IMG/VR virus record: IMGVR_UViG_3300012683_000011
Span: 1-52,267 of that record
Length of the DNA: 52,267 nucleotides
From: a virus
Strand: one strand, 5' to 3'
Shown here: positions 1 through 52,267 of the stretch, one piece after another
How the letters are laid out: every line of letters starts with the position of its first letter
How positions within the stretch are numbered: the first letter of the stretch is position 1
Position numbers and translations under genes: made by a program
The notes under the pieces: generated by a model
Told to the model about the DNA's origin: nothing
Database searches by the model: none
Seen by the model: the letters and a program-made list of their open reading frames with translations, nothing else

Positions 1-3
1 CGA

Positions 4-456
4 CTATAACGAATTCTTTATGCTTCGGAGTTCCTGCGGGCTTAGCGTCGTGTTCTTCACTATTTCCTGACACGTTTGAATCTCCTGCAATACGACAAGC
101 ATCTTATGTACTTCGATTAAATTGAAATAATTTAATTTCCAGCAAAAATAAGATTTAATTCTTGGCATATCCTTTAGGTTATAGGTCGAAAAATCAGCTA
201 TTAACCAATCAATTATAAGTGGAAATTTCCGAAAGTCAATATTAAATACGCATAATGCGTAATGAACTAATGATTTTGGACCCTCAATAAATGCGAGGGT
301 CCAATCGTCAATTGTAAGATTAAGGCTCTTTGGGAGCCCTAGTCTATGTAACCGGTACTCCCGTAAGCTCATTTTAATCCACTTTCCTTCTATGTAATAT
401 GTATTTAGAAACCTTTGATTTTCTTCAAACTCAAGCAGTTGGGGGTTGGGAGACAT
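4..456 (-). CDS. Uncharacterised 150-aa protein, last gene of the leftward operon in view
   Basis: I do not recognise this protein. It has 150 residues, is rich in aromatic and basic residues, looks mostly helical, and shows no cysteine motif, signal peptide or membrane segment. Its ATG sits inside the 3' end of the gene at 431-736 (26 shared bases), which fits translational coupling in the leftward operon. The TAG stop is three bases from the window edge, so the gene is complete. Its Trp/Tyr-rich helical style resembles the proteins at 51639-51974 and 51958-52267, but I cannot align them with confidence. Confidence 0.75.
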   Translation of the reverse strand: MSPNPQLLEFEENQRFLNTYYIEGKWIKMSLREYRLHRLGLPKSLNLTIDDWTLAFIEGPKSLVHYALCVFNIDFRKFPLIIDWLIADFSTYNLKDMPRIKSYFCWKLNYFNLIEVHKMLVVLQEIQTCQEIVKNTTLSPQELRSIKNSL

Positions 457-736
457 TAGTTGTATACCAAGTTACCCAATTGGAAATATCACCAGAGTCA
501 ACAATAGCAGGCTTATTGTCAGGACCTAAGTTTGAAGTAACCCACTTACGAAACTCGTCAGTACAAGCCTGTAACCAATCTTTATTCGTGAGCCAGCTAA
601 GCTCGAAAATCCAGCAAATAGCTGTAGAATAATTACGATGCTCATTAACTAACTTACAAATCGCATCCCAATCATCCTTAGCGCCAAGATTCTGGCGAAC
701 CAATCCAAGAATATCTTCTTTAGTATACTGTGACAT
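431..736 (-). CDS. Uncharacterised 101-aa protein
   Basis: Unrecognised. It has 101 residues and is tryptophan-rich (seven Trp, including CWIFELSW and SNWVTWY), with a helical N-terminal half. The ATG is preceded by AGGG about 6 bases upstream. It overlaps the next gene (4-456) by 26 bases and is separated from 773-1024 by a 36-bp gap. No domain assignment is possible from sequence alone; the high Trp content suggests a small globular or protein-binding fold (inference). Confidence 0.75.
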   Translation of the reverse strand: MSQYTKEDILGLVRQNLGAKDDWDAICKLVNEHRNYSTAICWIFELSWLTNKDWLQACTDEFRKWVTSNLGPDNKPAIVDSGDISNWVTWYTTNVSQPPTA

Positions 737-772
737 TGTTTGCCCTAATGTTTCCTAGTTTTAAATCTAAGC

Positions 773-1024
773 TCAGGACTCGTCGTCCTCAGTGTCCTCA
801 TAATTATCAATCATTTCATCGCAATACTCAGTAAGCTCTGCTAATTCAGTTTGAGCATGCTCAAGAGCATCCGCAACTCCAGCGGCGTCGGACTCAATTA
901 AAATCTTACGAATCTCAGTAATAGCATCATCAATCCTCTCAGTAAAAAGCTTTGGCTTTTCGATCTTTTCTGGATTAATAGCAGCGTCACTTGACGTTGG
1001 CTTGCGCTTTGACGGCATCGACAT
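773..1024 (-). CDS. Small acidic protein, 83 aa
   Basis: Unrecognised. It starts with a basic, Ser/Thr-rich stretch (MSMPSKRKPTSSD), continues as a helical region with heptad-like Leu/Ile spacing and ends in a strongly acidic tail (NYEDTEDDES). The start at 1024 has a good SD (AAAGGA, 5 bases from ATG). An acidic tail on a short helix is common in small phage proteins that contact DNA-binding proteins, but that is only inference. It overlaps 987-1196 by 38 bases. Confidence 0.75.
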   Translation of the reverse strand: MSMPSKRKPTSSDAAINPEKIEKPKLFTERIDDAITEIRKILIESDAAGVADALEHAQTELAELTEYCDEMIDNYEDTEDDES

Positions 1025-1196
1025 AAAATTCCTTTATTGCGTTGTATGCTTTTTCATTTTCTAAAATGAATCGGCGGTTGTTTGAAATCCATAATTCCAA
1101 AACGACTTTATCATCACCAGAAGCTGTTTTAAGAGCTTCTAATTGTGCTTCGAGTAAAGCTTGTCGCTTTTCAAACTTTATCAGGAAGGTCTGCAA
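987..1196 (-). CDS. Small helical protein, 69 aa, probable TTG start
   Basis: Unrecognised. The predicted protein is an almost continuous amphipathic helix with alternating charged residues, which may form a coiled coil. No ATG or GTG is available near the beginning of the open frame, so the start is probably TTG at 1196, within the 3' end of the upstream gene (26 shared bases). The start is therefore uncertain. It sits in a run of three small helical proteins (773-1533) that may act together. Confidence 0.55.
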   Translation of the reverse strand: MQTFLIKFEKRQALLEAQLEALKTASGDDKVVLELWISNNRRFILENEKAYNAIKEFYVDAVKAQANVK

Positions 1197-1533
1197 GGCT
1201 ATCTATTTTCTTTTGAATGCTCAAGGCTACTTTTTGAACGGCATCAGAAGCGGCTAATTCCACATCTTCGTATGTCTTCTCATTCTCAGCGACCCATTGA
1301 GCCATGTAGATAACTCTTTGTTTGTATTTACTTAATCGTTCTTCAGCTTCTAATAGATTAGCGTCGGCGAAACGTTTTGCTTTCGCTAGCCTTTCTACTT
1401 CTTTCTCAGCGTTTGATATACCACCATTTTGTAAAAAGTGTAAATCTTGTTTTCGTTTCTTAAACAATACGGCGAAAACTTTTGATTTACTTAGCGCAGC
1501 CAGAATTGCGACAACATCCTCTTGATCGGACAT
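1171..1533 (-). CDS. Coiled-coil protein, 120 aa
   Basis: Residues 1-120 are dominated by charged helices with heptad-like hydrophobic spacing (for example AEKEVERLAKAKRFADANLL), suggesting a coiled coil. I chose ATG 1533, which has GAGAG five to nine bases upstream, over an upstream in-frame TTG at 1563. The gene is the first one leftward of the intrinsic terminator at 1579-1614, so its expression must come from read-through or a weak local promoter. Function unknown. Confidence 0.7.
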   Translation of the reverse strand: MSDQEDVVAILAALSKSKVFAVLFKKRKQDLHFLQNGGISNAEKEVERLAKAKRFADANLLEAEERLSKYKQRVIYMAQWVAENEKTYEDVELAASDAVQKVALSIQKKIDSLADLPDKV

Positions 1534-1578
1534 TTTGACTCTCTCAATTACACTTGCTTGCAATTGTTAGTAGCTAAC

Positions 1579-1614
1579 AAAAAACTCCCTGCAAGTGGCT
1601 AATTTGCAGGGAGT
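1579..1614 (-). terminator. Intrinsic terminator after the Ala/Pro-rich gene
   Basis: A perfect 11-bp stem (1584-1594 with 1604-1614) and 9-nt loop is followed on the minus strand by a run of six T. This is a textbook factor-independent terminator for leftward transcription. It lies 8 bases past the stop of the gene at 1622-2215 and closes a single-gene unit that starts at the promoter at 2312-2340. Confidence 0.85.
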
Positions 1615-1621
1615 GTTTATC

Positions 1622-2215
1622 TTACTTAGCAGCGACCGGAGCAGCCGCAGTGATCGCGGCAACAGCGGCATCAGCTTCATTAAGCTTCAGCTTCTTAACA
1701 ACATCATCGCCGAGCATCGCGTACATTTCATCCATCGAACCAAACTTACCCATCAGACGCTTCAGAGCATCCTTGAACAGATCAGTCTGCTTAACGCGAG
1801 CCTTCTTCTCACCAGTCGCACGTTCCTTGTGGAGACTATCATCAACCTTGAGAATATTCTTGAGAACTCCACCAACTGCATAAGCAGCGCGACCTTCCTT
1901 GTTACCAGGGAAAGCAGACTTCGGAGTTGCATCGAAAGCCTTAACAGCTTCCGCAAGATCAGTGACACCGCAAGCAGCGCAAGTAGCCTTAAAAGCTTCA
2001 AAAAGCTTCTTAGCATCAATACCATTGATATTCGGAATCGTAACCGCGCCTTCCCCCTTCGCCTTACCAAACTTCGCAATAACCTTGCGAGTCTTAGTTT
2101 CAGCAGCCGGAGCGGCAACATTTTCAGTCGGCGCAGCGGTAGCAGAAACATTAGTAGGAGCGGGGGCAACGGGAGCAGTAGAAACAGCAGCCTTCGGAGG
2201 CGGGGGCGCAATCAT
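1622..2215 (-). CDS. Ala/Pro-rich, highly expressed protein of unknown function, 197 aa
   Basis: The N-terminal 40 residues are a low-complexity Ala/Pro/Val segment starting MIAPPPPKAAVSTAP. They are followed by a basic stretch and a mainly helical domain with CAAC near the middle, and the C terminus is again Ala-rich. I do not recognise a family. Codon use is clearly different from its neighbours, with many C-ending codons (AAC, ATC, CGC, TTC), and the gene is GC-richer. It has its own near-consensus promoter, a leader with two GAAA-loop hairpins and an intrinsic terminator. Together these point to a very abundant early product. Possible roles are a DNA-coating, host-takeover or minor virion protein (inference). 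Confidence 0.85.
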   Translation of the reverse strand: MIAPPPPKAAVSTAPVAPAPTNVSATAAPTENVAAPAAETKTRKVIAKFGKAKGEGAVTIPNINGIDAKKLFEAFKATCAACGVTDLAEAVKAFDATPKSAFPGNKEGRAAYAVGGVLKNILKVDDSLHKERATGEKKARVKQTDLFKDALKRLMGKFGSMDEMYAMLGDDVVKKLKLNEADAAVAAITAAAPVAAK

Positions 2216-2230
2216 TGTATACTCTTTTCT

Positions 2231-2262
2231 GTTACTTTCGTAACTTTTTTGTACTTTCGTAC
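2231..2262 (-). promoter_or_regulatory. Two GAAA-tetraloop hairpins in the leader
   Basis: On the minus strand the leader of the gene at 1622-2215 contains two adjacent hairpins, each closed by a GAAA loop: GTAC-GAAA-GTAC (2251-2262) and GTTAC-GAAA-GTAAC (2231-2244), separated by six A. GNRA-loop hairpins at 5' ends are known to stabilise phage and bacterial mRNAs; that role here is inferred. The stems are GTAC/GTTAC palindromes, related to the GTNAC motif repeated elsewhere in this genome. Confidence 0.7.
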
Positions 2263-2311
2263 ATTTGTTAGGGCCAGTACCTTTTGGGTGGCTCCGGCCT
2301 TGTGATGCCTA

Positions 2312-2340
2312 ATTATAACCGATGAAATTCACTCTGTCAA
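2312..2340 (-). promoter_or_regulatory. Sigma-70-type promoter, leftward
   Basis: The minus strand carries TTGACA (2335-2340) and TATAAT (2312-2317) separated by exactly 17 bp, a perfect match to the bacterial housekeeping promoter. It overlaps the 3' end of the upstream gene (2329-2799) and drives the Ala/Pro-rich gene at 1622-2215. The predicted start of transcription is near 2304. Confidence 0.85.
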
Positions 2341-2799
2341 TAGCCAATATGGCTTTTTCTGGCGACGGTAGTCCCCGGACCTAACTCGTGTACGCTTATA
2401 GAGTAATCTATAACTCTCGTACATATCTGAGCTTACACAGTCAGCCGGAAACGTAACTCTAGGTTCAATCCAACCGTTAGTTGGAAAAGCCTTAATGTAT
2501 TGCATTAAAATTGTATCAAATTTCCATGTACGCAACCCTCCATAATAAATATCATTGTAGCGGGAAATGACGTGTTGGTAGAAATTCTTAACCCAAAGTA
2601 CGTGATCTCGTGACAACGTGACCCACAATAAGTTTGGGTGATTTTGTAAATCTAATGCATAATGTGGTTCTAAGATCATGCAAAGTATTGCTGAAGAAAG
2701 TAACGGTTCAAGTTCCTTAGCATACTTTTGTATAGTTTTATCACTGAGCCACCAAGCGCATGTTTGTGGATCAGGATGTACGAAGTATATGGGTTCCAT
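2329..2799 (-). CDS. Phage protein of a common hypothetical family (HPxxxW motif)
   Basis: 156 residues. The order of motifs, an N-terminal VHPDPQTCAWWLSDK, a central NHPNLLWV followed by a Trp/Tyr-rich helix, and a C-terminal RRQKKPYWL, matches a widespread phage family of unknown function that usually begins DxDPxxAAxxxCDKH, contains HPSxxW and ends near a PxWL motif. The family match is from memory of the pattern. The start ATG has AAGG 7 bases upstream. The phased octamer GTGACAACGTGAC (2610-2622) lies inside the gene and encodes part of WVTLSRDHV. Confidence 0.75.
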   Translation of the reverse strand: MEPIYFVHPDPQTCAWWLSDKTIQKYAKELEPLLSSAILCMILEPHYALDLQNHPNLLWVTLSRDHVLWVKNFYQHVISRYNDIYYGGLRTWKFDTILMQYIKAFPTNGWIEPRVTFPADCVSSDMYESYRLLYKRTRVRSGDYRRQKKPYWLLTE

Positions 2800-2808
2800 G
2801 TGTCACCT

Positions 2809-3012
2809 TCATTTGAAGCGTAGTTCAAAGGTTTCTGATAAAATAAGTTTAGGAAAGCCTACATACTTACGGCCAATTGGCATCGTGACACCGTGATCTA
2901 TAAAATAACAACTTGGAACCCCATTCGGGTATGAAATAACTACATATAAAGTCGATAATGGTAAATTCAAGGCGAATTTTAGCATTTGTTCTGTATATTG
3001 TTGTTTTGTCAT
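2809..3012 (-). CDS. Uncharacterised 67-aa protein
   Basis: Unrecognised. It is a short protein with alternating beta-type segments (STLYVVISYPNG, SCYFIDHGVTMPIG) and no cysteine pair. It is the first gene leftward of the 376-bp non-coding segment at 3013-3388 and ends 10 bases before the next start. The SD is weak. The sequence for GVTMP overlaps the phased motif at 2885-2897. Confidence 0.65.
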   Translation of the reverse strand: MTKQQYTEQMLKFALNLPLSTLYVVISYPNGVPSCYFIDHGVTMPIGRKYVGFPKLILSETFELRFK

Positions 3013-3388
3013 ATTTATAGACCGGAAGTAAGCCCTAACTCTATAGGGTATTGGCGGTTATGGCGCGCAGTTAAACGTTTAACCCTCGGCATGGAGTAAA
3101 AATGCCAGTGCGATAGAATAACGTTTATTGAAAGTAGGTATGGTATGTAAAAAGTAAGTAGTAGTTATATAGGGGGTAGATATATGGGATTCCCCATTTT
3201 CCAATGCCTTACCCTTATTCTTAAAAACGTCATTCTATCGCATCGATCGGTGGCTAGGGGGTATTTAGTTAACAGGTGTTAACATTGGCCCATTGCAGCT
3301 TGCAGTGGCCCCAGGATCGACGCTAGGTGGCCTAGGCTGCCCCAGGCTCGACGATCTAGCTTAAAAGGTGGCAGAGTAGGGGGTGGCC
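3013..3388. other. Non-coding segment with long-range inverted repeat and GC-rich repeats
   Basis: No credible gene lies here. An imperfect inverted repeat (17 of 18 bases) joins 3109-3126 and 3225-3242 around about 98 nt; a small hairpin (GGCAT/ATGCC) lies at 3089-3105. The part at 3309-3359 is much GC-richer than its surroundings and holds a direct repeat of CCCCAGG-A/C-TCGACG (3309-3322 and 3340-3353) with CTAGGTGGCCTAG between. It probably acts as a control region or structured leader for the genes at 2329-3012, but I cannot identify a promoter. Confidence 0.6.
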
Positions 3389-3835
3389 CTACCCATGGTC
3401 AGATTGATGTGAAATGTACTGATTTTGAAGAGTTTTAAGTTCTTTTTCAAGAGCATTGACACGTTGTAACAGTGTTTCTTTGTCTTCAATAATCGCTCTA
3501 AAATTCATTAAAAGAACTTCTTTTAGACGAACTTTTAGACGAAAATGATTTCTAATTTCACTTTCACCAGTGAATTCACAAACACAATCTTCGTCTAAGA
3601 ATTGCTCTAATTGTTTTAGTGGTAATGTGACTTCGTGACAACGTGACGTTGTAATGTTTGGGCTAACGCTATCTAAAATATTAAAAGCATTACTTTCAGC
3701 TACAATGTCTACAACTTGATTACATTGATTTGCCATTTTAAAAGCTTCTTGTCGTAACGTATCTCTATATTCTTTTTGTTTTACTAAATCATTATTATAC
3801 CAAAAATAAGGTAACGCGGATATACAATGTCTCAC
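3389..3835 (-). CDS. Uncharacterised 148-aa protein with C-terminal coiled coil
   Basis: Unrecognised. I start it at GTG 3835, whose GTGA overlaps the stop of the upstream gene, rather than a TTG 42 bases further upstream. The C-terminal 45 residues have heptad spacing (LLQRVNALEKELKTLQ), indicating a coiled coil. The run of four phased octamers at 3627-3655 is translated here as ITTSRCHEVTL; this stretch probably represents repeat DNA accommodated in the reading frame. Confidence 0.65.
   Translation of the reverse strand: MRHCISALPYFWYNNDLVKQKEYRDTLRQEAFKMANQCNQVVDIVAESNAFNILDSVSPNITTSRCHEVTLPLKQLEQFLDEDCVCEFTGESEIRNHFRLKVRLKEVLLMNFRAIIEDKETLLQRVNALEKELKTLQNQYISHQSDHG
3627..3655. repeat. 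Phased GTNAC octamer run, four units, inside a gene
   Basis: GTGAC-TTC, GTGAC-AAC, GTGAC-GTT, GTAAT follow one another at exactly 8-bp steps. This is the clearest copy of the GTNACNNN family inside a coding region. Confidence 0.85.
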
Positions 3836-4089
3836 AATGTCACCAGACGCATAGCGATTGCTTCCCAACGGGGCCAATTTACGTACTTCTCAAAACCTTC
3901 GAGAAACTTGTGAAAGTCTCTCATAATCATGTCGTACATTTGCGTAAGAGAAACAATAAGCTTCTCTCGACACGTTGAACGAAGCTTCATATTGCTAACC
4001 GCATTAGCAATCTTCTTCGTGTACTCATCAATTGCTTGAGAATTGATGATTAGTGTGTCGTGTATAATAAACTTAGCCTGGAGAATCAT
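3832..4089 (-). CDS. Uncharacterised 85-aa helical protein
   Basis: Unrecognised, mostly helical with several Met and Arg. ATG 4089 has GAGG seven bases upstream. The start overlaps the end of 4073-4270 by 17 bases and its stop overlaps the GTG of 3389-3835 by 4 bases, so these genes are translationally coupled. No motif can be named. Confidence 0.7.
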   Translation of the reverse strand: MILQAKFIIHDTLIINSQAIDEYTKKIANAVSNMKLRSTCREKLIVSLTQMYDMIMRDFHKFLEGFEKYVNWPRWEAIAMRLVTL

Positions 4090-4270
4090 TTGTTACCTCG
4101 CCTTCACTTTTGTAGTAGTGGGTACGGATGAATAAATTTAACTTGTCGATAAGATTAAATAATTCAACTAAATTCTTTGCCTCAAATAAGTCTGTTGGCC
4201 TACTAATATTATCTATGTGAGCGCTCATAGCAGTAATTAACGTAGCAGCTTCGCCTTTACTCAGTTTCAT
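4073..4270 (-). CDS. Uncharacterised 65-aa protein
   Basis: The open frame extends further upstream, but ATG 4270 is preceded by a strong SD (GGAGG, 6 bases) and overlaps the upstream stop by only 14 bases, so I choose it. The product starts MKLSKGEAATLITAMSAH and is a short helical protein. Function unknown. Confidence 0.7.
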   Translation of the reverse strand: MKLSKGEAATLITAMSAHIDNISRPTDLFEAKNLVELFNLIDKLNLFIRTHYYKSEGEVTNDSPG

Positions 4271-4700
4271 TGGTAGCCTCCATTGGCTTGTCACAGACAA
4301 GTTTCTTTTTCGGGACCATTTCTTCTGTTTCAACCCACTTACAGGATTGACCACTAATATGAAGCTCAATCAAAATATTGTTATTGCGCCAATATTTACG
4401 TAAAGAGCGCTCAGGGTCATCTTTATTAGGCCAATCTTTTCTAGCCCCAAAGCCATTGAATGAAAGAGCCTTCAAATATGGTAAAATCTTTTGTGCATTA
4501 TCGAACCAAAGATCAACTTCTAATCCCTCGTCACCATATTGATAAAAATAAACGCAGTCAGTATCGTGGCCGTTTTCCTTAGCAACGTCGTAAACAATAC
4601 TGTAAAGTTTCTCGTATTTCTCTTTTACATTGTTACGTCGTTTCGCCGCTTCTTCCGCTTCTTTTGTTTGGTAAGCATTCCATGTTTCAAACGTTTGCAT
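4257..4700 (-). CDS. Uncharacterised 147-aa protein
   Basis: I start at ATG 4700 (AGGA, 6 bases upstream) rather than an in-frame ATG at 4736 that has no SD. The protein has a charged N-terminal helix (EAEEAAKRRNNVKEKYEKL), then a mixed region with several aromatic residues and a late KKK stretch. I do not recognise a family. Confidence 0.7.
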   Translation of the reverse strand: MQTFETWNAYQTKEAEEAAKRRNNVKEKYEKLYSIVYDVAKENGHDTDCVYFYQYGDEGLEVDLWFDNAQKILPYLKALSFNGFGARKDWPNKDDPERSLRKYWRNNNILIELHISGQSCKWVETEEMVPKKKLVCDKPMEATNETE

Positions 4701-4917
4701 AACTGTTCCTGTATACGAAGTGTGTTTGTGTTTCAAAGACTTGTCTTACAATTACTTCTTCTTGTAACAATTGATCTAAAGCTTGTATGAACACGTCGTA
4801 GCGGTATGTGTTCCAGGCGCCGACACCTAGTGACGCTTTTAGCTGTGAATAAGTTTTGTTATTCATCCGCAATTGAGCGACGATACTTTTCACCATGCTA
4901 GAAATGGGAATGAACAT
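4687..4917 (-). CDS. Possible winged-helix-like protein, 76 aa
   Basis: The segment KTYSQLKASLGVGAWNTYRY followed by DVFIQALDQLLQEEVIVRQV and a beta hairpin is reminiscent of a winged-helix layout, where a helix-turn-helix precedes a two-strand wing. This is a weak pattern-level suggestion. The start is either ATG 4917, inside the upstream gene, or ATG 4896 just past the upstream stop; neither has a strong SD. Confidence 0.6.
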   Translation of the reverse strand: MFIPISSMVKSIVAQLRMNNKTYSQLKASLGVGAWNTYRYDVFIQALDQLLQEEVIVRQVFETQTHFVYRNSYANV

Positions 4918-5236
4918 AATCCGCTATTTCTTTGAATGTTTTATTTTGCTCGTCGTTAAGAGTAACGATTCTATGAATTTCATCTAAAGTGATTTTAAAA
5001 TGCAGTTCTGGTAGTATGTAAGTGGCGTTTGGCCCTTCAAAATGTGCCCCTGTAATTACAGCGTAATCATTCTCATCATAGATGATGCGTTGTTTTAGAA
5101 CAGCGTGACGAAGAATCCCAAGTGCGCAGTAATGGCAATCTCCGTCAATGATCTTTACAAGATCAAGTGTACAGTGTTTATCTTCATCAGCATTATTTAA
5201 TGCTTCGACGAATTGTTCTTTTAAATGAGGGTCCAT
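4898..5236 (-). CDS. Phage protein of a common hypothetical family (YCALGILRHA)
   Basis: 112 residues. The pattern, a central HYCALGIL motif followed later by LPE, then LNDEQNKTFKEIADYV near the end, matches a widespread family of small phage proteins that usually show CCLGVL and LND--G-SF-EIA. The family has no known function. ATG 5236 has a good SD (AAGGA, 6 bases). Confidence 0.75.
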   Translation of the reverse strand: MDPHLKEQFVEALNNADEDKHCTLDLVKIIDGDCHYCALGILRHAVLKQRIIYDENDYAVITGAHFEGPNATYILPELHFKITLDEIHRIVTLNDEQNKTFKEIADYVHSHF

Positions 5237-5342
5237 GTTTAGTTCCTTTATACCCGTGGTCAGACTTGCACTGACAAGGCATCACTGCCGGCACTTTTTA
5301 AAAATGCTATGTTTGCTATTTCATCACACGGGCGAGTGAAAG

Positions 5343-5510
5343 TTACTTTTTAAGTATTTTGTCTGTGGTTGTACGAACTGAAAAGTATTCAACGATAAAT
5401 TGTTTTTCACCATGCAATAGAGTTTTACGCCACGTTACGCTAAACCCCATGCGTCTTAATTCATCGCGACGTTGTAACGCCGTGTCAATGTGGTTAAAAG
5501 TTTCGATCAT
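5343..5510 (-). CDS. Uncharacterised 55-aa protein
   Basis: A short gene, MIETFNHIDTALQRRDELRR at its start, with ATG 5510 overlapping the stop of 5507-5695 by four bases (ATGA). Its coding style matches the neighbours (helical N terminus, beta-type C terminus FIVEYFSVRTTT). A phased octamer run (5466-5486) lies inside it. The 106 bp downstream to 5237 are non-coding and contain a GTCAG/CTGAC hairpin. Function unknown. Confidence 0.7.
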   Translation of the reverse strand: MIETFNHIDTALQRRDELRRMGFSVTWRKTLLHGEKQFIVEYFSVRTTTDKILKK

Positions 5511-5695
5511 ACCATTTCTGCCTTACAGTTACAATAGTAAGGAAATTCCAGTACCCAAATGACTTCTTTAATTTTATACATTATATTTTTGTAGTAAATT
5601 AAATCGCCCCATGCAGGCGGGGAAGGTAATTCAAATAAGTCATCTTGGTGTTTAGTTTCATTTTTGAGTATTTTAAACTCGATATTAATTTTCAC
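5507..5695 (-). CDS. Uncharacterised 62-aa protein
   Basis: Starts at GTG 5695 with a near-perfect SD (GGAGGT, 5 bases), overlapping the stop of the upstream gene (GTGA). The protein has a Pro-rich turn (ELPSPPAWGDLIYY) and ends with a CNC motif. Small phage proteins with -PxxGD-IxY-xxxY-V- often adopt an SH3-like beta barrel; here that is only a guess. Confidence 0.65.
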   Translation of the reverse strand: MKINIEFKILKNETKHQDDLFELPSPPAWGDLIYYKNIMYKIKEVIWVLEFPYYCNCKAEMV

Positions 5696-5901
5696 AACTT
5701 ACCTCCGTAAAGATGGGCACGAATTCTTAGTGCTTCTTTAATAAGATGTTTGTATTGATCGGTTTTACCGTAATGCTTCTTAATCACTTTAGCGGAGTAA
5801 CGCAAACGTTTGATTTCGTTGTTGACTCGTTCACTAATAATTATAGTCTTATTAGAGTTAGTTTTGCGACAACGAATTATTCTGGTTATTTCAGTACGCA
5901 T
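5692..5901 (-). CDS. Small basic protein, 69 aa
   Basis: Strongly basic (many Arg and Lys throughout), helical, without cysteine pairs. It could bind nucleic acid (inference from charge). The start overlaps the end of 5891-6070 by 11 bases. Unrecognised. Confidence 0.65.
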   Translation of the reverse strand: MRTEITRIIRCRKTNSNKTIIISERVNNEIKRLRYSAKVIKKHYGKTDQYKHLIKEALRIRAHLYGGKL

Positions 5902-6070
5902 AAAGTTTTCGTCTTCGTAATTCAGTGATTATACTAAGATATTCTTCATTTTCATCAATCAATTGCTGCATAAGCAACTCCACAATAACTTCACGGAGTA
6001 TGTTTATATCTTCCGTATCTACTTTATTAAGTAGAGCAATGATTTTATCGCGGAATTGTTTGTGCGTCAT
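5891..6070 (-). CDS. Uncharacterised 59-aa helical protein
   Basis: ATG 6070 has GGAG 5-6 bases upstream and is preferred over an upstream in-frame ATG that lies inside 6081-6293. The product (MTHKQFRDKIIALLNKVDTE at its start) is helical and acidic in the middle, basic at the end. Unrecognised. Confidence 0.65.
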   Translation of the reverse strand: MTHKQFRDKIIALLNKVDTEDINILREVIVELLMQQLIDENEEYLSIITELRRRKLYAY

Positions 6071-6080
6071 TGTTACTCCG

Positions 6081-6293
6081 TTACTCCAATTCAAGAGTAA
6101 ATTTGTATGGCTTACCATTGGTGGATTGAATTTCAAAAGACTTAATCTTTCGATCCGTACCCAACTCTAAGTAAACACCATTATTTTCGTACAATACAAC
6201 CCGTTTAATCGCTGCTTGCGCAACTAATGCAGAAGCTAAACCGACTGCTATAGAGAATACTATTACTGTGAGCCAATAAAAAAGTTTATTCAT
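6081..6293 (-). CDS. Small exported or membrane-anchored protein, 70 aa
   Basis: Residues 4-27 form a hydrophobic segment (FYWLTVIVFSIAVGLASALV) followed by AQA, which looks like a signal peptide or N-terminal anchor. The remaining 42 residues are beta-rich and polar. Acting in the cell envelope is therefore likely; a superinfection-exclusion or lysis-accessory role is possible but unproven. It overlaps 6286-6651 by 8 bases. Confidence 0.7.
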   Translation of the reverse strand: MNKLFYWLTVIVFSIAVGLASALVAQAAIKRVVLYENNGVYLELGTDRKIKSFEIQSTNGKPYKFTLELE

Positions 6294-6651
6294 ATTTCTG
6301 CTTTATGAATGCGAGAATATTAGCGGCGACTTGTTCTTTGGTTGCTTCTTTACCAAGACTAATATTGTTATATCTGTGTCGATTTGGGGTACCTTCAAAA
6401 TCTGGCCAAAAGAGATTCATAAATTCATCCGTTTGTAAATCAAAGAATTCTCTTAGAACACAGAAGTCTGTTTTTCCTTTGAAGAAATTTGCCCACATAA
6501 ACCAAGCTTCACCCATTGCACAACCGCACGTTGGTGAACATGTCGTTGCACTAAAAGTATTAAAGTCAAACTTCTCGTGGTAGAGGTTACCGCGGATTAA
6601 ATGTTTGACTAATTTAAGCAAACGTTGTTTATGATGTAGTTTTGTAGTCAT
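6286..6651 (-). CDS. Phage hypothetical protein with CSPTCGCAMG motif
   Basis: 121 residues. The motif TTCSPTCGCAMGEAW, followed by EFFDLQTDEFMNLFWP and a C-terminal TKEQVAANILAFI helix, matches a common phage family in which a Cys-rich C-G-x-x-x-C-A-x-G loop precedes a FFGL/LF-P segment. The family is uncharacterised; the cysteines may bind metal. Its start is coupled to the previous gene by an ATGA overlap. Confidence 0.7.
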   Translation of the reverse strand: MTTKLHHKQRLLKLVKHLIRGNLYHEKFDFNTFSATTCSPTCGCAMGEAWFMWANFFKGKTDFCVLREFFDLQTDEFMNLFWPDFEGTPNRHRYNNISLGKEATKEQVAANILAFIKQKYE

Positions 6652-6830
6652 TGTTTCTTCTCGAAAAGTGGTTTACTAGGGCCTGGGCAAAACTCTGTTA
6701 ATGTTTTAGACCAAAGTGATAAACCAGCAAAATGTTGTTTTAGAACTTTGGGGTGAGCGCAGTAAACACCATCAGGATCAGCCCCAGCGTATTTACAATG
6801 TTCGCAACGTCTATTTTCCACAGGTTTCAT
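6648..6830 (-). CDS. Small zinc-ribbon-like protein, 60 aa
   Basis: The protein contains RRCEHCKYAG, then YCAHPKV and a final CPG, giving a C-x2-C, C-x-H, C arrangement that looks like a small metal-binding fold. I start at ATG 6830 (AGAGG just upstream, ATGA overlap with the upstream stop) rather than the in-frame ATG at 6854. Function unknown. Confidence 0.7.
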   Translation of the reverse strand: MKPVENRRCEHCKYAGADPDGVYCAHPKVLKQHFAGLSLWSKTLTEFCPGPSKPLFEKKQ

Positions 6831-7102
6831 AATGCCTCTGCTGCGTGTTTCCAAAGACCGTCAATCTTTGTGCCATACTCAATGAGTAACTTACCTTTTT
6901 CTCTTGTTAGCTGCGTTATTTCTTCACTACTTGTGTAATACTCATTAAGTTTTTTATCTACAGAGTCTAATTGTTCTTTAAGTTTCTTACACTCAATAAG
7001 CTTTTTAATGATGTCTTTGAGGTCTTCGATTTCATCGTTCCTTTGATCATTACGATAATCGTCGAATTCAGCATCAGCTTTTGCATCATAGTCTGTAGTC
7101 AT
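6827..7102 (-). CDS. Coiled-coil protein, 91 aa
   Basis: From residue 22 onward it is a long charged helix with heptad spacing (IEDLKDIIKKLIECKKLKEQ), broken once by a Tyr/Ser stretch. A dimeric coiled coil is likely. It overlaps the genes on both sides by 4 bases. No known function. Confidence 0.7.
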   Translation of the reverse strand: MTTDYDAKADAEFDDYRNDQRNDEIEDLKDIIKKLIECKKLKEQLDSVDKKLNEYYTSSEEITQLTREKGKLLIEYGTKIDGLWKHAAEAL

Positions 7103-7320
7103 TTGTTCCTCCAGTAGCCCATGCTAGAGATGATGAAGAAGAAACATTGTGTCAACGTGACACCGAAATTAGCAGTGTAGATTGACCATGTTATCATTAA
7201 TACATTGGCGAGTAAATAGAGTGTGAAACCTAAACGTCTCGACTTGCTTAGCGGTGACGTTGTGAGGATTGCGCCAGCGACGCTAATTGGAAACGCCATA
7301 TACTGAAGATCATTTAGCAT
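7099..7320 (-). CDS. Small two-helix membrane protein, 73 aa
   Basis: Two to three hydrophobic segments (about residues 8-20, 32-47 and 54-66) and a C-terminal GYWRNK suggest a small inner-membrane protein. The pattern LGF-LYLLANVLMITW resembles short phage membrane proteins of unknown function found beside lysis or early genes. The phased motif at 7149-7161 is translated as GVTLTQC within the last segment. Confidence 0.65.
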   Translation of the reverse strand: MLNDLQYMAFPISVAGAILTTSPLSKSRRLGFTLYLLANVLMITWSIYTANFGVTLTQCFFFIISSMGYWRNK

Positions 7321-7642
7321 AATCTAAAACTCTTTTATACTCACGGTCCCAGGAATCAAAGAAATAAAGATCGCCGTCGCGCATTACGGGGCATTCAAAT
7401 TCTTCAAGAATTTCACCTAATAGAAAGAAAAGATTAAATCGTTCACGATTTCGCATTACGATACTTGCTAATGCTACCTCGTGACTTCGTGTAGGTTTAG
7501 CGAAACTAATTTGGTACATGAAATCTTCTTCAATATTGTAGCAAATCTCAAAGTTCTCATCGGGGAGAAATGCTTTCCAATAAAACTTCTGCCCATGAAT
7601 TTCGTTAACAACGTCATGATCTTCGTTGCATGCAATACGCAT
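7310..7642 (-). CDS. Uncharacterised 110-aa protein, paralogue of its neighbour
   Basis: ATG 7642 has an excellent SD (GGAG, 7 bases) and replaces an upstream in-frame ATG that would run into the neighbouring gene. The segment MYQISFAKPTRSHEVALASI aligns with HDQISFKKPSTLQFAALYQI of the adjacent gene 7644-7934, so the two look like diverged tandem copies. A partial phased octamer (7481-7493) encodes the TRSHEV part. Function unknown. Confidence 0.65.
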   Translation of the reverse strand: MRIACNEDHDVVNEIHGQKFYWKAFLPDENFEICYNIEEDFMYQISFAKPTRSHEVALASIVMRNRERFNLFFLLGEILEEFECPVMRDGDLYFFDSWDREYKRVLDYAK

Positions 7643-7643
7643 T

Positions 7644-7934
7644 CTACTTCTCCGCCAAACAATCACCGTTGGTGTTATAAAAATCGAAAGCAAAAGGGCA
7701 ATTCTTTTTAGCGCCACAAAGTCTACATGAAAAATCGTTAATTGTTACATTGTATTCTTTGAATAGTCCAGTAGCTTCAGCAGCGATTTGGTAGAGAGCA
7801 GCGAATTGAAGAGTCGATGGCTTTTTGAAACTAATTTGGTCGTGAATATTCCCCGCAGGTAATTCAAAAGTGTCACCAAGAGAATAAAGAGTCATTTCAA
7901 TGTCTGGTGGCGTCTCGTTGTCGGCTATTTGCAT
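7644..7934 (-). CDS. Uncharacterised 96-aa protein with Cys motif
   Basis: The C-terminal third holds CRLCGAKKNCPF and a further Cys, suggesting a metal site. The central IHDQISFKKPST block is shared with the neighbouring gene 7310-7642. ATG 7934 follows GAGTGG. Unrecognised. Confidence 0.65.
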   Translation of the reverse strand: MQIADNETPPDIEMTLYSLGDTFELPAGNIHDQISFKKPSTLQFAALYQIAAEATGLFKEYNVTINDFSCRLCGAKKNCPFAFDFYNTNGDCLAEK

Positions 7935-7935
7935 G

Positions 7936-8031
7936 TTACCACTCGTCGTAATGTGTAGGTTTGTTAGGTGGCTTTTTCTCTTTATAGAGAATTATAGACC
8001 CAATAAGCATGATGAAAATAAATGTTAGCAT
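7936..8031 (-). CDS. Single-span membrane micro-protein, 31 aa
   Basis: A 31-codon frame, MLTFIFIMLIGSIILYKEKK at its start, with one clear membrane helix followed by a basic and Pro-rich tail. Its stop is one base before the ATG of the next gene. The SD is weak, but the frame sits exactly in an otherwise empty gap and has typical micro-protein form. Confidence 0.6.
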   Translation of the reverse strand: MLTFIFIMLIGSIILYKEKKPPNKPTHYDEW

Positions 8032-8044
8032 AATTAATACCAAC

Positions 8045-8152
8045 GTAACGTTGTAACGATGGAACTTCTTAAAGCGCCACTTTGCTACTGGCCCGGGACT
8101 TCGCAACTGGTCTTTAATGGTTATTTCGTTTCAAACACCGTTACAACGTTAC
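8045..8152. repeat. Phased GTNAC runs in the gap before 8031
   Basis: GTAAC-GTT-GTAAC-GAT (8045-8060) and GTTAC-AAC-GTTAC (8140-8152) bracket about 80 bp of non-coding DNA, in inverted orientation to each other. The gap 8032-8159 contains no other feature that I can see. Confidence 0.7.
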
Positions 8153-8159
8153 ATTTGAA

Positions 8160-8387
8160 TTACTTAACTTGCAGCATAAGATCGAGAATTGCGATCATAG
8201 CGTTGGTGGAAACTTCCATGTCGCTTGAATGGCGAATGTTCCAGTGATGCTTGCGCAGTTTGTGCCGTTCGCGTTCAGTCTTGCAAGCCTTCATTGCTTT
8301 GTGAAAGGATTTGCCAATCTTTGAATTGGTGGGGATGTTAGCGCTTACAACGGTGTGAAGGTTGCGCGCGTCTTTGTTATTGCTCAT
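8160..8387 (-). CDS. Small basic protein, 75 aa
   Basis: Basic and His/Lys/Arg-rich in the middle (KACKTERERHKLRKHHWNIR), with an Ala/Ile/Leu-rich C-terminal helix. ATG 8387 has GGAG 5 bases upstream and overlaps the neighbouring stop (ATGA). Nucleic-acid binding is possible. Unrecognised. Confidence 0.65.
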   Translation of the reverse strand: MSNNKDARNLHTVVSANIPTNSKIGKSFHKAMKACKTERERHKLRKHHWNIRHSSDMEVSTNAMIAILDLMLQVK

Positions 8388-8605
8388 TTTAACTCCGTGA
8401 GGTTGTACTTTGTGATTTGTGGGAGGAATTCATTTTCGTTGTACTGAAAAGCCCATTTATGGCCATAAATACGAAACATATTGTCCCTAGCGAATTCAAA
8501 AGACATATTTTCAAACTTAACATACTTCTGTGCATACAAAGAATTAAGTCCGAATGTAAAGTACCAATTTCCATTAGTCCTTTCATCGTTACTTATTGCT
8601 TGCAT
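8384..8605 (-). CDS. Phage hypothetical protein with WYFTFG and WAFQY motifs
   Basis: 73 residues from ATG 8605 (GGAG, 6 bases). The order WYFTFG, KYVKF, then FARDNMFRIYGHKWAFQYNE matches a common small phage family (WYFTFG ... EAR--M---YG--W-FQY). The family is uncharacterised. Its widespread presence beside early genes suggests a conserved accessory role. Confidence 0.75.
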   Translation of the reverse strand: MQAISNDERTNGNWYFTFGLNSLYAQKYVKFENMSFEFARDNMFRIYGHKWAFQYNENEFLPQITKYNLTELK

Positions 8606-8620
8606 ATTTAGCTCCAGCAA

Positions 8621-8742
8621 TGTCACTGCTTATCAGCTTGCTAAAGGCTTTCTCGTTCCATAGTTAACGGATGTAGCTCGCTTGGTATGGAAGTACGTTG
8701 ACACTCTCGTCCGCAGAGACTAAACGTATTAAAGCAGTGACA
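8621..8742. repeat. Inverted repeat around a 100-nt island
   Basis: TGTCACTGCTT (8621-8631) is repeated inverted at 8732-8742 and enclosed DNA has no gene. The arms contain GTCAC/GTGAC and partly extend outward (CAATG...). This is a shorter member of the inverted-repeat islands seen at 8991-9180 and 9753-9932. Confidence 0.55.
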
Positions 8743-8751
8743 ATGTTGAAG

Positions 8752-8973
8752 TTAAGACTGAGTGATTTTCATTTGGTAGTAAACTTGAAATATTTTAATT
8801 ATTTCAACGTTAAATTGCGCAACCATCGTAGCTACAGTATTTTCTAAATCTTCGTTTACTTCGTTATTGTCTTCAAAATACTTTAGAAACTCTGGTTTAA
8901 TAGAGTTACGAATTGCGTCTGTTGTATTAATTGCAAACTTATCGATGTCGATACACAAGTCTTCGATTTTCAT
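8752..8973 (-). CDS. Uncharacterised acidic 73-aa protein
   Basis: Acidic and helical (MKIEDLCIDIDKFAINTTDA at the start, EDNNEVNEDLENTVATM in the middle). ATG 8973 has AAGG 7 bases upstream. It lies between two inverted-repeat islands. Unrecognised. Confidence 0.65.
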   Translation of the reverse strand: MKIEDLCIDIDKFAINTTDAIRNSIKPEFLKYFEDNNEVNEDLENTVATMVAQFNVEIIKIFQVYYQMKITQS

Positions 8974-8990
8974 ATAGTACCTTGTTTAAT

Positions 8991-9180
8991 GTTCACAATG
9001 TCACAGTGTAACGTATGCTCAGTTGATAAAACCTAGTATTAGTTACTTCCGCATCTTAATTAAGTTTACTGTGTCAAGGCTAACCACACAGTCATTACGA
9101 ATGATAATTAAGTTTATTAGCGGTCGCTTCGGAGGAACTTATCCATTATCGAAACTACGTTACGCTGTGACAATGTGAAA
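8991..9180. repeat. GTNAC-bearing inverted repeat island with inner hairpin
   Basis: A 25-base arm (8991-9015) pairs with 9156-9180 with 22 of 25 matches; both arms are phased GTNAC runs (GTCAC, GTAAC / GTTAC, GTGAC). The enclosed 140 nt contain a perfect 7-bp hairpin ACTGTGT/ACACAGT (9068-9092), the motif AACCACAC (9082-9089) and a direct repeat TAATTAAGTTTA on either side of that hairpin. There is no open frame of note. Confidence 0.75.
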
Positions 9181-9181
9181 A

Positions 9182-9280
9182 CTAAAAATTGTTATTTCGC
9201 GGAGCGGTGTACAATACTAAAGCTAACAAACCAAAGAATATTACAAAGTTTAGAATAGTTTGTAAAATAGCTATCAGCAT
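9182..9280 (-). CDS. Single-span membrane micro-protein downstream of the lysozyme
   Basis: A 32-codon frame whose ATG shares one base with the lysozyme stop (TAATG). Almost the whole protein is one membrane helix (ILQTILNFVIFFGLLALVLY) followed by a short polar tail. Its position directly after an endolysin suggests a small holin, pinholin or other lysis-accessory protein (inference from context and form). Confidence 0.65.
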   Translation of the reverse strand: MLIAILQTILNFVIFFGLLALVLYTAPRNNNF

Positions 9281-9738
9281 TATAACCTCGCGCAGATGTT
9301 TTTAACTCTGTTTGGACACTGAATGAACCAACGTGAATTAATTAGTTCACGTTTCATTTCGGGAATATCATTGGATAAAAGAGCGGATTTAAATCTTTTG
9401 AATGTGTGGACTTTGTTGCCAAGGACGAAACAGATTTCGACGACGCATTCTTTTTGATCTGGCGTGAGGCTTGAGTAGCCACGCAATCTATTAGCAATTG
9501 ATTCAGCACTGGAAATATCTTCACGAAAGATTTCATCTGCTTGGTATTTTTGCAAACCGCGCAATTGCAAATGCCTAGAAATATCTCTCGAACTCCACCT
9601 GTGACCATAGCCAATCGTATCGTAACCGAGGCTATCTTTGTAGATTTCGCTCCGAAACCCTTCATTTTCTTTAATGTGGTCATATTGTGCTCCTTGAATA
9701 CTGTTGATGTATGTTGCGAGTGTAAGAGCTAAAAGCAT
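9280..9738 (-). CDS. Endolysin, GH24 (T4-type) lysozyme with N-terminal export signal
   Basis: Cleaves the glycan strands of peptidoglycan. The block E26-G-F-R ... Y-K-D35 ... D-T41-I-G-Y-G-H has the exact Glu-8x-Asp-5x-Thr spacing of the T4 lysozyme catalytic triad (E11, D20, T26), and the C-terminal SRWFIQCPNRVKNICARL fits the end of the fold. At 152 residues it is close to the usual GH24 length. Residues 1-17 are hydrophobic and end in Gly-Ala, consistent with a signal peptide or signal-arrest-release anchor, which would let the enzyme reach the periplasm without a classical holin. The SD is excellent (AAGGAG, 6 bases). It is located in the leftward unit, far from the tail genes. Confidence 0.93.
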   Translation of the reverse strand: MLLALTLATYINSIQGAQYDHIKENEGFRSEIYKDSLGYDTIGYGHRWSSRDISRHLQLRGLQKYQADEIFREDISSAESIANRLRGYSSLTPDQKECVVEICFVLGNKVHTFKRFKSALLSNDIPEMKRELINSRWFIQCPNRVKNICARL

Positions 9739-9752
9739 AATTAACTCCTTAA

Positions 9753-9932
9753 CGTTGTAACAATGTCACAATAACTTGGTGTTTGAATCGTTCGTAGAGT
9801 TATGCTTACGATTACCCGTATTAAAGTAACCCAGGGCATTTCTATTTACTGTTCAATCCTTGAATACGTAGCAACCTTATATGAGGGCCGAATTTGTGTG
9901 CTACGAATTGTTATTGTAACAATGTTACGACG
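9753..9932. repeat. GTNAC-bearing inverted repeat island
   Basis: Arms 9753-9775 and 9910-9932 are complementary at 20 of 23 bases and consist of phased octamers (GTAAC-AAT-GTCAC-AAT / GTAAC-AAT-GTTAC). The enclosed 134 nt have no gene and include a CGTAGCA/TGCTACG stem near the right arm. The left arm lies just upstream of the lysozyme SD and the right arm overlaps the 3' end of 9925-10143 by 8 bases. Confidence 0.75.
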
Positions 9933-10143
9933 CAAAATCACTATAGGTTTGTTCATCAAGAATTTTGAAATGGCGGCGAATGAAACGGTGAGAGCGTTGC
10001 TTAAAACCAGAAATCGGAATATTCCAGCAGCAAGGACAGAATTTACCGTGGCGAACCGTCGCAGCAGGAATTCCGTTAATTGCATAGAACTTTGAAGGTT
10101 TGTGTTTCTTGTATTTGCCGCGAGTGCGAGGGGAACGTGACAT
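9925..10143 (-). CDS. Small basic Cys/His protein, 72 aa
   Basis: Very basic N terminus (MSRSPRTRGKYKKHKPSK), then KFCPCCWNIP (Cys 36, 38, 39) and later HRFIRRH, so a metal-binding, nucleic-acid-binding mini-domain is plausible. ATG 10143 has GGAG 5 bases upstream and lies two bases past the stop of 10146-10373. Unrecognised. Confidence 0.65.
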   Translation of the reverse strand: MSRSPRTRGKYKKHKPSKFYAINGIPAATVRHGKFCPCCWNIPISGFKQRSHRFIRRHFKILDEQTYSDFAS

Positions 10144-10145
10144 CG

Positions 10146-10373
10146 TTACTCCGTTGGGTAAAAATGTTTCACTATTTGTTCTAAATTATCAATTAGAAAT
10201 TCAGAACCAAATGTTGCCATTGGGTTGATTTCTAATTGCGCTTTCACAAAACGATCAAAATCTTGTTGTGAAAGCGTAACTGGAAAACTGAGTTTCATAT
10301 CTGTAGTCTTACGTAGATAGAGTTCGCAAGCGCGACGACGTGAAATTGTGTGAATTGTTCGGTATTTTAGCAT
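10146..10373 (-). CDS. Uncharacterised 75-aa protein
   Basis: A basic N-terminal half (SRRRACELYLRK) and a C-terminal half with KLSFPVTLSQQDFDRFVKAQ. ATG 10373 follows AGG at 6 bases. It is the last gene before a 580-bp stretch that holds only repeats and hairpins. Function unknown. Confidence 0.65.
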   Translation of the reverse strand: MLKYRTIHTISRRRACELYLRKTTDMKLSFPVTLSQQDFDRFVKAQLEINPMATFGSEFLIDNLEQIVKHFYPTE

Positions 10374-10390
10374 ATTGAGCCTGTAATGTT

Positions 10391-10554
10391 ACGACGTTAA
10401 AGAGTCTCAGAATTTCGCTGACTAGTGCTATCCATAACATCATGTTTAGGCAGTCACCCTAACTTAGATTTATGAATTGTACCCATAAAAGGTGATAACA
10501 CCAATGAGTGGAATACTCGCAGTATAATTGCGTTCTGAGACTCTTTAACATCGT
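10391..10554. repeat. 22-bp inverted repeat around a 120-nt island
   Basis: ACGACGTTAAAGAGTCTCAG plus AA (10391-10412) is repeated inverted at 10533-10554 with one mismatch. Phased GTNAC units abut the outer ends (GTTAC at 10389, GTCAC at 10562-10566). The enclosed sequence has no convincing gene and looks like a structured, possibly transcribed element. Between it and the next island (10567-10716) I see nothing but a frame without a start codon. Confidence 0.75.
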
Positions 10555-10716
10555 TCGCAATGTCACGGCGTTCTGTTAGTGGAGTCAAGCACTGTGAAAT
10601 TTCGACGGTGTACCGTGTACCACAAAAGAATTTAAAGCTCTAAATGCAGCTTTAGTAACGTAATTCAGTGTGGAATTGTAACCTTGAAATTTGTTTGTAG
10701 AGTGTGACTAGACTTA

Positions 10717-10913
10717 GTGACGACGTGACAATGTGAACGATGTTGCAATGTCTCTAATTCTGGTAAACTACGCCTTAATCATACTAATCCAACAGAGAGT
10801 TTAGCGTCTGCCAGAATTTAGATATGAAACCCTTGAAATCATTACGTAAAGTTAATACGGATTAATTTCTACAGGTATGAATTAGAGACAATGTAACATC
10901 GTAACATCGTGTC
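10717..10913. repeat. Phased GTNAC runs around nested hairpins
   Basis: On the left GTGAC-GAC-GTGAC-AAT-GTGAA (from 10717) runs into an arm at 10742-10760 that pairs with 10879-10897 (17 of 19). On the right the series GAGAC, GTAAC, GTAAC, GTGTC starts at 10885 with exact 8-bp steps. Inside, AATTCTGG (10756-10763) can instead pair with CCAGAATT, and TAAAC with GTTTA, so two mutually exclusive folds exist. No gene is present. Confidence 0.75.
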
Positions 10914-10954
10914 GCCATTGTATGGAAATATTCTTTGAATGCAACGAATTTCTA

Positions 10955-11062
10955 CTACGAATTGTAGTAGTTGAAGAGAATCCGCATTTCCACGATGAGC
11001 GAAATTATCGCTTTGTTGCGGATGATGGAAGTGGCCAGTTCGTATTCACGGAAATAACTCAT
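10955..11062 (-). CDS. Micro-protein, 35 aa
   Basis: A 35-codon frame with a strong SD (AAGGAG, 6 bases from ATG 11062). It starts MSYFREYELATSIIRNKAII and is a single amphipathic helix, with alternating hydrophobic and charged residues. The strong SD and the clean gap around it argue that it is made. Function unknown. Confidence 0.6.
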   Translation of the reverse strand: MSYFREYELATSIIRNKAIISLIVEMRILFNYYNS

Positions 11063-11143
11063 GGGTTGCTCCTTATTGATGTGGCGATGTAACTAAGTAA
11101 CTATTTATAGCTACAAATTTTGAGGCTATAACTTAATTACGAA

Positions 11144-11159
11144 GTGACATCGTTACGTC
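11144..11159. repeat. Phased GTNAC pair
   Basis: GTGAC-ATC-GTTAC-GTC, two units at 8-bp spacing, between two micro-protein genes. Confidence 0.65.
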
Positions 11160-11165
11160 AAGAAG

Positions 11166-11312
11166 TTAGAAATAGATTGAGAGGGAATTTTCATGTTCCA
11201 TCGAATTGAGCAAGCATGCGAAAGCTTGCAGGCTTTTTCTATCGATGAAAATTAGGCGTTGTTTACGCAGTGACGTTGTGAATTCTGAATCGGTGGATGG
11301 TGTATGTGTCAT
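11166..11312 (-). CDS. Micro-protein, 48 aa
   Basis: A 48-codon frame from ATG 11312 with a strong SD (AAGGAG, 6 bases). It begins MTHTPSTDSEFTTSLRKQRL and is polar with a central hydrophobic patch (SLQAFACLLNSM). The sequence upstream of the SD is an unusual hairpin leader (11331-11401), so translation may be controlled. Unrecognised. Confidence 0.6.
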   Translation of the reverse strand: MTHTPSTDSEFTTSLRKQRLIFIDRKSLQAFACLLNSMEHENSLSIYF

Positions 11313-11330
11313 AGAATGCTCCTTTGTAAT

Positions 11331-11401
11331 TGTGTGGTTGTTTATTAATTAGTTTTTAGTTAATAAACAACCACACAGCAGAGTTAACTTACTGTGTGGT
11401 T
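11331..11401 (-). promoter_or_regulatory. Competing hairpins in the leader of 11166-11312
   Basis: A perfect 18-bp stem (11331-11348 with 11360-11377, 11-nt loop) lies directly upstream of the SD. Its inner arm AACCACACAG (11369-11378) can also pair with CTGTGTGGTT (11392-11401), forming a 10-bp alternative stem. Only one of the two can form at a time. No T run follows on either strand, so this looks like a switchable leader or an operator, not a simple terminator. The motif AACCACAC recurs at 9082, 11481 and 12570. Confidence 0.7.
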
Positions 11402-11505
11402 TATGTTTTCGTTCTATGGCGAAATAGAGTTACATTTCTATTCCGCTTCTCAACTTGAGCTAACAATGGCTCAGAGTTGCAACCACACTTTGTAGAGTGT
11501 GATTC

Positions 11506-11628
11506 CTAGGGTTCCAGAGTCCGACAATGGTGTCTCTGTGTACTAGGTTCTTTGGTCGCATTTGTTAAGCACTGTTGTTTCAGCGGCCGGTCTAATTCGT
11601 TAGAATTAGATTTAGCATACATATACAT
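11506..11628 (-). CDS. Possible micro-protein, 40 aa
   Basis: A 40-codon frame, MYMYAKSNSNELDRPLKQQC at the start, from ATG 11628 with GGGAG 8 bases upstream. Its start region lies in the left copy of the 30-bp inverted repeat (11617-11646). Composition is polar without clear secondary structure, so I am unsure it is a real protein. Confidence 0.4.
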   Translation of the reverse strand: MYMYAKSNSNELDRPLKQQCLTNATKEPSTQRHHCRTLEP

Positions 11629-11672
11629 AACAAATTCTCCCAGGGTTGGAAACTGGAAACTGTAACTTTAAG

Positions 11673-12125
11673 TTACGCAGCCTTGGCAACGGTGGCGCCA
11701 GCGTCACTCAAGGTGACACCAGCGTCCGAAGCACTCTTGATCGCACCGGCAAGATTTGCAGCGGTGGACAACATGACATCGTAACGACGGAAGTTTTCCG
11801 CCTCCTGCCGCGCGCCGTGGAAGTCGCCCTTGCGCTTGCAGTCTTCCACAAGCGACTTGTGCGAGTCGCGCCGCGCCTTGCACTGTTCACGGATGCTGTC
11901 GAGCATCGCGCGAGTGTGCTGGAACGGAACGCCCGACTTGGCAACTTCATGGCGGAAACTGTTCGCAAGGCTCATGATATTCTTATTCTGGTCCGACTCG
12001 TCCAGCTTGCTCCAATCGCTGAGGAAAGAGTTGATCGCCTTGGCGTGAGTACGCAGTGCGCTGGTCAACTTGGACACTTCCTTGGCGCTGGTATCGTTGG
12101 ACAGAAACTTGGAGATGATATTCAT
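11673..12125 (-). CDS. GC-rich helical protein of unknown function, 150 aa
   Basis: A wholly helical, highly charged protein (MNIISKFLSNDTSAKEVSKL at the start, an Ala-rich C terminus ending GATVAKAA). Codon use is GC-rich from ATG 12125 onward and AT-rich before it, so I place the start there although the frame is open to 12185. It is much GC-richer than nearby genes, as are the Ala/Pro-rich gene at 1622-2215 and the gene at 47021-47851, which suggests strong expression or separate origin. The leader carries two operator-like dyads. No family recognised. Confidence 0.75.
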   Translation of the reverse strand: MNIISKFLSNDTSAKEVSKLTSALRTHAKAINSFLSDWSKLDESDQNKNIMSLANSFRHEVAKSGVPFQHTRAMLDSIREQCKARRDSHKSLVEDCKRKGDFHGARQEAENFRRYDVMLSTAANLAGAIKSASDAGVTLSDAGATVAKAA

Positions 12126-12143
12126 GTGTATACGTGTACTTTC

Positions 12144-12229
12144 TTGCAACATTTGTTGCAAAGGATAGAAACTTACAATTTGCATACCATGCTACAAACT
12201 ATTGTTTGTATAACTTAGTATGTACAAAC
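12144..12229 (-). promoter_or_regulatory. Operator-like dyads upstream of 11673-12125
   Basis: TTGCAACA-TT-TGTTGCAA (12144-12161) is a perfect 8-bp dyad. GTTTGTA (12204-12210) and TACAAAC (12223-12229) form a second one, with another CTACAAAC at 12191-12198. They lie within 110 bp upstream of the start of the GC-rich gene and could bind a regulator. I see no clear promoter. Confidence 0.5.
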
Positions 12230-12264
12230 GGTAAGGTTTTACCCTGGGAGAGTTTGTTACGTAT

Positions 12265-12510
12265 ATGTATTTTCAAGGCTGCAACTTTCTCCCAACCGTC
12301 ATTGCTGGCGGATGCCTGGCGCTTTTACAGAGTCTTTATTTCGGATGGTATTCAAACCCCATACTTTGCGTTAGGGCGATTCCTAGCCATCTTACTGCTG
12401 GTGTTACTCGTAGCTACGACCTTTGGACTCGCGTGACTCTGAGAGTCTTGGAGCGTCCCTATCCTCCGTTTCCGGAGGCTGGCCGTTTCGTCTGTACTGC
12501 AAACTGTTAG
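12265..12510 (+). CDS. Doubtful rightward frame, 81 aa
   Basis: An 81-codon frame starting MYFQGCNFLPTVIAGGCLAL, with GGGAG about 16 bases upstream and its ATG inside the right 30-bp inverted repeat. It would be the only rightward gene in this arm. The DNA is hairpin-rich (12435-12652), and a second rightward frame (12134-12436) overlaps it, so the region may instead be structural RNA or control DNA. I give it low confidence. Confidence 0.25.
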   Translation: MYFQGCNFLPTVIAGGCLALLQSLYFGWYSNPILCVRAIPSHLTAGVTRSYDLWTRVTLRVLERPYPPFPEAGRFVCTANC

Positions 12511-12652
12511 TTTTGCAGTGCGCTTTGCGTCTGAGAGAATCTTTGCAGGTATGTAGATTTCAGAGAGCCAACCACACTTTTTCAGTGGTATAGCCCTATT
12601 CTAAGGACCACGGATGATACTCTAGTTAGATGAACCTAACACAGACTAGAGT
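12435..12652. other. Cluster of perfect hairpins
   Basis: In 218 bp there are at least four perfect dyads: GACTC-TGA-GAGTC (12435-12447), CCTCCG-TTTC-CGGAGG (12463-12478), CTGCAAA/TTTGCAG (12497-12518) and ACTCTAGT/ACTAGAGT (12619-12652), the last with an inner GTTAG/CTAAC stem. The density suggests a structured RNA or a protein-binding region. It is followed directly by the octamer arrays. Confidence 0.6.
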
Positions 12653-12665
12653 GTGTGATACTGCT

Positions 12666-12869
12666 GTAATGTGACGTTGTGACAATGTTTAGGCGCAAAC
12701 TAAGGATTGTGCATAAACGTATGTGTCATTGTGACATGGTACGTTGCAATATGCAATGGAGTGTGTCGTTTTGACAATTAGTAGTTTTTAGTGCTGTGTT
12801 TATTGATAAAAAGTGAGGGTTGTTACAACGTGACGTTGTTTTTGTAGTCACAATGTCACGTTGTAACAA
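12666..12869. repeat. GTNAC octamer array with long hairpin
   Basis: GTAAT, GTGAC, GTGAC lie at 8-9 bp steps from 12666. Further on a strong extended hairpin forms between 12809-12834 and 12855-12878, with a perfect 15-bp core TTGTTACAACGTGAC (12820-12834) paired with 12855-12869. Both arms and the loop contain phased GTNAC units. No gene is present. Confidence 0.8.
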
Positions 12870-12930
12870 TCACACTTTCCAACGTTGCATTTACTATTCA
12901 CATAGTAACAGCCTGTGAGTAAGTCACACA

Positions 12931-13148
12931 CTCACGATGTAACGTTGTCACTTTCACAAACTTTGGCACAGTTACGTCGTGACACTGTGACGATGTCACG
13001 TTGGTACTGTGTACTGGATCAAGAAGTATTTGAGACAGGCACAACGTGAGTTTGTACTTGATTGTGTAGTTGAGACGCTGTGACGTTGTCACGGTGTAGA
13101 GTTGTTAGTGTGCCAAAGTGTGACGCTGTGACATCGTGACATTGTTAA
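12931..13148. repeat. Largest GTNAC octamer arrays, in inverted arrangement
   Basis: Units start at 12939 and 12947; at 12971, 12979, 12987 and 12995; at 13072, 13080 and 13088; and at 13120, 13128, 13136 and 13144. Spacing is exactly 8 bp within each series. ACTTTGGCACA (12960-12970) is repeated inverted at 13109-13119, and the flanking arrays also mirror each other except for an 8-nt insertion (one unit) on the left. This looks like an iteron-type region. The 76 bp to the next gene (13149-13224) show a G-rich stretch only. Confidence 0.85.
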
Positions 13149-13224
13149 GTGTGTCACACAAGAGAGTGAGGGGGCGGGGAGGGTTTAGCGGTTGCATTGT
13201 TACATCGTGGGCTGGGGTAAGGGC

Positions 13225-13431
13225 TTAAATAAACTTTTTAATAAATTTTTCATAAAGAAGTTGTTTTCCACCATACCAACAATAAAGTCTCCCATAAGTA
13301 CAATGCCAAGTGTACTTTTTCATTTCTTGAACTAATTTTGTTTCGACTTTAAAAGAAGTAGGAACCCCTTTACCCATCCAACGAATAACTAATTCTGTAA
13401 CTGCATCATCAATTTTAATATATTCATTCAT
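13225..13431 (-). CDS. Truncated paralogue of the HNH/AP2-like protein, 68 aa
   Basis: The start MNEYIKIDDAVTELVIRW and the block VETKLVQEMKKYTWHCTYGRLYCWY align with the N-terminal half of the neighbour 13428-13739 (KWIKIDDENTHLEI, VDTKLVPFLEEIKWYWNKVLHKAYC). Such a layout is typical of the N-terminal part of phage HNH endonucleases. The nuclease half is missing, so it probably has no catalytic activity. It overlaps the neighbour by 4 bases (ATGA). Confidence 0.65.
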   Translation of the reverse strand: MNEYIKIDDAVTELVIRWMGKGVPTSFKVETKLVQEMKKYTWHCTYGRLYCWYGGKQLLYEKFIKKFI

Positions 13432-13739
13432 TTTCTTACTACCATATTTTTAAAGCGGTAATCATGAAAGTTGCCCATCAGTACATTATTGAAGTTAGAA
13501 GTTTTTAAATAAAATTCTACAATAGTTCTTGATAACATAATATTTCTTGGATTAGGGTCAAAAACTTTACAATAAGCTTTATGAAGAACTTTATTCCAGT
13601 ACCATTTAATTTCTTCTAAGAAAGGGACTAACTTAGTATCTACAAGCAAAACTTCAATATCACCATCTGTGAAGTGTATTTCCAAATGTGTGTTTTCATC
13701 ATCAATCTTAATCCATTTATTTAAACTCTTCGCTGGCAT
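13428..13739 (-). CDS. Degenerate HNH-endonuclease-like protein, 103 aa
   Basis: Residues 10-60 match the beta-rich N terminus of phage HNH/AP2-type endonucleases (IKIDDENTHLEIHF ... VDTKLVPFLEEIKWYW ... AYCKVF). The following LSRTIVEFY and NVLMGNFHDYRFKNMVVR correspond to the HR-x-I and VDHxNGNxxDNRxxNLR segments, but the catalytic His residues are replaced. It therefore looks like an inactive relative that may keep DNA binding. It is the first leftward gene, with a strong SD (AGGAG, 7 bases) and a promoter at 13758-13785, so it could be an early regulator. Confidence 0.6.
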   Translation of the reverse strand: MPAKSLNKWIKIDDENTHLEIHFTDGDIEVLLVDTKLVPFLEEIKWYWNKVLHKAYCKVFDPNPRNIMLSRTIVEFYLKTSNFNNVLMGNFHDYRFKNMVVRK

Positions 13740-13757
13740 AGCAATATCTCCTAAACT

Positions 13758-13785
13758 AATATAAGCCTATTTTAACCAAAGTCAA
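13758..13785 (-). promoter_or_regulatory. Leftward sigma-70-type promoter
   Basis: The minus strand shows TTGACT (13780-13785) and TATATT (13758-13763) separated by 16 bp, directly upstream of the SD of 13428-13739. This is the most likely start of the leftward early transcript. Confidence 0.7.
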
Positions 13786-13800
13786 GTAGTTTTATTCACT

Positions 13801-13940
13801 GATAATATGGCGTAATCACGCCTGGGGGTATACCATTTTGAGAATGGATATACTATATAGAATAATATCCTAATATAATATAGTGATGATGTAGTAGTAA
13901 TATTCTCTTATACACCCGGGCCAAGTTACGCCATATTATC
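13801..13940. other. Nested long dyad between the divergent operons
   Basis: GATAATATGGCGTAA (13801-13815) pairs perfectly with 13926-13940. An inner arm (13819-13832) pairs with 13909-13922 at 11 of 14 bases. The enclosed 76 nt are almost pure A/T with many TAATAT words and possible rightward -10 elements. It lies immediately before the packaging genes, so it may be a packaging site, an origin or the divergent promoter. The rest of the gap (13941-14049) contains only the repeat at 14004-14024. Confidence 0.7.
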
Positions 13941-14003
13941 CGGGAATATAACTACTCCACACCACCACTAATAACCTTGATTTTTATGCATTGCATTTAC
14001 CCG

Positions 14004-14024
14004 CTCACGACGTAACGTTGTCAC
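14004..14024. repeat. Phased GTNAC run upstream of 14050
   Basis: CTCAC-GAC-GTAAC-GTT-GTCAC, three units at 8-bp spacing, ending 25 bp before the first rightward gene. Confidence 0.75.
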
Positions 14025-14049
14025 AAGCTCCCAAGTACAAAACCAAAAC

Positions 14050-15261
14050 ATGCACACAACCACATTAAAAGGGCTCCTAGATGGTATAACCTCAAAAGAC
14101 GAGCTATACCATGTACTTCGTAACCATAAACATTCCATACGTCGCTTAGTAAATCAATCAACTGGCAAACCTTTCATCGTCCCGCATCACCTACTTTGTT
14201 CAACAAAGAAAGAGTTCTTTTTATCATTACTATATAATACCGGCGTAACGTCGTCACTTTGTGACGCTGCTTCCGATGTAACTTCTCACTCTGGTATAAA
14301 ACAATCGCCAATACCACTCATTTTCCCACGTTGCCGTCCGCACGAAGAAAAATTTCGACGCCAGTTTAAACTCGCAACTTGGTTAGACGTTCCATGCGGT
14401 TCAATTTTTACTTATGAACTCTCGCGCCGCAACACTTGGCGCTGTCGTTTTGTTGGTTCAGATGGCTTTCGTTGTCGAGAATACTCAAAAAATAACACTT
14501 GCTTCTTTTGTTGGCATCACTATGCTCTGGCAGCAAAACTAATTCAAAATATGTCATCAGAAGAGCAAAACTTACTTGGCGCTTCAATAAAGTCACAGTC
14601 AATCCGTGAACTCTATGAAAAGCATTTAAATGATCCAAACAGGAAAAATATTGAATCTGAGCTAGCTTTAATGCGGACGCTATTAACTGCTGTTGTTTCT
14701 AACATTCAATCCAAATCACTAGCGGATATACCGCTTGATGCGATCGCAACGGTGGTGACACTTTGTGAAAAGGTATCTTCGGCTGTTCTGACTATGACTA
14801 ATATTGAGACTAAGCTTGGGGATAGATTTAGTATCGAGCAAGTTAATGTTATTACGCTGCGACTGCTTGAAAGTTTTGTTAAGATAACTCAGCCTAATGA
14901 AGAACAGTGTCTCCAGCTTGCGGCTGTCTTTGAGAATTTGTCAATTAATAAAACTTTGCCTGTTATTACTTTACACGGTTCTACTTCCGATACAACTAAG
15001 CAAGCGACTCAAAGTTCAAAAGCTACGTTATCACCAGAAGCTACAGATATAGTCGCGTTGACATATTATGATAAAGTTACGCCATCACATATTATTCCAA
15101 AGCATTTTACAGCAAATGACATTGCTGTTCGGGTAGACCCGAATGTTTACTCTGATAGATTTACTCGCCAACAAGACGCAGCTAATTTTAAAACTAAACT
15201 TGAGAACCTCAAGCGCGCCGATCCTGACGTAACGTTGCAACTAGCCAGAATGGGATTATGA
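14050..15261 (+). CDS. First gene of the packaging operon; Cys/His protein, possible terminase small subunit role
   Basis: 403 residues. The centre holds a metal-site-like block (WRCRFVGSDGFRCREYSKNN followed by CFFCWHH), then a helical region typical of small-terminase or packaging adaptors (ESELALMRTLLTAVV, VVTLCEKVSSAVLTMTNIET). Its place two to six genes ahead of the large terminase supports a DNA-recognition role in packaging, but I cannot show homology. A run of three phased octamers (14245-14265) lies in frame and encodes GVTSSLCDA; a fourth unit (14278) encodes DVTS. The SD is poor. Confidence 0.7.
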   Translation: MHTTTLKGLLDGITSKDELYHVLRNHKHSIRRLVNQSTGKPFIVPHHLLCSTKKEFFLSLLYNTGVTSSLCDAASDVTSHSGIKQSPIPLIFPRCRPHEEKFRRQFKLATWLDVPCGSIFTYELSRRNTWRCRFVGSDGFRCREYSKNNTCFFCWHHYALAAKLIQNMSSEEQNLLGASIKSQSIRELYEKHLNDPNRKNIESELALMRTLLTAVVSNIQSKSLADIPLDAIATVVTLCEKVSSAVLTMTNIETKLGDRFSIEQVNVITLRLLESFVKITQPNEEQCLQLAAVFENLSINKTLPVITLHGSTSDTTKQATQSSKATLSPEATDIVALTYYDKVTPSHIIPKHFTANDIAVRVDPNVYSDRFTRQQDAANFKTKLENLKRADPDVTLQLARMGL

Positions 15262-15326
15262 GATATAATTTACTACTTTTACTTTGGTACTACTTTTCGT
15301 AACCACAACTTCATAGGAGCCACCTA

Positions 15327-15584
15327 ATGAAAATGTCTTGTGTTGTCGATGTCACGGTGTTTCATAAAAACAGTTCAGTAAAAGATTACTGTTACGATCA
15401 TAGAAATGATACTTGTTTTTATAAGGTAGTTAATACTATTGTTTATGTTGACGAGGGTGACGCCGTTATTACTTTTAAAAATGGAGTTAAGACTGTTATT
15501 TCAAAGGATCTTTGGGAAACCTTTAAACTTGAAACACAGTTTGATGTTTATAAAGAACCTCTTTTAACAAAGAGTGATGAATGA
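15327..15584 (+). CDS. Uncharacterised 85-aa protein
   Basis: Beta-rich (CVVDVTVFHKNS, DAVITFKNGVKTVISKD). The SD is AGGAG with the spacer CCACCTA, a spacer shared with other genes in this genome (29689, 47851). A TATAAT lies at 15263 without a matching -35 box. Its stop overlaps the next start (ATGA). Function unknown; it shows weak likeness in layout to the next gene, with a basic DVT-F start and a ViSK-tLdeF end, so both may be related. Confidence 0.7.
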   Translation: MKMSCVVDVTVFHKNSSVKDYCYDHRNDTCFYKVVNTIVYVDEGDAVITFKNGVKTVISKDLWETFKLETQFDVYKEPLLTKSDE

Positions 15585-15940
15585 AATATGTCTTGAAACA
15601 TAAAGAAATCGACGTAACTATGTTTGATGGTAATAATCATGTAGATTTAAAATTACATCGATTAGTAACCCATGATGAGAAAGTTAAATTTGTTATTTAC
15701 ACAGAATATGGTCCTTGTGAAGTTAATATCGGGGATTACATTGTATCCGCTACACAGCATTCACCACGTCAAGTCATATCAAAAGAAACGTTAGATGAGT
15801 TCTACGAGAAAGAATTCGTTCCACAATGGGCGCAGACGCCAGAACCACAAACTCTTTTAGTAACTTCAGATGCGTTGACTAAAATGCCTTCACCACCCGA
15901 TGCTCCCCATAATATAGATTTTGGAGGAAAAGGGCAATAA
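15581..15940 (+). CDS. Uncharacterised 119-aa protein, possible paralogue of 15327-15584
   Basis: Begins MKYVLKHKEIDVTMFDGNNH and has RQVISKETLDEFYEKEF, which parallels DVTVFHKN and KTVISKDLWETFKLE of the preceding gene. The C terminus is Pro-rich (KMPSPPDAP). It is coupled to both neighbours. Unrecognised. Confidence 0.7.
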   Translation: MKYVLKHKEIDVTMFDGNNHVDLKLHRLVTHDEKVKFVIYTEYGPCEVNIGDYIVSATQHSPRQVISKETLDEFYEKEFVPQWAQTPEPQTLLVTSDALTKMPSPPDAPHNIDFGGKGQ

Positions 15941-16135
15941 ATGTCTCTAATTAAAATTAGAGTTGGTAATTACAATGTGACTTATAATATGTGTACTTGT
16001 ACATATGTTCGTGACTTAGTAGAAAAGATTTCAAAAGACTTCTCTAAACCAGCTAAGTTAGTCGAGCGGCATCAAAAGTATTTTGATGAAACAGCCGCTG
16101 CTGTAGGTGAAGAAATCGAGATGGAGTTTATATGA
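15941..16135 (+). CDS. Uncharacterised 64-aa protein
   Basis: Short protein with a beta-type N terminus (SLIKIRVGNYNVTYNM) and an acidic end (AVGEEIEMEFI). The SD is AAAGGG, 6 bases from ATG. Stop overlaps next start (ATGA). Unrecognised. Confidence 0.65.
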   Translation: MSLIKIRVGNYNVTYNMCTCTYVRDLVEKISKDFSKPAKLVERHQKYFDETAAAVGEEIEMEFI

Positions 16136-16440
16136 AAGTTAAAGTTAACAAGAATCAATTTCAAACTACTTATGAGTTTTATTGCCCAGGTTGTAAATGT
16201 CACCATGCTTATAGAACCGAACAAATGGAAGGGCAAGTTGGCCCAATCTGGCAATTTAACGACGACACTGATAAACCTACGTTTACTCCTTCACTTCTTT
16301 ACAGATCCGACTTCAAGCATGATCCTCGCCAAGCAAAAAATATTTGCCACATTTACATGACGAACGGCGTCATATCGTTCTTAGGTGACTGTACCCATGA
16401 GTTCGCCGGTAAAACTTACGAAATGCCAGATATAACGTGA
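16132..16440 (+). CDS. DUF6527-like phage protein, 102 aa
   Basis: The sequence YCPGCKCHHAYR, then GPIWQFNDDTDKPTFTPSLL and finally CHIYMTNGVISFLGDCTHEF plus AGKTYEMP follows the pattern of a small phage family found beside terminase genes (CPGC--H, W-WNGD--PTFSPSI, CH-F-TDG-I-FL-DCTH-LAG). The conserved Cys and His residues probably bind a metal. The family number is given from memory. Function is not known. Confidence 0.8.
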   Translation: MKVKVNKNQFQTTYEFYCPGCKCHHAYRTEQMEGQVGPIWQFNDDTDKPTFTPSLLYRSDFKHDPRQAKNICHIYMTNGVISFLGDCTHEFAGKTYEMPDIT

Positions 16441-16730
16441 CTCTCCGTGAAAATCGTAAAGCTCGCGGTTTAACATTAGCTGCCGAGGCACGGCGTCTCA
16501 ATGTTACGGTAGCTTATCTTCTCGAACGAGAATGCATCGAAGAAGTAGAAACTGCTATTTACCCAGCACTTTCAGAGAACACAGAGACAACTATCCGAAA
16601 TAAACGTATTGCAGTTTTAAATTGTATGAGGCGGCGCCTCTCAATTGAGAAACGAATGATAGTAACTCTAATGGCTGATTGCTCTGAACTTGAACAACAA
16701 ATACAAATTTTAGAAAAAATAGATGGTTAA
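16437..16730 (+). CDS. Uncharacterised 97-aa protein, helix-turn-helix-like start
   Basis: Starts at GTG overlapping the previous stop (GTGA). The first 35 residues (RGLTLAAEARRLNVTVAYLL) resemble a helix-turn-helix segment, and the C-terminal part is helical (ADCSELEQQIQILEKIDG). Given its place just ahead of the large terminase it could be the actual small terminase; this competes with the gene at 14050-15261. Not resolved. Confidence 0.65.
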   Translation: MTLRENRKARGLTLAAEARRLNVTVAYLLERECIEEVETAIYPALSENTETTIRNKRIAVLNCMRRRLSIEKRMIVTLMADCSELEQQIQILEKIDG

Positions 16731-16738
16731 ATCTATTT

Positions 16739-18346
16739 ATGTCAATTTCTCCTTATAGTATACTTTCTACAAGAATGAATCAGCTTGCGACACAATGTCA
16801 AAATAAGCAGAAGAGTTTATTGGAGTGGTCAAAGTTTTACTTAGAAGAACATTTCTCACGCGGTTATAGTAAATTCCACGTTACGCTAGGTTATAAGTAT
16901 GATGAACTTAGAAAACGACGTGGGATTAAAACAGTCGTTATCGCGCCCCGAGGCAATGCTAAAACTACCATTACGCAAGCCTCCTGTATACGTGATATCT
17001 GTGAAACCGCTGAACGATACATACTTATTGTTTCAGATACTGAAACTCAAGCAATAAAGATATTGGACGTTATTAAGCAGGAGTTAGAGCATAATGAAAA
17101 GTTGCGTCACGATTACCCTCTCGCTTGTCGTAAAGGATTCGAGTGGTCAAAGACGCGCATTGAAACTGCTAATGGTATATGTGTTGAGGCGGTTGGAACT
17201 GGCCAGAAAGTTCGTGGTAGAAAATATAAACACTACCGTCCAACGAAAATCATTCTTGATGACCCTGACAATGATGAAGATGTCGCACATGCGCAAACTC
17301 GGCAAAATCATATTGAATGGGTTGACAAAGCATTATCTCAGTGCGGCGATAAAGACACTAACTTTATCTATGTCGGTACAATGATTCATCGGGAATGTAT
17401 CGTAGGACACTTAGAACTTCGTCCAGATTGTGAGGTTATTAAATTCCAGGCTATAATGAAGTGGCCCACTAAACTTCACTTGTGGTCGAAGTGGGAGTCA
17501 ATGTACTTATCCGCTCCTACAAGAGTTGTTAAAGGGGAATTGATTCGTGACTTGAATGCTTGTAACAAATATTATATTGAACACAAAGATGCAATGGGCG
17601 AAGGCGCAGAAGTTCTTTGGGAAGAAAAAGAATCACTTTATGATTTAATGACTTTGCGCGCAGCTATTGGCCATCCAGCTTTTGCATCAGAGAAACAAAA
17701 TGACCCAAGAGATCCTTCCAAATGTGAATTCAAAGAGGAATGGTTCTCAGATGACATTTATTATGCCTATGAAGATTTGTTGCGAAGGATCAGCAAAGAA
17801 AAACCTTTTAGTATTCTTTACGGGGACCCAGCGAAGGGGAAAGATACTCAACGCCATGACTATTCTCCATTAATTCAATTACACAGATTTTCCAATGATC
17901 CATATGTATACATTGAAATTAATATGGAGAAGTTGCCAGTAACAGCGTTTACTGATAAGTTTCTTGATATTTGGCAATCTTCACAACCTACCATTGGAGC
18001 ATTTGAAGAAAACGGATTCCAAGAATTAATTGGTAATGAGATTTTTGATAAAGCTCAAACACGCAATATTTATAATTTAAATCTCAAACACTTTGAGAAC
18101 TATAATATAAATAAGCTTACAAGAATTTCACGCCTTTCGGTTTGGCTTGAGCGTCACTTTTTCAAGTTTAGGAGAGATTGCCCATTTACTAAATTACTTA
18201 TTCAACAATTGAAAGATCATCCACATGCGGCGCATGATGATGGTAGTGATTCTTTAGAATGTGTATTACGTCTATTGAATTTATATTTGAATGAAAGTGA
18301 CCAAGAACAAGAACCAACTGAAGAAGTAATTGGGCATGTTAGATAA
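16739..18346 (+). CDS. terL: Terminase large subunit
   Basis: ATP-driven DNA packaging motor and genome-cutting nuclease. The ATPase part has a deviant Walker A at residues 69-77 (APRGNAKTT), a Walker B (KIILDDPDND, about residue 170) and a coupling motif region (FIYVGTMIH). The C-terminal RNase H-like nuclease shows the acidic set LYGDPAKGKD, GAFEENGFQELI and HAAHDDGSDSLE. At 535 residues it has the usual length. The SD is weak and other starts are possible (Met 13). It sits 8 bases after the previous gene. Confidence 0.95.
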   Translation: MSISPYSILSTRMNQLATQCQNKQKSLLEWSKFYLEEHFSRGYSKFHVTLGYKYDELRKRRGIKTVVIAPRGNAKTTITQASCIRDICETAERYILIVSDTETQAIKILDVIKQELEHNEKLRHDYPLACRKGFEWSKTRIETANGICVEAVGTGQKVRGRKYKHYRPTKIILDDPDNDEDVAHAQTRQNHIEWVDKALSQCGDKDTNFIYVGTMIHRECIVGHLELRPDCEVIKFQAIMKWPTKLHLWSKWESMYLSAPTRVVKGELIRDLNACNKYYIEHKDAMGEGAEVLWEEKESLYDLMTLRAAIGHPAFASEKQNDPRDPSKCEFKEEWFSDDIYYAYEDLLRRISKEKPFSILYGDPAKGKDTQRHDYSPLIQLHRFSNDPYVYIEINMEKLPVTAFTDKFLDIWQSSQPTIGAFEENGFQELIGNEIFDKAQTRNIYNLNLKHFENYNINKLTRISRLSVWLERHFFKFRRDCPFTKLLIQQLKDHPHAAHDDGSDSLECVLRLLNLYLNESDQEQEPTEEVIGHVR

Positions 18347-18394
18347 GCCTTGACTTCTCTTTTTATTATCACAAGTATTTAACACGGAGTATTT

Positions 18395-18682
18395 ATGGTC
18401 GAGCCGTTATTTAAGGGTAAAGTTTCTCAGCATACCGTAAATTATATTTACGCTATCTTTATGGTTAAGAAGATGGCTGCGGATAAGGATGTTGAGTATA
18501 CGAATGAGCAGGTTGAGCGTTTTATCATGGATAAGTATAAGTTCCATGACCATATCGCTAGGGAAATCGTTACTGTCGCTACTAAGTTAGCTGACAAGGA
18601 TTCTGTCGTTAAACATATTCACGATCAAGTTGGGATTCAAAATGAATACCTTATGGAAATCGCGGCTGAAGCTATTAAGTAA
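18395..18682 (+). CDS. Uncharacterised 95-aa helical protein
   Basis: Helical and charged (VEYTNEQVERFIMDKYKFHD, then IAREIVTVATKLADKDSVV). Start ATG has GGAG 5 bases upstream. It lies between the large terminase and a membrane protein. The next gene starts inside it. Unrecognised. Confidence 0.7.
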   Translation: MVEPLFKGKVSQHTVNYIYAIFMVKKMAADKDVEYTNEQVERFIMDKYKFHDHIAREIVTVATKLADKDSVVKHIHDQVGIQNEYLMEIAAEAIK

Positions 18683-19148
18683 CCTGTTACACCCAGTATT
18701 ACTTTTAAGTTTATTAGTTTGCCCTGGATTTCTTTGCATGGGTCGACCAGGACTACCACATACAGATGGTATGTTTTCTGGTTTAGATACGATGAATAAT
18801 CTTTTATTATTCATGGGTTGTATCGGTCTTTGCTTATCTATCGGGGCATACTTCTATGTTAAAGACATTCCGCTTGTGCATGTAGTGGCTGGCACAGCAT
18901 TAGGTACTTTTGGATCAATGATTGGCTTAGCATTATTTTTAACTATAATTAAGCCATTCCTTATTTATATTTATATTGCTATTATGCTCGCCGGGGCTTT
19001 CGGCGCATTTGTTTGGTTGAAACGCCATCACATTAATACTATTTCTGATCTTTGGACCGAAAAAGAAGTTCAAGACGAAGTATCAAAAGCCAAAGATGCT
19101 GCCGCGCAAGAAATCACTCATCTTAAAGATTTACTTTCTAAACGCTAA
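18642..19148 (+). CDS. Four-span membrane protein with cytoplasmic helix, 168 aa
   Basis: Four hydrophobic segments (near residues 12-30, 49-71, 77-101 and 106-126) are followed by a charged helical tail ending in ITHLKDLLSKR. I start at ATG 18642; a TTG 12 bases upstream is the alternative. The start overlaps the previous gene by 41 bases. A membrane protein in the packaging module might be a holin or superinfection protein; I cannot decide. Confidence 0.7.
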   Translation: MNTLWKSRLKLLSNLLHPVLLLSLLVCPGFLCMGRPGLPHTDGMFSGLDTMNNLLLFMGCIGLCLSIGAYFYVKDIPLVHVVAGTALGTFGSMIGLALFLTIIKPFLIYIYIAIMLAGAFGAFVWLKRHHINTISDLWTEKEVQDEVSKAKDAAAQEITHLKDLLSKR

Positions 19149-19195
19149 CAAACTTACTAGGGTTCCTGGTGGCTCCTTTAATTCTAGTTCGTTTA

Positions 19196-19214
19196 CCCGC
19201 TTCGGCGGGGTTTT
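19196..19214 (+). terminator. UUCG-loop intrinsic terminator before the portal gene
   Basis: CCCGC-TTCG-GCGGG followed by GTTTT is a compact rightward terminator with a stable UUCG tetraloop. It separates the terminase block from the head genes, so the portal gene may have its own start of transcription, although I see no clear promoter in the 80-bp gap. Confidence 0.75.
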
Positions 19215-19227
19215 CTAAAAGGTAAGT

Positions 19228-20841
19228 ATGGAAACGCTGACTCCAGTCGAACCGATTGTTACAGAAGAGGAAGTTAAATTAGATTTCGCCTCTGCTAAAC
19301 TCAAAGTTGAACAGGCAATTTGTAGGTTTACAGAGTCGATTACATCAGAAAGATTTACCGATCCGGATGAAGCTTTCGAAAACTTCATGCCAATTCGGAT
19401 TGGCCTAACGTCAGAATTTCTTTTTAATGAGCAGCAGTTGCGTATTATTCGCGACTATGCTCGTCAAATCTGTAGTTCTGATGAGATTGCCAAGAATATA
19501 CTTATACAATACAAAACACATATTGTTGGTGAAGGACTTACATTAACTATATACCCAACAGAATCTATTGATGATCCTGTGAAGTTATCTTCAATTACTG
19601 AAGATGCTAAAATTAAGCAGATGAAGAAGAATTGGAAAGCTTTCTGCCAAGTTAACGAAGTCACGAAGAAACTAGATGATTGGGTCACGCGCGATCTTCG
19701 TGATGGGGAAACTTTCGTAAGAATCTTCGATTCGCGTAAGAAATACGCTGGAATGCGTGTTCCAGAAATCAGATTCGTTGACCCTTTTAGAATTCGTCGC
19801 AGTGATGGCGATGATCCTTTTGGTATGGTTACTGAGCCGGAGGATTTAGAAACTGTCTTATCATATACTTATTATCCAGGTAATGAGTATGGATACACCA
19901 CTCTAATTCAAAATAAAGGTGGGATGCTTTTCTTAGCTCCTGTAAAAGTTCCAGCCGACCAAATAATTCATACAAAGCGAAACGTTGATGGAAACGTCCC
20001 ACGCGGACTTTCACGTTTCTATACTGTATTTAATAATATTCGTCGCGCAGCTAAGAATTTAGTAAACTTGTCAGTCCTTTGCAGCATCTTATCCGCTATT
20101 GCGATGATTCGTAAGCATGAAGCTCCTGTCTCACAGGATAAGTTAAATCGACTCACTCAGAAAAATAGTGACGGTAGACAGCATGTTGACCCACAAAGTG
20201 GGAAACTTAAAAATGCTCAGTATATGTCTGCTGGAACAGTTCTCGATGCTTCTAAAGGTATTGAGTATGACTTCCCATCTATTAATGTTAAAACTGAAGA
20301 GTTTATTAAGGCGATCGACAAAGAATTAGCCCAGGTTGCTCTTGCATTTTGCTTACCAGTTCAATGGATGATGTCTACTGAACCTGTAAAAGAAGTCCCG
20401 ATCAATGCTGGCAGCCCCGTAACTAAGAACTTTGCTATGGAACAACGTTTACTTTATGGTGAAGAAGAATCGCCATTAGTTAAACTGTTCTGGAAAGTTC
20501 AGATGTTAATGGGGATGACTGAAGAAGATCAACTTAATTACGACATTATTTTCACTGGCCCCGCTCTCGGCGTAGAATCTACGCTTGATGAAGCTCGCGC
20601 TGAAGAAATTGCAATTCGCACTGGCGCTTCTTCTCCGCAGAACTATGCGCAGAAACTTGGTAATAAGTATGTTACTCAACGTTCTAACATGATTAAGCAT
20701 CGTAATACTAAGCAAGAAGGTGAAGTAATGCCTGGCGATGCGGGTAATACTAATGTAACTGATAAACAAACTTCTGCCGGCCAGGGTGGCGACGGCATAA
20801 CAAAGAAAGGCGGCGGAAGCCGAGTAGCTGATGGAAAATAA
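19228..20841 (+). CDS. Portal protein
   Basis: Forms the dodecameric ring at the head vertex through which DNA enters. 537 residues, with the typical order: an N-terminal helical region, the wing/stem parts (DWVTRDLRDGETFVRIF, VRFVDPFRIRRSD-like block), the crown-near motif PADQIIHTKRNVDGNVPRGL, a long stem helix (RRAAKNLVNLSVLCSILSAI) and a Gly-rich tail. SD AAAGG, 6 bases. The last 11 bases overlap the protease gene. Confidence 0.9.
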   Translation: METLTPVEPIVTEEEVKLDFASAKLKVEQAICRFTESITSERFTDPDEAFENFMPIRIGLTSEFLFNEQQLRIIRDYARQICSSDEIAKNILIQYKTHIVGEGLTLTIYPTESIDDPVKLSSITEDAKIKQMKKNWKAFCQVNEVTKKLDDWVTRDLRDGETFVRIFDSRKKYAGMRVPEIRFVDPFRIRRSDGDDPFGMVTEPEDLETVLSYTYYPGNEYGYTTLIQNKGGMLFLAPVKVPADQIIHTKRNVDGNVPRGLSRFYTVFNNIRRAAKNLVNLSVLCSILSAIAMIRKHEAPVSQDKLNRLTQKNSDGRQHVDPQSGKLKNAQYMSAGTVLDASKGIEYDFPSINVKTEEFIKAIDKELAQVALAFCLPVQWMMSTEPVKEVPINAGSPVTKNFAMEQRLLYGEEESPLVKLFWKVQMLMGMTEEDQLNYDIIFTGPALGVESTLDEARAEEIAIRTGASSPQNYAQKLGNKYVTQRSNMIKHRNTKQEGEVMPGDAGNTNVTDKQTSAGQGGDGITKKGGGSRVADGK

Positions 20842-21952
20842 ATTAACGTTTCTACAACTTTTTGAGTCCAAGAAGTCAATGAAGGAAAATGTGATCGAGG
20901 ATGTTCATATCCTTGGTCCTAATAGTCAGAATAGTTTTCAAGGCAAAAAGATTTCTTATACTCCTACAGCTATGCAGGAGGCGACGAATCTTTATGAAGG
21001 TCTTGATGTTTATATTGACCATGCTGAACAAGATGAAGATGGTAACAATAAAGAGCGTAAAGTTCGTGACAAGATCGGCACTATTTCGGGGGTGAACTAT
21101 AAAGAAGGTACTGGAATTTGGGCAAAAGAATTCGTTCTTAACCCCAAACATCCTCAATTTGAGCAGATTAAGTGGTGGAATGAGAATTACCCTAATAAAA
21201 TTGGGTTTTCTCATGACGCTAGGATGGCTATTAATCCTGCAACTGGTGAAGTTAATAAGATTTTAAAGCCTAATAGCGCTGATTTGGTGGCCCAACCTGC
21301 AACAGTTATGGGTTTACACGAGTCAATTAAGCTAATTAAAGAAGGCGCGATTGCTGATAAGATGGAAGAAGATGCAGATAATATTTTCCTTGACAAGCTC
21401 ATTTCTACTGCCAATAGTTTAGCAGTTAATATCCTGTGGTCGGCTTACAAAGACAAGTCAGCCGCCGCTAAAAATTTAATCGTCATCTATAAAGATTTAT
21501 TAAGTGAACTTAAATCTTATATGGATGAAGAATCCAACGAAACGGAGAGTGTGAATATGGATCTTTCCAAGTTAACTATCGATGAATTGAAGAAGGATCG
21601 GCCGGACCTTGTCACTGTTTTAAGCAAGGAATCGGTTGCTCCTGTCGAAGCTTCAAAGGCTACTGAAATTGATGCCGCAGTTAAGAAGGCTGTTACTTTA
21701 GAGAAGCGTGTTATGGAAGCTATCAATCAGCTTCCGGAAACCTATCGTAGTAAGTCTTTTGAAACCCAGCTTCGTGAAGCTAAGAATGATGAAATTTTTA
21801 AGGAACTCTTAGATGATCGTTTGGCTTTAGTTAATAAGCCCGTGTCTGAGAGGGTTCTTGTTCTCGCTCATGAGAGTAAGAATACTGAAAAAGTTACTAA
21901 TGAAGATGACACTCGTAAGGCTTTAGGCTTACCTAATAAGAAGGGTGAATAA
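20831..21952 (+). CDS. Prohead protease fused to scaffold
   Basis: The N-terminal 175 residues match phage prohead maturation proteases (TPTAMQEATNLYEGLDVYID-H, RDKIGTISGVNYKEGTGIWA, NKIGFSHDARM). His 58 of VYIDH and Ser 132 of GFSH are candidate catalytic residues. The C-terminal 200 residues are a charged, helical scaffold (SKLTIDELKKDRPDLVTVLS). 373 residues. The start overlaps the portal end by 11 bases; ATG 20879 is an alternative start. An internal SD and ATG at 21557 may give free scaffold. Confidence 0.85.
   Translation: MENKLTFLQLFESKKSMKENVIEDVHILGPNSQNSFQGKKISYTPTAMQEATNLYEGLDVYIDHAEQDEDGNNKERKVRDKIGTISGVNYKEGTGIWAKEFVLNPKHPQFEQIKWWNENYPNKIGFSHDARMAINPATGEVNKILKPNSADLVAQPATVMGLHESIKLIKEGAIADKMEEDADNIFLDKLISTANSLAVNILWSAYKDKSAAAKNLIVIYKDLLSELKSYMDEESNETESVNMDLSKLTIDELKKDRPDLVTVLSKESVAPVEASKATEIDAAVKKAVTLEKRVMEAINQLPETYRSKSFETQLREAKNDEIFKELLDDRLALVNKPVSERVLVLAHESKNTEKVTNEDDTRKALGLPNKKGE
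21545..21952 (+). other. Possible internal translation start for free scaffold
   Basis: GGAG lies 8 bases upstream of ATG 21557, in frame with the protease gene and exactly where the protease domain and linker end and the helical scaffold begins (MDLSKLTIDELKKDRPDLV). Nested scaffold genes of this type are known from lambda-like phages; here it is inference. Confidence 0.45.
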
Positions 21953-21954
21953 AT

Positions 21955-22425
21955 ATGACACACCAACATCGTGGTGGTAATGTTGATCAGATTGTTGCCC
22001 CTGTTAAATTAACTTCTACCGTTCCGACGAATACTATTAACAAGGGCGACCCCTGCGCTATTGTTTCTGGTTTTCTTGTTCCGGCTGGAGCTTTTACTTG
22101 GGATACTGATGAGGCAACTACCCAGACTGGTTTTGCTGCGGCTTTTGCTGGTTTCTCTGATGGTCGTTCTATCGCTGGTTCCACCGATCCGCGAGTTTTA
22201 GAGTTGCCTATTAATATGGGTGGAAATATTGAAGTTGATGTTGCCTCTGCTACATATGAGATTGGTACTTTCGTTGCTTGCGATTCTGGTTCTTCGTTAT
22301 TGAAGCCTGGAACTCTTAAAGCTACTTCGACTAAGGCTAAGGCTATTGGTGTTATTATTCGCCGCGAAGGCGCTGCCACTACTCGTGCCCTTATTCGCCC
22401 GATCAACACTCCGGTTTCGAGGTAA
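21955..22425 (+). CDS. Capsid decoration/stabilisation protein
   Basis: 156 residues, almost all beta-strand and turns, Gly/Ala/Thr-rich (NKGDPCAIVSGFLVPAGAF, PINMGGNIEVDVASATYEIG). Position between the protease/scaffold and the major capsid protein, size and composition fit phage head decoration proteins of the DUF2190/gpD type. Codon use resembles that of the capsid gene, consistent with high-level production. Confidence 0.8.
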   Translation: MTHQHRGGNVDQIVAPVKLTSTVPTNTINKGDPCAIVSGFLVPAGAFTWDTDEATTQTGFAAAFAGFSDGRSIAGSTDPRVLELPINMGGNIEVDVASATYEIGTFVACDSGSSLLKPGTLKATSTKAKAIGVIIRREGAATTRALIRPINTPVSR

Positions 22426-22430
22426 GACAA

Positions 22431-23636
22431 ATGCAAATTATTAATTTACGCGAAGCTTTCCGTAATAAGAAGACTCGCCCCGAAGTTCTTAGCGTTACCG
22501 AAACAGTTGGTAAGGCTATCAAGTCGGGTGAAATCAAGAAGGAACAGCTTTCTATTCGCAATATCGCTGAGTCGATTCTTGGCGATGCTGGTATGAAGGC
22601 TATGGATCGCAATAATGATGAAGGTAATATCATTGTTGGTTTACATGAGGCCGTTGATCCGGTTTCATTAACTGCTTTTACTAATATCACCGGTTTACTT
22701 GTGCTTCAGTATGCTGTCGAAGCGTACCAAGCTCCTGAGTATATTGGTATGCAGCTTTGCACTGAGGAAACTTCGCGCGATGATAATGTTCGCATTCCTG
22801 GTTTAGCTCCGATTGATGATAAGGTTTTAGTTGTTAAGGAAGGTCAGGAATACCCGACTGTTAGTTTCGGCGAAGATTATATCAGCACTCCGACTTCTCA
22901 GAAGCGCGGCGCTCGTATTGCTCTTACGCGCGAGATGGTTTTCTTCGATCGTACTAATCAGCTTGGTGAATTATCGTCCGCTCTCGGCGCCCGCCTTGCT
23001 ACTGATCGTGAGAAGCGTATTCTTTCTGAAGTTCTTGGTTTAACCAATAGCTTTAGTCGTAAGGGTGTTGCTCGTAATAACTATGTTAGTTCTGCCGATC
23101 CGCGAATTAACTTAACTTACTCGCAGGATCTTACCGATTGGACTTCGCTTGATGCTGCTCAGCAGGTTTTCAATGCTTATACTGACGATCGTACTGATGC
23201 CGAGCCTATTTCTGTGATTCCTGATACCTTATTAGTTACTCCTTCATACGAGTTTACTGCTAAGCGTATTTGGGAGGCGACTGAATTACGTGTTGGTACT
23301 CAGAGCGGAGCCCAACAGGCTTACGGCCCGAATATCATTCGTAGTAAGATTCAGAAGATTTATACCAGTCAGTGGATTACTAAGTTACTTGTTGATGCCG
23401 GTGTTGGTACTGGAGCCTCTACTTTAGCTCGCGCTAAGGGTAATTGGTTCTTTGGTAACTTTAAGAAGGCATTTGGTTATCGTACTTTATTCCCCTTCGC
23501 TGTCCAGGCTATTCAAAGCGACAAAGATATTTTTGATCGCGATGTGGTTGGCCAGTGGCGTGTGGATGAGCGCGGTACTCCTTACACCAAGGCTCCTTGG
23601 CAGGTGGGTCGCTTCCTTAAAGACTCGGCGTACTAA
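22431..23636 (+). CDS. Major capsid protein (HK97 fold expected)
   Basis: 401 residues, placed right after the decoration gene. The segment DDNVRIPGLAPIDDKVLVVK, the P-domain-like helix RIALTREMVFFDR and the late FAVQAIQSDKDIFDRDVVGQ fit phage capsid subunits. The N-terminal 70 residues are basic and helical and could be a scaffold-like delta domain. The gene uses the C/G-ending codons of the other strongly expressed genes here. It is followed by a hairpin at 23644-23671. Confidence 0.9.
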   Translation: MQIINLREAFRNKKTRPEVLSVTETVGKAIKSGEIKKEQLSIRNIAESILGDAGMKAMDRNNDEGNIIVGLHEAVDPVSLTAFTNITGLLVLQYAVEAYQAPEYIGMQLCTEETSRDDNVRIPGLAPIDDKVLVVKEGQEYPTVSFGEDYISTPTSQKRGARIALTREMVFFDRTNQLGELSSALGARLATDREKRILSEVLGLTNSFSRKGVARNNYVSSADPRINLTYSQDLTDWTSLDAAQQVFNAYTDDRTDAEPISVIPDTLLVTPSYEFTAKRIWEATELRVGTQSGAQQAYGPNIIRSKIQKIYTSQWITKLLVDAGVGTGASTLARAKGNWFFGNFKKAFGYRTLFPFAVQAIQSDKDIFDRDVVGQWRVDERGTPYTKAPWQVGRFLKDSAY

Positions 23637-23643
23637 AAGAATA

Positions 23644-23671
23644 AATGTGTGGAAGTTCCACCACACATTTA
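23644..23671 (+). terminator. Hairpin after the capsid gene
   Basis: AAATGTGTGG (23644-23653) pairs perfectly with CCACACATTT (23662-23671) across an 8-nt loop. There is no U run afterwards, so it may stabilise or process the capsid mRNA, or act as a weak terminator. Confidence 0.6.
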
Positions 23672-23687
23672 ACTAAAAGGATTTAAA

Positions 23688-24113
23688 ATGGCGAGTGTTC
23701 TCTATAATAGTTTTAAGAAGGATATAATGAATGGTAACATTGACTTAGATACTGATAGTATCTATGTATTGTTAGTTACCAGTTCGTATACTCCTGACAT
23801 CGATGCTCACACGAAGCGTTCCGATATTAGTAATGAGGTAACTGGTACTGGTTATACTGCGGCTGGCGCAGCAATTACTACTCCGACTGTTACTCAAGAT
23901 AATACGAATGATAAGGGTGTGTTCGATGGCGACGATGTCACGTGGTCAACAGCCACCATTACCGCTCGTGGCGCCGTAATTTATAAGCATCGTGGCGGCG
24001 CTTCTTCGGCTGACAATCTTATTGCATACATTGATTTTGGTGGTGATAAGGTATCTTCGGCTGGTAATTTTACTATTCAGTGGAATGCTTCTGGTATCAT
24101 TGCTCTTGCGTAA
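23688..24113 (+). CDS. Virion-associated protein of a common phage family, 141 aa
   Basis: The pattern LYNSFKKDIMNGNIDLDTDS-IYVLLVTSSYTPD, SNEVTGTGYTAAGA, then DDVTWSTATITARGAVIYK and LIAYIDFGGDKVSS matches a widespread phage structural family of unknown exact role that usually lies just after the capsid gene. It is beta-rich. SD AAAGGA, 7 bases. Confidence 0.85.
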   Translation: MASVLYNSFKKDIMNGNIDLDTDSIYVLLVTSSYTPDIDAHTKRSDISNEVTGTGYTAAGAAITTPTVTQDNTNDKGVFDGDDVTWSTATITARGAVIYKHRGGASSADNLIAYIDFGGDKVSSAGNFTIQWNASGIIALA

Positions 24114-24122
24114 GGGGCCAGT

Positions 24123-24290
24123 ATGACTTTAGAAGAGGCTGATAGTGTTCTTTCTGATTTACTTGTTGCTAAAGAAAAAAAAAGAGCCGATATTAAGGTT
24201 GCAAGAATTCAACGTGATAAGTTATTAATCGCCAAACGTACTGAGGATGCTAGTAAATCTTCTGGTATTGACGCGGTTGCTAAACAGTAA
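24123..24290 (+). CDS. Small helical protein, 55 aa
   Basis: MTLEEADSVLSDLLVAKEKK at the start, helical and strongly charged, with a Ser/Gly-rich end. SD AAGGGG, 6 bases. It is directly followed by the terminator at 24296-24324. Unrecognised; small helical proteins of this type follow structural genes in many phages. Confidence 0.75.
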   Translation: MTLEEADSVLSDLLVAKEKKRADIKVARIQRDKLLIAKRTEDASKSSGIDAVAKQ

Positions 24291-24295
24291 TTAAC

Positions 24296-24324
24296 TACCC
24301 TACCACAAAATGGTAGGGTATTTT
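24296..24324 (+). terminator. Intrinsic terminator after the capsid block
   Basis: TACCCTACCA (24296-24305) pairs perfectly with TGGTAGGGTA (24311-24320) around CAAAA, followed by TTTT. It closes the head block and precedes the fibre genes. Confidence 0.8.
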
Positions 24325-24335
24325 AGGTTAAATAA

Positions 24336-24836
24336 ATGGCTTACCCTACAACTTTAGATTCATTTACAGCTCCTAATGCAACTGATCCACGAAATGCCCC
24401 ATCTTTAGCTGGTGTAATTGTAGCAGTTCAAACAGCAATTGCCGCTCTAGAAGCTAAATTAGGTATTAATGGGTCCGCTGTAACGAGTTCAATAGACTAT
24501 AAATTAACTAATGATGTTAGATTTGCTGGCGGGGCGACCGCATTAACCGATGCATCGACAGTTGCTACCGACGCTAGTCTAGGTGGTTTCTTTACTCTTA
24601 CAATCGGTGGTAATAGAACATTAGGCGCCCCTACAAATCTTACTGCTGGGTTTAGTTATTGCTGGAAAATTACGCAAGGGGGTGGTGGTAGTAATACCCT
24701 TGCTTATAATTCAGTATTTAAATGGGCTGGCGGGACTGCTGGTGTACTATCTACAGCGGCTGGGGCTATTGATATTCTTACTGGCATTAGTGATGGTACA
24801 AATATATACGTTACATTAGCGAAAGCTTTCTCGTGA
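24336..24836 (+). CDS. Tail-fibre-associated protein, 166 aa
   Basis: The start MAYPTTLDSFTAPNATDPRN with the helix AALEAKLGING matches the N-terminal module found in many phage fibre or collar proteins. The rest is a Gly/Thr-rich beta domain (LGGFFTLTIGGNRTLGAP, GFSYCWKITQGGGGSN). It overlaps the next gene by 4 bases (GTGA), so the two are probably co-produced parts of one adhesion structure. Confidence 0.8.
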   Translation: MAYPTTLDSFTAPNATDPRNAPSLAGVIVAVQTAIAALEAKLGINGSAVTSSIDYKLTNDVRFAGGATALTDASTVATDASLGGFFTLTIGGNRTLGAPTNLTAGFSYCWKITQGGGGSNTLAYNSVFKWAGGTAGVLSTAAGAIDILTGISDGTNIYVTLAKAFS

Positions 24837-26239
24837 GAAGTCTTCATTTACTTGGCGCTTTTAGTGGCGCTGAGGATCTTATTATAACTACGTGGGCGGC
24901 TGCCATCGTTACCGCTAGTGGTACAGTTAGCGCAGCTACACGGGCCATTTGGTCTACACAAATAAAAGCATTACGAGCAAAAGCTTCGCTTTTTAGTAAA
25001 ATAAATAATGGTTCTAGTAGACTCTCTGCTGTTTGTGGGGATCAAAAAGCTGCTGCTTTAGTACCTTTTTTAGTTGGCGGCGGTGGTACTACTGATACTG
25101 GTAATAATCTTGTTAATGGCGACTATACTGAAACAACTGGTATAGCTGGTAATGCTAGTAATAAAACTATAGATATTAATATTACACCAGCGCAAGCTGG
25201 GCAATCGTCTAGTGATGCCTGCTTTATTTTTTGGTTCGGTGGTAGTGACACCGGGACTAAAGTTTTTTGTTCTAATGGTAGTGGGCATGAAGAAATTTAT
25301 AATGCGGGTGGTATAAATTGGAAATATGATTCTAGTAGTGGTGTTTCAGTTTTCCAAAGTACAAGTCAATTAGATACAGTAACATATAAAGCATCTTTTG
25401 GACAAAGTAATGTTGCTAATGCTTTAGGTGTTTTTAGACGCGGTGTATCTCGGACAATAGCGGAAGTTCGTGGTTCAGCATCTGGTTCCCTTGGTACGAG
25501 TAAATATCGCGCTTTAGGTCGTCAAGGTGGTGGGTTTGAAACTTCACTAACTTTACTTGGGTATTATATTGGCGCTGGATTAACCAACCAAGAAGTCTTT
25601 GATTTAAATGCTATAATGGAAGCTGGGTTTACAGCCCTTGGACGTTCTAGTTTCAGTACAGTAACTCCGATAGCTTTCTTTGGAGATTCTACTACACTTG
25701 GCGCTGGCTATACAGACATGCCGCAAGCTGTTTATCAGCTTGATGGTACACGTATGGGATCGAATCATGGTGTTAGTGGGGACACTTCTACACAAATAAA
25801 AACAAGACTTCTAGCGTACCCTGGTATTGCAAGAGATATTATAGTTATTCAAGCTGGCACTAATAATTATGTAGCCTCGGCATCTACTGTTTTATCTGAT
25901 ATAGCTGCTATGGTTGCAGCTATAACAGCTACTGGTAATAATAAATATTTAATTCTTACGCCACTTTGTATTTGGAGCGATGTACTTGGGTCAGCTAATA
26001 GAACTCAATATGATATAGTTCGCAATGGGATTATCTCAGCTTACCCAAGTAACTATGACGATGTCTTTACTGCCCTAGTCGCTTCATATGACGTACTCAC
26101 ACCACAAGATGTAATTGACCATACAAATGGTGTTGTTCCTAGTACAAAACGTTCAGATAATACGGTTCATTTAAATTCTCTTGGGTATTCTTTTGAAGCT
26201 ACTCGTGTTAATAATGATGTCGTAGCTGCTGCTTGGTAA
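24833..26239 (+). CDS. Tail fibre/spike with SGNH (GDSL) hydrolase domain
   Basis: 468 residues, GTG start. Residues 1-265 form a beta-rich, Ser/Gly-rich module that looks like a virion-binding or lectin-type domain. Residues 280-460 are an SGNH hydrolase: block I FFGDSTTLG, block II NHGVSGDTS, block III GTNN and block V DNTVHLNSLGY giving the Asp-x-x-His pair. Such enzymes remove acetyl or acyl groups from surface polysaccharides, so the protein probably modifies the host capsule or O-antigen during adsorption. It lies in the fibre block, between 24336-24836 and 26248-27294. Confidence 0.88.
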   Translation: MRSLHLLGAFSGAEDLIITTWAAAIVTASGTVSAATRAIWSTQIKALRAKASLFSKINNGSSRLSAVCGDQKAAALVPFLVGGGGTTDTGNNLVNGDYTETTGIAGNASNKTIDINITPAQAGQSSSDACFIFWFGGSDTGTKVFCSNGSGHEEIYNAGGINWKYDSSSGVSVFQSTSQLDTVTYKASFGQSNVANALGVFRRGVSRTIAEVRGSASGSLGTSKYRALGRQGGGFETSLTLLGYYIGAGLTNQEVFDLNAIMEAGFTALGRSSFSTVTPIAFFGDSTTLGAGYTDMPQAVYQLDGTRMGSNHGVSGDTSTQIKTRLLAYPGIARDIIVIQAGTNNYVASASTVLSDIAAMVAAITATGNNKYLILTPLCIWSDVLGSANRTQYDIVRNGIISAYPSNYDDVFTALVASYDVLTPQDVIDHTNGVVPSTKRSDNTVHLNSLGYSFEATRVNNDVVAAAW

Positions 26240-26247
26240 GGTAATTT

Positions 26248-27294
26248 ATGCCCGCTTTATACGATGAAGTCGGTATTTATGATGAAGCCTTAGCTTACGA
26301 CACTGGCTACAGTGTTAGTACAACTCCAGCTATATTAGCTGGGACTTTATCATTATTCGCCCCAATAATAAATTTTGCCTATACGACAACCCCGAATGTT
26401 GTTAATGGTACGTCGTCACTATTTACACCAGCTATACAACTTGGTTACACAACTACACCAAATATAGTTGCTGGTACTTTTTCACTCCCTGTACCAGCAT
26501 TAGATTTTTCTACAATATCTGGCGCAACTTTAGTAGCTGGGTTATTTAGTTTACCGGCTGTAATTATTAGTACCGATCAAGTAATGAGCCCAGCAATTTT
26601 TGCTGGTACTTTCTCACTATTTGCTCCAGTTATTATAGTTCCAAATGCCCCATCCATCGGTACATTAAACCTTACCGCTTCATTATTAACTCCTACTATT
26701 AATTATGATCGTGTTTTACAGCCAGTTACTAAAATTGGGACTCTAAGTGTTATCGAGCCGGCTTTAGTTTATGATTATAGTTTCAGTGTTAATCGAGTAA
26801 ATGGAACTCTGTCACTGTTAACACCGGATATTAGTTTAATTAAATTAGTTACCCCAAATATTTTATCATTAACTGGCTCTTTATTTGCCCCTACTATTAC
26901 TGGAACGGCTATTGTAACGCCAAACGTAGTTACTGGTATTTTAACATTACCAGATGCTTTTGCTAATGTTGATACATCAATAATCAATAGCCAACTTACA
27001 TTAGTAGCTACTTTTAATTTACCAAATCCCATTCTTAGTGGTGATTGTTTAGTTGATATTATCTCTGATTTTATTCCTGGTAGTGACGGGGCATCCAGTA
27101 TATTTTACCCAAATGAACAACTTAATTTAAATTTACAACCAAATATTATAACACAAACTAATAATCCCATTCCGTTACTAGTTGGAATTTTCTCAATACA
27201 GAAACCTGTTTTTGCCCAAGACGAAGAGGCCGCGCCCGATTTTATTATTGGTATGAGTTTTGATGATAGATTGGTCTTGACTTCCATAGATTAA
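26248..27294 (+). CDS. Repeat-built fibre protein, 348 aa
   Basis: About nine copies of a 25-30-residue repeat follow one another, with the core P-N-I/V-x-x-G-T-x-S-L-F/L-x-P-x-I (for example TPNIVAGTFSLPVPALDF). Only beta-type residues and turns are present, no charged clusters. A beta-solenoid or fibrous adhesin is likely. No family name. It overlaps nothing and follows 24833-26239 by 8 bases. Confidence 0.75.
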   Translation: MPALYDEVGIYDEALAYDTGYSVSTTPAILAGTLSLFAPIINFAYTTTPNVVNGTSSLFTPAIQLGYTTTPNIVAGTFSLPVPALDFSTISGATLVAGLFSLPAVIISTDQVMSPAIFAGTFSLFAPVIIVPNAPSIGTLNLTASLLTPTINYDRVLQPVTKIGTLSVIEPALVYDYSFSVNRVNGTLSLLTPDISLIKLVTPNILSLTGSLFAPTITGTAIVTPNVVTGILTLPDAFANVDTSIINSQLTLVATFNLPNPILSGDCLVDIISDFIPGSDGASSIFYPNEQLNLNLQPNIITQTNNPIPLLVGIFSIQKPVFAQDEEAAPDFIIGMSFDDRLVLTSID

Positions 27295-27310
27295 ATGCTA
27301 CACGAGAATC

Positions 27311-27658
27311 ATGCGTAAGACATTTGAAGCTAGAATTGGTTCTAATTTTCGAGGCGAGATTCACCTTGAAAGAAACGGTAAATACTTTAATTGCTCTGGC
27401 GCTACTCTAGTAGAGTTTAGTTTAGTTGAGGTTGATAGAGTAACCCCGATTATTGGGCCTATTCATATCTCTGAAAATGACCCCAATAATAATTGGAGTG
27501 CTGGCATTATTATTTGCAAATTTCATAAGTCTGATTGGCCAGTCAGCCCCACTGTAAAGGAACACGAAGTTCTTTTACAAGTTAAAGTAATTTTAAATGG
27601 GGAGGATTATTTTTGGCCAGATGCGCTTGGGAAACTTCTTAATACGTCGTTAGGTTAG
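27311..27658 (+). CDS. Uncharacterised 115-aa beta-rich protein
   Basis: Begins MRKTFEARIGSNFRGEIHLE and has the layout of small phage immunoglobulin-like or baseplate-upper proteins (NGKYFNCSGATLVEFSLVEV). It resembles in style, not in sequence that I can align well, the two proteins at 39448-40158. Function unknown, virion-associated by position. Confidence 0.65.
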   Translation: MRKTFEARIGSNFRGEIHLERNGKYFNCSGATLVEFSLVEVDRVTPIIGPIHISENDPNNNWSAGIIICKFHKSDWPVSPTVKEHEVLLQVKVILNGEDYFWPDALGKLLNTSLG

Positions 27659-27660
27659 TT

Positions 27661-27876
27661 ATGGCTGATATTGATACGTTACGAATTGCTAAGAGCAATG
27701 TGATTGCTTTATTAGAGGAAATTTCACGGAGCCCTAAGCCTAACTATGACATAGATGGACAGGAAGTTTTATGGGCAGATTATTTCAAAATGCTTACTCA
27801 GCAGGTTGAAATGTTTAATACATTGATTCAGAGGGAAGATGACCCTCTCGAATTCATGAGTCAGATGTATACCTAA
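27661..27876 (+). CDS. Small helical protein, 71 aa
   Basis: Helical (DTLRIAKSNVIALLEEISRS) with a GQEVLWADYFKML segment. This pattern is common for small head-tail joining proteins encoded before the neck genes. Start ATG is two bases after the previous stop. No firm family. Confidence 0.7.
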   Translation: MADIDTLRIAKSNVIALLEEISRSPKPNYDIDGQEVLWADYFKMLTQQVEMFNTLIQREDDPLEFMSQMYT

Positions 27877-27877
27877 C

Positions 27878-28279
27878 ATGGACTTAAAGAAATCAATTCA
27901 AGATGACTTCATGGTATTTGATGGGCTAACAAATTTAAAGTTGGCTCATGAAGATCAACTCGCTTCTATTGATTTCCAAAATGGTAAATACGATGCTAAT
28001 GTGTATACTATTGATGTTCCTGGGTGTTTGATTCGCCAGATGTCTGAACGACTTGTTGGTTCAGTTAGACAAATCTTTCAGCGTGGCATGTCAATTGGGA
28101 ATGATAATACTGATTTAGTAGATACAGTTATTGATGTTCCTAAAGCAAATGCCCCCAAAATAAATATTAATGACCAATTATGTGATGGTGAAAGGCAATG
28201 GCAAGTTCTTGGTGTTGATTTAGCAACTCTCGGAACTCGTATTCGTTGCGCTTGTCGTAGCTTGAAGAGTATAATGTGA
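27878..28279 (+). CDS. Probable head-tail joining (head closure) protein, 133 aa
   Basis: Position before the HK97-gp10-like protein and the beta-rich C-terminal half (KININDQLCDGERQWQVLGV, LGTRIRCACRSL) fit a head-closure or neck adaptor. The assignment rests on gene order. Confidence 0.6.
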   Translation: MDLKKSIQDDFMVFDGLTNLKLAHEDQLASIDFQNGKYDANVYTIDVPGCLIRQMSERLVGSVRQIFQRGMSIGNDNTDLVDTVIDVPKANAPKININDQLCDGERQWQVLGVDLATLGTRIRCACRSLKSIM

Positions 28280-28701
28280 GCTACGCGCTACCAAATCTAT
28301 CCACCGCTACTATGGAGAAGTGGTTAGAATCACGTATTAACGAACGATTTAATACACGCTTAAAACTTTTGCGGGAACAAGCTAAACAAGTTGTTATTCA
28401 ATTAATTGAAGTTGGGCCAAAGTACACTGGCGCATCTTCGGGTGTTCGTGGGCTATTTCCTATTTATAAAAGTCATCCGGCTTATGGAATGACTATTGGC
28501 AATATTTTAAATGGCGGCGATTCTGGTTGGCAAATAAACGAAACAGCTCGGCGTAAAGATACTGTGGTATCACTTATTATTTCTAACCCAATGTGGGAAC
28601 ATTATTTAAAATATGTGAATGCTGGGGAAGCTCCAAAGGCTTTCGCTTCATCGCATAATTTTGTACGTAAAGCTTGGTTAATTTATAAAGCGGCTCGATA
28701 A
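28276..28701 (+). CDS. Neck protein, HK97 gp10-like, 141 aa
   Basis: GTG start overlapping the previous stop. The helical N terminus, the central VGPKYTGASSGVRGLFPIY and the C-terminal WEHYLKYVNAGEAPKAF with NFVRKAW fit the gp10-like tail-completion family by pattern and by gene order between head closure and tail terminator. Confidence 0.65.
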   Translation: MSYALPNLSTATMEKWLESRINERFNTRLKLLREQAKQVVIQLIEVGPKYTGASSGVRGLFPIYKSHPAYGMTIGNILNGGDSGWQINETARRKDTVVSLIISNPMWEHYLKYVNAGEAPKAFASSHNFVRKAWLIYKAAR

Positions 28702-29165
28702 TGTTTCCAGACGAACGGCAAATTAATGCGGTTCTTTATGAATTAGTTCATAAAGCTTATGATGTTACTTGTATTATACACGGCGTCCCGTATCCGACAG
28801 GTAAAGAAGAATGGATTAAGTTTACTCCATTATCTTTTGTTAAAAATCCTTCTAGACGGGGCGATATTAGTCAACGTGTGTATGTTGAAATTACTTGCTA
28901 TTCTTTATTAGCTACCTATCGTAAAGATAAGCGGTATGATAGACAATGGGAATTAGCAAAGATGTATGCTGATTTATTTGACCAGCAAGATATACAAGTA
29001 GAAACTTCTTGCATATCATTTAAAGAGCCTAGGAAAGTATATCTGGATCTTAGATCGACTGGCGATTTTGCCGGCCCTATCAAACAAACTTCTCCACAAT
29101 TAAACGTCGATGCCGTTCTAATAGAAATAGAAGGCGACTTAATCCAACCGAAAGGGATAGAATGA
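28701..29165 (+). CDS. Probable tail terminator protein, 154 aa
   Basis: The pattern of an N-terminal helix, then RGDISQRVYVEITCYSL and a long C-terminal beta part, and the place directly before the tail tube gene fit the tail terminator (gpU-like) that caps the tail tube at the head end. Not shown by a hallmark motif. Confidence 0.65.
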   Translation: MFPDERQINAVLYELVHKAYDVTCIIHGVPYPTGKEEWIKFTPLSFVKNPSRRGDISQRVYVEITCYSLLATYRKDKRYDRQWELAKMYADLFDQQDIQVETSCISFKEPRKVYLDLRSTGDFAGPIKQTSPQLNVDAVLIEIEGDLIQPKGIE

Positions 29166-29671
29166 CACAGCAGGTTAGAAATTTACGCCATGGGAAGGTG
29201 ACTGTTAAAGATGGTTCTGGAACCCCCAAGGTATTAGAAATCGCCCCAATGAAGGGTGATTTAAAGTTTGATGAGCACTCTAAAACTCAGATTGTTATGA
29301 ATCGTGGCCGACTTGATAGTCGTATTGAGGGCGATCAGGAACCTATTAATATTACTTTCCAGGTTCAGTTTGCACAGTGGAGTTATGCGAATGCTGGTGT
29401 TGGTGTTTCGCCGCGTGATGCTATTCATGGTCCAGAAGCCCCTCCGGCAACTAATAGTGCTCAAGCTTGGGTTTCCGTTAATCCTTGCGGTCCTTATGCA
29501 GTTGATTTATTCTTTGATATCGCTAATCCTTGCGATCCGGGTAAGGCTGAGCATTTAGTTTTCCGCAATTTCCACGCAGATTCAATTGGGTTTGCTGAAG
29601 GTGATCCGGCGAATATGCTTACCGTTACTGGTACCGCATTCGTTATTTCGCCCGAGCGTTCTTACAACTAA
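29162..29671 (+). CDS. Major tail tube protein
   Basis: 169 residues, beta-rich with a codon use like that of the capsid gene, as expected for an abundant virion protein. The blocks VTVKDGSGTPKVLEIAPMKG, DEPINITFQVQFAQW-like segment and MLTVTGTAFVISPERSYN are typical of tail tube subunits. Located between the terminator and the tail chaperone genes. Confidence 0.8.
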   Translation: MTQQVRNLRHGKVTVKDGSGTPKVLEIAPMKGDLKFDEHSKTQIVMNRGRLDSRIEGDQEPINITFQVQFAQWSYANAGVGVSPRDAIHGPEAPPATNSAQAWVSVNPCGPYAVDLFFDIANPCDPGKAEHLVFRNFHADSIGFAEGDPANMLTVTGTAFVISPERSYN

Positions 29672-29688
29672 CACGCAAAGGAGCCACT

Positions 29689-30132
29689 ATGCGTATTGCC
29701 GATAAGGTTTTGAATACTAGAGAATATCGTGAGGTTACTTTAAAGAGAGCTTCTGGGGATTTAAAGATTAAAGTCTTTAGTTTTCCTCTTGGATTAAAGC
29801 AAGCTTTTAATAAATTAATCCCTAAGCCTCTACCACCGGTTACTTCTACAAATACTGGTTCTACTCCAAATTATAATGATCCTCTTTGGCAAAAAGCCAT
29901 TGAGGATTATAATGATCTTGAAAAGTATTTCCAGCTTTGGATTGTAACTAAAGATGATGAAACTATTAAGTACGATAATACCCCAGTTAATCAAGCATCT
30001 TTGAGTGCATTACGTGAAGAAATTATTAGCTCTGGTTTAAGCCCCGGGGATTATAATAATATCATCACAGCTGCTGTTGCTGCTGGTAATATCACTGAAG
30101 AAGACGTTACTGAGGCAAAAAAGGGTTTTTAA
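29689..30132 (+). CDS. Tail assembly chaperone, upstream (G-type) product
   Basis: 147 residues, first of the two chaperone products that help fold the tape measure. SD AAAGGAG with spacer CCACT. A Pro/Asn/Thr-rich loop (KPLPPVTSTNTGSTPNYNDP) separates two helical parts. The gene ends GAG-GCA-AAA-AAG-GGT-TTT-TAA, where the heptamer A-AAA-AAG is a classic minus-one slippery site. The tape measure gene follows, as in lambda-type phages. Confidence 0.85.
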   Translation: MRIADKVLNTREYREVTLKRASGDLKIKVFSFPLGLKQAFNKLIPKPLPPVTSTNTGSTPNYNDPLWQKAIEDYNDLEKYFQLWIVTKDDETIKYDNTPVNQASLSALREEIISSGLSPGDYNNIITAAVAAGNITEEDVTEAKKGF

Positions 30133-30380
30133 TTGATCGACAAGCCGCTACATTAGGCGATGCTCACAATGTTTCGTTCGATGTAGAAGAAAAGTTACCT
30201 TCTGGTAGAACTCAAAGATATTTAATCCTACGAGTCTGTGAAAGATTCTCTCAGAAGTTATCTTGGTTTTACGAGGAACTTAGCCGGAGCGATCAAATAG
30301 ACTTTCTCGCATACGAAGAAATTCGACACATTGAAGAGTTTGAGATAATTAAATGTCAGATCCAATCTTCACTGAAATAA
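30117..30380 (+). CDS. Frameshift extension of the tail assembly chaperone (GT-type)
   Basis: Slippage at A-AAA-AAG (30117-30123) opens an 85-codon frame without its own start codon, from 30123 to the TAA at 30378-30380. The extension begins GFLIDRQAATLGDAHNVSFD and continues as a helical, coding-like sequence (RVCERFSQKLSWFYEELS). The fusion product would have about 230 residues. It overlaps the tape measure start by 28 bases. This is the usual gpG/gpGT arrangement of siphoviruses. Confidence 0.85.
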   Translation, partial: KKGFLIDRQAATLGDAHNVSFDVEEKLPSGRTQRYLILRVCERFSQKLSWFYEELSRSDQIDFLAYEEIRHIEEFEIIKCQIQSSLK

Positions 30381-33300
30381 TTGAACTACAATTATCTTCG
30401 GAAAAAGCATTAAATGATTTAAAAACTTTTACCAAAAGTGTTACTGCTGAAGTAACGTCGATGGTAAAAGGATCTAAAGATCAAGTAACAGCTTTAACAA
30501 TTGGGCTCGCGGATGCCTATGCTGTTCTTGCTAATAGATTACGGCAAGAAACATTGAATGAGTTGGTATCATTAATTGATGTCAGAACCCAACAAGATAA
30601 TAATTTAAAGGCTGTTATAGCTGGGGATAAGGAACGCACAGCCGTTCGCCGCGCAATGTATGCTGATGAACAGCGTATGGCGCAGGAGAATCAAACTTAC
30701 GAACGCCGTATATTAGAAGATAATCTTCGAGCTAATATAGCCGCCGATAAAGAAAAAGCGGCTGTTCGTAGAGCAATGTATGCTGATGAACAGCGCCACA
30801 AGAACTCAATAATTCCACCAGGCTCTAATAATGCTGGCGGTAAATTTAATCCTTCCGCGCGAAACGTTCTTCGTGGGGGCGCAGCATTAGCAGGGACATT
30901 CGGTAACTTCCAATTAGCTGCTGGTATTTATGGGCTTGAGCGTACTACAGAACTTGCTGGAGTCGCTGAACAAAGTATTCTAAAACTTAGCAGCACTTGG
31001 TATATACTCGGCGGGGCAATGGCCGCCGTGGCCGCTGGTGTAGCGGTTGCTTTTAAAGGGAATCCTTTAGATAAAGCGGTGGCAGAATTATCTGCCCTTC
31101 TACCACAAATAAATAATACAAAAGGTAAACTAGATGAATTAGCTGAGTCCGCCGTATCTATCTCAGCAAAATTCAATGTCAATGTAATGGATGTTATAAA
31201 GGGATTTAAAGAATCCCTTGTAGCTGGCGTCCCTGTCGAGGAATTAGTAGCGTTTACAAATAAGACAGGTGAATTATCTAGGACTCTCGGAGTATCATTT
31301 AAAGAATCTTCAAATATTCTTACATCATTTAAAGATCAATATAAATTATCTGTTGATGATTTGGGGCATGTTAACGATGTCTTGTTCAACACGTTCCGTA
31401 ATGGAAAGATAAATGTTGAAGAATTCGTTAACGGTATTGAGCGCTTAATTCCTGTTTCAAAAGCTGCTGGTATTTCCTTCGAGGAAATTGGCGCTGCGGT
31501 TGCTACTCTAACAAGAGAAGGCATTCCAACTAACTTAGCTATCAATGGTTTAATGACAACCATTGAGAAGGTTATTAAGCCATCTTCTCAAGCGCAAAAA
31601 GAATTTAAAGCTCTTGGGATTGAGTTTGGTGAAGCAGCATTCCGTGGTAAATCATTAATAGATTTCATTAATGAAGTTCAAGCTAAGACTGGCGGCGGGC
31701 TTGATGCCTTGAGCGCCCTGTTCCCCGCTAGACAATCGCAACGAATTGTTTCGACATTAACAAATGCGAGGGATGTTTTCGGGGAAATTAATTCTAAGAT
31801 AGATCAAGGTGGCACGAATCAGCAAGCTTTTAACCAATCCATGAATACATTCGGGCAGAATATTGGTAAGATTACTGAAGCATTTTCTGGTGGTTTAGAC
31901 TTAGCTGGGCGTGATACTTTACATAGACTGAACGAAATATTCTTTGGGGACGGGCCAATTTCGGAAAGTACACTTGCGGGTGTTACTAATGCTGTTCGTA
32001 CTCTTGCATCAGCATTTGGGGCTGTAGCTACTACACTAGCTAATATTGCATCAATACCAATTACAGTTTTCCAAGCTGCAACTGATTGGTTAGAAGAAGG
32101 CAATGAAACAGGGTCATATGCCAAGGGGCCATTATCTCCAGATATATTAGCTCGTCGTAAACATATGGTTAAACCGGTACCAAAATATGTTGATTCTGGC
32201 AGTTCATTAACAACTCCATGGGGTAATAAAGGTGGTTCAGAGAGTGATGAAGCTGTGGAATCTAAGTATGAAGCTCATTTAGCTAAGATTCAAGAGAAGT
32301 TAATTGCTACGAATGCCTCCCCAAAACAAAAAGATCGCTTAAAAGAATTGAAAGAAGAGTTAGAAGAATTAGATTTAAAGGCAGAGCATACTAAAGAACA
32401 ACTTAGTAAGGTTGTCGCTGGCTCTGAAGAAATGGTTGACTATAAGAGGAAGGCAGCTAATTTTGAGATTCCTCAATATGGAGTTGGTAAAACCCCACAA
32501 CAATTAGTTACTGATGAGTTTAATAGAAGTGTAAATACTAAATATGAAGCTACTGGTCTTGATGAACAAATTAAGACCAAGCGTGATGAATTAACGGAAT
32601 TGAAAAAGCAAATTACTGACCAGGGGGATTACGGTAATTTTAAAGATACTATGAAGATTGCTGAGTCTTCGACTAAAGAATATATTAAAGAAGAAGTAAA
32701 GAAGAACGCGGAGTTAAAGAGACTTGATAAAGAATTGGCTGACCATGCTCTTGCTGAATACGAGAAAGAAGTCACGGCGTATGAGCGTATACAGGATCGC
32801 AAATTAAAAGCTGCTCAAAGAATAACGAATGAAATTGAACGCGCTGAGGAACGCCACCAAAAGCGCATGGAAGATATTCAAGACCAATTAAATACTACGA
32901 TTCTTAGCAAAGAAAAAGATCCTCGGCGTCAAAAGAATATTGCCGATAATCAACTCCAATCTGCTCAATCCGCTATTCAATCATATGTTGATAGTGGTAA
33001 TGTTAACGAAAAAGATTTCACCGCTTTTATGAGAACATTCGATCAAGCATCTAAAGCGAAGCAATCTGCTATCGAGGCAGATACTAGAGATTCTCGCCGT
33101 GCGGGAAATTCTCGCGAGTCTGATTTAATGCTTGAGAAATCTTTTGAGAATGCTTTTAATGCGACATTTAAAAAGATTGGATTAGATGAGCTTGATTCTT
33201 CTAATCGTAAATTAACGGCTAATCGACCAAGCGTTGGGGATGCTGTTAAGAAATCTCTTAATGACGAGAACACCAAGAGAACAATAGAAGAACGGGTAAT

Positions 33301-33472
33301 TAAATCAAAAGTAGAATTGTCTATTACCGGGAATATTCCACAGGAAACAATCGAGAAGATCACTAAATCTGTTAAGGATGCTTTGGATAGGGATAAAACT
33401 AACCAAACAGATACACCTAAGTTTGCTCCTGAGTCTTTTAGTACATCAGTTAGAGAGCCTGGCGAAGAATGA
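30353..33472 (+). CDS. Tail tape measure protein
   Basis: 1039 residues, the longest helical protein of the window. The N-terminal 160 residues are helical and contain an internal duplication (84-108 and about 125-149, sharing AVRRAMYADEQR). Two hydrophobic segments (around 172-195 and 216-236) follow, then a TP901-type core (KFNVNVMDVIKGFKESLVAG, SRTLGVSFKESSNILTSF, SKAAGISFEEIGAAVATL). The C-terminal 450 residues are charged coiled coil. At about 1.5 angstrom per residue the tail would be near 150 nm. Confidence 0.93.
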   Translation: MSDPIFTEIIELQLSSEKALNDLKTFTKSVTAEVTSMVKGSKDQVTALTIGLADAYAVLANRLRQETLNELVSLIDVRTQQDNNLKAVIAGDKERTAVRRAMYADEQRMAQENQTYERRILEDNLRANIAADKEKAAVRRAMYADEQRHKNSIIPPGSNNAGGKFNPSARNVLRGGAALAGTFGNFQLAAGIYGLERTTELAGVAEQSILKLSSTWYILGGAMAAVAAGVAVAFKGNPLDKAVAELSALLPQINNTKGKLDELAESAVSISAKFNVNVMDVIKGFKESLVAGVPVEELVAFTNKTGELSRTLGVSFKESSNILTSFKDQYKLSVDDLGHVNDVLFNTFRNGKINVEEFVNGIERLIPVSKAAGISFEEIGAAVATLTREGIPTNLAINGLMTTIEKVIKPSSQAQKEFKALGIEFGEAAFRGKSLIDFINEVQAKTGGGLDALSALFPARQSQRIVSTLTNARDVFGEINSKIDQGGTNQQAFNQSMNTFGQNIGKITEAFSGGLDLAGRDTLHRLNEIFFGDGPISESTLAGVTNAVRTLASAFGAVATTLANIASIPITVFQAATDWLEEGNETGSYAKGPLSPDILARRKHMVKPVPKYVDSGSSLTTPWGNKGGSESDEAVESKYEAHLAKIQEKLIATNASPKQKDRLKELKEELEELDLKAEHTKEQLSKVVAGSEEMVDYKRKAANFEIPQYGVGKTPQQLVTDEFNRSVNTKYEATGLDEQIKTKRDELTELKKQITDQGDYGNFKDTMKIAESSTKEYIKEEVKKNAELKRLDKELADHALAEYEKEVTAYERIQDRKLKAAQRITNEIERAEERHQKRMEDIQDQLNTTILSKEKDPRRQKNIADNQLQSAQSAIQSYVDSGNVNEKDFTAFMRTFDQASKAKQSAIEADTRDSRRAGNSRESDLMLEKSFENAFNATFKKIGLDELDSSNRKLTANRPSVGDAVKKSLNDENTKRTIEERVIKSKVELSITGNIPQETIEKITKSVKDALDRDKTNQTDTPKFAPESFSTSVREPGEE

Positions 33473-34326
33473 AACCACCATACCAAGTTTCTTTTTGGGC
33501 TCCTTTTAATGTAGCATTAGTAGATGCTACTCATTCCATTACTTTGAAAGCCCCTGAGATTGGCAACACTGATAAAAAAGCTCGTAATCAGTTACAGCAA
33601 CGTACACGTTCTGGTGTAACTACTATTATCGATCGTGGGCGAGATTATAACACTGAAAAGAAATTTCAGTTTCGTAATATTACTACTTTAGATATGTCAT
33701 CTTTAAATGTGTTCCTCGCCGCTATCCAATGGGGAAGCACAATAATTAAATACCGCGATTATAATGGGGTTGAATATAGCGGGCGTATGCAATCTACGTC
33801 GCTTCAATTTATTGATCGTGGGTATATTACAAAAACTAACCCTACTACTGATAATCTATTGTGGGACTTCGATCTTGACTTTCTGGATTTAACGGATAAC
33901 ACAAGTGCATTATTAGAGAATGTCGAGGTACCAGTGGGTAGTCCTTTATCCTTACATTTAGCTGATTTTAATAGCCCGCATAATCCACGAGTTAGAATTA
34001 ATCTTAGTTCTGGCGATGGGGCTAAGATCATAGAGCAGTTCTTTGTGGATGATTGGAATGCTATTTGTTGGATTATCTCTTGTTGGAATACTAATAATGC
34101 CAAGAAAGCTTTCTTCTTTGTTTCAGTAACACACGATGGGACCCCTACATCGGATGCAACTGCTGTTAATACAACTGTGGAAGTTTTAAATGACCCTGAT
34201 GGATTATACTCTGATCTTACAATTCTAACACAAGTAACTGGGGCGGGGCTTACGCAAGTTATACAATTAGTTATGTCGTCGACTACTAATGGTAATAAGA
34301 TTGATGCTCGTAGGATTAAGTTATGA
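33469..34326 (+). CDS. Minor tail protein (distal tail/tip assembly), 285 aa
   Basis: Directly downstream of the tape measure, overlapping it by 4 bases. The sequence is beta-rich (FNVALVDATHSITLKAPEIG, QFRNITTLDMSSLNVFLAAI). The position corresponds to the lambda M/L or distal-tail proteins. Exact identity is not resolved. Confidence 0.7.
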   Translation: MKPPYQVSFWAPFNVALVDATHSITLKAPEIGNTDKKARNQLQQRTRSGVTTIIDRGRDYNTEKKFQFRNITTLDMSSLNVFLAAIQWGSTIIKYRDYNGVEYSGRMQSTSLQFIDRGYITKTNPTTDNLLWDFDLDFLDLTDNTSALLENVEVPVGSPLSLHLADFNSPHNPRVRINLSSGDGAKIIEQFFVDDWNAICWIISCWNTNNAKKAFFFVSVTHDGTPTSDATAVNTTVEVLNDPDGLYSDLTILTQVTGAGLTQVIQLVMSSTTNGNKIDARRIKL

Positions 34327-34562
34327 AACTTATCTTACCAATAATTGTTACTACCAGAAATCCTGGTGTCGGAGATAATAAAACTAAAGGTAATTTGCCA
34401 GGGCAGTTTTGGGTTAATAATTATTCTAATCGTTTGTTTGTTTGTTTATTAGATGGTGTTTGGGCTGAGCAAACTACATCATTAACTTATAGTGAAACAA
34501 TTTTACCATCACTTCTTGGCGGTGTTTTCTCTACACCCGCTGTAACCGTTACTGTAGTGTGA
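34323..34562 (+). CDS. Small beta-rich tail protein, 79 aa
   Basis: Short Gly/Thr/Val-rich protein (VGDNKTKGNLPGQFWVNNYS) overlapping the previous gene by 4 bases. The motif G-FWVN---NRL-VC--G-W is typical of small fibre-linked domains. Function unknown. Confidence 0.65.
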   Translation: MKLILPIIVTTRNPGVGDNKTKGNLPGQFWVNNYSNRLFVCLLDGVWAEQTTSLTYSETILPSLLGGVFSTPAVTVTVV

Positions 34563-34569
34563 GGATTTT

Positions 34570-34962
34570 ATGGATGAAGTTGTTACCCCAATTATTCAAT
34601 CTTTAGCTGAGAAAAGTGGCTATGTTGCTTTACTTTTAGGGGCTGTTTGGTGGCTACTTAAACGAGATGATAAGAGTGATAAAAAGAATGAAGAGTTAAT
34701 TAAAGCTTCTCAAGATAAATGCGCCACTGAGAATGCGGAATTAAAAAAGAAAGTCGATGCGGCTTCCGGGGAGCATAAGGCTTTATTAGGCGGATTACTA
34801 ATGGAGAATCATAAAACGAATGCTGCTTCTAATCAATTAGGCAATCGAATGATGGATTTCATGGAAGAGTCTAAGGATGAATTGAAGCAACATAGGGAAG
34901 AATTAGCTAAGCATCGTGAAGTAACTGCTGAAACATTGAGCGTGTTACGAAAGCTTAAATGA
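34570..34962 (+). CDS. Membrane-anchored coiled-coil protein, candidate holin or spanin
   Basis: One membrane helix at residues 16-30 (GYVALLLGAVWWLL) followed by KRDDKSDKK and a long coiled coil to residue 130. This is the form of BhlA/UviB-like phage holins and of inner-membrane spanins. It is embedded in the tail-tip genes, overlapping the next gene by 4 bases. If it acts in lysis it would work with the lysozyme at 9280-9738. Confidence 0.6.
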   Translation: MDEVVTPIIQSLAEKSGYVALLLGAVWWLLKRDDKSDKKNEELIKASQDKCATENAELKKKVDAASGEHKALLGGLLMENHKTNAASNQLGNRMMDFMEESKDELKQHREELAKHREVTAETLSVLRKLK

Positions 34963-37900
34963 GGGCTTTAGCCAAATTATATAATCAGATACAACAACAA
35001 CAACCAGTTTTAATTGTTGTTTGTTTTGATTCACTCACTAGAACTCCGCAATATTGTTTGATACAAGAAAATCCAACCGAAGTATCGGAAATTACTTTCG
35101 GGGATCTATCTTTACCAACAATTGGGGCTTTAGATACTGTTCAATTAGATACTAATACTCCTAGCAATGGCGGCGGGCTAATTCGTCGGCAGGGTAGTTT
35201 AGTAATTAATTCCAGGGATGCTAATGGTATTCCATTTAATTTAGATCCATTTAATAAAAAATTCTATAGTACAGGGGTAAGGTATCAAGATTTTTATTTT
35301 GGTATTTGGGTTATTGATCGTGCATTTATTAATGATGATATTCGCGGTGGTATGTTTCTTGGGTACTACCAAATCCAGCCAACAATAAACTGGACTGAAG
35401 ATCAAGTAAAAACAACTGTACCTATATTTGATATTCTTACATTAGAAGATGGTATAATTGGGGTATCTTTCGTTCGTAATTTCTTGGGTAATCTGGTAGA
35501 GGAACCAGTAGCATTACCAGCTATGCGGTTATTTAACCCGTGGATTACTAAATATGTTGTGCCTAAAGTTTATGGTCAAGTAGAACGTATAAAATTAGTA
35601 AATGATTTCCCCTCATTTAGTCTCAAGCAATTATCACAATTAATTTCTGGTAGACTACAAAGAGACTTTTTATTAACTGATACAAATATTAAATTACAAT
35701 TAGCAGAATTAGATATAGGTACAACTCAATTAAATCAATTAGTTGGGTATAGAGTCCGTATTAAAATTGGTACTACCGGCGAAGTTATATTAGGGGATGT
35801 TAGTACCGGCCTTGTAGCTGGTGTAGTAGATCCACGTCTACCAATATATTTAATAAATATTACTCGTAATGTTTATTATGCGAAGAGTAATGGGTATACT
35901 TATGCCCCTGGGTTTATTCCACAAGTTAATGGTGGCGCTGGGAATCCTATTCCAGCTAATTTCAGTTTCACAGCATCAGTAATATTCAATGGGCGTAATT
36001 TAATTCAAGATGCTAATGGGTATATGCAAGCCCAGATAAACTTTTTTGATAATGCAGTTACTGGTAAAGATGTATTTTATACAGTACAGACAAAATTAAA
36101 TGGTTGGCAAGACCAAAAATTAAATATAGTTAATCATGCACGTTGGGAAAAAACAAGTATACCAACTTATTCTGGCGATACTAATGCTGGTTTATCTGGA
36201 CAATTCCAGGGGACACCAACTGTCGCTAACCCTATTTTAAGTACAAGTTGGACACCCGGTGTTTATCTTTATTTTAAATCAGTTCCTACTGATGTATTCT
36301 TTTGGTTTAACCCTGCCACCATTGGTACACAAGCAACAGCAACAGCAACTTTAACTTCTGGCGCTTTAACTTCTGTAACAATAACTAGTGGTGGTACTGG
36401 ATATTCCGAGCCACCTAAAGTTAGAATAATTGGCGTACCAACTGGACAAGTCGCTGAAGCCGTAGCTATTATTACCGCCGGTGTTGTCACGGCGATCAAT
36501 GTTACGGTCCCTGGTTCCGGTTATACAGCAACTCCAATAATTCAATTAGTCGGTGGGCAGGGGGGAGAATACGATGCATTCTTTGGCGACCCATGGAGTC
36601 TCGTAGCTATTGAAGCGACTGGCGCTGGTAATTCACGCTGCTTTATTCAGAATGGATATTCTCGTTTCGATAACGATCATATCTATACTGAAGGCGAAGG
36701 TAGTTTAATCAAAATACCTAAAGCTAACATCGTAGCTATTTATCAAAATGCTGGATATAGCACTGTTGAAACTACAGGTGGCCCATTCGCTCGGATCGAA
36801 TTAACAACACCACCGCTTGATATGAATATTGGGGCTACTTCTAATATTGTTTATGCTGATGCTATGTACGTTAATTTAGTGGATGGAGCCAGGACTGAAA
36901 AAATTATTAACGAGATACTGAAAGATTCTGCCTTATTAAAATATTTTGCTGATGATACAATTACAGCTTTGAATATACCATATGCGCTTACTCCATGGGT
37001 TCCATATATAGGTATATTAACTGATGGTTCAGAATCAGTTACTGCATTATTAGATAGAATTTTATTCCAGGTAGCTAAAACTTTTCGCTATCGTGGTAGT
37101 ACATTCTATATAGATAATACCGGTAGACCATTACATAATGATTTTACTGCCTCTGTTTTATATCAAGGTGACCTAGCTGGAGCACACCCATATGATCCGC
37201 CAGCAATTAATTATATTAAGTTACCATACACGCATGTAGATAATTCTATTTACATTGAGAATAGTTGTGAAATTTCCATTGGAAAAATGAACACGGTAGA
37301 TTACCCTATCAGCCAGGCTAGTGGAGTTTATGATTATACTAAGGTCGATCAAATCGTAATAGATTTAACTTATGATTATGGCTCTTGGCAAGATCCTAAT
37401 TATAAGAAACAGGGTAATAGTGACCATGTCCCCTTGAAATACGGGCGTAAATTTAGATACGCTTTTGATCTAATTCAAGATAGTAATGATTTAAGTATCG
37501 CTGGTATCGCCGGGGGTTATGTAGGTGGGGCTTGGGGCCTTAATGTAACAGAGAAAACTTATTCATTTAAGACAACTCTTTATGGTATGGCTTACGAAGC
37601 ACTAGACCCATTAGTGTTAAAAGATTTCCCAGTAATTTCAGATGCAATACCAAAATTAACATATACTGTAGTAGCTGGTATCTTGGTACAAGATAACCCT
37701 CCCAAACCATATAAGTTAATTTTAGAGGATACGGATGATGGTCATTACATGGTTAGAGCTGATGGTATTAGATATGTCACTGGCCCATTAGTTCAAGTTT
37801 ATAGTACCTCAGCAATATTTTCCCTCTCTTCACAAGAAATAAAAATAATTACTAAACAAGCTCAAAGCTTAGTTAGTTTATCTATATCAAATGGTGGAAC

Positions 37901-38438
37901 TCCTGGGTCCCCACCAGGACCATTACCGCCACCACCGCCAAGTGGTAATCCTAATACTAATCCAGGAACTGGTGGTGGATTAAATCCTGGCGCTGGTGGG
38001 GGTGGTCCCGGTCATGGGGAATCATTAGATATGGTTATTTCTGGGTTACATGAATTAGAGATTGATGGTACTGATGATGAAGTATGTGACTTTACTGTTA
38101 GTGGAACATCTGGTTTTGGAACTGGAGTTGGGTTCTGTTATACAATTGAAAATGCTACTATCGATGGGTATGATATTTCTGCCGGTGTAACTATTTCACC
38201 TGTTAGTGGGTGTGTTAGTGATGTAGATCATTTTGGTGATACGCCAACTGTTAATACGCATCATCTCCATGTTAACTATGCTTGGTTCACACCAGTACCA
38301 GTATCCTTTATTAATAGAACAGTCAGATTAAAGTTTACTCGAATTGTTGTCGTGAGTGATGATTTCACTTATACAGATATTGAATATCGTGATGTGGATG
38401 TTATCATAGATGACCCCAGGGATATAAGTGCATCATGA
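34959..38438 (+). CDS. Tail tip/hub protein (central tail fibre), 1159 aa
   Basis: The largest gene. Beta-rich throughout; around residues 460-535 two repeats of the type TSGGTGYSEPPKVRIIG and PGSGYTATPIIQLVG occur, a signature frequent in phage tail-tip proteins. Near residue 985-1025 a Pro/Gly-rich linker (GPLPPPPPSG and GGGLNPGAGGGG) leads to a C-terminal 130-residue beta domain that probably binds the host. Overlaps the genes on both sides by 4 bases. Confidence 0.85.
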   Translation: MRALAKLYNQIQQQQPVLIVVCFDSLTRTPQYCLIQENPTEVSEITFGDLSLPTIGALDTVQLDTNTPSNGGGLIRRQGSLVINSRDANGIPFNLDPFNKKFYSTGVRYQDFYFGIWVIDRAFINDDIRGGMFLGYYQIQPTINWTEDQVKTTVPIFDILTLEDGIIGVSFVRNFLGNLVEEPVALPAMRLFNPWITKYVVPKVYGQVERIKLVNDFPSFSLKQLSQLISGRLQRDFLLTDTNIKLQLAELDIGTTQLNQLVGYRVRIKIGTTGEVILGDVSTGLVAGVVDPRLPIYLINITRNVYYAKSNGYTYAPGFIPQVNGGAGNPIPANFSFTASVIFNGRNLIQDANGYMQAQINFFDNAVTGKDVFYTVQTKLNGWQDQKLNIVNHARWEKTSIPTYSGDTNAGLSGQFQGTPTVANPILSTSWTPGVYLYFKSVPTDVFFWFNPATIGTQATATATLTSGALTSVTITSGGTGYSEPPKVRIIGVPTGQVAEAVAIITAGVVTAINVTVPGSGYTATPIIQLVGGQGGEYDAFFGDPWSLVAIEATGAGNSRCFIQNGYSRFDNDHIYTEGEGSLIKIPKANIVAIYQNAGYSTVETTGGPFARIELTTPPLDMNIGATSNIVYADAMYVNLVDGARTEKIINEILKDSALLKYFADDTITALNIPYALTPWVPYIGILTDGSESVTALLDRILFQVAKTFRYRGSTFYIDNTGRPLHNDFTASVLYQGDLAGAHPYDPPAINYIKLPYTHVDNSIYIENSCEISIGKMNTVDYPISQASGVYDYTKVDQIVIDLTYDYGSWQDPNYKKQGNSDHVPLKYGRKFRYAFDLIQDSNDLSIAGIAGGYVGGAWGLNVTEKTYSFKTTLYGMAYEALDPLVLKDFPVISDAIPKLTYTVVAGILVQDNPPKPYKLILEDTDDGHYMVRADGIRYVTGPLVQVYSTSAIFSLSSQEIKIITKQAQSLVSLSISNGGTPGSPPGPLPPPPPSGNPNTNPGTGGGLNPGAGGGGPGHGESLDMVISGLHELEIDGTDDEVCDFTVSGTSGFGTGVGFCYTIENATIDGYDISAGVTISPVSGCVSDVDHFGDTPTVNTHHLHVNYAWFTPVPVSFINRTVRLKFTRIVVVSDDFTYTDIEYRDVDVIIDDPRDISAS

Positions 38439-39400
38439 CAACCACAGGTTATAAAGATACTCAGTTCACAGTTAAGATTCGTATGTCAGCGTTATTAGAC
38501 ACTGACCAGGATGTTAGCTCTGTAATATTCTTTCCGCCCTCTGCCGAGCCTAGGAATCTTGAGATAGATTTACCAGCCCCCTTAATGTTCAATCATTCTA
38601 ATTGGAGTACCGATCAGAATGTAAAAGTCACTGGCCATAGAGTTGGTACTTTACCAATGTCTTATGAATTATCTATGCCATATACTAAACGTAAAACAAA
38701 GGGCGTTATTAATTTAACCATCAATCCAATACCCCCGAATACATTTAATAGAACAGCAGATCATATTGGTACTAACGGGGCTTTCAGCATTATTGGATTC
38801 ATCATCGCGGATGGTACAATATCTAGTCCTGTATCGATTGGTGGGGCGGGTGTTTTAATTGGTGGTACATGGCGCGATTTAGGTACCGTTAGTTTCTCGG
38901 GGGCTCCTGGAATTTACCAAGTAGCATTTAGTGATTTCAGTCATAATGCGAATGTTACGGCTGGAACCACTGTTGGTATAACTGTAACAGATACTAATGG
39001 AACTAGAACTGAAACTTTCACTTGTTGCACAGTTCATTTCTTCCATAATACAATCTCCGGTACTGTTGGTCCTGCTGATACAACACCGCGGTCTGTTAAT
39101 ATTGGGCCAATTGATTTAGCAACGTTTGATGAATATGAATATCTTAGTGACACTACTGGTGTTGATAATGGTATGGTATCTACTTGTTTTGTTTCTGGGC
39201 CTAGTGTTAAAGGTACTATGATTGGAACATGGACGCCACCATTCCCATTCCCTACTTGTCAAGGAGCTGGGTCGCCCAATTTAAAACTTATTGTTAAAAA
39301 CAAACCTAGCCCATATAATGGTTACTTGGAAGCAAATTGGCCGGATGTAATATACGGGCATTATGACGTTGGTCCCATAAACACTTTAGTTTGTAGTTGA
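38435..39400 (+). CDS. Tail tip or receptor-binding accessory protein, 321 aa
   Basis: Beta-rich, Thr/Gly-rich, starting MTTTGYKDTQFTVKIRMSAL and with several Cys (FTCCTVHFFHN). The place directly after the hub gene suggests a receptor-binding or stabilising protein. No recognised domain. Confidence 0.65.
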   Translation: MTTTGYKDTQFTVKIRMSALLDTDQDVSSVIFFPPSAEPRNLEIDLPAPLMFNHSNWSTDQNVKVTGHRVGTLPMSYELSMPYTKRKTKGVINLTINPIPPNTFNRTADHIGTNGAFSIIGFIIADGTISSPVSIGGAGVLIGGTWRDLGTVSFSGAPGIYQVAFSDFSHNANVTAGTTVGITVTDTNGTRTETFTCCTVHFFHNTISGTVGPADTTPRSVNIGPIDLATFDEYEYLSDTTGVDNGMVSTCFVSGPSVKGTMIGTWTPPFPFPTCQGAGSPNLKLIVKNKPSPYNGYLEANWPDVIYGHYDVGPINTLVCS

Positions 39401-39404
39401 CATT

Positions 39405-39429
39405 CGATTTACTCATGTAGGGTAAATCA
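39405..39429 (+). promoter_or_regulatory. Hairpin upstream of 39448
   Basis: GATTTAC and GTAAATC form a 7-bp stem around an 11-nt loop, just upstream of a perfect SD (AAAGGAGG) for the gene at 39448-39795. It may protect the mRNA of the two paralogous genes. Confidence 0.5.
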
Positions 39430-39447
39430 ATCCTTAAAGGAGGAATT

Positions 39448-39795
39448 ATGCGCGCATTATTTGCTGGAGAAGAAGGGGGTAATAAAACCATTTTACGTGG
39501 TGGCGATTACTCAATGGAAGTTAAGTTACTTAATGATGTCGGTACTGAAATTGATATTACTGGGGATACTCTTGACGTAATTCTTTATGATACTACTGAT
39601 CGTCGCAATGCCGCTGTTGCGTCTTTCTTAGCTCTCACTCATTTGGTTGAACCTGCTGGCAATGCAACGTTGCCAATTGGTCACGTTGCTTCAGCCGCCC
39701 TCCCCGCTGGTAAAACTCTTTATGGGTTTATTAAGCGTACTCATAGTGCTAAGATTAGCTTCTGCAACACCCCCACTATTTTCCAAATCTCGTAA
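39448..39795 (+). CDS. Small beta-rich virion protein, first of a paralogous pair
   Basis: 115 residues. The beginning MRALFAGEEGGNKTILRGGD and the block LNDVGTEIDITGDTLDVILYDTTDRRNAA align with the next gene. The fold is probably a small beta-sandwich similar to baseplate-upper or head fibre proteins. SD AAAGGAGG, 5 bases. Confidence 0.75.
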   Translation: MRALFAGEEGGNKTILRGGDYSMEVKLLNDVGTEIDITGDTLDVILYDTTDRRNAAVASFLALTHLVEPAGNATLPIGHVASAALPAGKTLYGFIKRTHSAKISFCNTPTIFQIS

Positions 39796-39804
39796 AGGAA
39801 TACA

Positions 39805-40158
39805 ATGAGATTTTTACTTGATGGCGAAGAGGGTGGCGTGTTACCCATCTTCTCTGGCTCTGATCGTATTTTAAATGGTATCTTTTTAGCTGACGATGGT
39901 ACAGTTATCGACGGTACCGCCGACACTGTTTCTGTTGAATTCTACGACCGCCCCGATCGTAAGAATGCAGCCACTTTAGTTAAGGCCGGGGCAGCTGTTG
40001 TGATTGCCCGTGGTACGTACACTTTTACTTTAGTGCCAGCTGAGACTTTATTACTTGTTCCTGGCGCTGTTTATTATCTCGTGGCTAAGCGCGACGTTGG
40101 CGCTGGTGGAACCGACATCGAAATTGCCAAGAAGATTTCGACGATTATTCCTAAGTAA
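39805..40158 (+). CDS. Small beta-rich virion protein, second of a paralogous pair
   Basis: 117 residues, MRFLLDGEEGGVLPIFSGSD at the start and DDGTVIDGTADTVSVEFYDR-PDRKNAA in the middle, mirroring the preceding gene at about one third identity. Codon use is of the highly expressed kind. The last rightward gene, followed by the terminator at 40182-40214. Confidence 0.75.
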   Translation: MRFLLDGEEGGVLPIFSGSDRILNGIFLADDGTVIDGTADTVSVEFYDRPDRKNAATLVKAGAAVVIARGTYTFTLVPAETLLLVPGAVYYLVAKRDVGAGGTDIEIAKKISTIIPK

Positions 40159-40181
40159 CGTTTACTTTTTGATAGTTAGTT

Positions 40182-40214
40182 TTACACCCAAGGTTTTGCC
40201 TTGGGTGTAACTTT
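40182..40214 (+). terminator. Terminator between converging operons
   Basis: A perfect 12-bp stem (40182-40193 with 40199-40210), loop TTTTG, followed by CTTTTA on the plus strand. It ends the rightward late transcript. On the minus strand there is no T run, so leftward stopping would be weak; the opposite gene stop is at 40214. Confidence 0.8.
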
Positions 40215-40450
40215 TATTCTAAATCGAAGCGGAATGCTTTTATTAGTTCTTCTTTTGCCGTAGCAAAATGTGTCTCTCGATTTTTCCACATGAATAAAAT
40301 TTGTGGTTCAAATTGTGGTAAACGAGGATTATAAATAAGTATCTTTTGAATCTTCTCCGCGGCTATGCCTTCCTCAAAACATTTCATGGCATAGTAATCA
40401 CAGGTATCGAATAGTGCAGTACCTGCGTCATCTTCAATTTCAATTAGCAT
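40214..40450 (-). CDS. Uncharacterised 78-aa protein
   Basis: Last gene of the leftward replication block. Acidic N terminus (MLIEIEDDAGTALFDTCDYY), then a mostly helical part with FMWKNRETHFATAKEELI. Unrecognised. Confidence 0.65.
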   Translation of the reverse strand: MLIEIEDDAGTALFDTCDYYAMKCFEEGIAAEKIQKILIYNPRLPQFEPQILFMWKNRETHFATAKEELIKAFRFDLE

Positions 40451-40466
40451 AATAGTCCTTTAGCGT

Positions 40467-42377
40467 TCAATGCTTAGTGAATAAAATATTCAAGGCAGTG
40501 GTGGCGGCGTCGTTATCTTTTAGTTTGTATTTATTACCCCAATTATATAAAGCCACTTCAGTATCAATTAACATTGGGATACGGAAGTTTGGTAATACAC
40601 AAGATAAACGATTAATACAATTTAAATATAATTGTGCTGTATTGATTGGCACAATAGCGAATGCAGCATCGTGAATATAGTTATCTAATTTTGCTTTAGA
40701 ATCTTTAAATTCTTCGTCATTAGCTATAGCATTGAGACGTTGCTTAACGAAATCAGCCTCAAAGCCTTGGCATAAATAGTTCATGCCAACATAAGCTAAT
40801 TGTGTATCTAAATAGTATCTACGGCCAAAGAAATTCTTAATGTATCCTTTAGCATGGAGTGCTTGTTTAACTTGCGCAATAAGGGCTTTAATAGCTGGAC
40901 ATCGGCGATGGTACTCTTCAAGAATACCGTTACTAATCCCGTCGAGGGTAATAGCATCATATTTAAATCTGAGTTTTGATATTGTATCATTATACTTTTC
41001 GATACCGAATTTTTCTTTCGCTTCATGTAAGACCTTAGCAATATTTTTAACAGTCTTCTTTTTACCAGCGCCGAACAGTAACATAAAGTTAACTGTCTTA
41101 ATTGGGTCACGTAAATCGCTCAAGGCTAATCTATCCGCTAATAATTGATGATAGTCAATCTTTGGGTTATCATCATAAGCTTTTAGAATTCCTGGATCGC
41201 AAGCGTATGCAGCGAAACAGCGATATTGTATTTGAGAATAATCGAATTTAATTCCAATAAAACCTTCTGGTATTCGCATCCCTTTGAAAGCCCACTTCGG
41301 TGGGTTTTGAGAATTTGGGCTAGAAGAACTTCGACCAGTTTCTGTTCCATGCTGTTTAAAGCCAACCCTAAGGTAAGAGTCAGGGCATGCATTTTCCGGC
41401 CAGCCAATAGCGAAAGTGGAGCGGGCCGTAGATGCCTCTGTGTATTCGTTGATGTCATCTGTCATTCCTCCTTCATCAATAATTAAAGCTCTTGCGTCAC
41501 CATTCCAAGAAACTTTAAAGGTTCCATCTTTTTGTTTATTCCAAGCGACTGGTTCAATCTTACGCATTTCATAGTAACGGGCAATTTGTTGCCATGAATT
41601 AGGGTTGAATTCTAAATCTTCGTTATTCATTTTCGACCAGAAAATATTCATTCGGTCGCCTAGCACTAATAATTTCTTAGCAAGGACGGCATTAACGATT
41701 TCAAAATAGTCCGTGTTTAAAAGTATACCCTGCTTTTCCATATTGAAAAGCGTACGGGTAAATTTTATTTCTTCTTGTATGACGCCAAGAGATTCTTCTG
41801 GCATCTCGTTTAAGATATTTAATTCGCATTCCATGGCAGCGAGTGTGTCATGGTTAGCGTACTTTGAAATTATATCTAAGGGTATTCTACCATAATCTTT
41901 TGTTTTATGTTCGGTAAGCCATAAGTCGATAGGCTCGTCTTCTTTGAAATGTAATTTATTGTAGAAAGATGCGAGGTACTTGAGGTTGAATTCTAAATGG
42001 TAGTTATGATGGACTCTAGCAAGACTGGCGAGGTCCACCATGGCGGCTTTTGGGAAATAGATTTTATCTTGTTCAAGGAAATGAGCATCGAATTTAATGT
42101 TAGCATTCCCCCATCGTTTAACTTCTCCGCAAAATTGTTGTAGCTCACGAATTGTTTCTTCGTATGGGAAGCATTCTTCAAGCTGAGTACGATGTCTTAA
42201 TGGTATATATGCCGGAGCCACATCCTGTTGGCATAACGAAATACCACAGACTCTATCACCATGGTAAGGATTGAAAGCAGCCTTTTTATCATCATTACTC
42301 GTTGTCTCTACGTCGAGCCACAGTGGATTCGATGGGTTGAATTGGTTCAACAAACTTACAATTTGCGTCATCTTCAA
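40467..42377 (-). CDS. DNA polymerase, family A, with proofreading domain
   Basis: 636 residues. Residues 1-200 are the 3'-5' exonuclease: WLDVETTS, NANIKFDAHFL and YANHDTLAAME give the Asp-Glu, Asp and Asp metal set. The polymerase part has motif A (KFDYSQIQYRCF), the O helix (RDPIKTVNFMLLFGAG) and motif C (YIHDAAFAIV). The catalytic Asp residues and the O-helix Arg, Lys and Phe are kept. Unusually, the motif A Glu (steric gate) is Gln, the O-helix Tyr is Phe, and the Glu after the motif C Asp is Ala. The start is TTG 42377 or, more likely, ATG 42371; it overlaps 42295-42516 by about 80 bases. Confidence 0.93.
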   Translation of the reverse strand: MKMTQIVSLLNQFNPSNPLWLDVETTSNDDKKAAFNPYHGDRVCGISLCQQDVAPAYIPLRHRTQLEECFPYEETIRELQQFCGEVKRWGNANIKFDAHFLEQDKIYFPKAAMVDLASLARVHHNYHLEFNLKYLASFYNKLHFKEDEPIDLWLTEHKTKDYGRIPLDIISKYANHDTLAAMECELNILNEMPEESLGVIQEEIKFTRTLFNMEKQGILLNTDYFEIVNAVLAKKLLVLGDRMNIFWSKMNNEDLEFNPNSWQQIARYYEMRKIEPVAWNKQKDGTFKVSWNGDARALIIDEGGMTDDINEYTEASTARSTFAIGWPENACPDSYLRVGFKQHGTETGRSSSSPNSQNPPKWAFKGMRIPEGFIGIKFDYSQIQYRCFAAYACDPGILKAYDDNPKIDYHQLLADRLALSDLRDPIKTVNFMLLFGAGKKKTVKNIAKVLHEAKEKFGIEKYNDTISKLRFKYDAITLDGISNGILEEYHRRCPAIKALIAQVKQALHAKGYIKNFFGRRYYLDTQLAYVGMNYLCQGFEADFVKQRLNAIANDEEFKDSKAKLDNYIHDAAFAIVPINTAQLYLNCINRLSCVLPNFRIPMLIDTEVALYNWGNKYKLKDNDAATTALNILFTKH

Positions 42378-42516
42378 GAGCCTTTTTAATTGTATATTCT
42401 GTATCGTTTAAGAAACATGGCATCCCATCATCATACCATTTATGTAATAACTTAATATCAGCTTCCGTCTCGGCAGTAACACTCAAGCGACCACTATTCA
42501 ATAATTTACACCGCAT
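42295..42516 (-). CDS. Uncharacterised 73-aa protein overlapping the polymerase gene
   Basis: Short acidic protein (MRCKLLNSGRLSVTAETEAD at the start, EYTIKKALEDDANC). Its last 26 codons lie in another frame over the polymerase start, which encodes the exonuclease metal-binding motif, so the overlap must be tolerated by both. Unrecognised. Confidence 0.6.
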   Translation of the reverse strand: MRCKLLNSGRLSVTAETEADIKLLHKWYDDGMPCFLNDTEYTIKKALEDDANCKFVEPIQPIESTVARRRDNE

Positions 42517-42688
42517 GTTTTTGATCCAGTTCCTTAGCGCGGGAGTCGGAGTAATTCAATCTGGCTAGTAGACTAGTTAATTCGTGTTTAGATACACTAA
42601 AGAATGGGTTGGTAATTTTTAATACTGTTGTAATGATTTCTAAGTCACGATATGATAATCGCACTCGAACTGAGCGACCTTTTCTCAT
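42506..42688 (-). CDS. Small basic protein, 60 aa
   Basis: Arg-rich start (MRKGRSVRVRLSYRDLEIIT) and a helical end. It overlaps the helicase stop by 4 bases and the next gene by 11 bases. A DNA-binding accessory of the replication block is possible. Unrecognised. Confidence 0.65.
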   Translation of the reverse strand: MRKGRSVRVRLSYRDLEIITTVLKITNPFFSVSKHELTSLLARLNYSDSRAKELDQKHAV

Positions 42689-45525
42689 AGCGTACCTCGC
42701 GCATTAATTACTGCCAATGTTTCGTTCTTCAATCCTTCCCGATCAAGTTCTTTAAGTAATTCGATAAAGGCTGGGGTTTTACGATACCCACCACGTCGCA
42801 ATTTTCTGAGTGCCTGTTTCCGAACGAGGAATCCAAGAAAGGTGTTTGCTTCTTCTCGCATCCATTCGGTGAAGTCCATAAGAGATTGAGTATCGACGCT
42901 ATCTGATTCGATGAGTCCTCTAATTGTGTCACCAGCATTTGGTATCTTTCTCAAATCGGTGGCGAGTTCTTTACGATCAATTAATTTAGTTTCAGATAAT
43001 TGGGCTTTGGAAAATTCCAAATAGCCTAATGCTTTATCCGCATAGATTTTATTTAGAAAGCGCTCAATGTATTCAACGTGACACTTTCTAATGACCACAT
43101 AACCATTATCGTCACAACTATAAGTGCGACCAGCCAAAGCGCCAGCAAGCCGTACAATTTTAATCCTTTGATCCGAGGGCTCAACAATGGGGCAAGCAGC
43201 AGAGTAAAGATTGCCCATTCGACTAGCAACAGCAAGAATTTCATGTTCGGCATCCCTATCTATTCTAATTTCGGATTCTTTTCTTGACCAACACCACATG
43301 ACAAGGTGGGAGCAGAGTTCAGATGTATAAGAGTGAGGGACCACTCGTCTTCTTTCTGACGGTGTATTAATAATACTCTCAGACACGTCACCACTGGCAA
43401 CAGCAATGCACATGTCAAAACGACGAATATCTTCCAAGGAACCAACCAATTCACGAATTGCGTCAACCCCATAATTATAAGTAGACAACTGTCTATCGCC
43501 GCGAGGATTGCTAATCCATCCAAGACGGGTTCGAGCATTGGTTTTGGCTCGTTCGATTTTGACGATTTCAGCAATGCCACTAGATCGCATGTCAGTAAGT
43601 TTAGTAATGACTTCAATTGATGCTCCTTTTACTTCTTCAAGGAATACTAATCGGCGATCATTTAAAGGTATTTGACCCCATGTAATAAACCAGCGCCCAT
43701 TGGACTCCTGTAAACCACCAACCAAACCGGCAACAGAGGAACTTTTACAGTCGACTCTCTCTCCAGCCTTATAATGAGCCATAAGTTTGATTGCAGTTTC
43801 CGATTTGCCCTGCCCGCTATCTCCAATACATAGCGCGTCGACCCACCCTTTTTTGATGTCCCCTTGAAAAGGGATATATAATAACGAGTGAACAATAAGA
43901 TCGTAAAATATATGTAGAGCTTCACGATTGTATATTTTGGTAACATTATGTTCTAAATCCTCATAGATGTCTGTTAACTTTGCTTCGATTCCTGCCACTG
44001 TCCATTCACTAGGTTGGAACAATGTAAGATCGTGTTTGAGTTCAAATTGTGAAATGTCATCCTGAGACTTCCGCATTTCATTTGCGACTAAAACCGCATG
44101 TTGGTCGTCCGGATTAATACAAACTTTGGCTGTTGTTTCATAGGATGCATTGGACTCAACGCCATGCCCAACCGCAAACACTCGTCGAACCACCATTTCT
44201 CCAGTATTATGACCAATGGCAACTTGAGGAACGCATCGGAGTTCTTCAACGTTTTGTGTTTCGATATTGATGAAGGCATGTTTGTTACATTTCTTATAAA
44301 CACCAGACATTAACTTTAAAGCGTCCTGTAAAGCCGAATCTGTCTTATTGACAAATTGTAAAATTGCTTCATCTGCGCCAATTTTAAACTCATACCCCCG
44401 ATGGGTAGCGACATGACACATTCCACAATAATCTTGGTCGGCTGGGCAGGTAACTCTAACCACCTTTGGTAATACATATGGCGACGTATCTTTGGCCGAT
44501 ACAACAACATTCGTTTTAATTTGCTTGTGGTAATACTTGGCGTTACCAGCCTCAGACAATAGAATAGGGTAAATATTAAGATCGATTGGCGGAAGTTCTG
44601 GTTCTTTAGGTGGCTCATAAATTGGTGTCGCTAAGCAAAGGATTCTAAAATCATCTACAGTCTTTTTCTTATCTACGAAATAATTAGTAATGTCGCCATT
44701 ATGCTTGCCGCGAGAATCCACAATATCCAAGACATCATTAAGGAAAATATTACGAACGGTCGTCGCTTTTCCGTAGAGAGCATTACACACAATATTTGAA
44801 CCAATACGCCCAGGCTCGTCAACATCGTACACAATGATAACATCTTTGCCAGTAAAGAAATCATTAAATTCAGCGCTCCATTTCTTCGCTCCATTGGTCG
44901 GAGCGCAGGCTGGCAAGCCATATTTCGTCATCAATATAGCTTTGAATTCCCCTTCAGCAATATAAACTTCAGTACCTTTGCAGGCTTCGGCATTGAATAA
45001 ATGGATTCCGCCGTGACCTTTTGTACTGATAACTTTGTCATCATGTGTGTAAGAATATTGACGGAAATTTACTAACTTATCATTAACAAAAATTGGAATC
45101 TGTACCCGCTCATTACTTCGATTCCACCCAAGCTTAAACTTCTTAATCTCTTCTAATGTAATACCATGTTTATCATTTAATTTCTTGATGATGTCAGGGG
45201 TTACTAATAATTCTCTATGGAAATCATCAACTAAACTTGTAGGGATCTTTTCTTTATTATTTAAACTATCAACAGCTAACTTAACTAACTCAATTGGTTT
45301 ATTAGTTACGTGGGCGATATATTTAAGAACACTACTAGGTTGATTACAACGATGACACGAATAAGCGCCGTTCGTTGCATTAATTCTTCCTTTAGCTTCT
45401 TGAATATCTTTGTCAGCATCACCTTTACAATAGCAACATCTAACAAATAACCATTCGCCATTCTTCTTATCGAAGTATTCAACTCCCGAGATTATTAGAG
45501 CCTGTTCCGGTGGAATGTGTTGCAT
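42685..45525 (-). CDS. Primase-helicase: zinc ribbon, TOPRIM and MCM-like AAA+ domain
   Basis: 946 residues. A zinc ribbon (C30-x2-C33 and C57-x2-C60) is followed by a TOPRIM domain (VYIAEGEFKAILM at about 190, IIVYDVDEPG at about 232) as in DnaG/T7-type primases. After a linker with CPADQDYCGMCH the C-terminal half is an AAA+ ATPase: Walker A GDSGQGKSE (about 567-575), Walker B RRLVFLEEV (about 630), TRLGWISNPRG (sensor 1-like) and SLEDIRRFDMCIAVA. The segment order, with a short helical insertion before Walker B, resembles MCM helicases rather than DnaB/T7 helicases. The product probably primes and unwinds DNA for the polymerase. Confidence 0.88.
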   Translation of the reverse strand: MQHIPPEQALIISGVEYFDKKNGEWLFVRCCYCKGDADKDIQEAKGRINATNGAYSCHRCNQPSSVLKYIAHVTNKPIELVKLAVDSLNNKEKIPTSLVDDFHRELLVTPDIIKKLNDKHGITLEEIKKFKLGWNRSNERVQIPIFVNDKLVNFRQYSYTHDDKVISTKGHGGIHLFNAEACKGTEVYIAEGEFKAILMTKYGLPACAPTNGAKKWSAEFNDFFTGKDVIIVYDVDEPGRIGSNIVCNALYGKATTVRNIFLNDVLDIVDSRGKHNGDITNYFVDKKKTVDDFRILCLATPIYEPPKEPELPPIDLNIYPILLSEAGNAKYYHKQIKTNVVVSAKDTSPYVLPKVVRVTCPADQDYCGMCHVATHRGYEFKIGADEAILQFVNKTDSALQDALKLMSGVYKKCNKHAFINIETQNVEELRCVPQVAIGHNTGEMVVRRVFAVGHGVESNASYETTAKVCINPDDQHAVLVANEMRKSQDDISQFELKHDLTLFQPSEWTVAGIEAKLTDIYEDLEHNVTKIYNREALHIFYDLIVHSLLYIPFQGDIKKGWVDALCIGDSGQGKSETAIKLMAHYKAGERVDCKSSSVAGLVGGLQESNGRWFITWGQIPLNDRRLVFLEEVKGASIEVITKLTDMRSSGIAEIVKIERAKTNARTRLGWISNPRGDRQLSTYNYGVDAIRELVGSLEDIRRFDMCIAVASGDVSESIINTPSERRRVVPHSYTSELCSHLVMWCWSRKESEIRIDRDAEHEILAVASRMGNLYSAACPIVEPSDQRIKIVRLAGALAGRTYSCDDNGYVVIRKCHVEYIERFLNKIYADKALGYLEFSKAQLSETKLIDRKELATDLRKIPNAGDTIRGLIESDSVDTQSLMDFTEWMREEANTFLGFLVRKQALRKLRRGGYRKTPAFIELLKELDREGLKNETLAVINARGTL

Positions 45526-45790
45526 TTGATTTTCTGCGACTGTTTTTATAATCGTTAACTTGATCCGGGTCTGACCAATCTATTCCAGAAAGATTTGGTC
45601 TACCTGCTTTTTCTAGTTTATCATAATATGGGCAGTCTTCGCATTTAACATCTGGTGTTGGGCATGGTTGTCTAAATTGAAAGTAATACCCACATTTATG
45701 ATATTTACTACCGTTACTCGGGCTGTAATTCTTGCACAGGATTTTCGTTGATAGGCTCTTGCACAGGCAATTGTTCAGTTGGCATGGCAT
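45479..45790 (-). CDS. Cysteine-rich protein, 103 aa
   Basis: Contains at least nine Cys (CQLNNCLCKS, KCGYYFQFRQPCP, KCEDCPYY), suggesting one or two metal sites. ATG 45790 has GGGAG about 8 bases upstream, so I keep the long form although it overlaps 45714-46067 by 77 bases. The C-terminal end is Ser/Asn-rich. Role in replication is only suggested by position beside the primase-helicase. Confidence 0.6.
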   Translation of the reverse strand: MPCQLNNCLCKSLSTKILCKNYSPSNGSKYHKCGYYFQFRQPCPTPDVKCEDCPYYDKLEKAGRPNLSGIDWSDPDQVNDYKNSRRKSNATHSTGTGSNNLGS

Positions 45791-46067
45791 TCTGTATCTC
45801 CCACAAAGTCATTTCCTTAGTTTCATGATCGTATTCAATATTGTAACTCTTATTTGTTTTAGGTTCAATACGGTGGAATTTAAGAATTCTCTGAAATAAT
45901 TCAGCTTTGCGCTTCTCAAAATTACCAAGAGTTCTATTAACTAAAGTCTGAGCGGCATTACCTTCATTACGTAATTGCTGAAAGATTTCAACACTAAGGC
46001 CACTTAACTTTAGTAGTTCAACCTTTTCTACTTTATTTAAAGCAGCTTTAACAGCATCGTTCATCAC
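45714..46067 (-). CDS. Uncharacterised 117-aa protein
   Basis: Helical N terminus (KVEKVELLKLSGLSVEIFQQ) and a Pro/Glu-rich tail (EQLPVQEPINENPVQELQPE) in which VQE-PINENP appears twice in similar form. Overlaps the previous gene by 4 bases. Unrecognised. Confidence 0.7.
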   Translation of the reverse strand: MMNDAVKAALNKVEKVELLKLSGLSVEIFQQLRNEGNAAQTLVNRTLGNFEKRKAELFQRILKFHRIEPKTNKSYNIEYDHETKEMTLWEIQNAMPTEQLPVQEPINENPVQELQPE

Positions 46068-46453
46068 GGATTCTCACAATCTAAAATGGTATTATCGGCC
46101 TTAATAAAAATGTCACTTTGTACTCGCCTACTCACTTCATTAAACTTCTCAGCCACGGCGTCACCAAGATCAATTCGGAATTGGAACGCGGCAATATCTA
46201 AGTAAGTAACGATGTCTGCGAATTCATTTTTAATCATTGGCATAGCATCTTCTAAACTAATATCCCCACGGCGAACCTTCTTTAAAACGTTACAAAGTTC
46301 GCCAAGCTCGCCAGTAACTGCCTGCATCCATTCGGCGCTAGACCAATCACTACCATCCGCTTTGCTATGACTCTTTTCACCCTTAGAATTTTTAAATTGT
46401 GGCAGGCGTAAAACATTCGCCTTACGTAATGTACTAAAAGATAAGTCAGTCAT
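46064..46453 (-). CDS. MazG-like nucleotide pyrophosphohydrolase
   Basis: 129 residues. The segments AVTGELGELCNVLKKVRRGD and KNEFADIVTYLDIAA followed by IDLGDAVAEKFNEVSRRV carry the acidic metal-binding pattern of the all-alpha NTP pyrophosphohydrolases (MazG/dUTPase-like). The enzyme would hydrolyse NTPs or dNTPs to monophosphates, perhaps adjusting the nucleotide or alarmone pool. Overlaps both neighbours by 4 bases. Confidence 0.82.
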   Translation of the reverse strand: MTDLSFSTLRKANVLRLPQFKNSKGEKSHSKADGSDWSSAEWMQAVTGELGELCNVLKKVRRGDISLEDAMPMIKNEFADIVTYLDIAAFQFRIDLGDAVAEKFNEVSRRVQSDIFIKADNTILDCENP

Positions 46454-46863
46454 TTGGTTTCGCCGCCAAGACGTTTAATTTCATCCTTAATATACCAAAT
46501 AGCTTTATTCAAATCTTCAATTTGCTTATTAGAATGTTTAATTGAGCGTCGGCAAAACTCAAGCGCCTCTTGTGGCTTTTCGGTAATCTCGACTCGATCT
46601 TTTAAACCGGCTCTCCAAAGATATTTAATAGCATTACCCACATTAAAATTACGGTGACGACAAATTGCAATTGCTTCGACTCCACTAGGATCGCTGGTAT
46701 AATGCTTCGGATGATTAACCGCGTCAACATTAATACTCGGCTTCTCACTAATAAAAGCATATTGAATCAGTGGAGTTTTAAGAATATCTTTTGAAACATC
46801 TATTGAATCTTTACAAATACCTAACTTCAATTTTGATTTCTGATATTTAGTTAATTTCTTCAT
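46450..46863 (-). CDS. DUF3310-like phage protein, 137 aa
   Basis: The C-terminal part VNHPKHYTSDPSGVEAIAIC, then FNVGNAIKYLWRAGLKD and LNKAIWYIKDEI is the classic pattern of the DUF3310 family (NHPxHY ... NxGNAxKYxWRxGxKD ... DLxKAxWYL). I choose ATG 46863; GTG 46875 is an alternative. A 7-bp hairpin (CACTGCA/TGCAGTG, 46873-46889) lies between an AAAGG and the ATG and may bring the two together. Confidence 0.85.
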   Translation of the reverse strand: MKKLTKYQKSKLKLGICKDSIDVSKDILKTPLIQYAFISEKPSINVDAVNHPKHYTSDPSGVEAIAICRHRNFNVGNAIKYLWRAGLKDRVEITEKPQEALEFCRRSIKHSNKQIEDLNKAIWYIKDEIKRLGGETK

Positions 46864-46899
46864 GTTATATACCACTGCATTTTGCAGTGCCTTTAAAAA

Positions 46900-47010
46900 G
46901 TAACGATGTCACGTTGAACCCCGTATTGACTCTACGGTGTCGCAAGCCGTAGATTTTAATCACCCAATATCTCAGGGATTTTTACTGCCCAAACAACGTG
47001 ACATCGTTAC
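46900..47010. repeat. Perfect 17-bp GTNAC inverted repeat around a hairpin island
   Basis: GTAACGATGTCACGTTG (46900-46916) and its exact inverse (46994-47010) each hold two phased GTNAC units; a third unit (GTTAC, 47014) continues the 8-bp phase. The enclosed 77 nt contain the hairpin TCTACGG/CCGTAGA. The element fills the 145-bp gap between 47021-47851 and 46450-46863 and is the only clear member of this family outside the 2.6-15 kb region that forms a full island. Confidence 0.85.
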
Positions 47011-47020
47011 AAAGTTACTG

Positions 47021-47851
47021 TTAAAACGGCGGCTGATCTTTCTTCGCGGTAGCATTAGCCAAAGTTTCCTCGGGCGAAACATTCGACTGCTTCTCAGCCT
47101 GAGCAATTGAAGCAGCCATAAACGCAGCCTTCTGTTCAGTACAAGCAGTCTTCAGCATTAACAATGCCGGCCATTTCTCTGCCGCTACAAGAGTCGGTAA
47201 ACCGATAGAAGGCTCAAAGTAAATGTGTCCTTCCTTATCCTGTTCCTTCGTGGAACCGAATTCCCAAATAGCACTGCCAAGAGGCGCAGTTAACTTTTCA
47301 TTGGTCACAGGATCAACAATAGGCTTGTAAGCGCGCATACGATTTAACCACTCACGGCCCAATCTCCAGCTTGAGCGGGAGAAAGTAAGCTGCATCATAT
47401 CCTTGTAATTGCCGGAATACTCGGGGACACAGACAAGGAAATTATACTGTTCATCAATCTTATTTACTTCCTTGCCGGCCGGAGTCCGAACCTTAACACG
47501 GTTCTGTGAATCCTTGGACTGCTGCGACATAACGTCACAAGAACGGCTAAGAATCTTTTTGTCCTGCGCAGACTTATCGGGGTTCCATTCGATCCATTCA
47601 TTCCACCAAGTGATGGGGATGACATTCATATTCTTACCGATGTCGCAAACAATTTGCTTGCCAGATTCATCGGCCCACTGTCCAGCTTTCGCTAAACCAT
47701 TCTGGACCATATCACTTAATCCCTGCTGTAAACGCAGGCGGGGGACGATATAATCATTAGGACGCATGTCCTTAAAATCATCATCCGCTGACGCGCCGAA
47801 TGCCATGACAGCATTATTAGTTGGTACGATAACTTTGTTCTCATCAACCAC
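47021..47851 (-). CDS. Putative single-strand DNA-binding or replication accessory protein, 276 aa
   Basis: The N-terminal half (DYIVPRLRLQQGLSDMVQNG, LAKAGQWADESGK, NMNVIPITWW) matches a phage family usually placed with replication genes and often annotated as single-strand binding. The last residues, KKDQPPF, resemble the DDIPF-type tip of bacterial SSB. Codon use is of the highly expressed kind. The start is GTG 47851 with a strong SD (AAGGAG, 6-base spacer CCACCT). It has its own promoter at 47878-47905. The role is inferred from pattern and context. Confidence 0.7.
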   Translation of the reverse strand: MVDENKVIVPTNNAVMAFGASADDDFKDMRPNDYIVPRLRLQQGLSDMVQNGLAKAGQWADESGKQIVCDIGKNMNVIPITWWNEWIEWNPDKSAQDKKILSRSCDVMSQQSKDSQNRVKVRTPAGKEVNKIDEQYNFLVCVPEYSGNYKDMMQLTFSRSSWRLGREWLNRMRAYKPIVDPVTNEKLTAPLGSAIWEFGSTKEQDKEGHIYFEPSIGLPTLVAAEKWPALLMLKTACTEQKAAFMAASIAQAEKQSNVSPEETLANATAKKDQPPF

Positions 47852-47867
47852 AGGTGGCTCCTTGTAT

Positions 47868-47905
47868 TTGGTCTATTATTATATGGACCAAGGTGAATAA
47901 AGCAA
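47868..47905 (-). promoter_or_regulatory. Leftward promoter with a dyad over the -10 box
   Basis: The minus strand shows TTGCTT (47900-47905), a 16-bp spacer and a perfect TATAAT (47878-47883). TTGGTC (47868-47873) and GACCAA (47886-47891) form an inverted repeat around the -10 box, which is a typical operator position. It drives the gene at 47021-47851. Confidence 0.7.
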
Positions 47906-47912
47906 TGAAAAT

Positions 47913-48353
47913 CTAATACTTATCTACGTAATTTTCTGGGACAATGTAAGCAATATATTGGTATTGCTGACCAATCTTATTAACTTCTTCTTGAGTCGGG
48001 ACGCGAATTTGTACGGCTAACCGACGGTTCTTTTTAACATAATTCGTAGAGTCGTCGGCAAGCATTGGCGGGTAGCCTGGGATAATTACCCAGCTATTAT
48101 ATGGGATGCGCTGTGATTGAATACTCACACCGCTATGATGCGCGTCGCCATCAATTGTAGTTAAGTTGTCGGTAGAATGATACGCCGTGACTTCGGCAAA
48201 TTGTACCCTCAGTCTACTAGCGAATTCCTCAACGTTCAAGCGATCCATCTCTAGTAACTTATTACGAGCTTCGACATATTGAAGGCGCATACCAATTAAT
48301 AGTAAACCTAATGATAAACATGTTGCCATTAATACAGCAATTAAAACTCTCAC
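47913..48353 (-). CDS. Membrane-anchored 3D-domain (cell-wall-hydrolase-like) protein, 146 aa
   Basis: Residues 1-22 form a signal anchor (LIAVLMATCLSLGLLLIGM). The C-terminal 95 residues follow the 3D/double-psi barrel pattern (VTAYHSTDN, NSWVIIPGYPPMLADD, NRRLAVQIRVPTQEEVNKIG), but Asp residues of the active site are partly replaced (AVQIRV instead of a V-D-I type motif). It may be a weak lytic transglycosylase or an inactive relative. A stretch EVNKIGQQYQYIAYIVPE is nearly repeated in the adjacent gene 47021-47851. Confidence 0.7.
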   Translation of the reverse strand: MRVLIAVLMATCLSLGLLLIGMRLQYVEARNKLLEMDRLNVEEFASRLRVQFAEVTAYHSTDNLTTIDGDAHHSGVSIQSQRIPYNSWVIIPGYPPMLADDSTNYVKKNRRLAVQIRVPTQEEVNKIGQQYQYIAYIVPENYVDKY

Positions 48354-48856
48354 TTTGGCAGCTTTCTGGATTTAATTGTGTTCATGATGAAGACATTAAC
48401 AAAAGGCTGTGGCTTCCCGCCGGAGATAATTACTTCTTCAAAGAATGCTTGTAATGATTTCTGGTGTACGGTTTCTTTAACTAATTCAGCGCCTTTAGGA
48501 TCTTGCTTCATCCATTCGATCATCGCCTTTTCATTTTCCTTCTTACAAGTAATTGAATACTTTAAGTCAGGAGTAATTCGCTTAGTCTCATTCTCAAACT
48601 CAATATCCAAAGATTCAAAGCCTTCTTGCTCCATCATCTTATTAATGCGCGCAGCGAGCCCATCAATTGTTCGCCCACGAATCTTAGCAATACTTTCAGC
48701 AACATCCTTAATCTTATCAAGGATTAATGCGAACTCAATATTGGTTTTAAGGTTACTCCCCTGGGTACCAATAATTAATTGCCCAGCCTCTTCATCAATG
48801 TTTTTGAGTATGAGTTCTAAATACTCGGACATTGTTTTTAAATTGTCAGTAATCAT
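48350..48856 (-). CDS. Uncharacterised 168-aa protein
   Basis: Helical N terminus (TMSEYLELILKNIDEEAGQL), then a mixed middle with RGRTIDGLAARINKMMEQEG and a C terminus ending FVNVFIMNTIKSRKLPK. Position between the 3D-domain protein and other early genes. I do not recognise a family. Confidence 0.7.
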   Translation of the reverse strand: MITDNLKTMSEYLELILKNIDEEAGQLIIGTQGSNLKTNIEFALILDKIKDVAESIAKIRGRTIDGLAARINKMMEQEGFESLDIEFENETKRITPDLKYSITCKKENEKAMIEWMKQDPKGAELVKETVHQKSLQAFFEEVIISGGKPQPFVNVFIMNTIKSRKLPK

Positions 48857-49178
48857 TTTGTATTTCTACATATTGACGTTGTGAGTTATTAAAGACCAGA
48901 AACCCCATAGTCTTTCTATGCTCTTGATTAAGCCATAAAAATCCAGCGAGCCCAATAATCCAACTAGGACCATTCAAAACCAGAACATCAGTTTCATCCG
49001 CTTGATCGAGCTTACTCGATAAAAGAGCGGTGTAATCCGCCATCGTTTGATTGTCACAATGTGGCGGAATGTGAGTGAACAAGAAAACTTTCTCTTTTTG
49101 AATAGAGGAGTAATCGTCACCTTTTTCTTCCTCGCGGCGGGGCTTAGACTTATCTACTAAAATAAATGCTTTGTTCAT
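48846..49178 (-). CDS. Uncharacterised 110-aa protein
   Basis: Rossmann-like pattern of alternating strands and helices (DVLVLNGPSWIIGLAGFLWL, MGFLVFNNSQRQYVEIQ). Proteins with this layout near phage replication genes are of unknown function. A GTGAC-AAT/CACAATG piece occurs at 49053-49062. Confidence 0.65.
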   Translation of the reverse strand: MNKAFILVDKSKPRREEEKGDDYSSIQKEKVFLFTHIPPHCDNQTMADYTALLSSKLDQADETDVLVLNGPSWIIGLAGFLWLNQEHRKTMGFLVFNNSQRQYVEIQNDY

Positions 49179-49179
49179 A

Positions 49180-49416
49180 TTAATCTTTCAATGTTACGAT
49201 GTCAAAATTTCCATTACTATGCAATGCTGATTGAGTCCCCTTAACAATAATTAAATTGTTACTAGACAGGAACTCAACCAGTATTGCTTGCATGTTATCA
49301 GCATGTTGCTGAGTGGTGGTTATGTCGAGACAATTACGATTAGTGAAACGATCACTAATGTAGTTTTTCAGAACGTTATTTAATTTGTAGCCAACAATTA
49401 TACTTATACTATTCAT
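49180..49416 (-). CDS. Uncharacterised 78-aa protein
   Basis: Small mixed alpha/beta protein (MNSISIIVGYKLNNVLKNYI at the start, NNLIIVKGTQSALHSNGNF). Its start overlaps the helicase stop by 4 bases. Unrecognised. Confidence 0.65.
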   Translation of the reverse strand: MNSISIIVGYKLNNVLKNYISDRFTNRNCLDITTTQQHADNMQAILVEFLSSNNLIIVKGTQSALHSNGNFDIVTLKD

Positions 49417-51263
49417 ACTGGCAATTTGCCTTGCAGCAATTCTTTCAATTTGGAAACATCTTTAATTGATTCGGCTAAGTCCCTTTTTGACTGCAAAGCC
49501 GCTGCGATAACTTCTTCGATTGTATCTTCGTATACATAGTCTCGATAGAGGACCGGATTTCTTTGTCCAATTCTATGGTTACGCGCTTCAGCTTGATCTC
49601 TTGCGCCGTAGTTATAATCGTTGGAATAGAAAAAAGCGGTTTTACACCTGTCATTGTCGATGTCTTGATTACCGAGCAGATTGAGTCCAGTACCACCAGC
49701 TTTTGCATTAGCGATAAGGACTCTAAATTTATGATCGGAGTTAAACGCATTTTTATATTTCTCCCTATCAGAGTCGGTTGTTTTTCCGTAGAATGAGCCA
49801 CACGTGTAGCCATTCCCTCCTTTAGCGAACATAGACCGAATGCGTGTAGTTATTTGTTCTATATCATAATTGAACCTAGCCCAAATAATCACCTTCGACG
49901 TGTCGACGATGTCTTCAAGATCGTCTAGCATTTCATTAAGTTTGGCGTCCCCTCCAGGGATAACCATAATCTTATTCTCACGCTGTTCATTATTATCATC
50001 GTGAGCAACGCCAAACCCACAACAAATTTGCGACAACTTTAACATTTGAACAATGATAAAGTCAGCATCAATATGAACATTCTCCTCAAGCATTAATGTG
50101 AACTGGCTTCTGAATTGATAATATAGAGCCGCCATGGCTGGTGGCATTTCAATCCGGCGAGTGTCATATAGACGATCCGGAAGCTTGAGACATCGTGACT
50201 TTTTGACGATAAAAGATACGCGAGCCATATTTTCTTGTAAGGCTTCGACGTTCTTGAAGCCAACAATCTTATCAATATCTTGCCCATCATTATCAATCTT
50301 TTTAAGTTCACAGAATTCTCTCTTATAGCCAGCGAAAGTATTATAGCCCAAAACACCGGGCTGAAGTAATTCAAATTGCGACCACAAGTCTAAAAGATTA
50401 TTACTAACAGGAGTACCAGTTAGAATCCTCTTCATTTGTGTACACGGCATCTGAGTTAACAATACACCAGCTTTATACCGCTTCGATGCTGGAGACTTCG
50501 CATAATGCGATTCATCCATAATAATCATGCGAGGCATAAATAAAGCTAATTGTTCTGTCATGCGGTGTACTGCGTCCCAGGAAACAATAGCGATTTTGAA
50601 TCTGCTACGACACTGAATGAGTAAGAGCAAGTCTTCGATACCAGTAATCTGCCCATCGATAATTTTAATCTCATACTGAATTAACTTCAGTAGATATTTA
50701 TTTAATTCATCGACCCAATTCTGACGAATTGATTTAGGGCAAACGATTAAAGTTCTGAACGTGTCACCATCTTCCAATCGTAATGCATAATGATTTAATT
50801 CGGCAATCGCACAGAGAGTTTTACCAGTACCCATTTCCATGAGGTATGCGAAGTATGGGTAATTTAATGCAGCTTCGACAGCCACATTTTGATGTGGCAT
50901 TAATTCCCAAGTAGCGAGCCCTTTGTAGTCTGTGTTCTCATTATCGAATAAGTAATTCCACCGTTTAGCAGATCGCTTCTCGTCTAACTTTGAAGTGATG
51001 GTAATAAACGCCAGCATAAACTGAGCGTTTTCAGAAACGGAATATTGGTCTTTAGTCCATGTACTTTCGATATGTTCTAAGGTATTCTTATTAAGTGGAA
51101 TTTTGAATCCACCCATTCCACCTTGTTTGACCCAAGTTCTTTCCTTAAACTCTTGAGCCCACGTACGGAATTTTTCATAATTAGCATCATTTGCATTAGC
51201 CCCTTCTCGGAGCGTCATATGCAAATTCTTATTATCAAATTGGTCTAAATGAAACCAAATCAT
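49413..51263 (-). CDS. SNF2-type superfamily 2 helicase
   Basis: 616 residues. The N-terminal 140 residues are a private domain. Helicase motifs follow in order: I (LMEMGTGKT), Ia (TLIVCPKSIRQNW), II (MIIMDESHYAKS), III (ILTGTPVSNN), IV (KVIIWARFNYDIEQI), V (NAKAGGTGLNL) and VI (QAEARNHRIGQRNPV). This is the SNF2/RapA group, which moves along double-stranded DNA and remodels proteins on it. In phages such enzymes are often paired with a VRR-NUC nuclease, as here (51260-51688), which suggests recombination or replication-fork processing. Confidence 0.92.
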   Translation of the reverse strand: MIWFHLDQFDNKNLHMTLREGANANDANYEKFRTWAQEFKERTWVKQGGMGGFKIPLNKNTLEHIESTWTKDQYSVSENAQFMLAFITITSKLDEKRSAKRWNYLFDNENTDYKGLATWELMPHQNVAVEAALNYPYFAYLMEMGTGKTLCAIAELNHYALRLEDGDTFRTLIVCPKSIRQNWVDELNKYLLKLIQYEIKIIDGQITGIEDLLLLIQCRSRFKIAIVSWDAVHRMTEQLALFMPRMIIMDESHYAKSPASKRYKAGVLLTQMPCTQMKRILTGTPVSNNLLDLWSQFELLQPGVLGYNTFAGYKREFCELKKIDNDGQDIDKIVGFKNVEALQENMARVSFIVKKSRCLKLPDRLYDTRRIEMPPAMAALYYQFRSQFTLMLEENVHIDADFIIVQMLKLSQICCGFGVAHDDNNEQRENKIMVIPGGDAKLNEMLDDLEDIVDTSKVIIWARFNYDIEQITTRIRSMFAKGGNGYTCGSFYGKTTDSDREKYKNAFNSDHKFRVLIANAKAGGTGLNLLGNQDIDNDRCKTAFFYSNDYNYGARDQAEARNHRIGQRNPVLYRDYVYEDTIEEVIAAALQSKRDLAESIKDVSKLKELLQGKLPV

Positions 51264-51688
51264 ATTTTATTTTTAATAACCTCTACTAACTGTTCAAATG
51301 TAAGAGTCAAATATTCAGTGTATGGAACGCCATTGTATAAATAGCATTGATTCTTATTTACATCCCAAACATACATTGGGCAATAAATTAGTCTTGCCCA
51401 AAACTCCATCGGAATAACTCTACGCTGAGCGCCATCTAATAAATTCATGAAATCATCTATTGACGGTAGACGCTTTAATCTATAGGCTTTACATTCAACA
51501 TGCCATCCTTGCTGATTATTATTCCCAATCCACAAATCGGGCATGCCAGCCATCCGTGTGGATGCCACCATAACTCTAGCGAAGATTTTCCACTTATTTA
51601 ACTGAGCAGTTAATTCGTGTTGGAAATCATGTTCATCTTTAAAAAAGGTCACATTGTTCCGATAATAATATTTCGTTAAGCATACCAA
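51260..51688 (-). CDS. VRR-NUC domain nuclease
   Basis: 142 residues. The core STRMAGMPDLWIGNNNQQGW-HVECKAY with a following GAQRR has the G-x-PD ... E-x-K ... Q pattern of the VRR-NUC branch of the PD-(D/E)XK nucleases, expected to cut branched DNA. The start could be ATG 51688 (50 bases inside the upstream gene) or GTG 51652 (14 bases inside), neither with a strong SD. The stop overlaps the helicase ATG, so nuclease and helicase are coupled. Confidence 0.85.
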   Translation of the reverse strand: MVCLTKYYYRNNVTFFKDEHDFQHELTAQLNKWKIFARVMVASTRMAGMPDLWIGNNNQQGWHVECKAYRLKRLPSIDDFMNLLDGAQRRVIPMEFWARLIYCPMYVWDVNKNQCYLYNGVPYTEYLTLTFEQLVEVIKNKI

Positions 51689-51974
51689 AAAGATTTGGAA
51701 TAAAAACTAAAACCTTTGCTAAGAATTCTGGTGTCCAAACGTCACGTTGTAACTTTGTAACTATTCTCATGACTAATAAGTATCTAGCTTCTAAAACTTC
51801 ATGGTATCCAAATTGTTGGTATACCCAATCGACTAATGCTTCTGCAATGTAACGCTGACTGGATTGGCCCCACGTCATTATTTCAAGATTATATTGGATA
51901 TACTTGAGTAATTGTTCTTCGGTAGTTAATTCAACATTTCGTAATGTATTACCTATCTCAATGTGGGCGAGCAC
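51639..51974 (-). CDS. Uncharacterised 111-aa helical protein
   Basis: GTG 51974 is preceded by AGGA (7 bases). The protein is helical with aromatic residues (LLKYIQYNLEIMTWGQSSQR, LVDWVYQQFGYHEVLEARYL). Three phased octamers (51741-51761) lie inside it and encode VTKLQRDV. It resembles the neighbour 51958-52267 in style. Function unknown. Confidence 0.7.
   Translation of the reverse strand: MLAHIEIGNTLRNVELTTEEQLLKYIQYNLEIMTWGQSSQRYIAEALVDWVYQQFGYHEVLEARYLLVMRIVTKLQRDVWTPEFLAKVLVFIPNLFGMLNEILLSEQCDLF
51741..51761. repeat. Phased GTNAC run, three units, inside a gene
   Basis: GTCAC-GTT-GTAAC-TTT-GTAAC at exact 8-bp steps, translated as part of 51639-51974. Confidence 0.8.
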
Positions 51975-52267
51975 ATTCTAATCCTATATGTACAGAAGTT
52001 TGGAAGGCAACTTCTGCTTCAATACGATTCACTAACGAAACATACCAGGATATAAACTGTGGAACCCATTCAACCGATTTAAAGTTGTCTTGCTTGTAAT
52101 TCTTCTTTAACACTTTTTCAAGATGCCAACCCCATGGCGCATCCATGCGGTAGATACATAGAATCATGTTACGAACTTCGCCGGCCCAATTGAACTCGTT
52201 ACACTGTGACATACATTGCACAATATGTTCGGCAATATTCTTTTCTTCTAAACGAGCACGATAAAAG
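51958..52267 (-). CDS. Uncharacterised helical protein, cut by the right window edge
   Basis: The frame can start at GTG 52221, but the upstream codons to the edge are open and strongly coding-like (FYRARLEEKNIAEHI), so the gene most likely continues beyond the window and is 5'-truncated here. The visible part contains WAGEVRNMILCIYRMDAPWG and FISWYVSLVNRIEAEVA. Unrecognised. It shows that the window ends are not the natural ends of the gene cluster. Confidence 0.65.
   Translation of the reverse strand, partial: FYRARLEEKNIAEHIVQCMSQCNEFNWAGEVRNMILCIYRMDAPWGWHLEKVLKKNYKQDNFKSVEWVPQFISWYVSLVNRIEAEVAFQTSVHIGLECARPH

What the first reader, a model, noticed from the sequence alone, without database searches (positions are those of the whole stretch)
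2610..15233. Dispersed GTNAC octamer family: a 5-bp palindrome repeated every 8 bp
The motif GTNACNNN recurs in runs with exact 8-bp phase. Clear runs are at 2610-2622, 3627-3655, 8045-8060, 8140-8152, 10717-10737, 10885-10913, 11144-11159, 12671-12683, 12939-12951, 12971-12999, 13072-13092, 13120-13148, 14004-14024 and 14245-14265, with further runs at 46900-47018 and 51741-51761. N in the palindrome is free, and the spacer is most often GTT, AAC, ATC, GAT, GAC, GTC or AAT. I noticed no phased runs across the structural genes at 16-40 kb. An 8-bp step does not fit the 10.5-bp DNA helix, so side-by-side binding of a classical dimeric regulator is unlikely. An octamer-stepping protein, a replication or partition array, a modification target, or expansion of a selfish element are possible.
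Basis: seen in the sequence. Interest (0 to 1): 0.92.

Follow-up and report, generated by a model that had tools for sequence, protein, structure and literature searches.

The report
Tandem matS-like octamer arrays in phage
This phage genome carries about 30 short runs of an 8-base DNA word, GTNACRNY, repeated in exact register and matching the bases read by the E. coli chromosome-organising protein MatP; similar runs occur in unrelated bacteria and phages without a recognisable MatP, so they look like binding arrays for a protein not yet identified.

Summary
GTNAC pairs 8 bp apart number 35 against 0.67 in shuffles, and a phased model finds 30 arrays against about 0.7 by chance. The full unit is GTNACRNY, with dyads at both N positions. 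Most arrays lie in noncoding DNA at 8-14 kb, often in the arms of inverted repeats. Three sister phages essentially lack them. The same arrays occur in other phages and several bacterial lineages. Between two related array-rich bacteria, GTAC positions differ at 1/184 sites and the free N positions at 18/81 (partly biased by how sites were found). This points to sequence-specific recognition of double-stranded DNA. The unit contains the MatP site matS (GTGACRNYGTCAC); another MatP reads GTTACNNNGTAAC. Best reading: tandem matS-like boxes for an RHH or MatP-like protein. No MatP or recognisable RHH gene was found in the phage, so the binder and the biological role remain inferred.

The parts
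3627..3658 (.). octamer array, three exact units plus one degenerate, inside ORF 3389-3877(-)
8031..8166 (.). inverted-repeat element; arms 8031-8061 and 8136-8166 each carry an octamer array
   Evidence: arms 31 nt, 84% complementary; score 18.5 inverted against 7 direct
8985..9186 (.). inverted-repeat element; arms 8985-9015 and 9156-9186 with arrays at 9000 and 9159
   Evidence: 27 of 31 arm positions pair
9753..9932 (.). inverted-repeat element; arrays at 9757 and 9916
10386..10916 (.). chain of three overlapping inverted repeats with octamers at the junctions (arrays at 10717 and 10885-10916)
   Evidence: arms 10391/10533, 10547/10720, 10737/10879
11076..11161 (.). pair of two-unit arrays (11089, 11144) in a weaker inverted repeat
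12671..12686 (.). two-unit array
12810..12878 (.). inverted repeat of two arrays (12822-12837, 12847-12870)
   Evidence: 20-nt arms, 95% complementary
12923..13010 (.). two arrays; 12971-13010 holds four exact units, including the exact matS match GTGACGATGTCAC at 12987
13072..13151 (.). longest register, ten octamers in one 8-bp phase, including the exact matS match GTGACGTTGTCAC at 13080
14004..14027 (.). array in the gap between divergent gene blocks
14237..14268 (.). array inside the start of ORF 14050-15261(+)
46900..47021 (.). inverted-repeat element between two minus-strand genes; arrays at 46900 and 46998
   Evidence: 17 of 17 nt arms pair
51741..51764 (.). three-unit array inside overlapping minus-strand ORFs
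52198..52213 (.). two-unit array inside ORF 51958-52221(-)

Best explanation
The octamers are tandem DNA-recognition boxes for a protein that reads double-stranded DNA in 8-bp steps, most likely a ribbon-helix-helix dimer with MatP-like specificity. Each box would be ACRNYGT (dyad on the middle N of the spacer), separated from the next by one free base, the N of GTNAC. Dimers would bind side by side, as MetJ does on met boxes. Arrays paired roughly 80-300 bp apart could let bound protein bridge or loop the DNA between them. SHOWN: the phase, the RNY rule, both dyads, frequent pairing in inverted repeats, recurrence in unrelated genomes, and constraint with free N positions in one bacterial clade. 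INFERRED: that the binder is an RHH or MatP-like protein, that it acts on the phage, that it comes from the host or from an unrecognised phage gene, and the looping or organising role.
For: Sharp 8-bp phase; RNY spacer in 29 of 35 and periodic signal one unit beyond each pair. The unit GTNACRNYGTNAC contains matS GTGACRNYGTCAC (PMC6907758), and P. thracensis MatP has GTTACNNNGTAAC as a cognate site (PMC8669397), so the MatP family accepts different bases at N. MetJ dimers bind adjacent 8-bp boxes (PMC3228920). In G015 against G031: GTAC 1/184, R/Y 2/70, free 18/81, flank 297/2807 changed. Array-rich genomes have 14-90 three-unit sites and 0 reversed-control sites. An 88-aa RHH-like protein is in 11 of 11 array-bearing and 5 of 14 array-free genomes of one order.
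Against: No MatP or RHH_1 in the phage or in most array-rich genomes; two candidate phage ORFs failed. The N bases of neighbouring units are not palindromic as in matS (4 of 35). The spacers show some strand bias (AAT 9, ATT 1), not expected for a symmetric site. The inverted-repeat setting is not explained by binding alone. The 88-aa RHH profile is confounded with clade. The ortholog test is partly biased because both members were mostly found by the pattern.
Confidence: 0.45

Rival explanations
1. The arrays are parts of dispersed foldback (MITE-like) elements: the octamers are transposase or recombinase binding repeats in inverted arms, and the phage holds a collection of such elements in its variable region.
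For: 11 of 15 strong inverted repeats in the window carry octamers. In Acidobacteriota G022 the arrays sit in a dispersed element of about 260 bp with matching inverted ends, CAGAGCCGTTCGG...CCGAACGGCTCTG. Inverted arrays also flank AT-rich palindromes in Bacteroidales.
Against: The phage elements share nothing but the octamers. No transposase was recognised in the window by the family searches made. UBP6 arrays are mostly single or direct and keep their place between species while only the free bases change.
Confidence: 0.2
2. The arms act as nucleic-acid stem-loops (RNA processing, termination, or recombination cassettes between small accessory genes, like the stem-loop cassettes described for T4-type phages), and the octamer is a by-product of or an addition to the stem.
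For: Strong stems of 17-31 bp in both strands; position in the lineage-specific gene region; some strand bias in spacers.
Against: Many arrays are not in stems, here and in UBP6. Stems do not explain an 8-bp phase. Wobble pairs are not clearly biased to one strand (23 against 13). Terminator and promoter counts are at chance; no Rfam match.
Confidence: 0.13
3. The arrays are iterons of a replication, partition or packaging site bound by a phage initiator or centromere protein.
For: Dense arrays at 12.6-13.2 kb in noncoding DNA; sister phage G035 has other tandem repeats in its own noncoding region.
Against: Arrays are scattered over at least 15 places, some inside genes and far from the dense block; no initiator or partition gene was recognised beside them; three sister phages with the same replication genes lack them.
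Confidence: 0.12
4. Chance or microsatellite slippage of an 8-bp unit.
For: Adjacent units share the base at N in 16 of 35 pairs (9.4 expected, p 0.011), so some duplication of units happens. Some database hits are perfect satellites.
Against: 35 against 0.67 pairs; heterogeneous units; the RNY rule; changes restricted to free positions in bacteria.
Confidence: 0.01

Closest known systems
MatP/matS (E. coli Ter macrodomain; P. thracensis matS2)
   Same: Same specified bases: matS GTGACRNYGTCAC is a two-unit case of GTNACRNYGTNAC, and matS2 GTTACNNNGTAAC shows that N may vary between species. Sites are dispersed.
   Different: matS is a single 13-bp site, 23 copies confined to Ter; here sites are tandem arrays, N is not symmetric, and no MatP gene is found. 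MatP is reported only from enteric bacteria (PMC7188993).
MetJ/met box (RHH repressor)
   Same: 8-bp boxes side by side, one dimer per box, two or more needed.
   Different: Box sequence AGACGTCT (from general knowledge) differs; met boxes are promoter operators of methionine genes.
Foldback MITE / REP-like elements
   Same: Inverted arms and dispersed intergenic copies.
   Different: Phage copies share only the octamers; no common element sequence was found.
GlnR and MtrA sites (GTNAC half-sites in actinomycetes)
   Same: GTNAC half-sites in direct repeats.
   Different: From general knowledge these repeat at about 11 bp; here 8 bp is sharp and 11 bp gives no pairs.

Membership tests
MatP/matS | Exact 13-bp site GTGACRNYGTCAC | tested here: met
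   Two exact sites, 12987 and 13080; most other octamer pairs fit only with N free.
MatP/matS | matP gene (PF06303) present | tested here: not met
   None in the window; none over the cut-off in 16 records searched.
MatP/matS | Single sites confined to one chromosomal domain | tested here: not met
   Tandem arrays in the window; in G031 arrays are spread over many contigs.
RHH operator of the MetJ type | Adjacent symmetric 8-bp boxes | tested here: met
RHH operator of the MetJ type | RHH protein encoded by the same genome | tested here: inconclusive
   No RHH_1 in the window, no RHH family among the best Pfam matches of its small proteins; divergent RHH proteins or a host protein are not excluded.
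Foldback MITE | Copies share a common element sequence | tested here: not met
   Phage inverted repeats differ apart from the octamers; met in Acidobacteriota G022.
Foldback MITE | Target-site duplication and empty sites | not tested
   No close strain of the phage is held.
Iteron origin | Initiator binds repeats next to a melting region | not testable with these tools
   Needs replication mapping or binding assays.

The most novel reading that the evidence does not exclude
A MatP-independent, widely spread DNA-binding system reads tandem matS-like octamers in unrelated bacterial lineages and in phages, and uses paired arrays to bridge or organise DNA; phages gain the arrays to use or decoy the host protein.
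Probability: 0.25. Interest if true: 0.82.

Novelty: new variant of a known kind. Interest (0 to 1): 0.62.

Why it matters
matS sites are known as single 13-bp marks read by MatP in enteric bacteria. Finding the same recognition bases as tandem arrays in phages and in bacteria with no recognisable MatP suggests that this DNA code is more widely used than thought, and gives a precise bait to fish out the protein. The free-position pattern makes the sites testable at single-base level.

Tried and rejected
MatP and RHH_1 searches of the phage: none. ORF 11673-12185 as binder: all-helical low-confidence model without a strand, no relatives. ORF 42506-42688 as RHH, picked by eye: no Pfam, PDB-sequence or fold support. 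Protein shared by phages L012/L018/L029/L030 near their arrays: no Pfam family and no BLAST relative in the window. Rfam: none. DNA similar to 12655-13160 in phage and plasmid records: none. Promoters and terminators: at chance. Wobble bias in stems: not clear. Confinement of arrays to one domain in G031: not seen. Papers on tandem matS or GTNAC octamers in phages: none found in the library. The host could not be identified.

Full report
OBSERVATION. The window is one whole IMG/VR virus record of 52,267 bp. GTNAC pairs show one sharp peak at 8 bp, 35 against 0.67 in shuffles, with 1 pair each at 7 and 9 bp. A soft phased model finds 30 arrays against 0-2 in shuffles, the longest being ten octamers at 13072-13151. 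The spacer is RNY in 29 of 35 pairs, and the symmetrised logo shows weaker periodic signal one unit beyond each pair. The unit is GTNACRNY with two dyads 4 bp apart, on the N of GTNAC and on the N of RNY.

WHERE THEY LIE. 23 of 35 pairs are in about 5.2 kb of noncoding DNA and 10 are inside ORFs, where synonymous-codon shuffles give 2.0 (the gene calls are my own choice of ORFs). The richest part, 2.8-13.7 kb, shares almost no genes with three sister phages (G035, G053, G054) that share terminase, portal, primase and polymerase at about 34-47% identity. Those phages have zero or one GTNACRNYGTNAC. The arrays are therefore lineage-specific.

INVERTED REPEATS. The window has 15 strong inverted repeats within 300 bp, against 0.5 in local shuffles; 11 carry octamers in their arms. 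The clearest are 8031-8166, 8985-9186, 9753-9932, 10386-10916 (a chain of three) and 46900-47010 (17 of 17 nt). For well-separated array pairs inverted similarity exceeds direct similarity by a wide margin, while in the dense 12.7-13.2 kb block both occur. Inverted paired arrays also occur in other phages (L018, L020, L029/L030) and in Bacteroidales loci (L125, L130, L131, L140); UBP6 arrays are mostly single or direct.

SPREAD. Many are perfect satellites, but a distinct set is heterogeneous. Whole-genome counts of the three-unit pattern reach 48 (UBP6, G015), 90 (Saprospiraceae, G021), 47 (Acidobacteriota, G022) and 46 (G031), with zero for the reversed control. One Omnitrophota genome (G027) has 40 in both pattern and control and is set aside. 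In the order of G015, 11 of 25 genomes have arrays.

CONSTRAINT. Ten orthologous array regions of G015 and G031 differ at 1 of 184 GTAC positions, 2 of 70 R/Y positions, 18 of 81 free positions and 297 of 2,807 flanking positions. Most loci were chosen because both genomes match the pattern, which lowers the first two numbers; still, 13 of 20 fetched G015 array regions share homologous DNA with a fetched G031 array region. Free positions change while the box stays, as expected for a site read by a protein on double-stranded DNA.

WHAT READS IT. The unit contains matS, GTGACRNYGTCAC (PMC6907758), and P. thracensis MatP has GTTACNNNGTAAC as a cognate site (PMC8669397). An 8-bp step is no obstacle to side-by-side dimers: MetJ does this (PMC3228920). 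I therefore favour an RHH or MatP-like dimer per ACRNYGT box. This is inference. No MatP or RHH_1 was detected in the phage, two candidate ORFs failed, and the host is unknown. In the UBP6 order an 88-aa RHH-like protein tracks the arrays, 11 of 11 against 5 of 14, but both follow the clade.

ROLE. In G015, arrays lie in convergent, tandem and divergent gaps 6, 9 and 3 times, against 5, 12 and 9 for other gaps in the same stretches; this small sample argues weakly against ordinary promoter operators in that bacterium. Paired arrays would suit bridging or looping; [quoted passage not shown] For the phage, use or decoy of a host protein, regulation of the accessory genes, and carriage of foldback elements all remain open.

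VERDICT. A real, non-random, cross-lineage DNA motif, very close to matS in bases and to met boxes in geometry, a member of neither by the tests made, with the binder unidentified.

Noticed in passing
window 7936-14300: Spacers are strand-biased: AAT 9 against ATT 1, GTT 11 against AAC 6, ATC 9 against GAT 4. A symmetric double-stranded site would not need this.
   Followed up: partly
window 11617-12270: A 30-bp inverted repeat (93%) flanks the all-helical ORF 11673-12185(-) inside the noncoding region; possibly an inserted cassette.
   Followed up: partly
window 3109-3242 and 13785-13956: Two strong inverted repeats of similar size without phased octamers.
   Followed up: no
L198:10528-10607 and L198:11519-12013: Sister phage G035 has other tandem repeats in its noncoding region: a 16-bp CCCACTGTGTCACACA repeat and an 18-bp GC-rich array.
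   Followed up: no
L161-L180 (genome G022): A dispersed, roughly 260-bp foldback element family in an Acidobacteriota genome with octamer arrays in both arms.
   Followed up: partly
L125, L130, L131, L140: Bacteroidales elements in which inverted octamer arrays flank AT-rich palindromes.
   Followed up: partly
L012:154-909(-), L018:10828-11619(+), L029:2915-3523(+), L030:5275-5883(+): A protein family without Pfam match lies next to octamer arrays in two phage groups.
   Followed up: partly
window 47021-49178: Three neighbouring genes match cyanophage Pam3 gp34, gp33 and gp32 families.
   Followed up: no
window 13225-13739: Two adjacent small minus-strand ORFs look like diverged paralogues, with an NEYIKIDD/NKWIKIDD start.
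   Followed up: no
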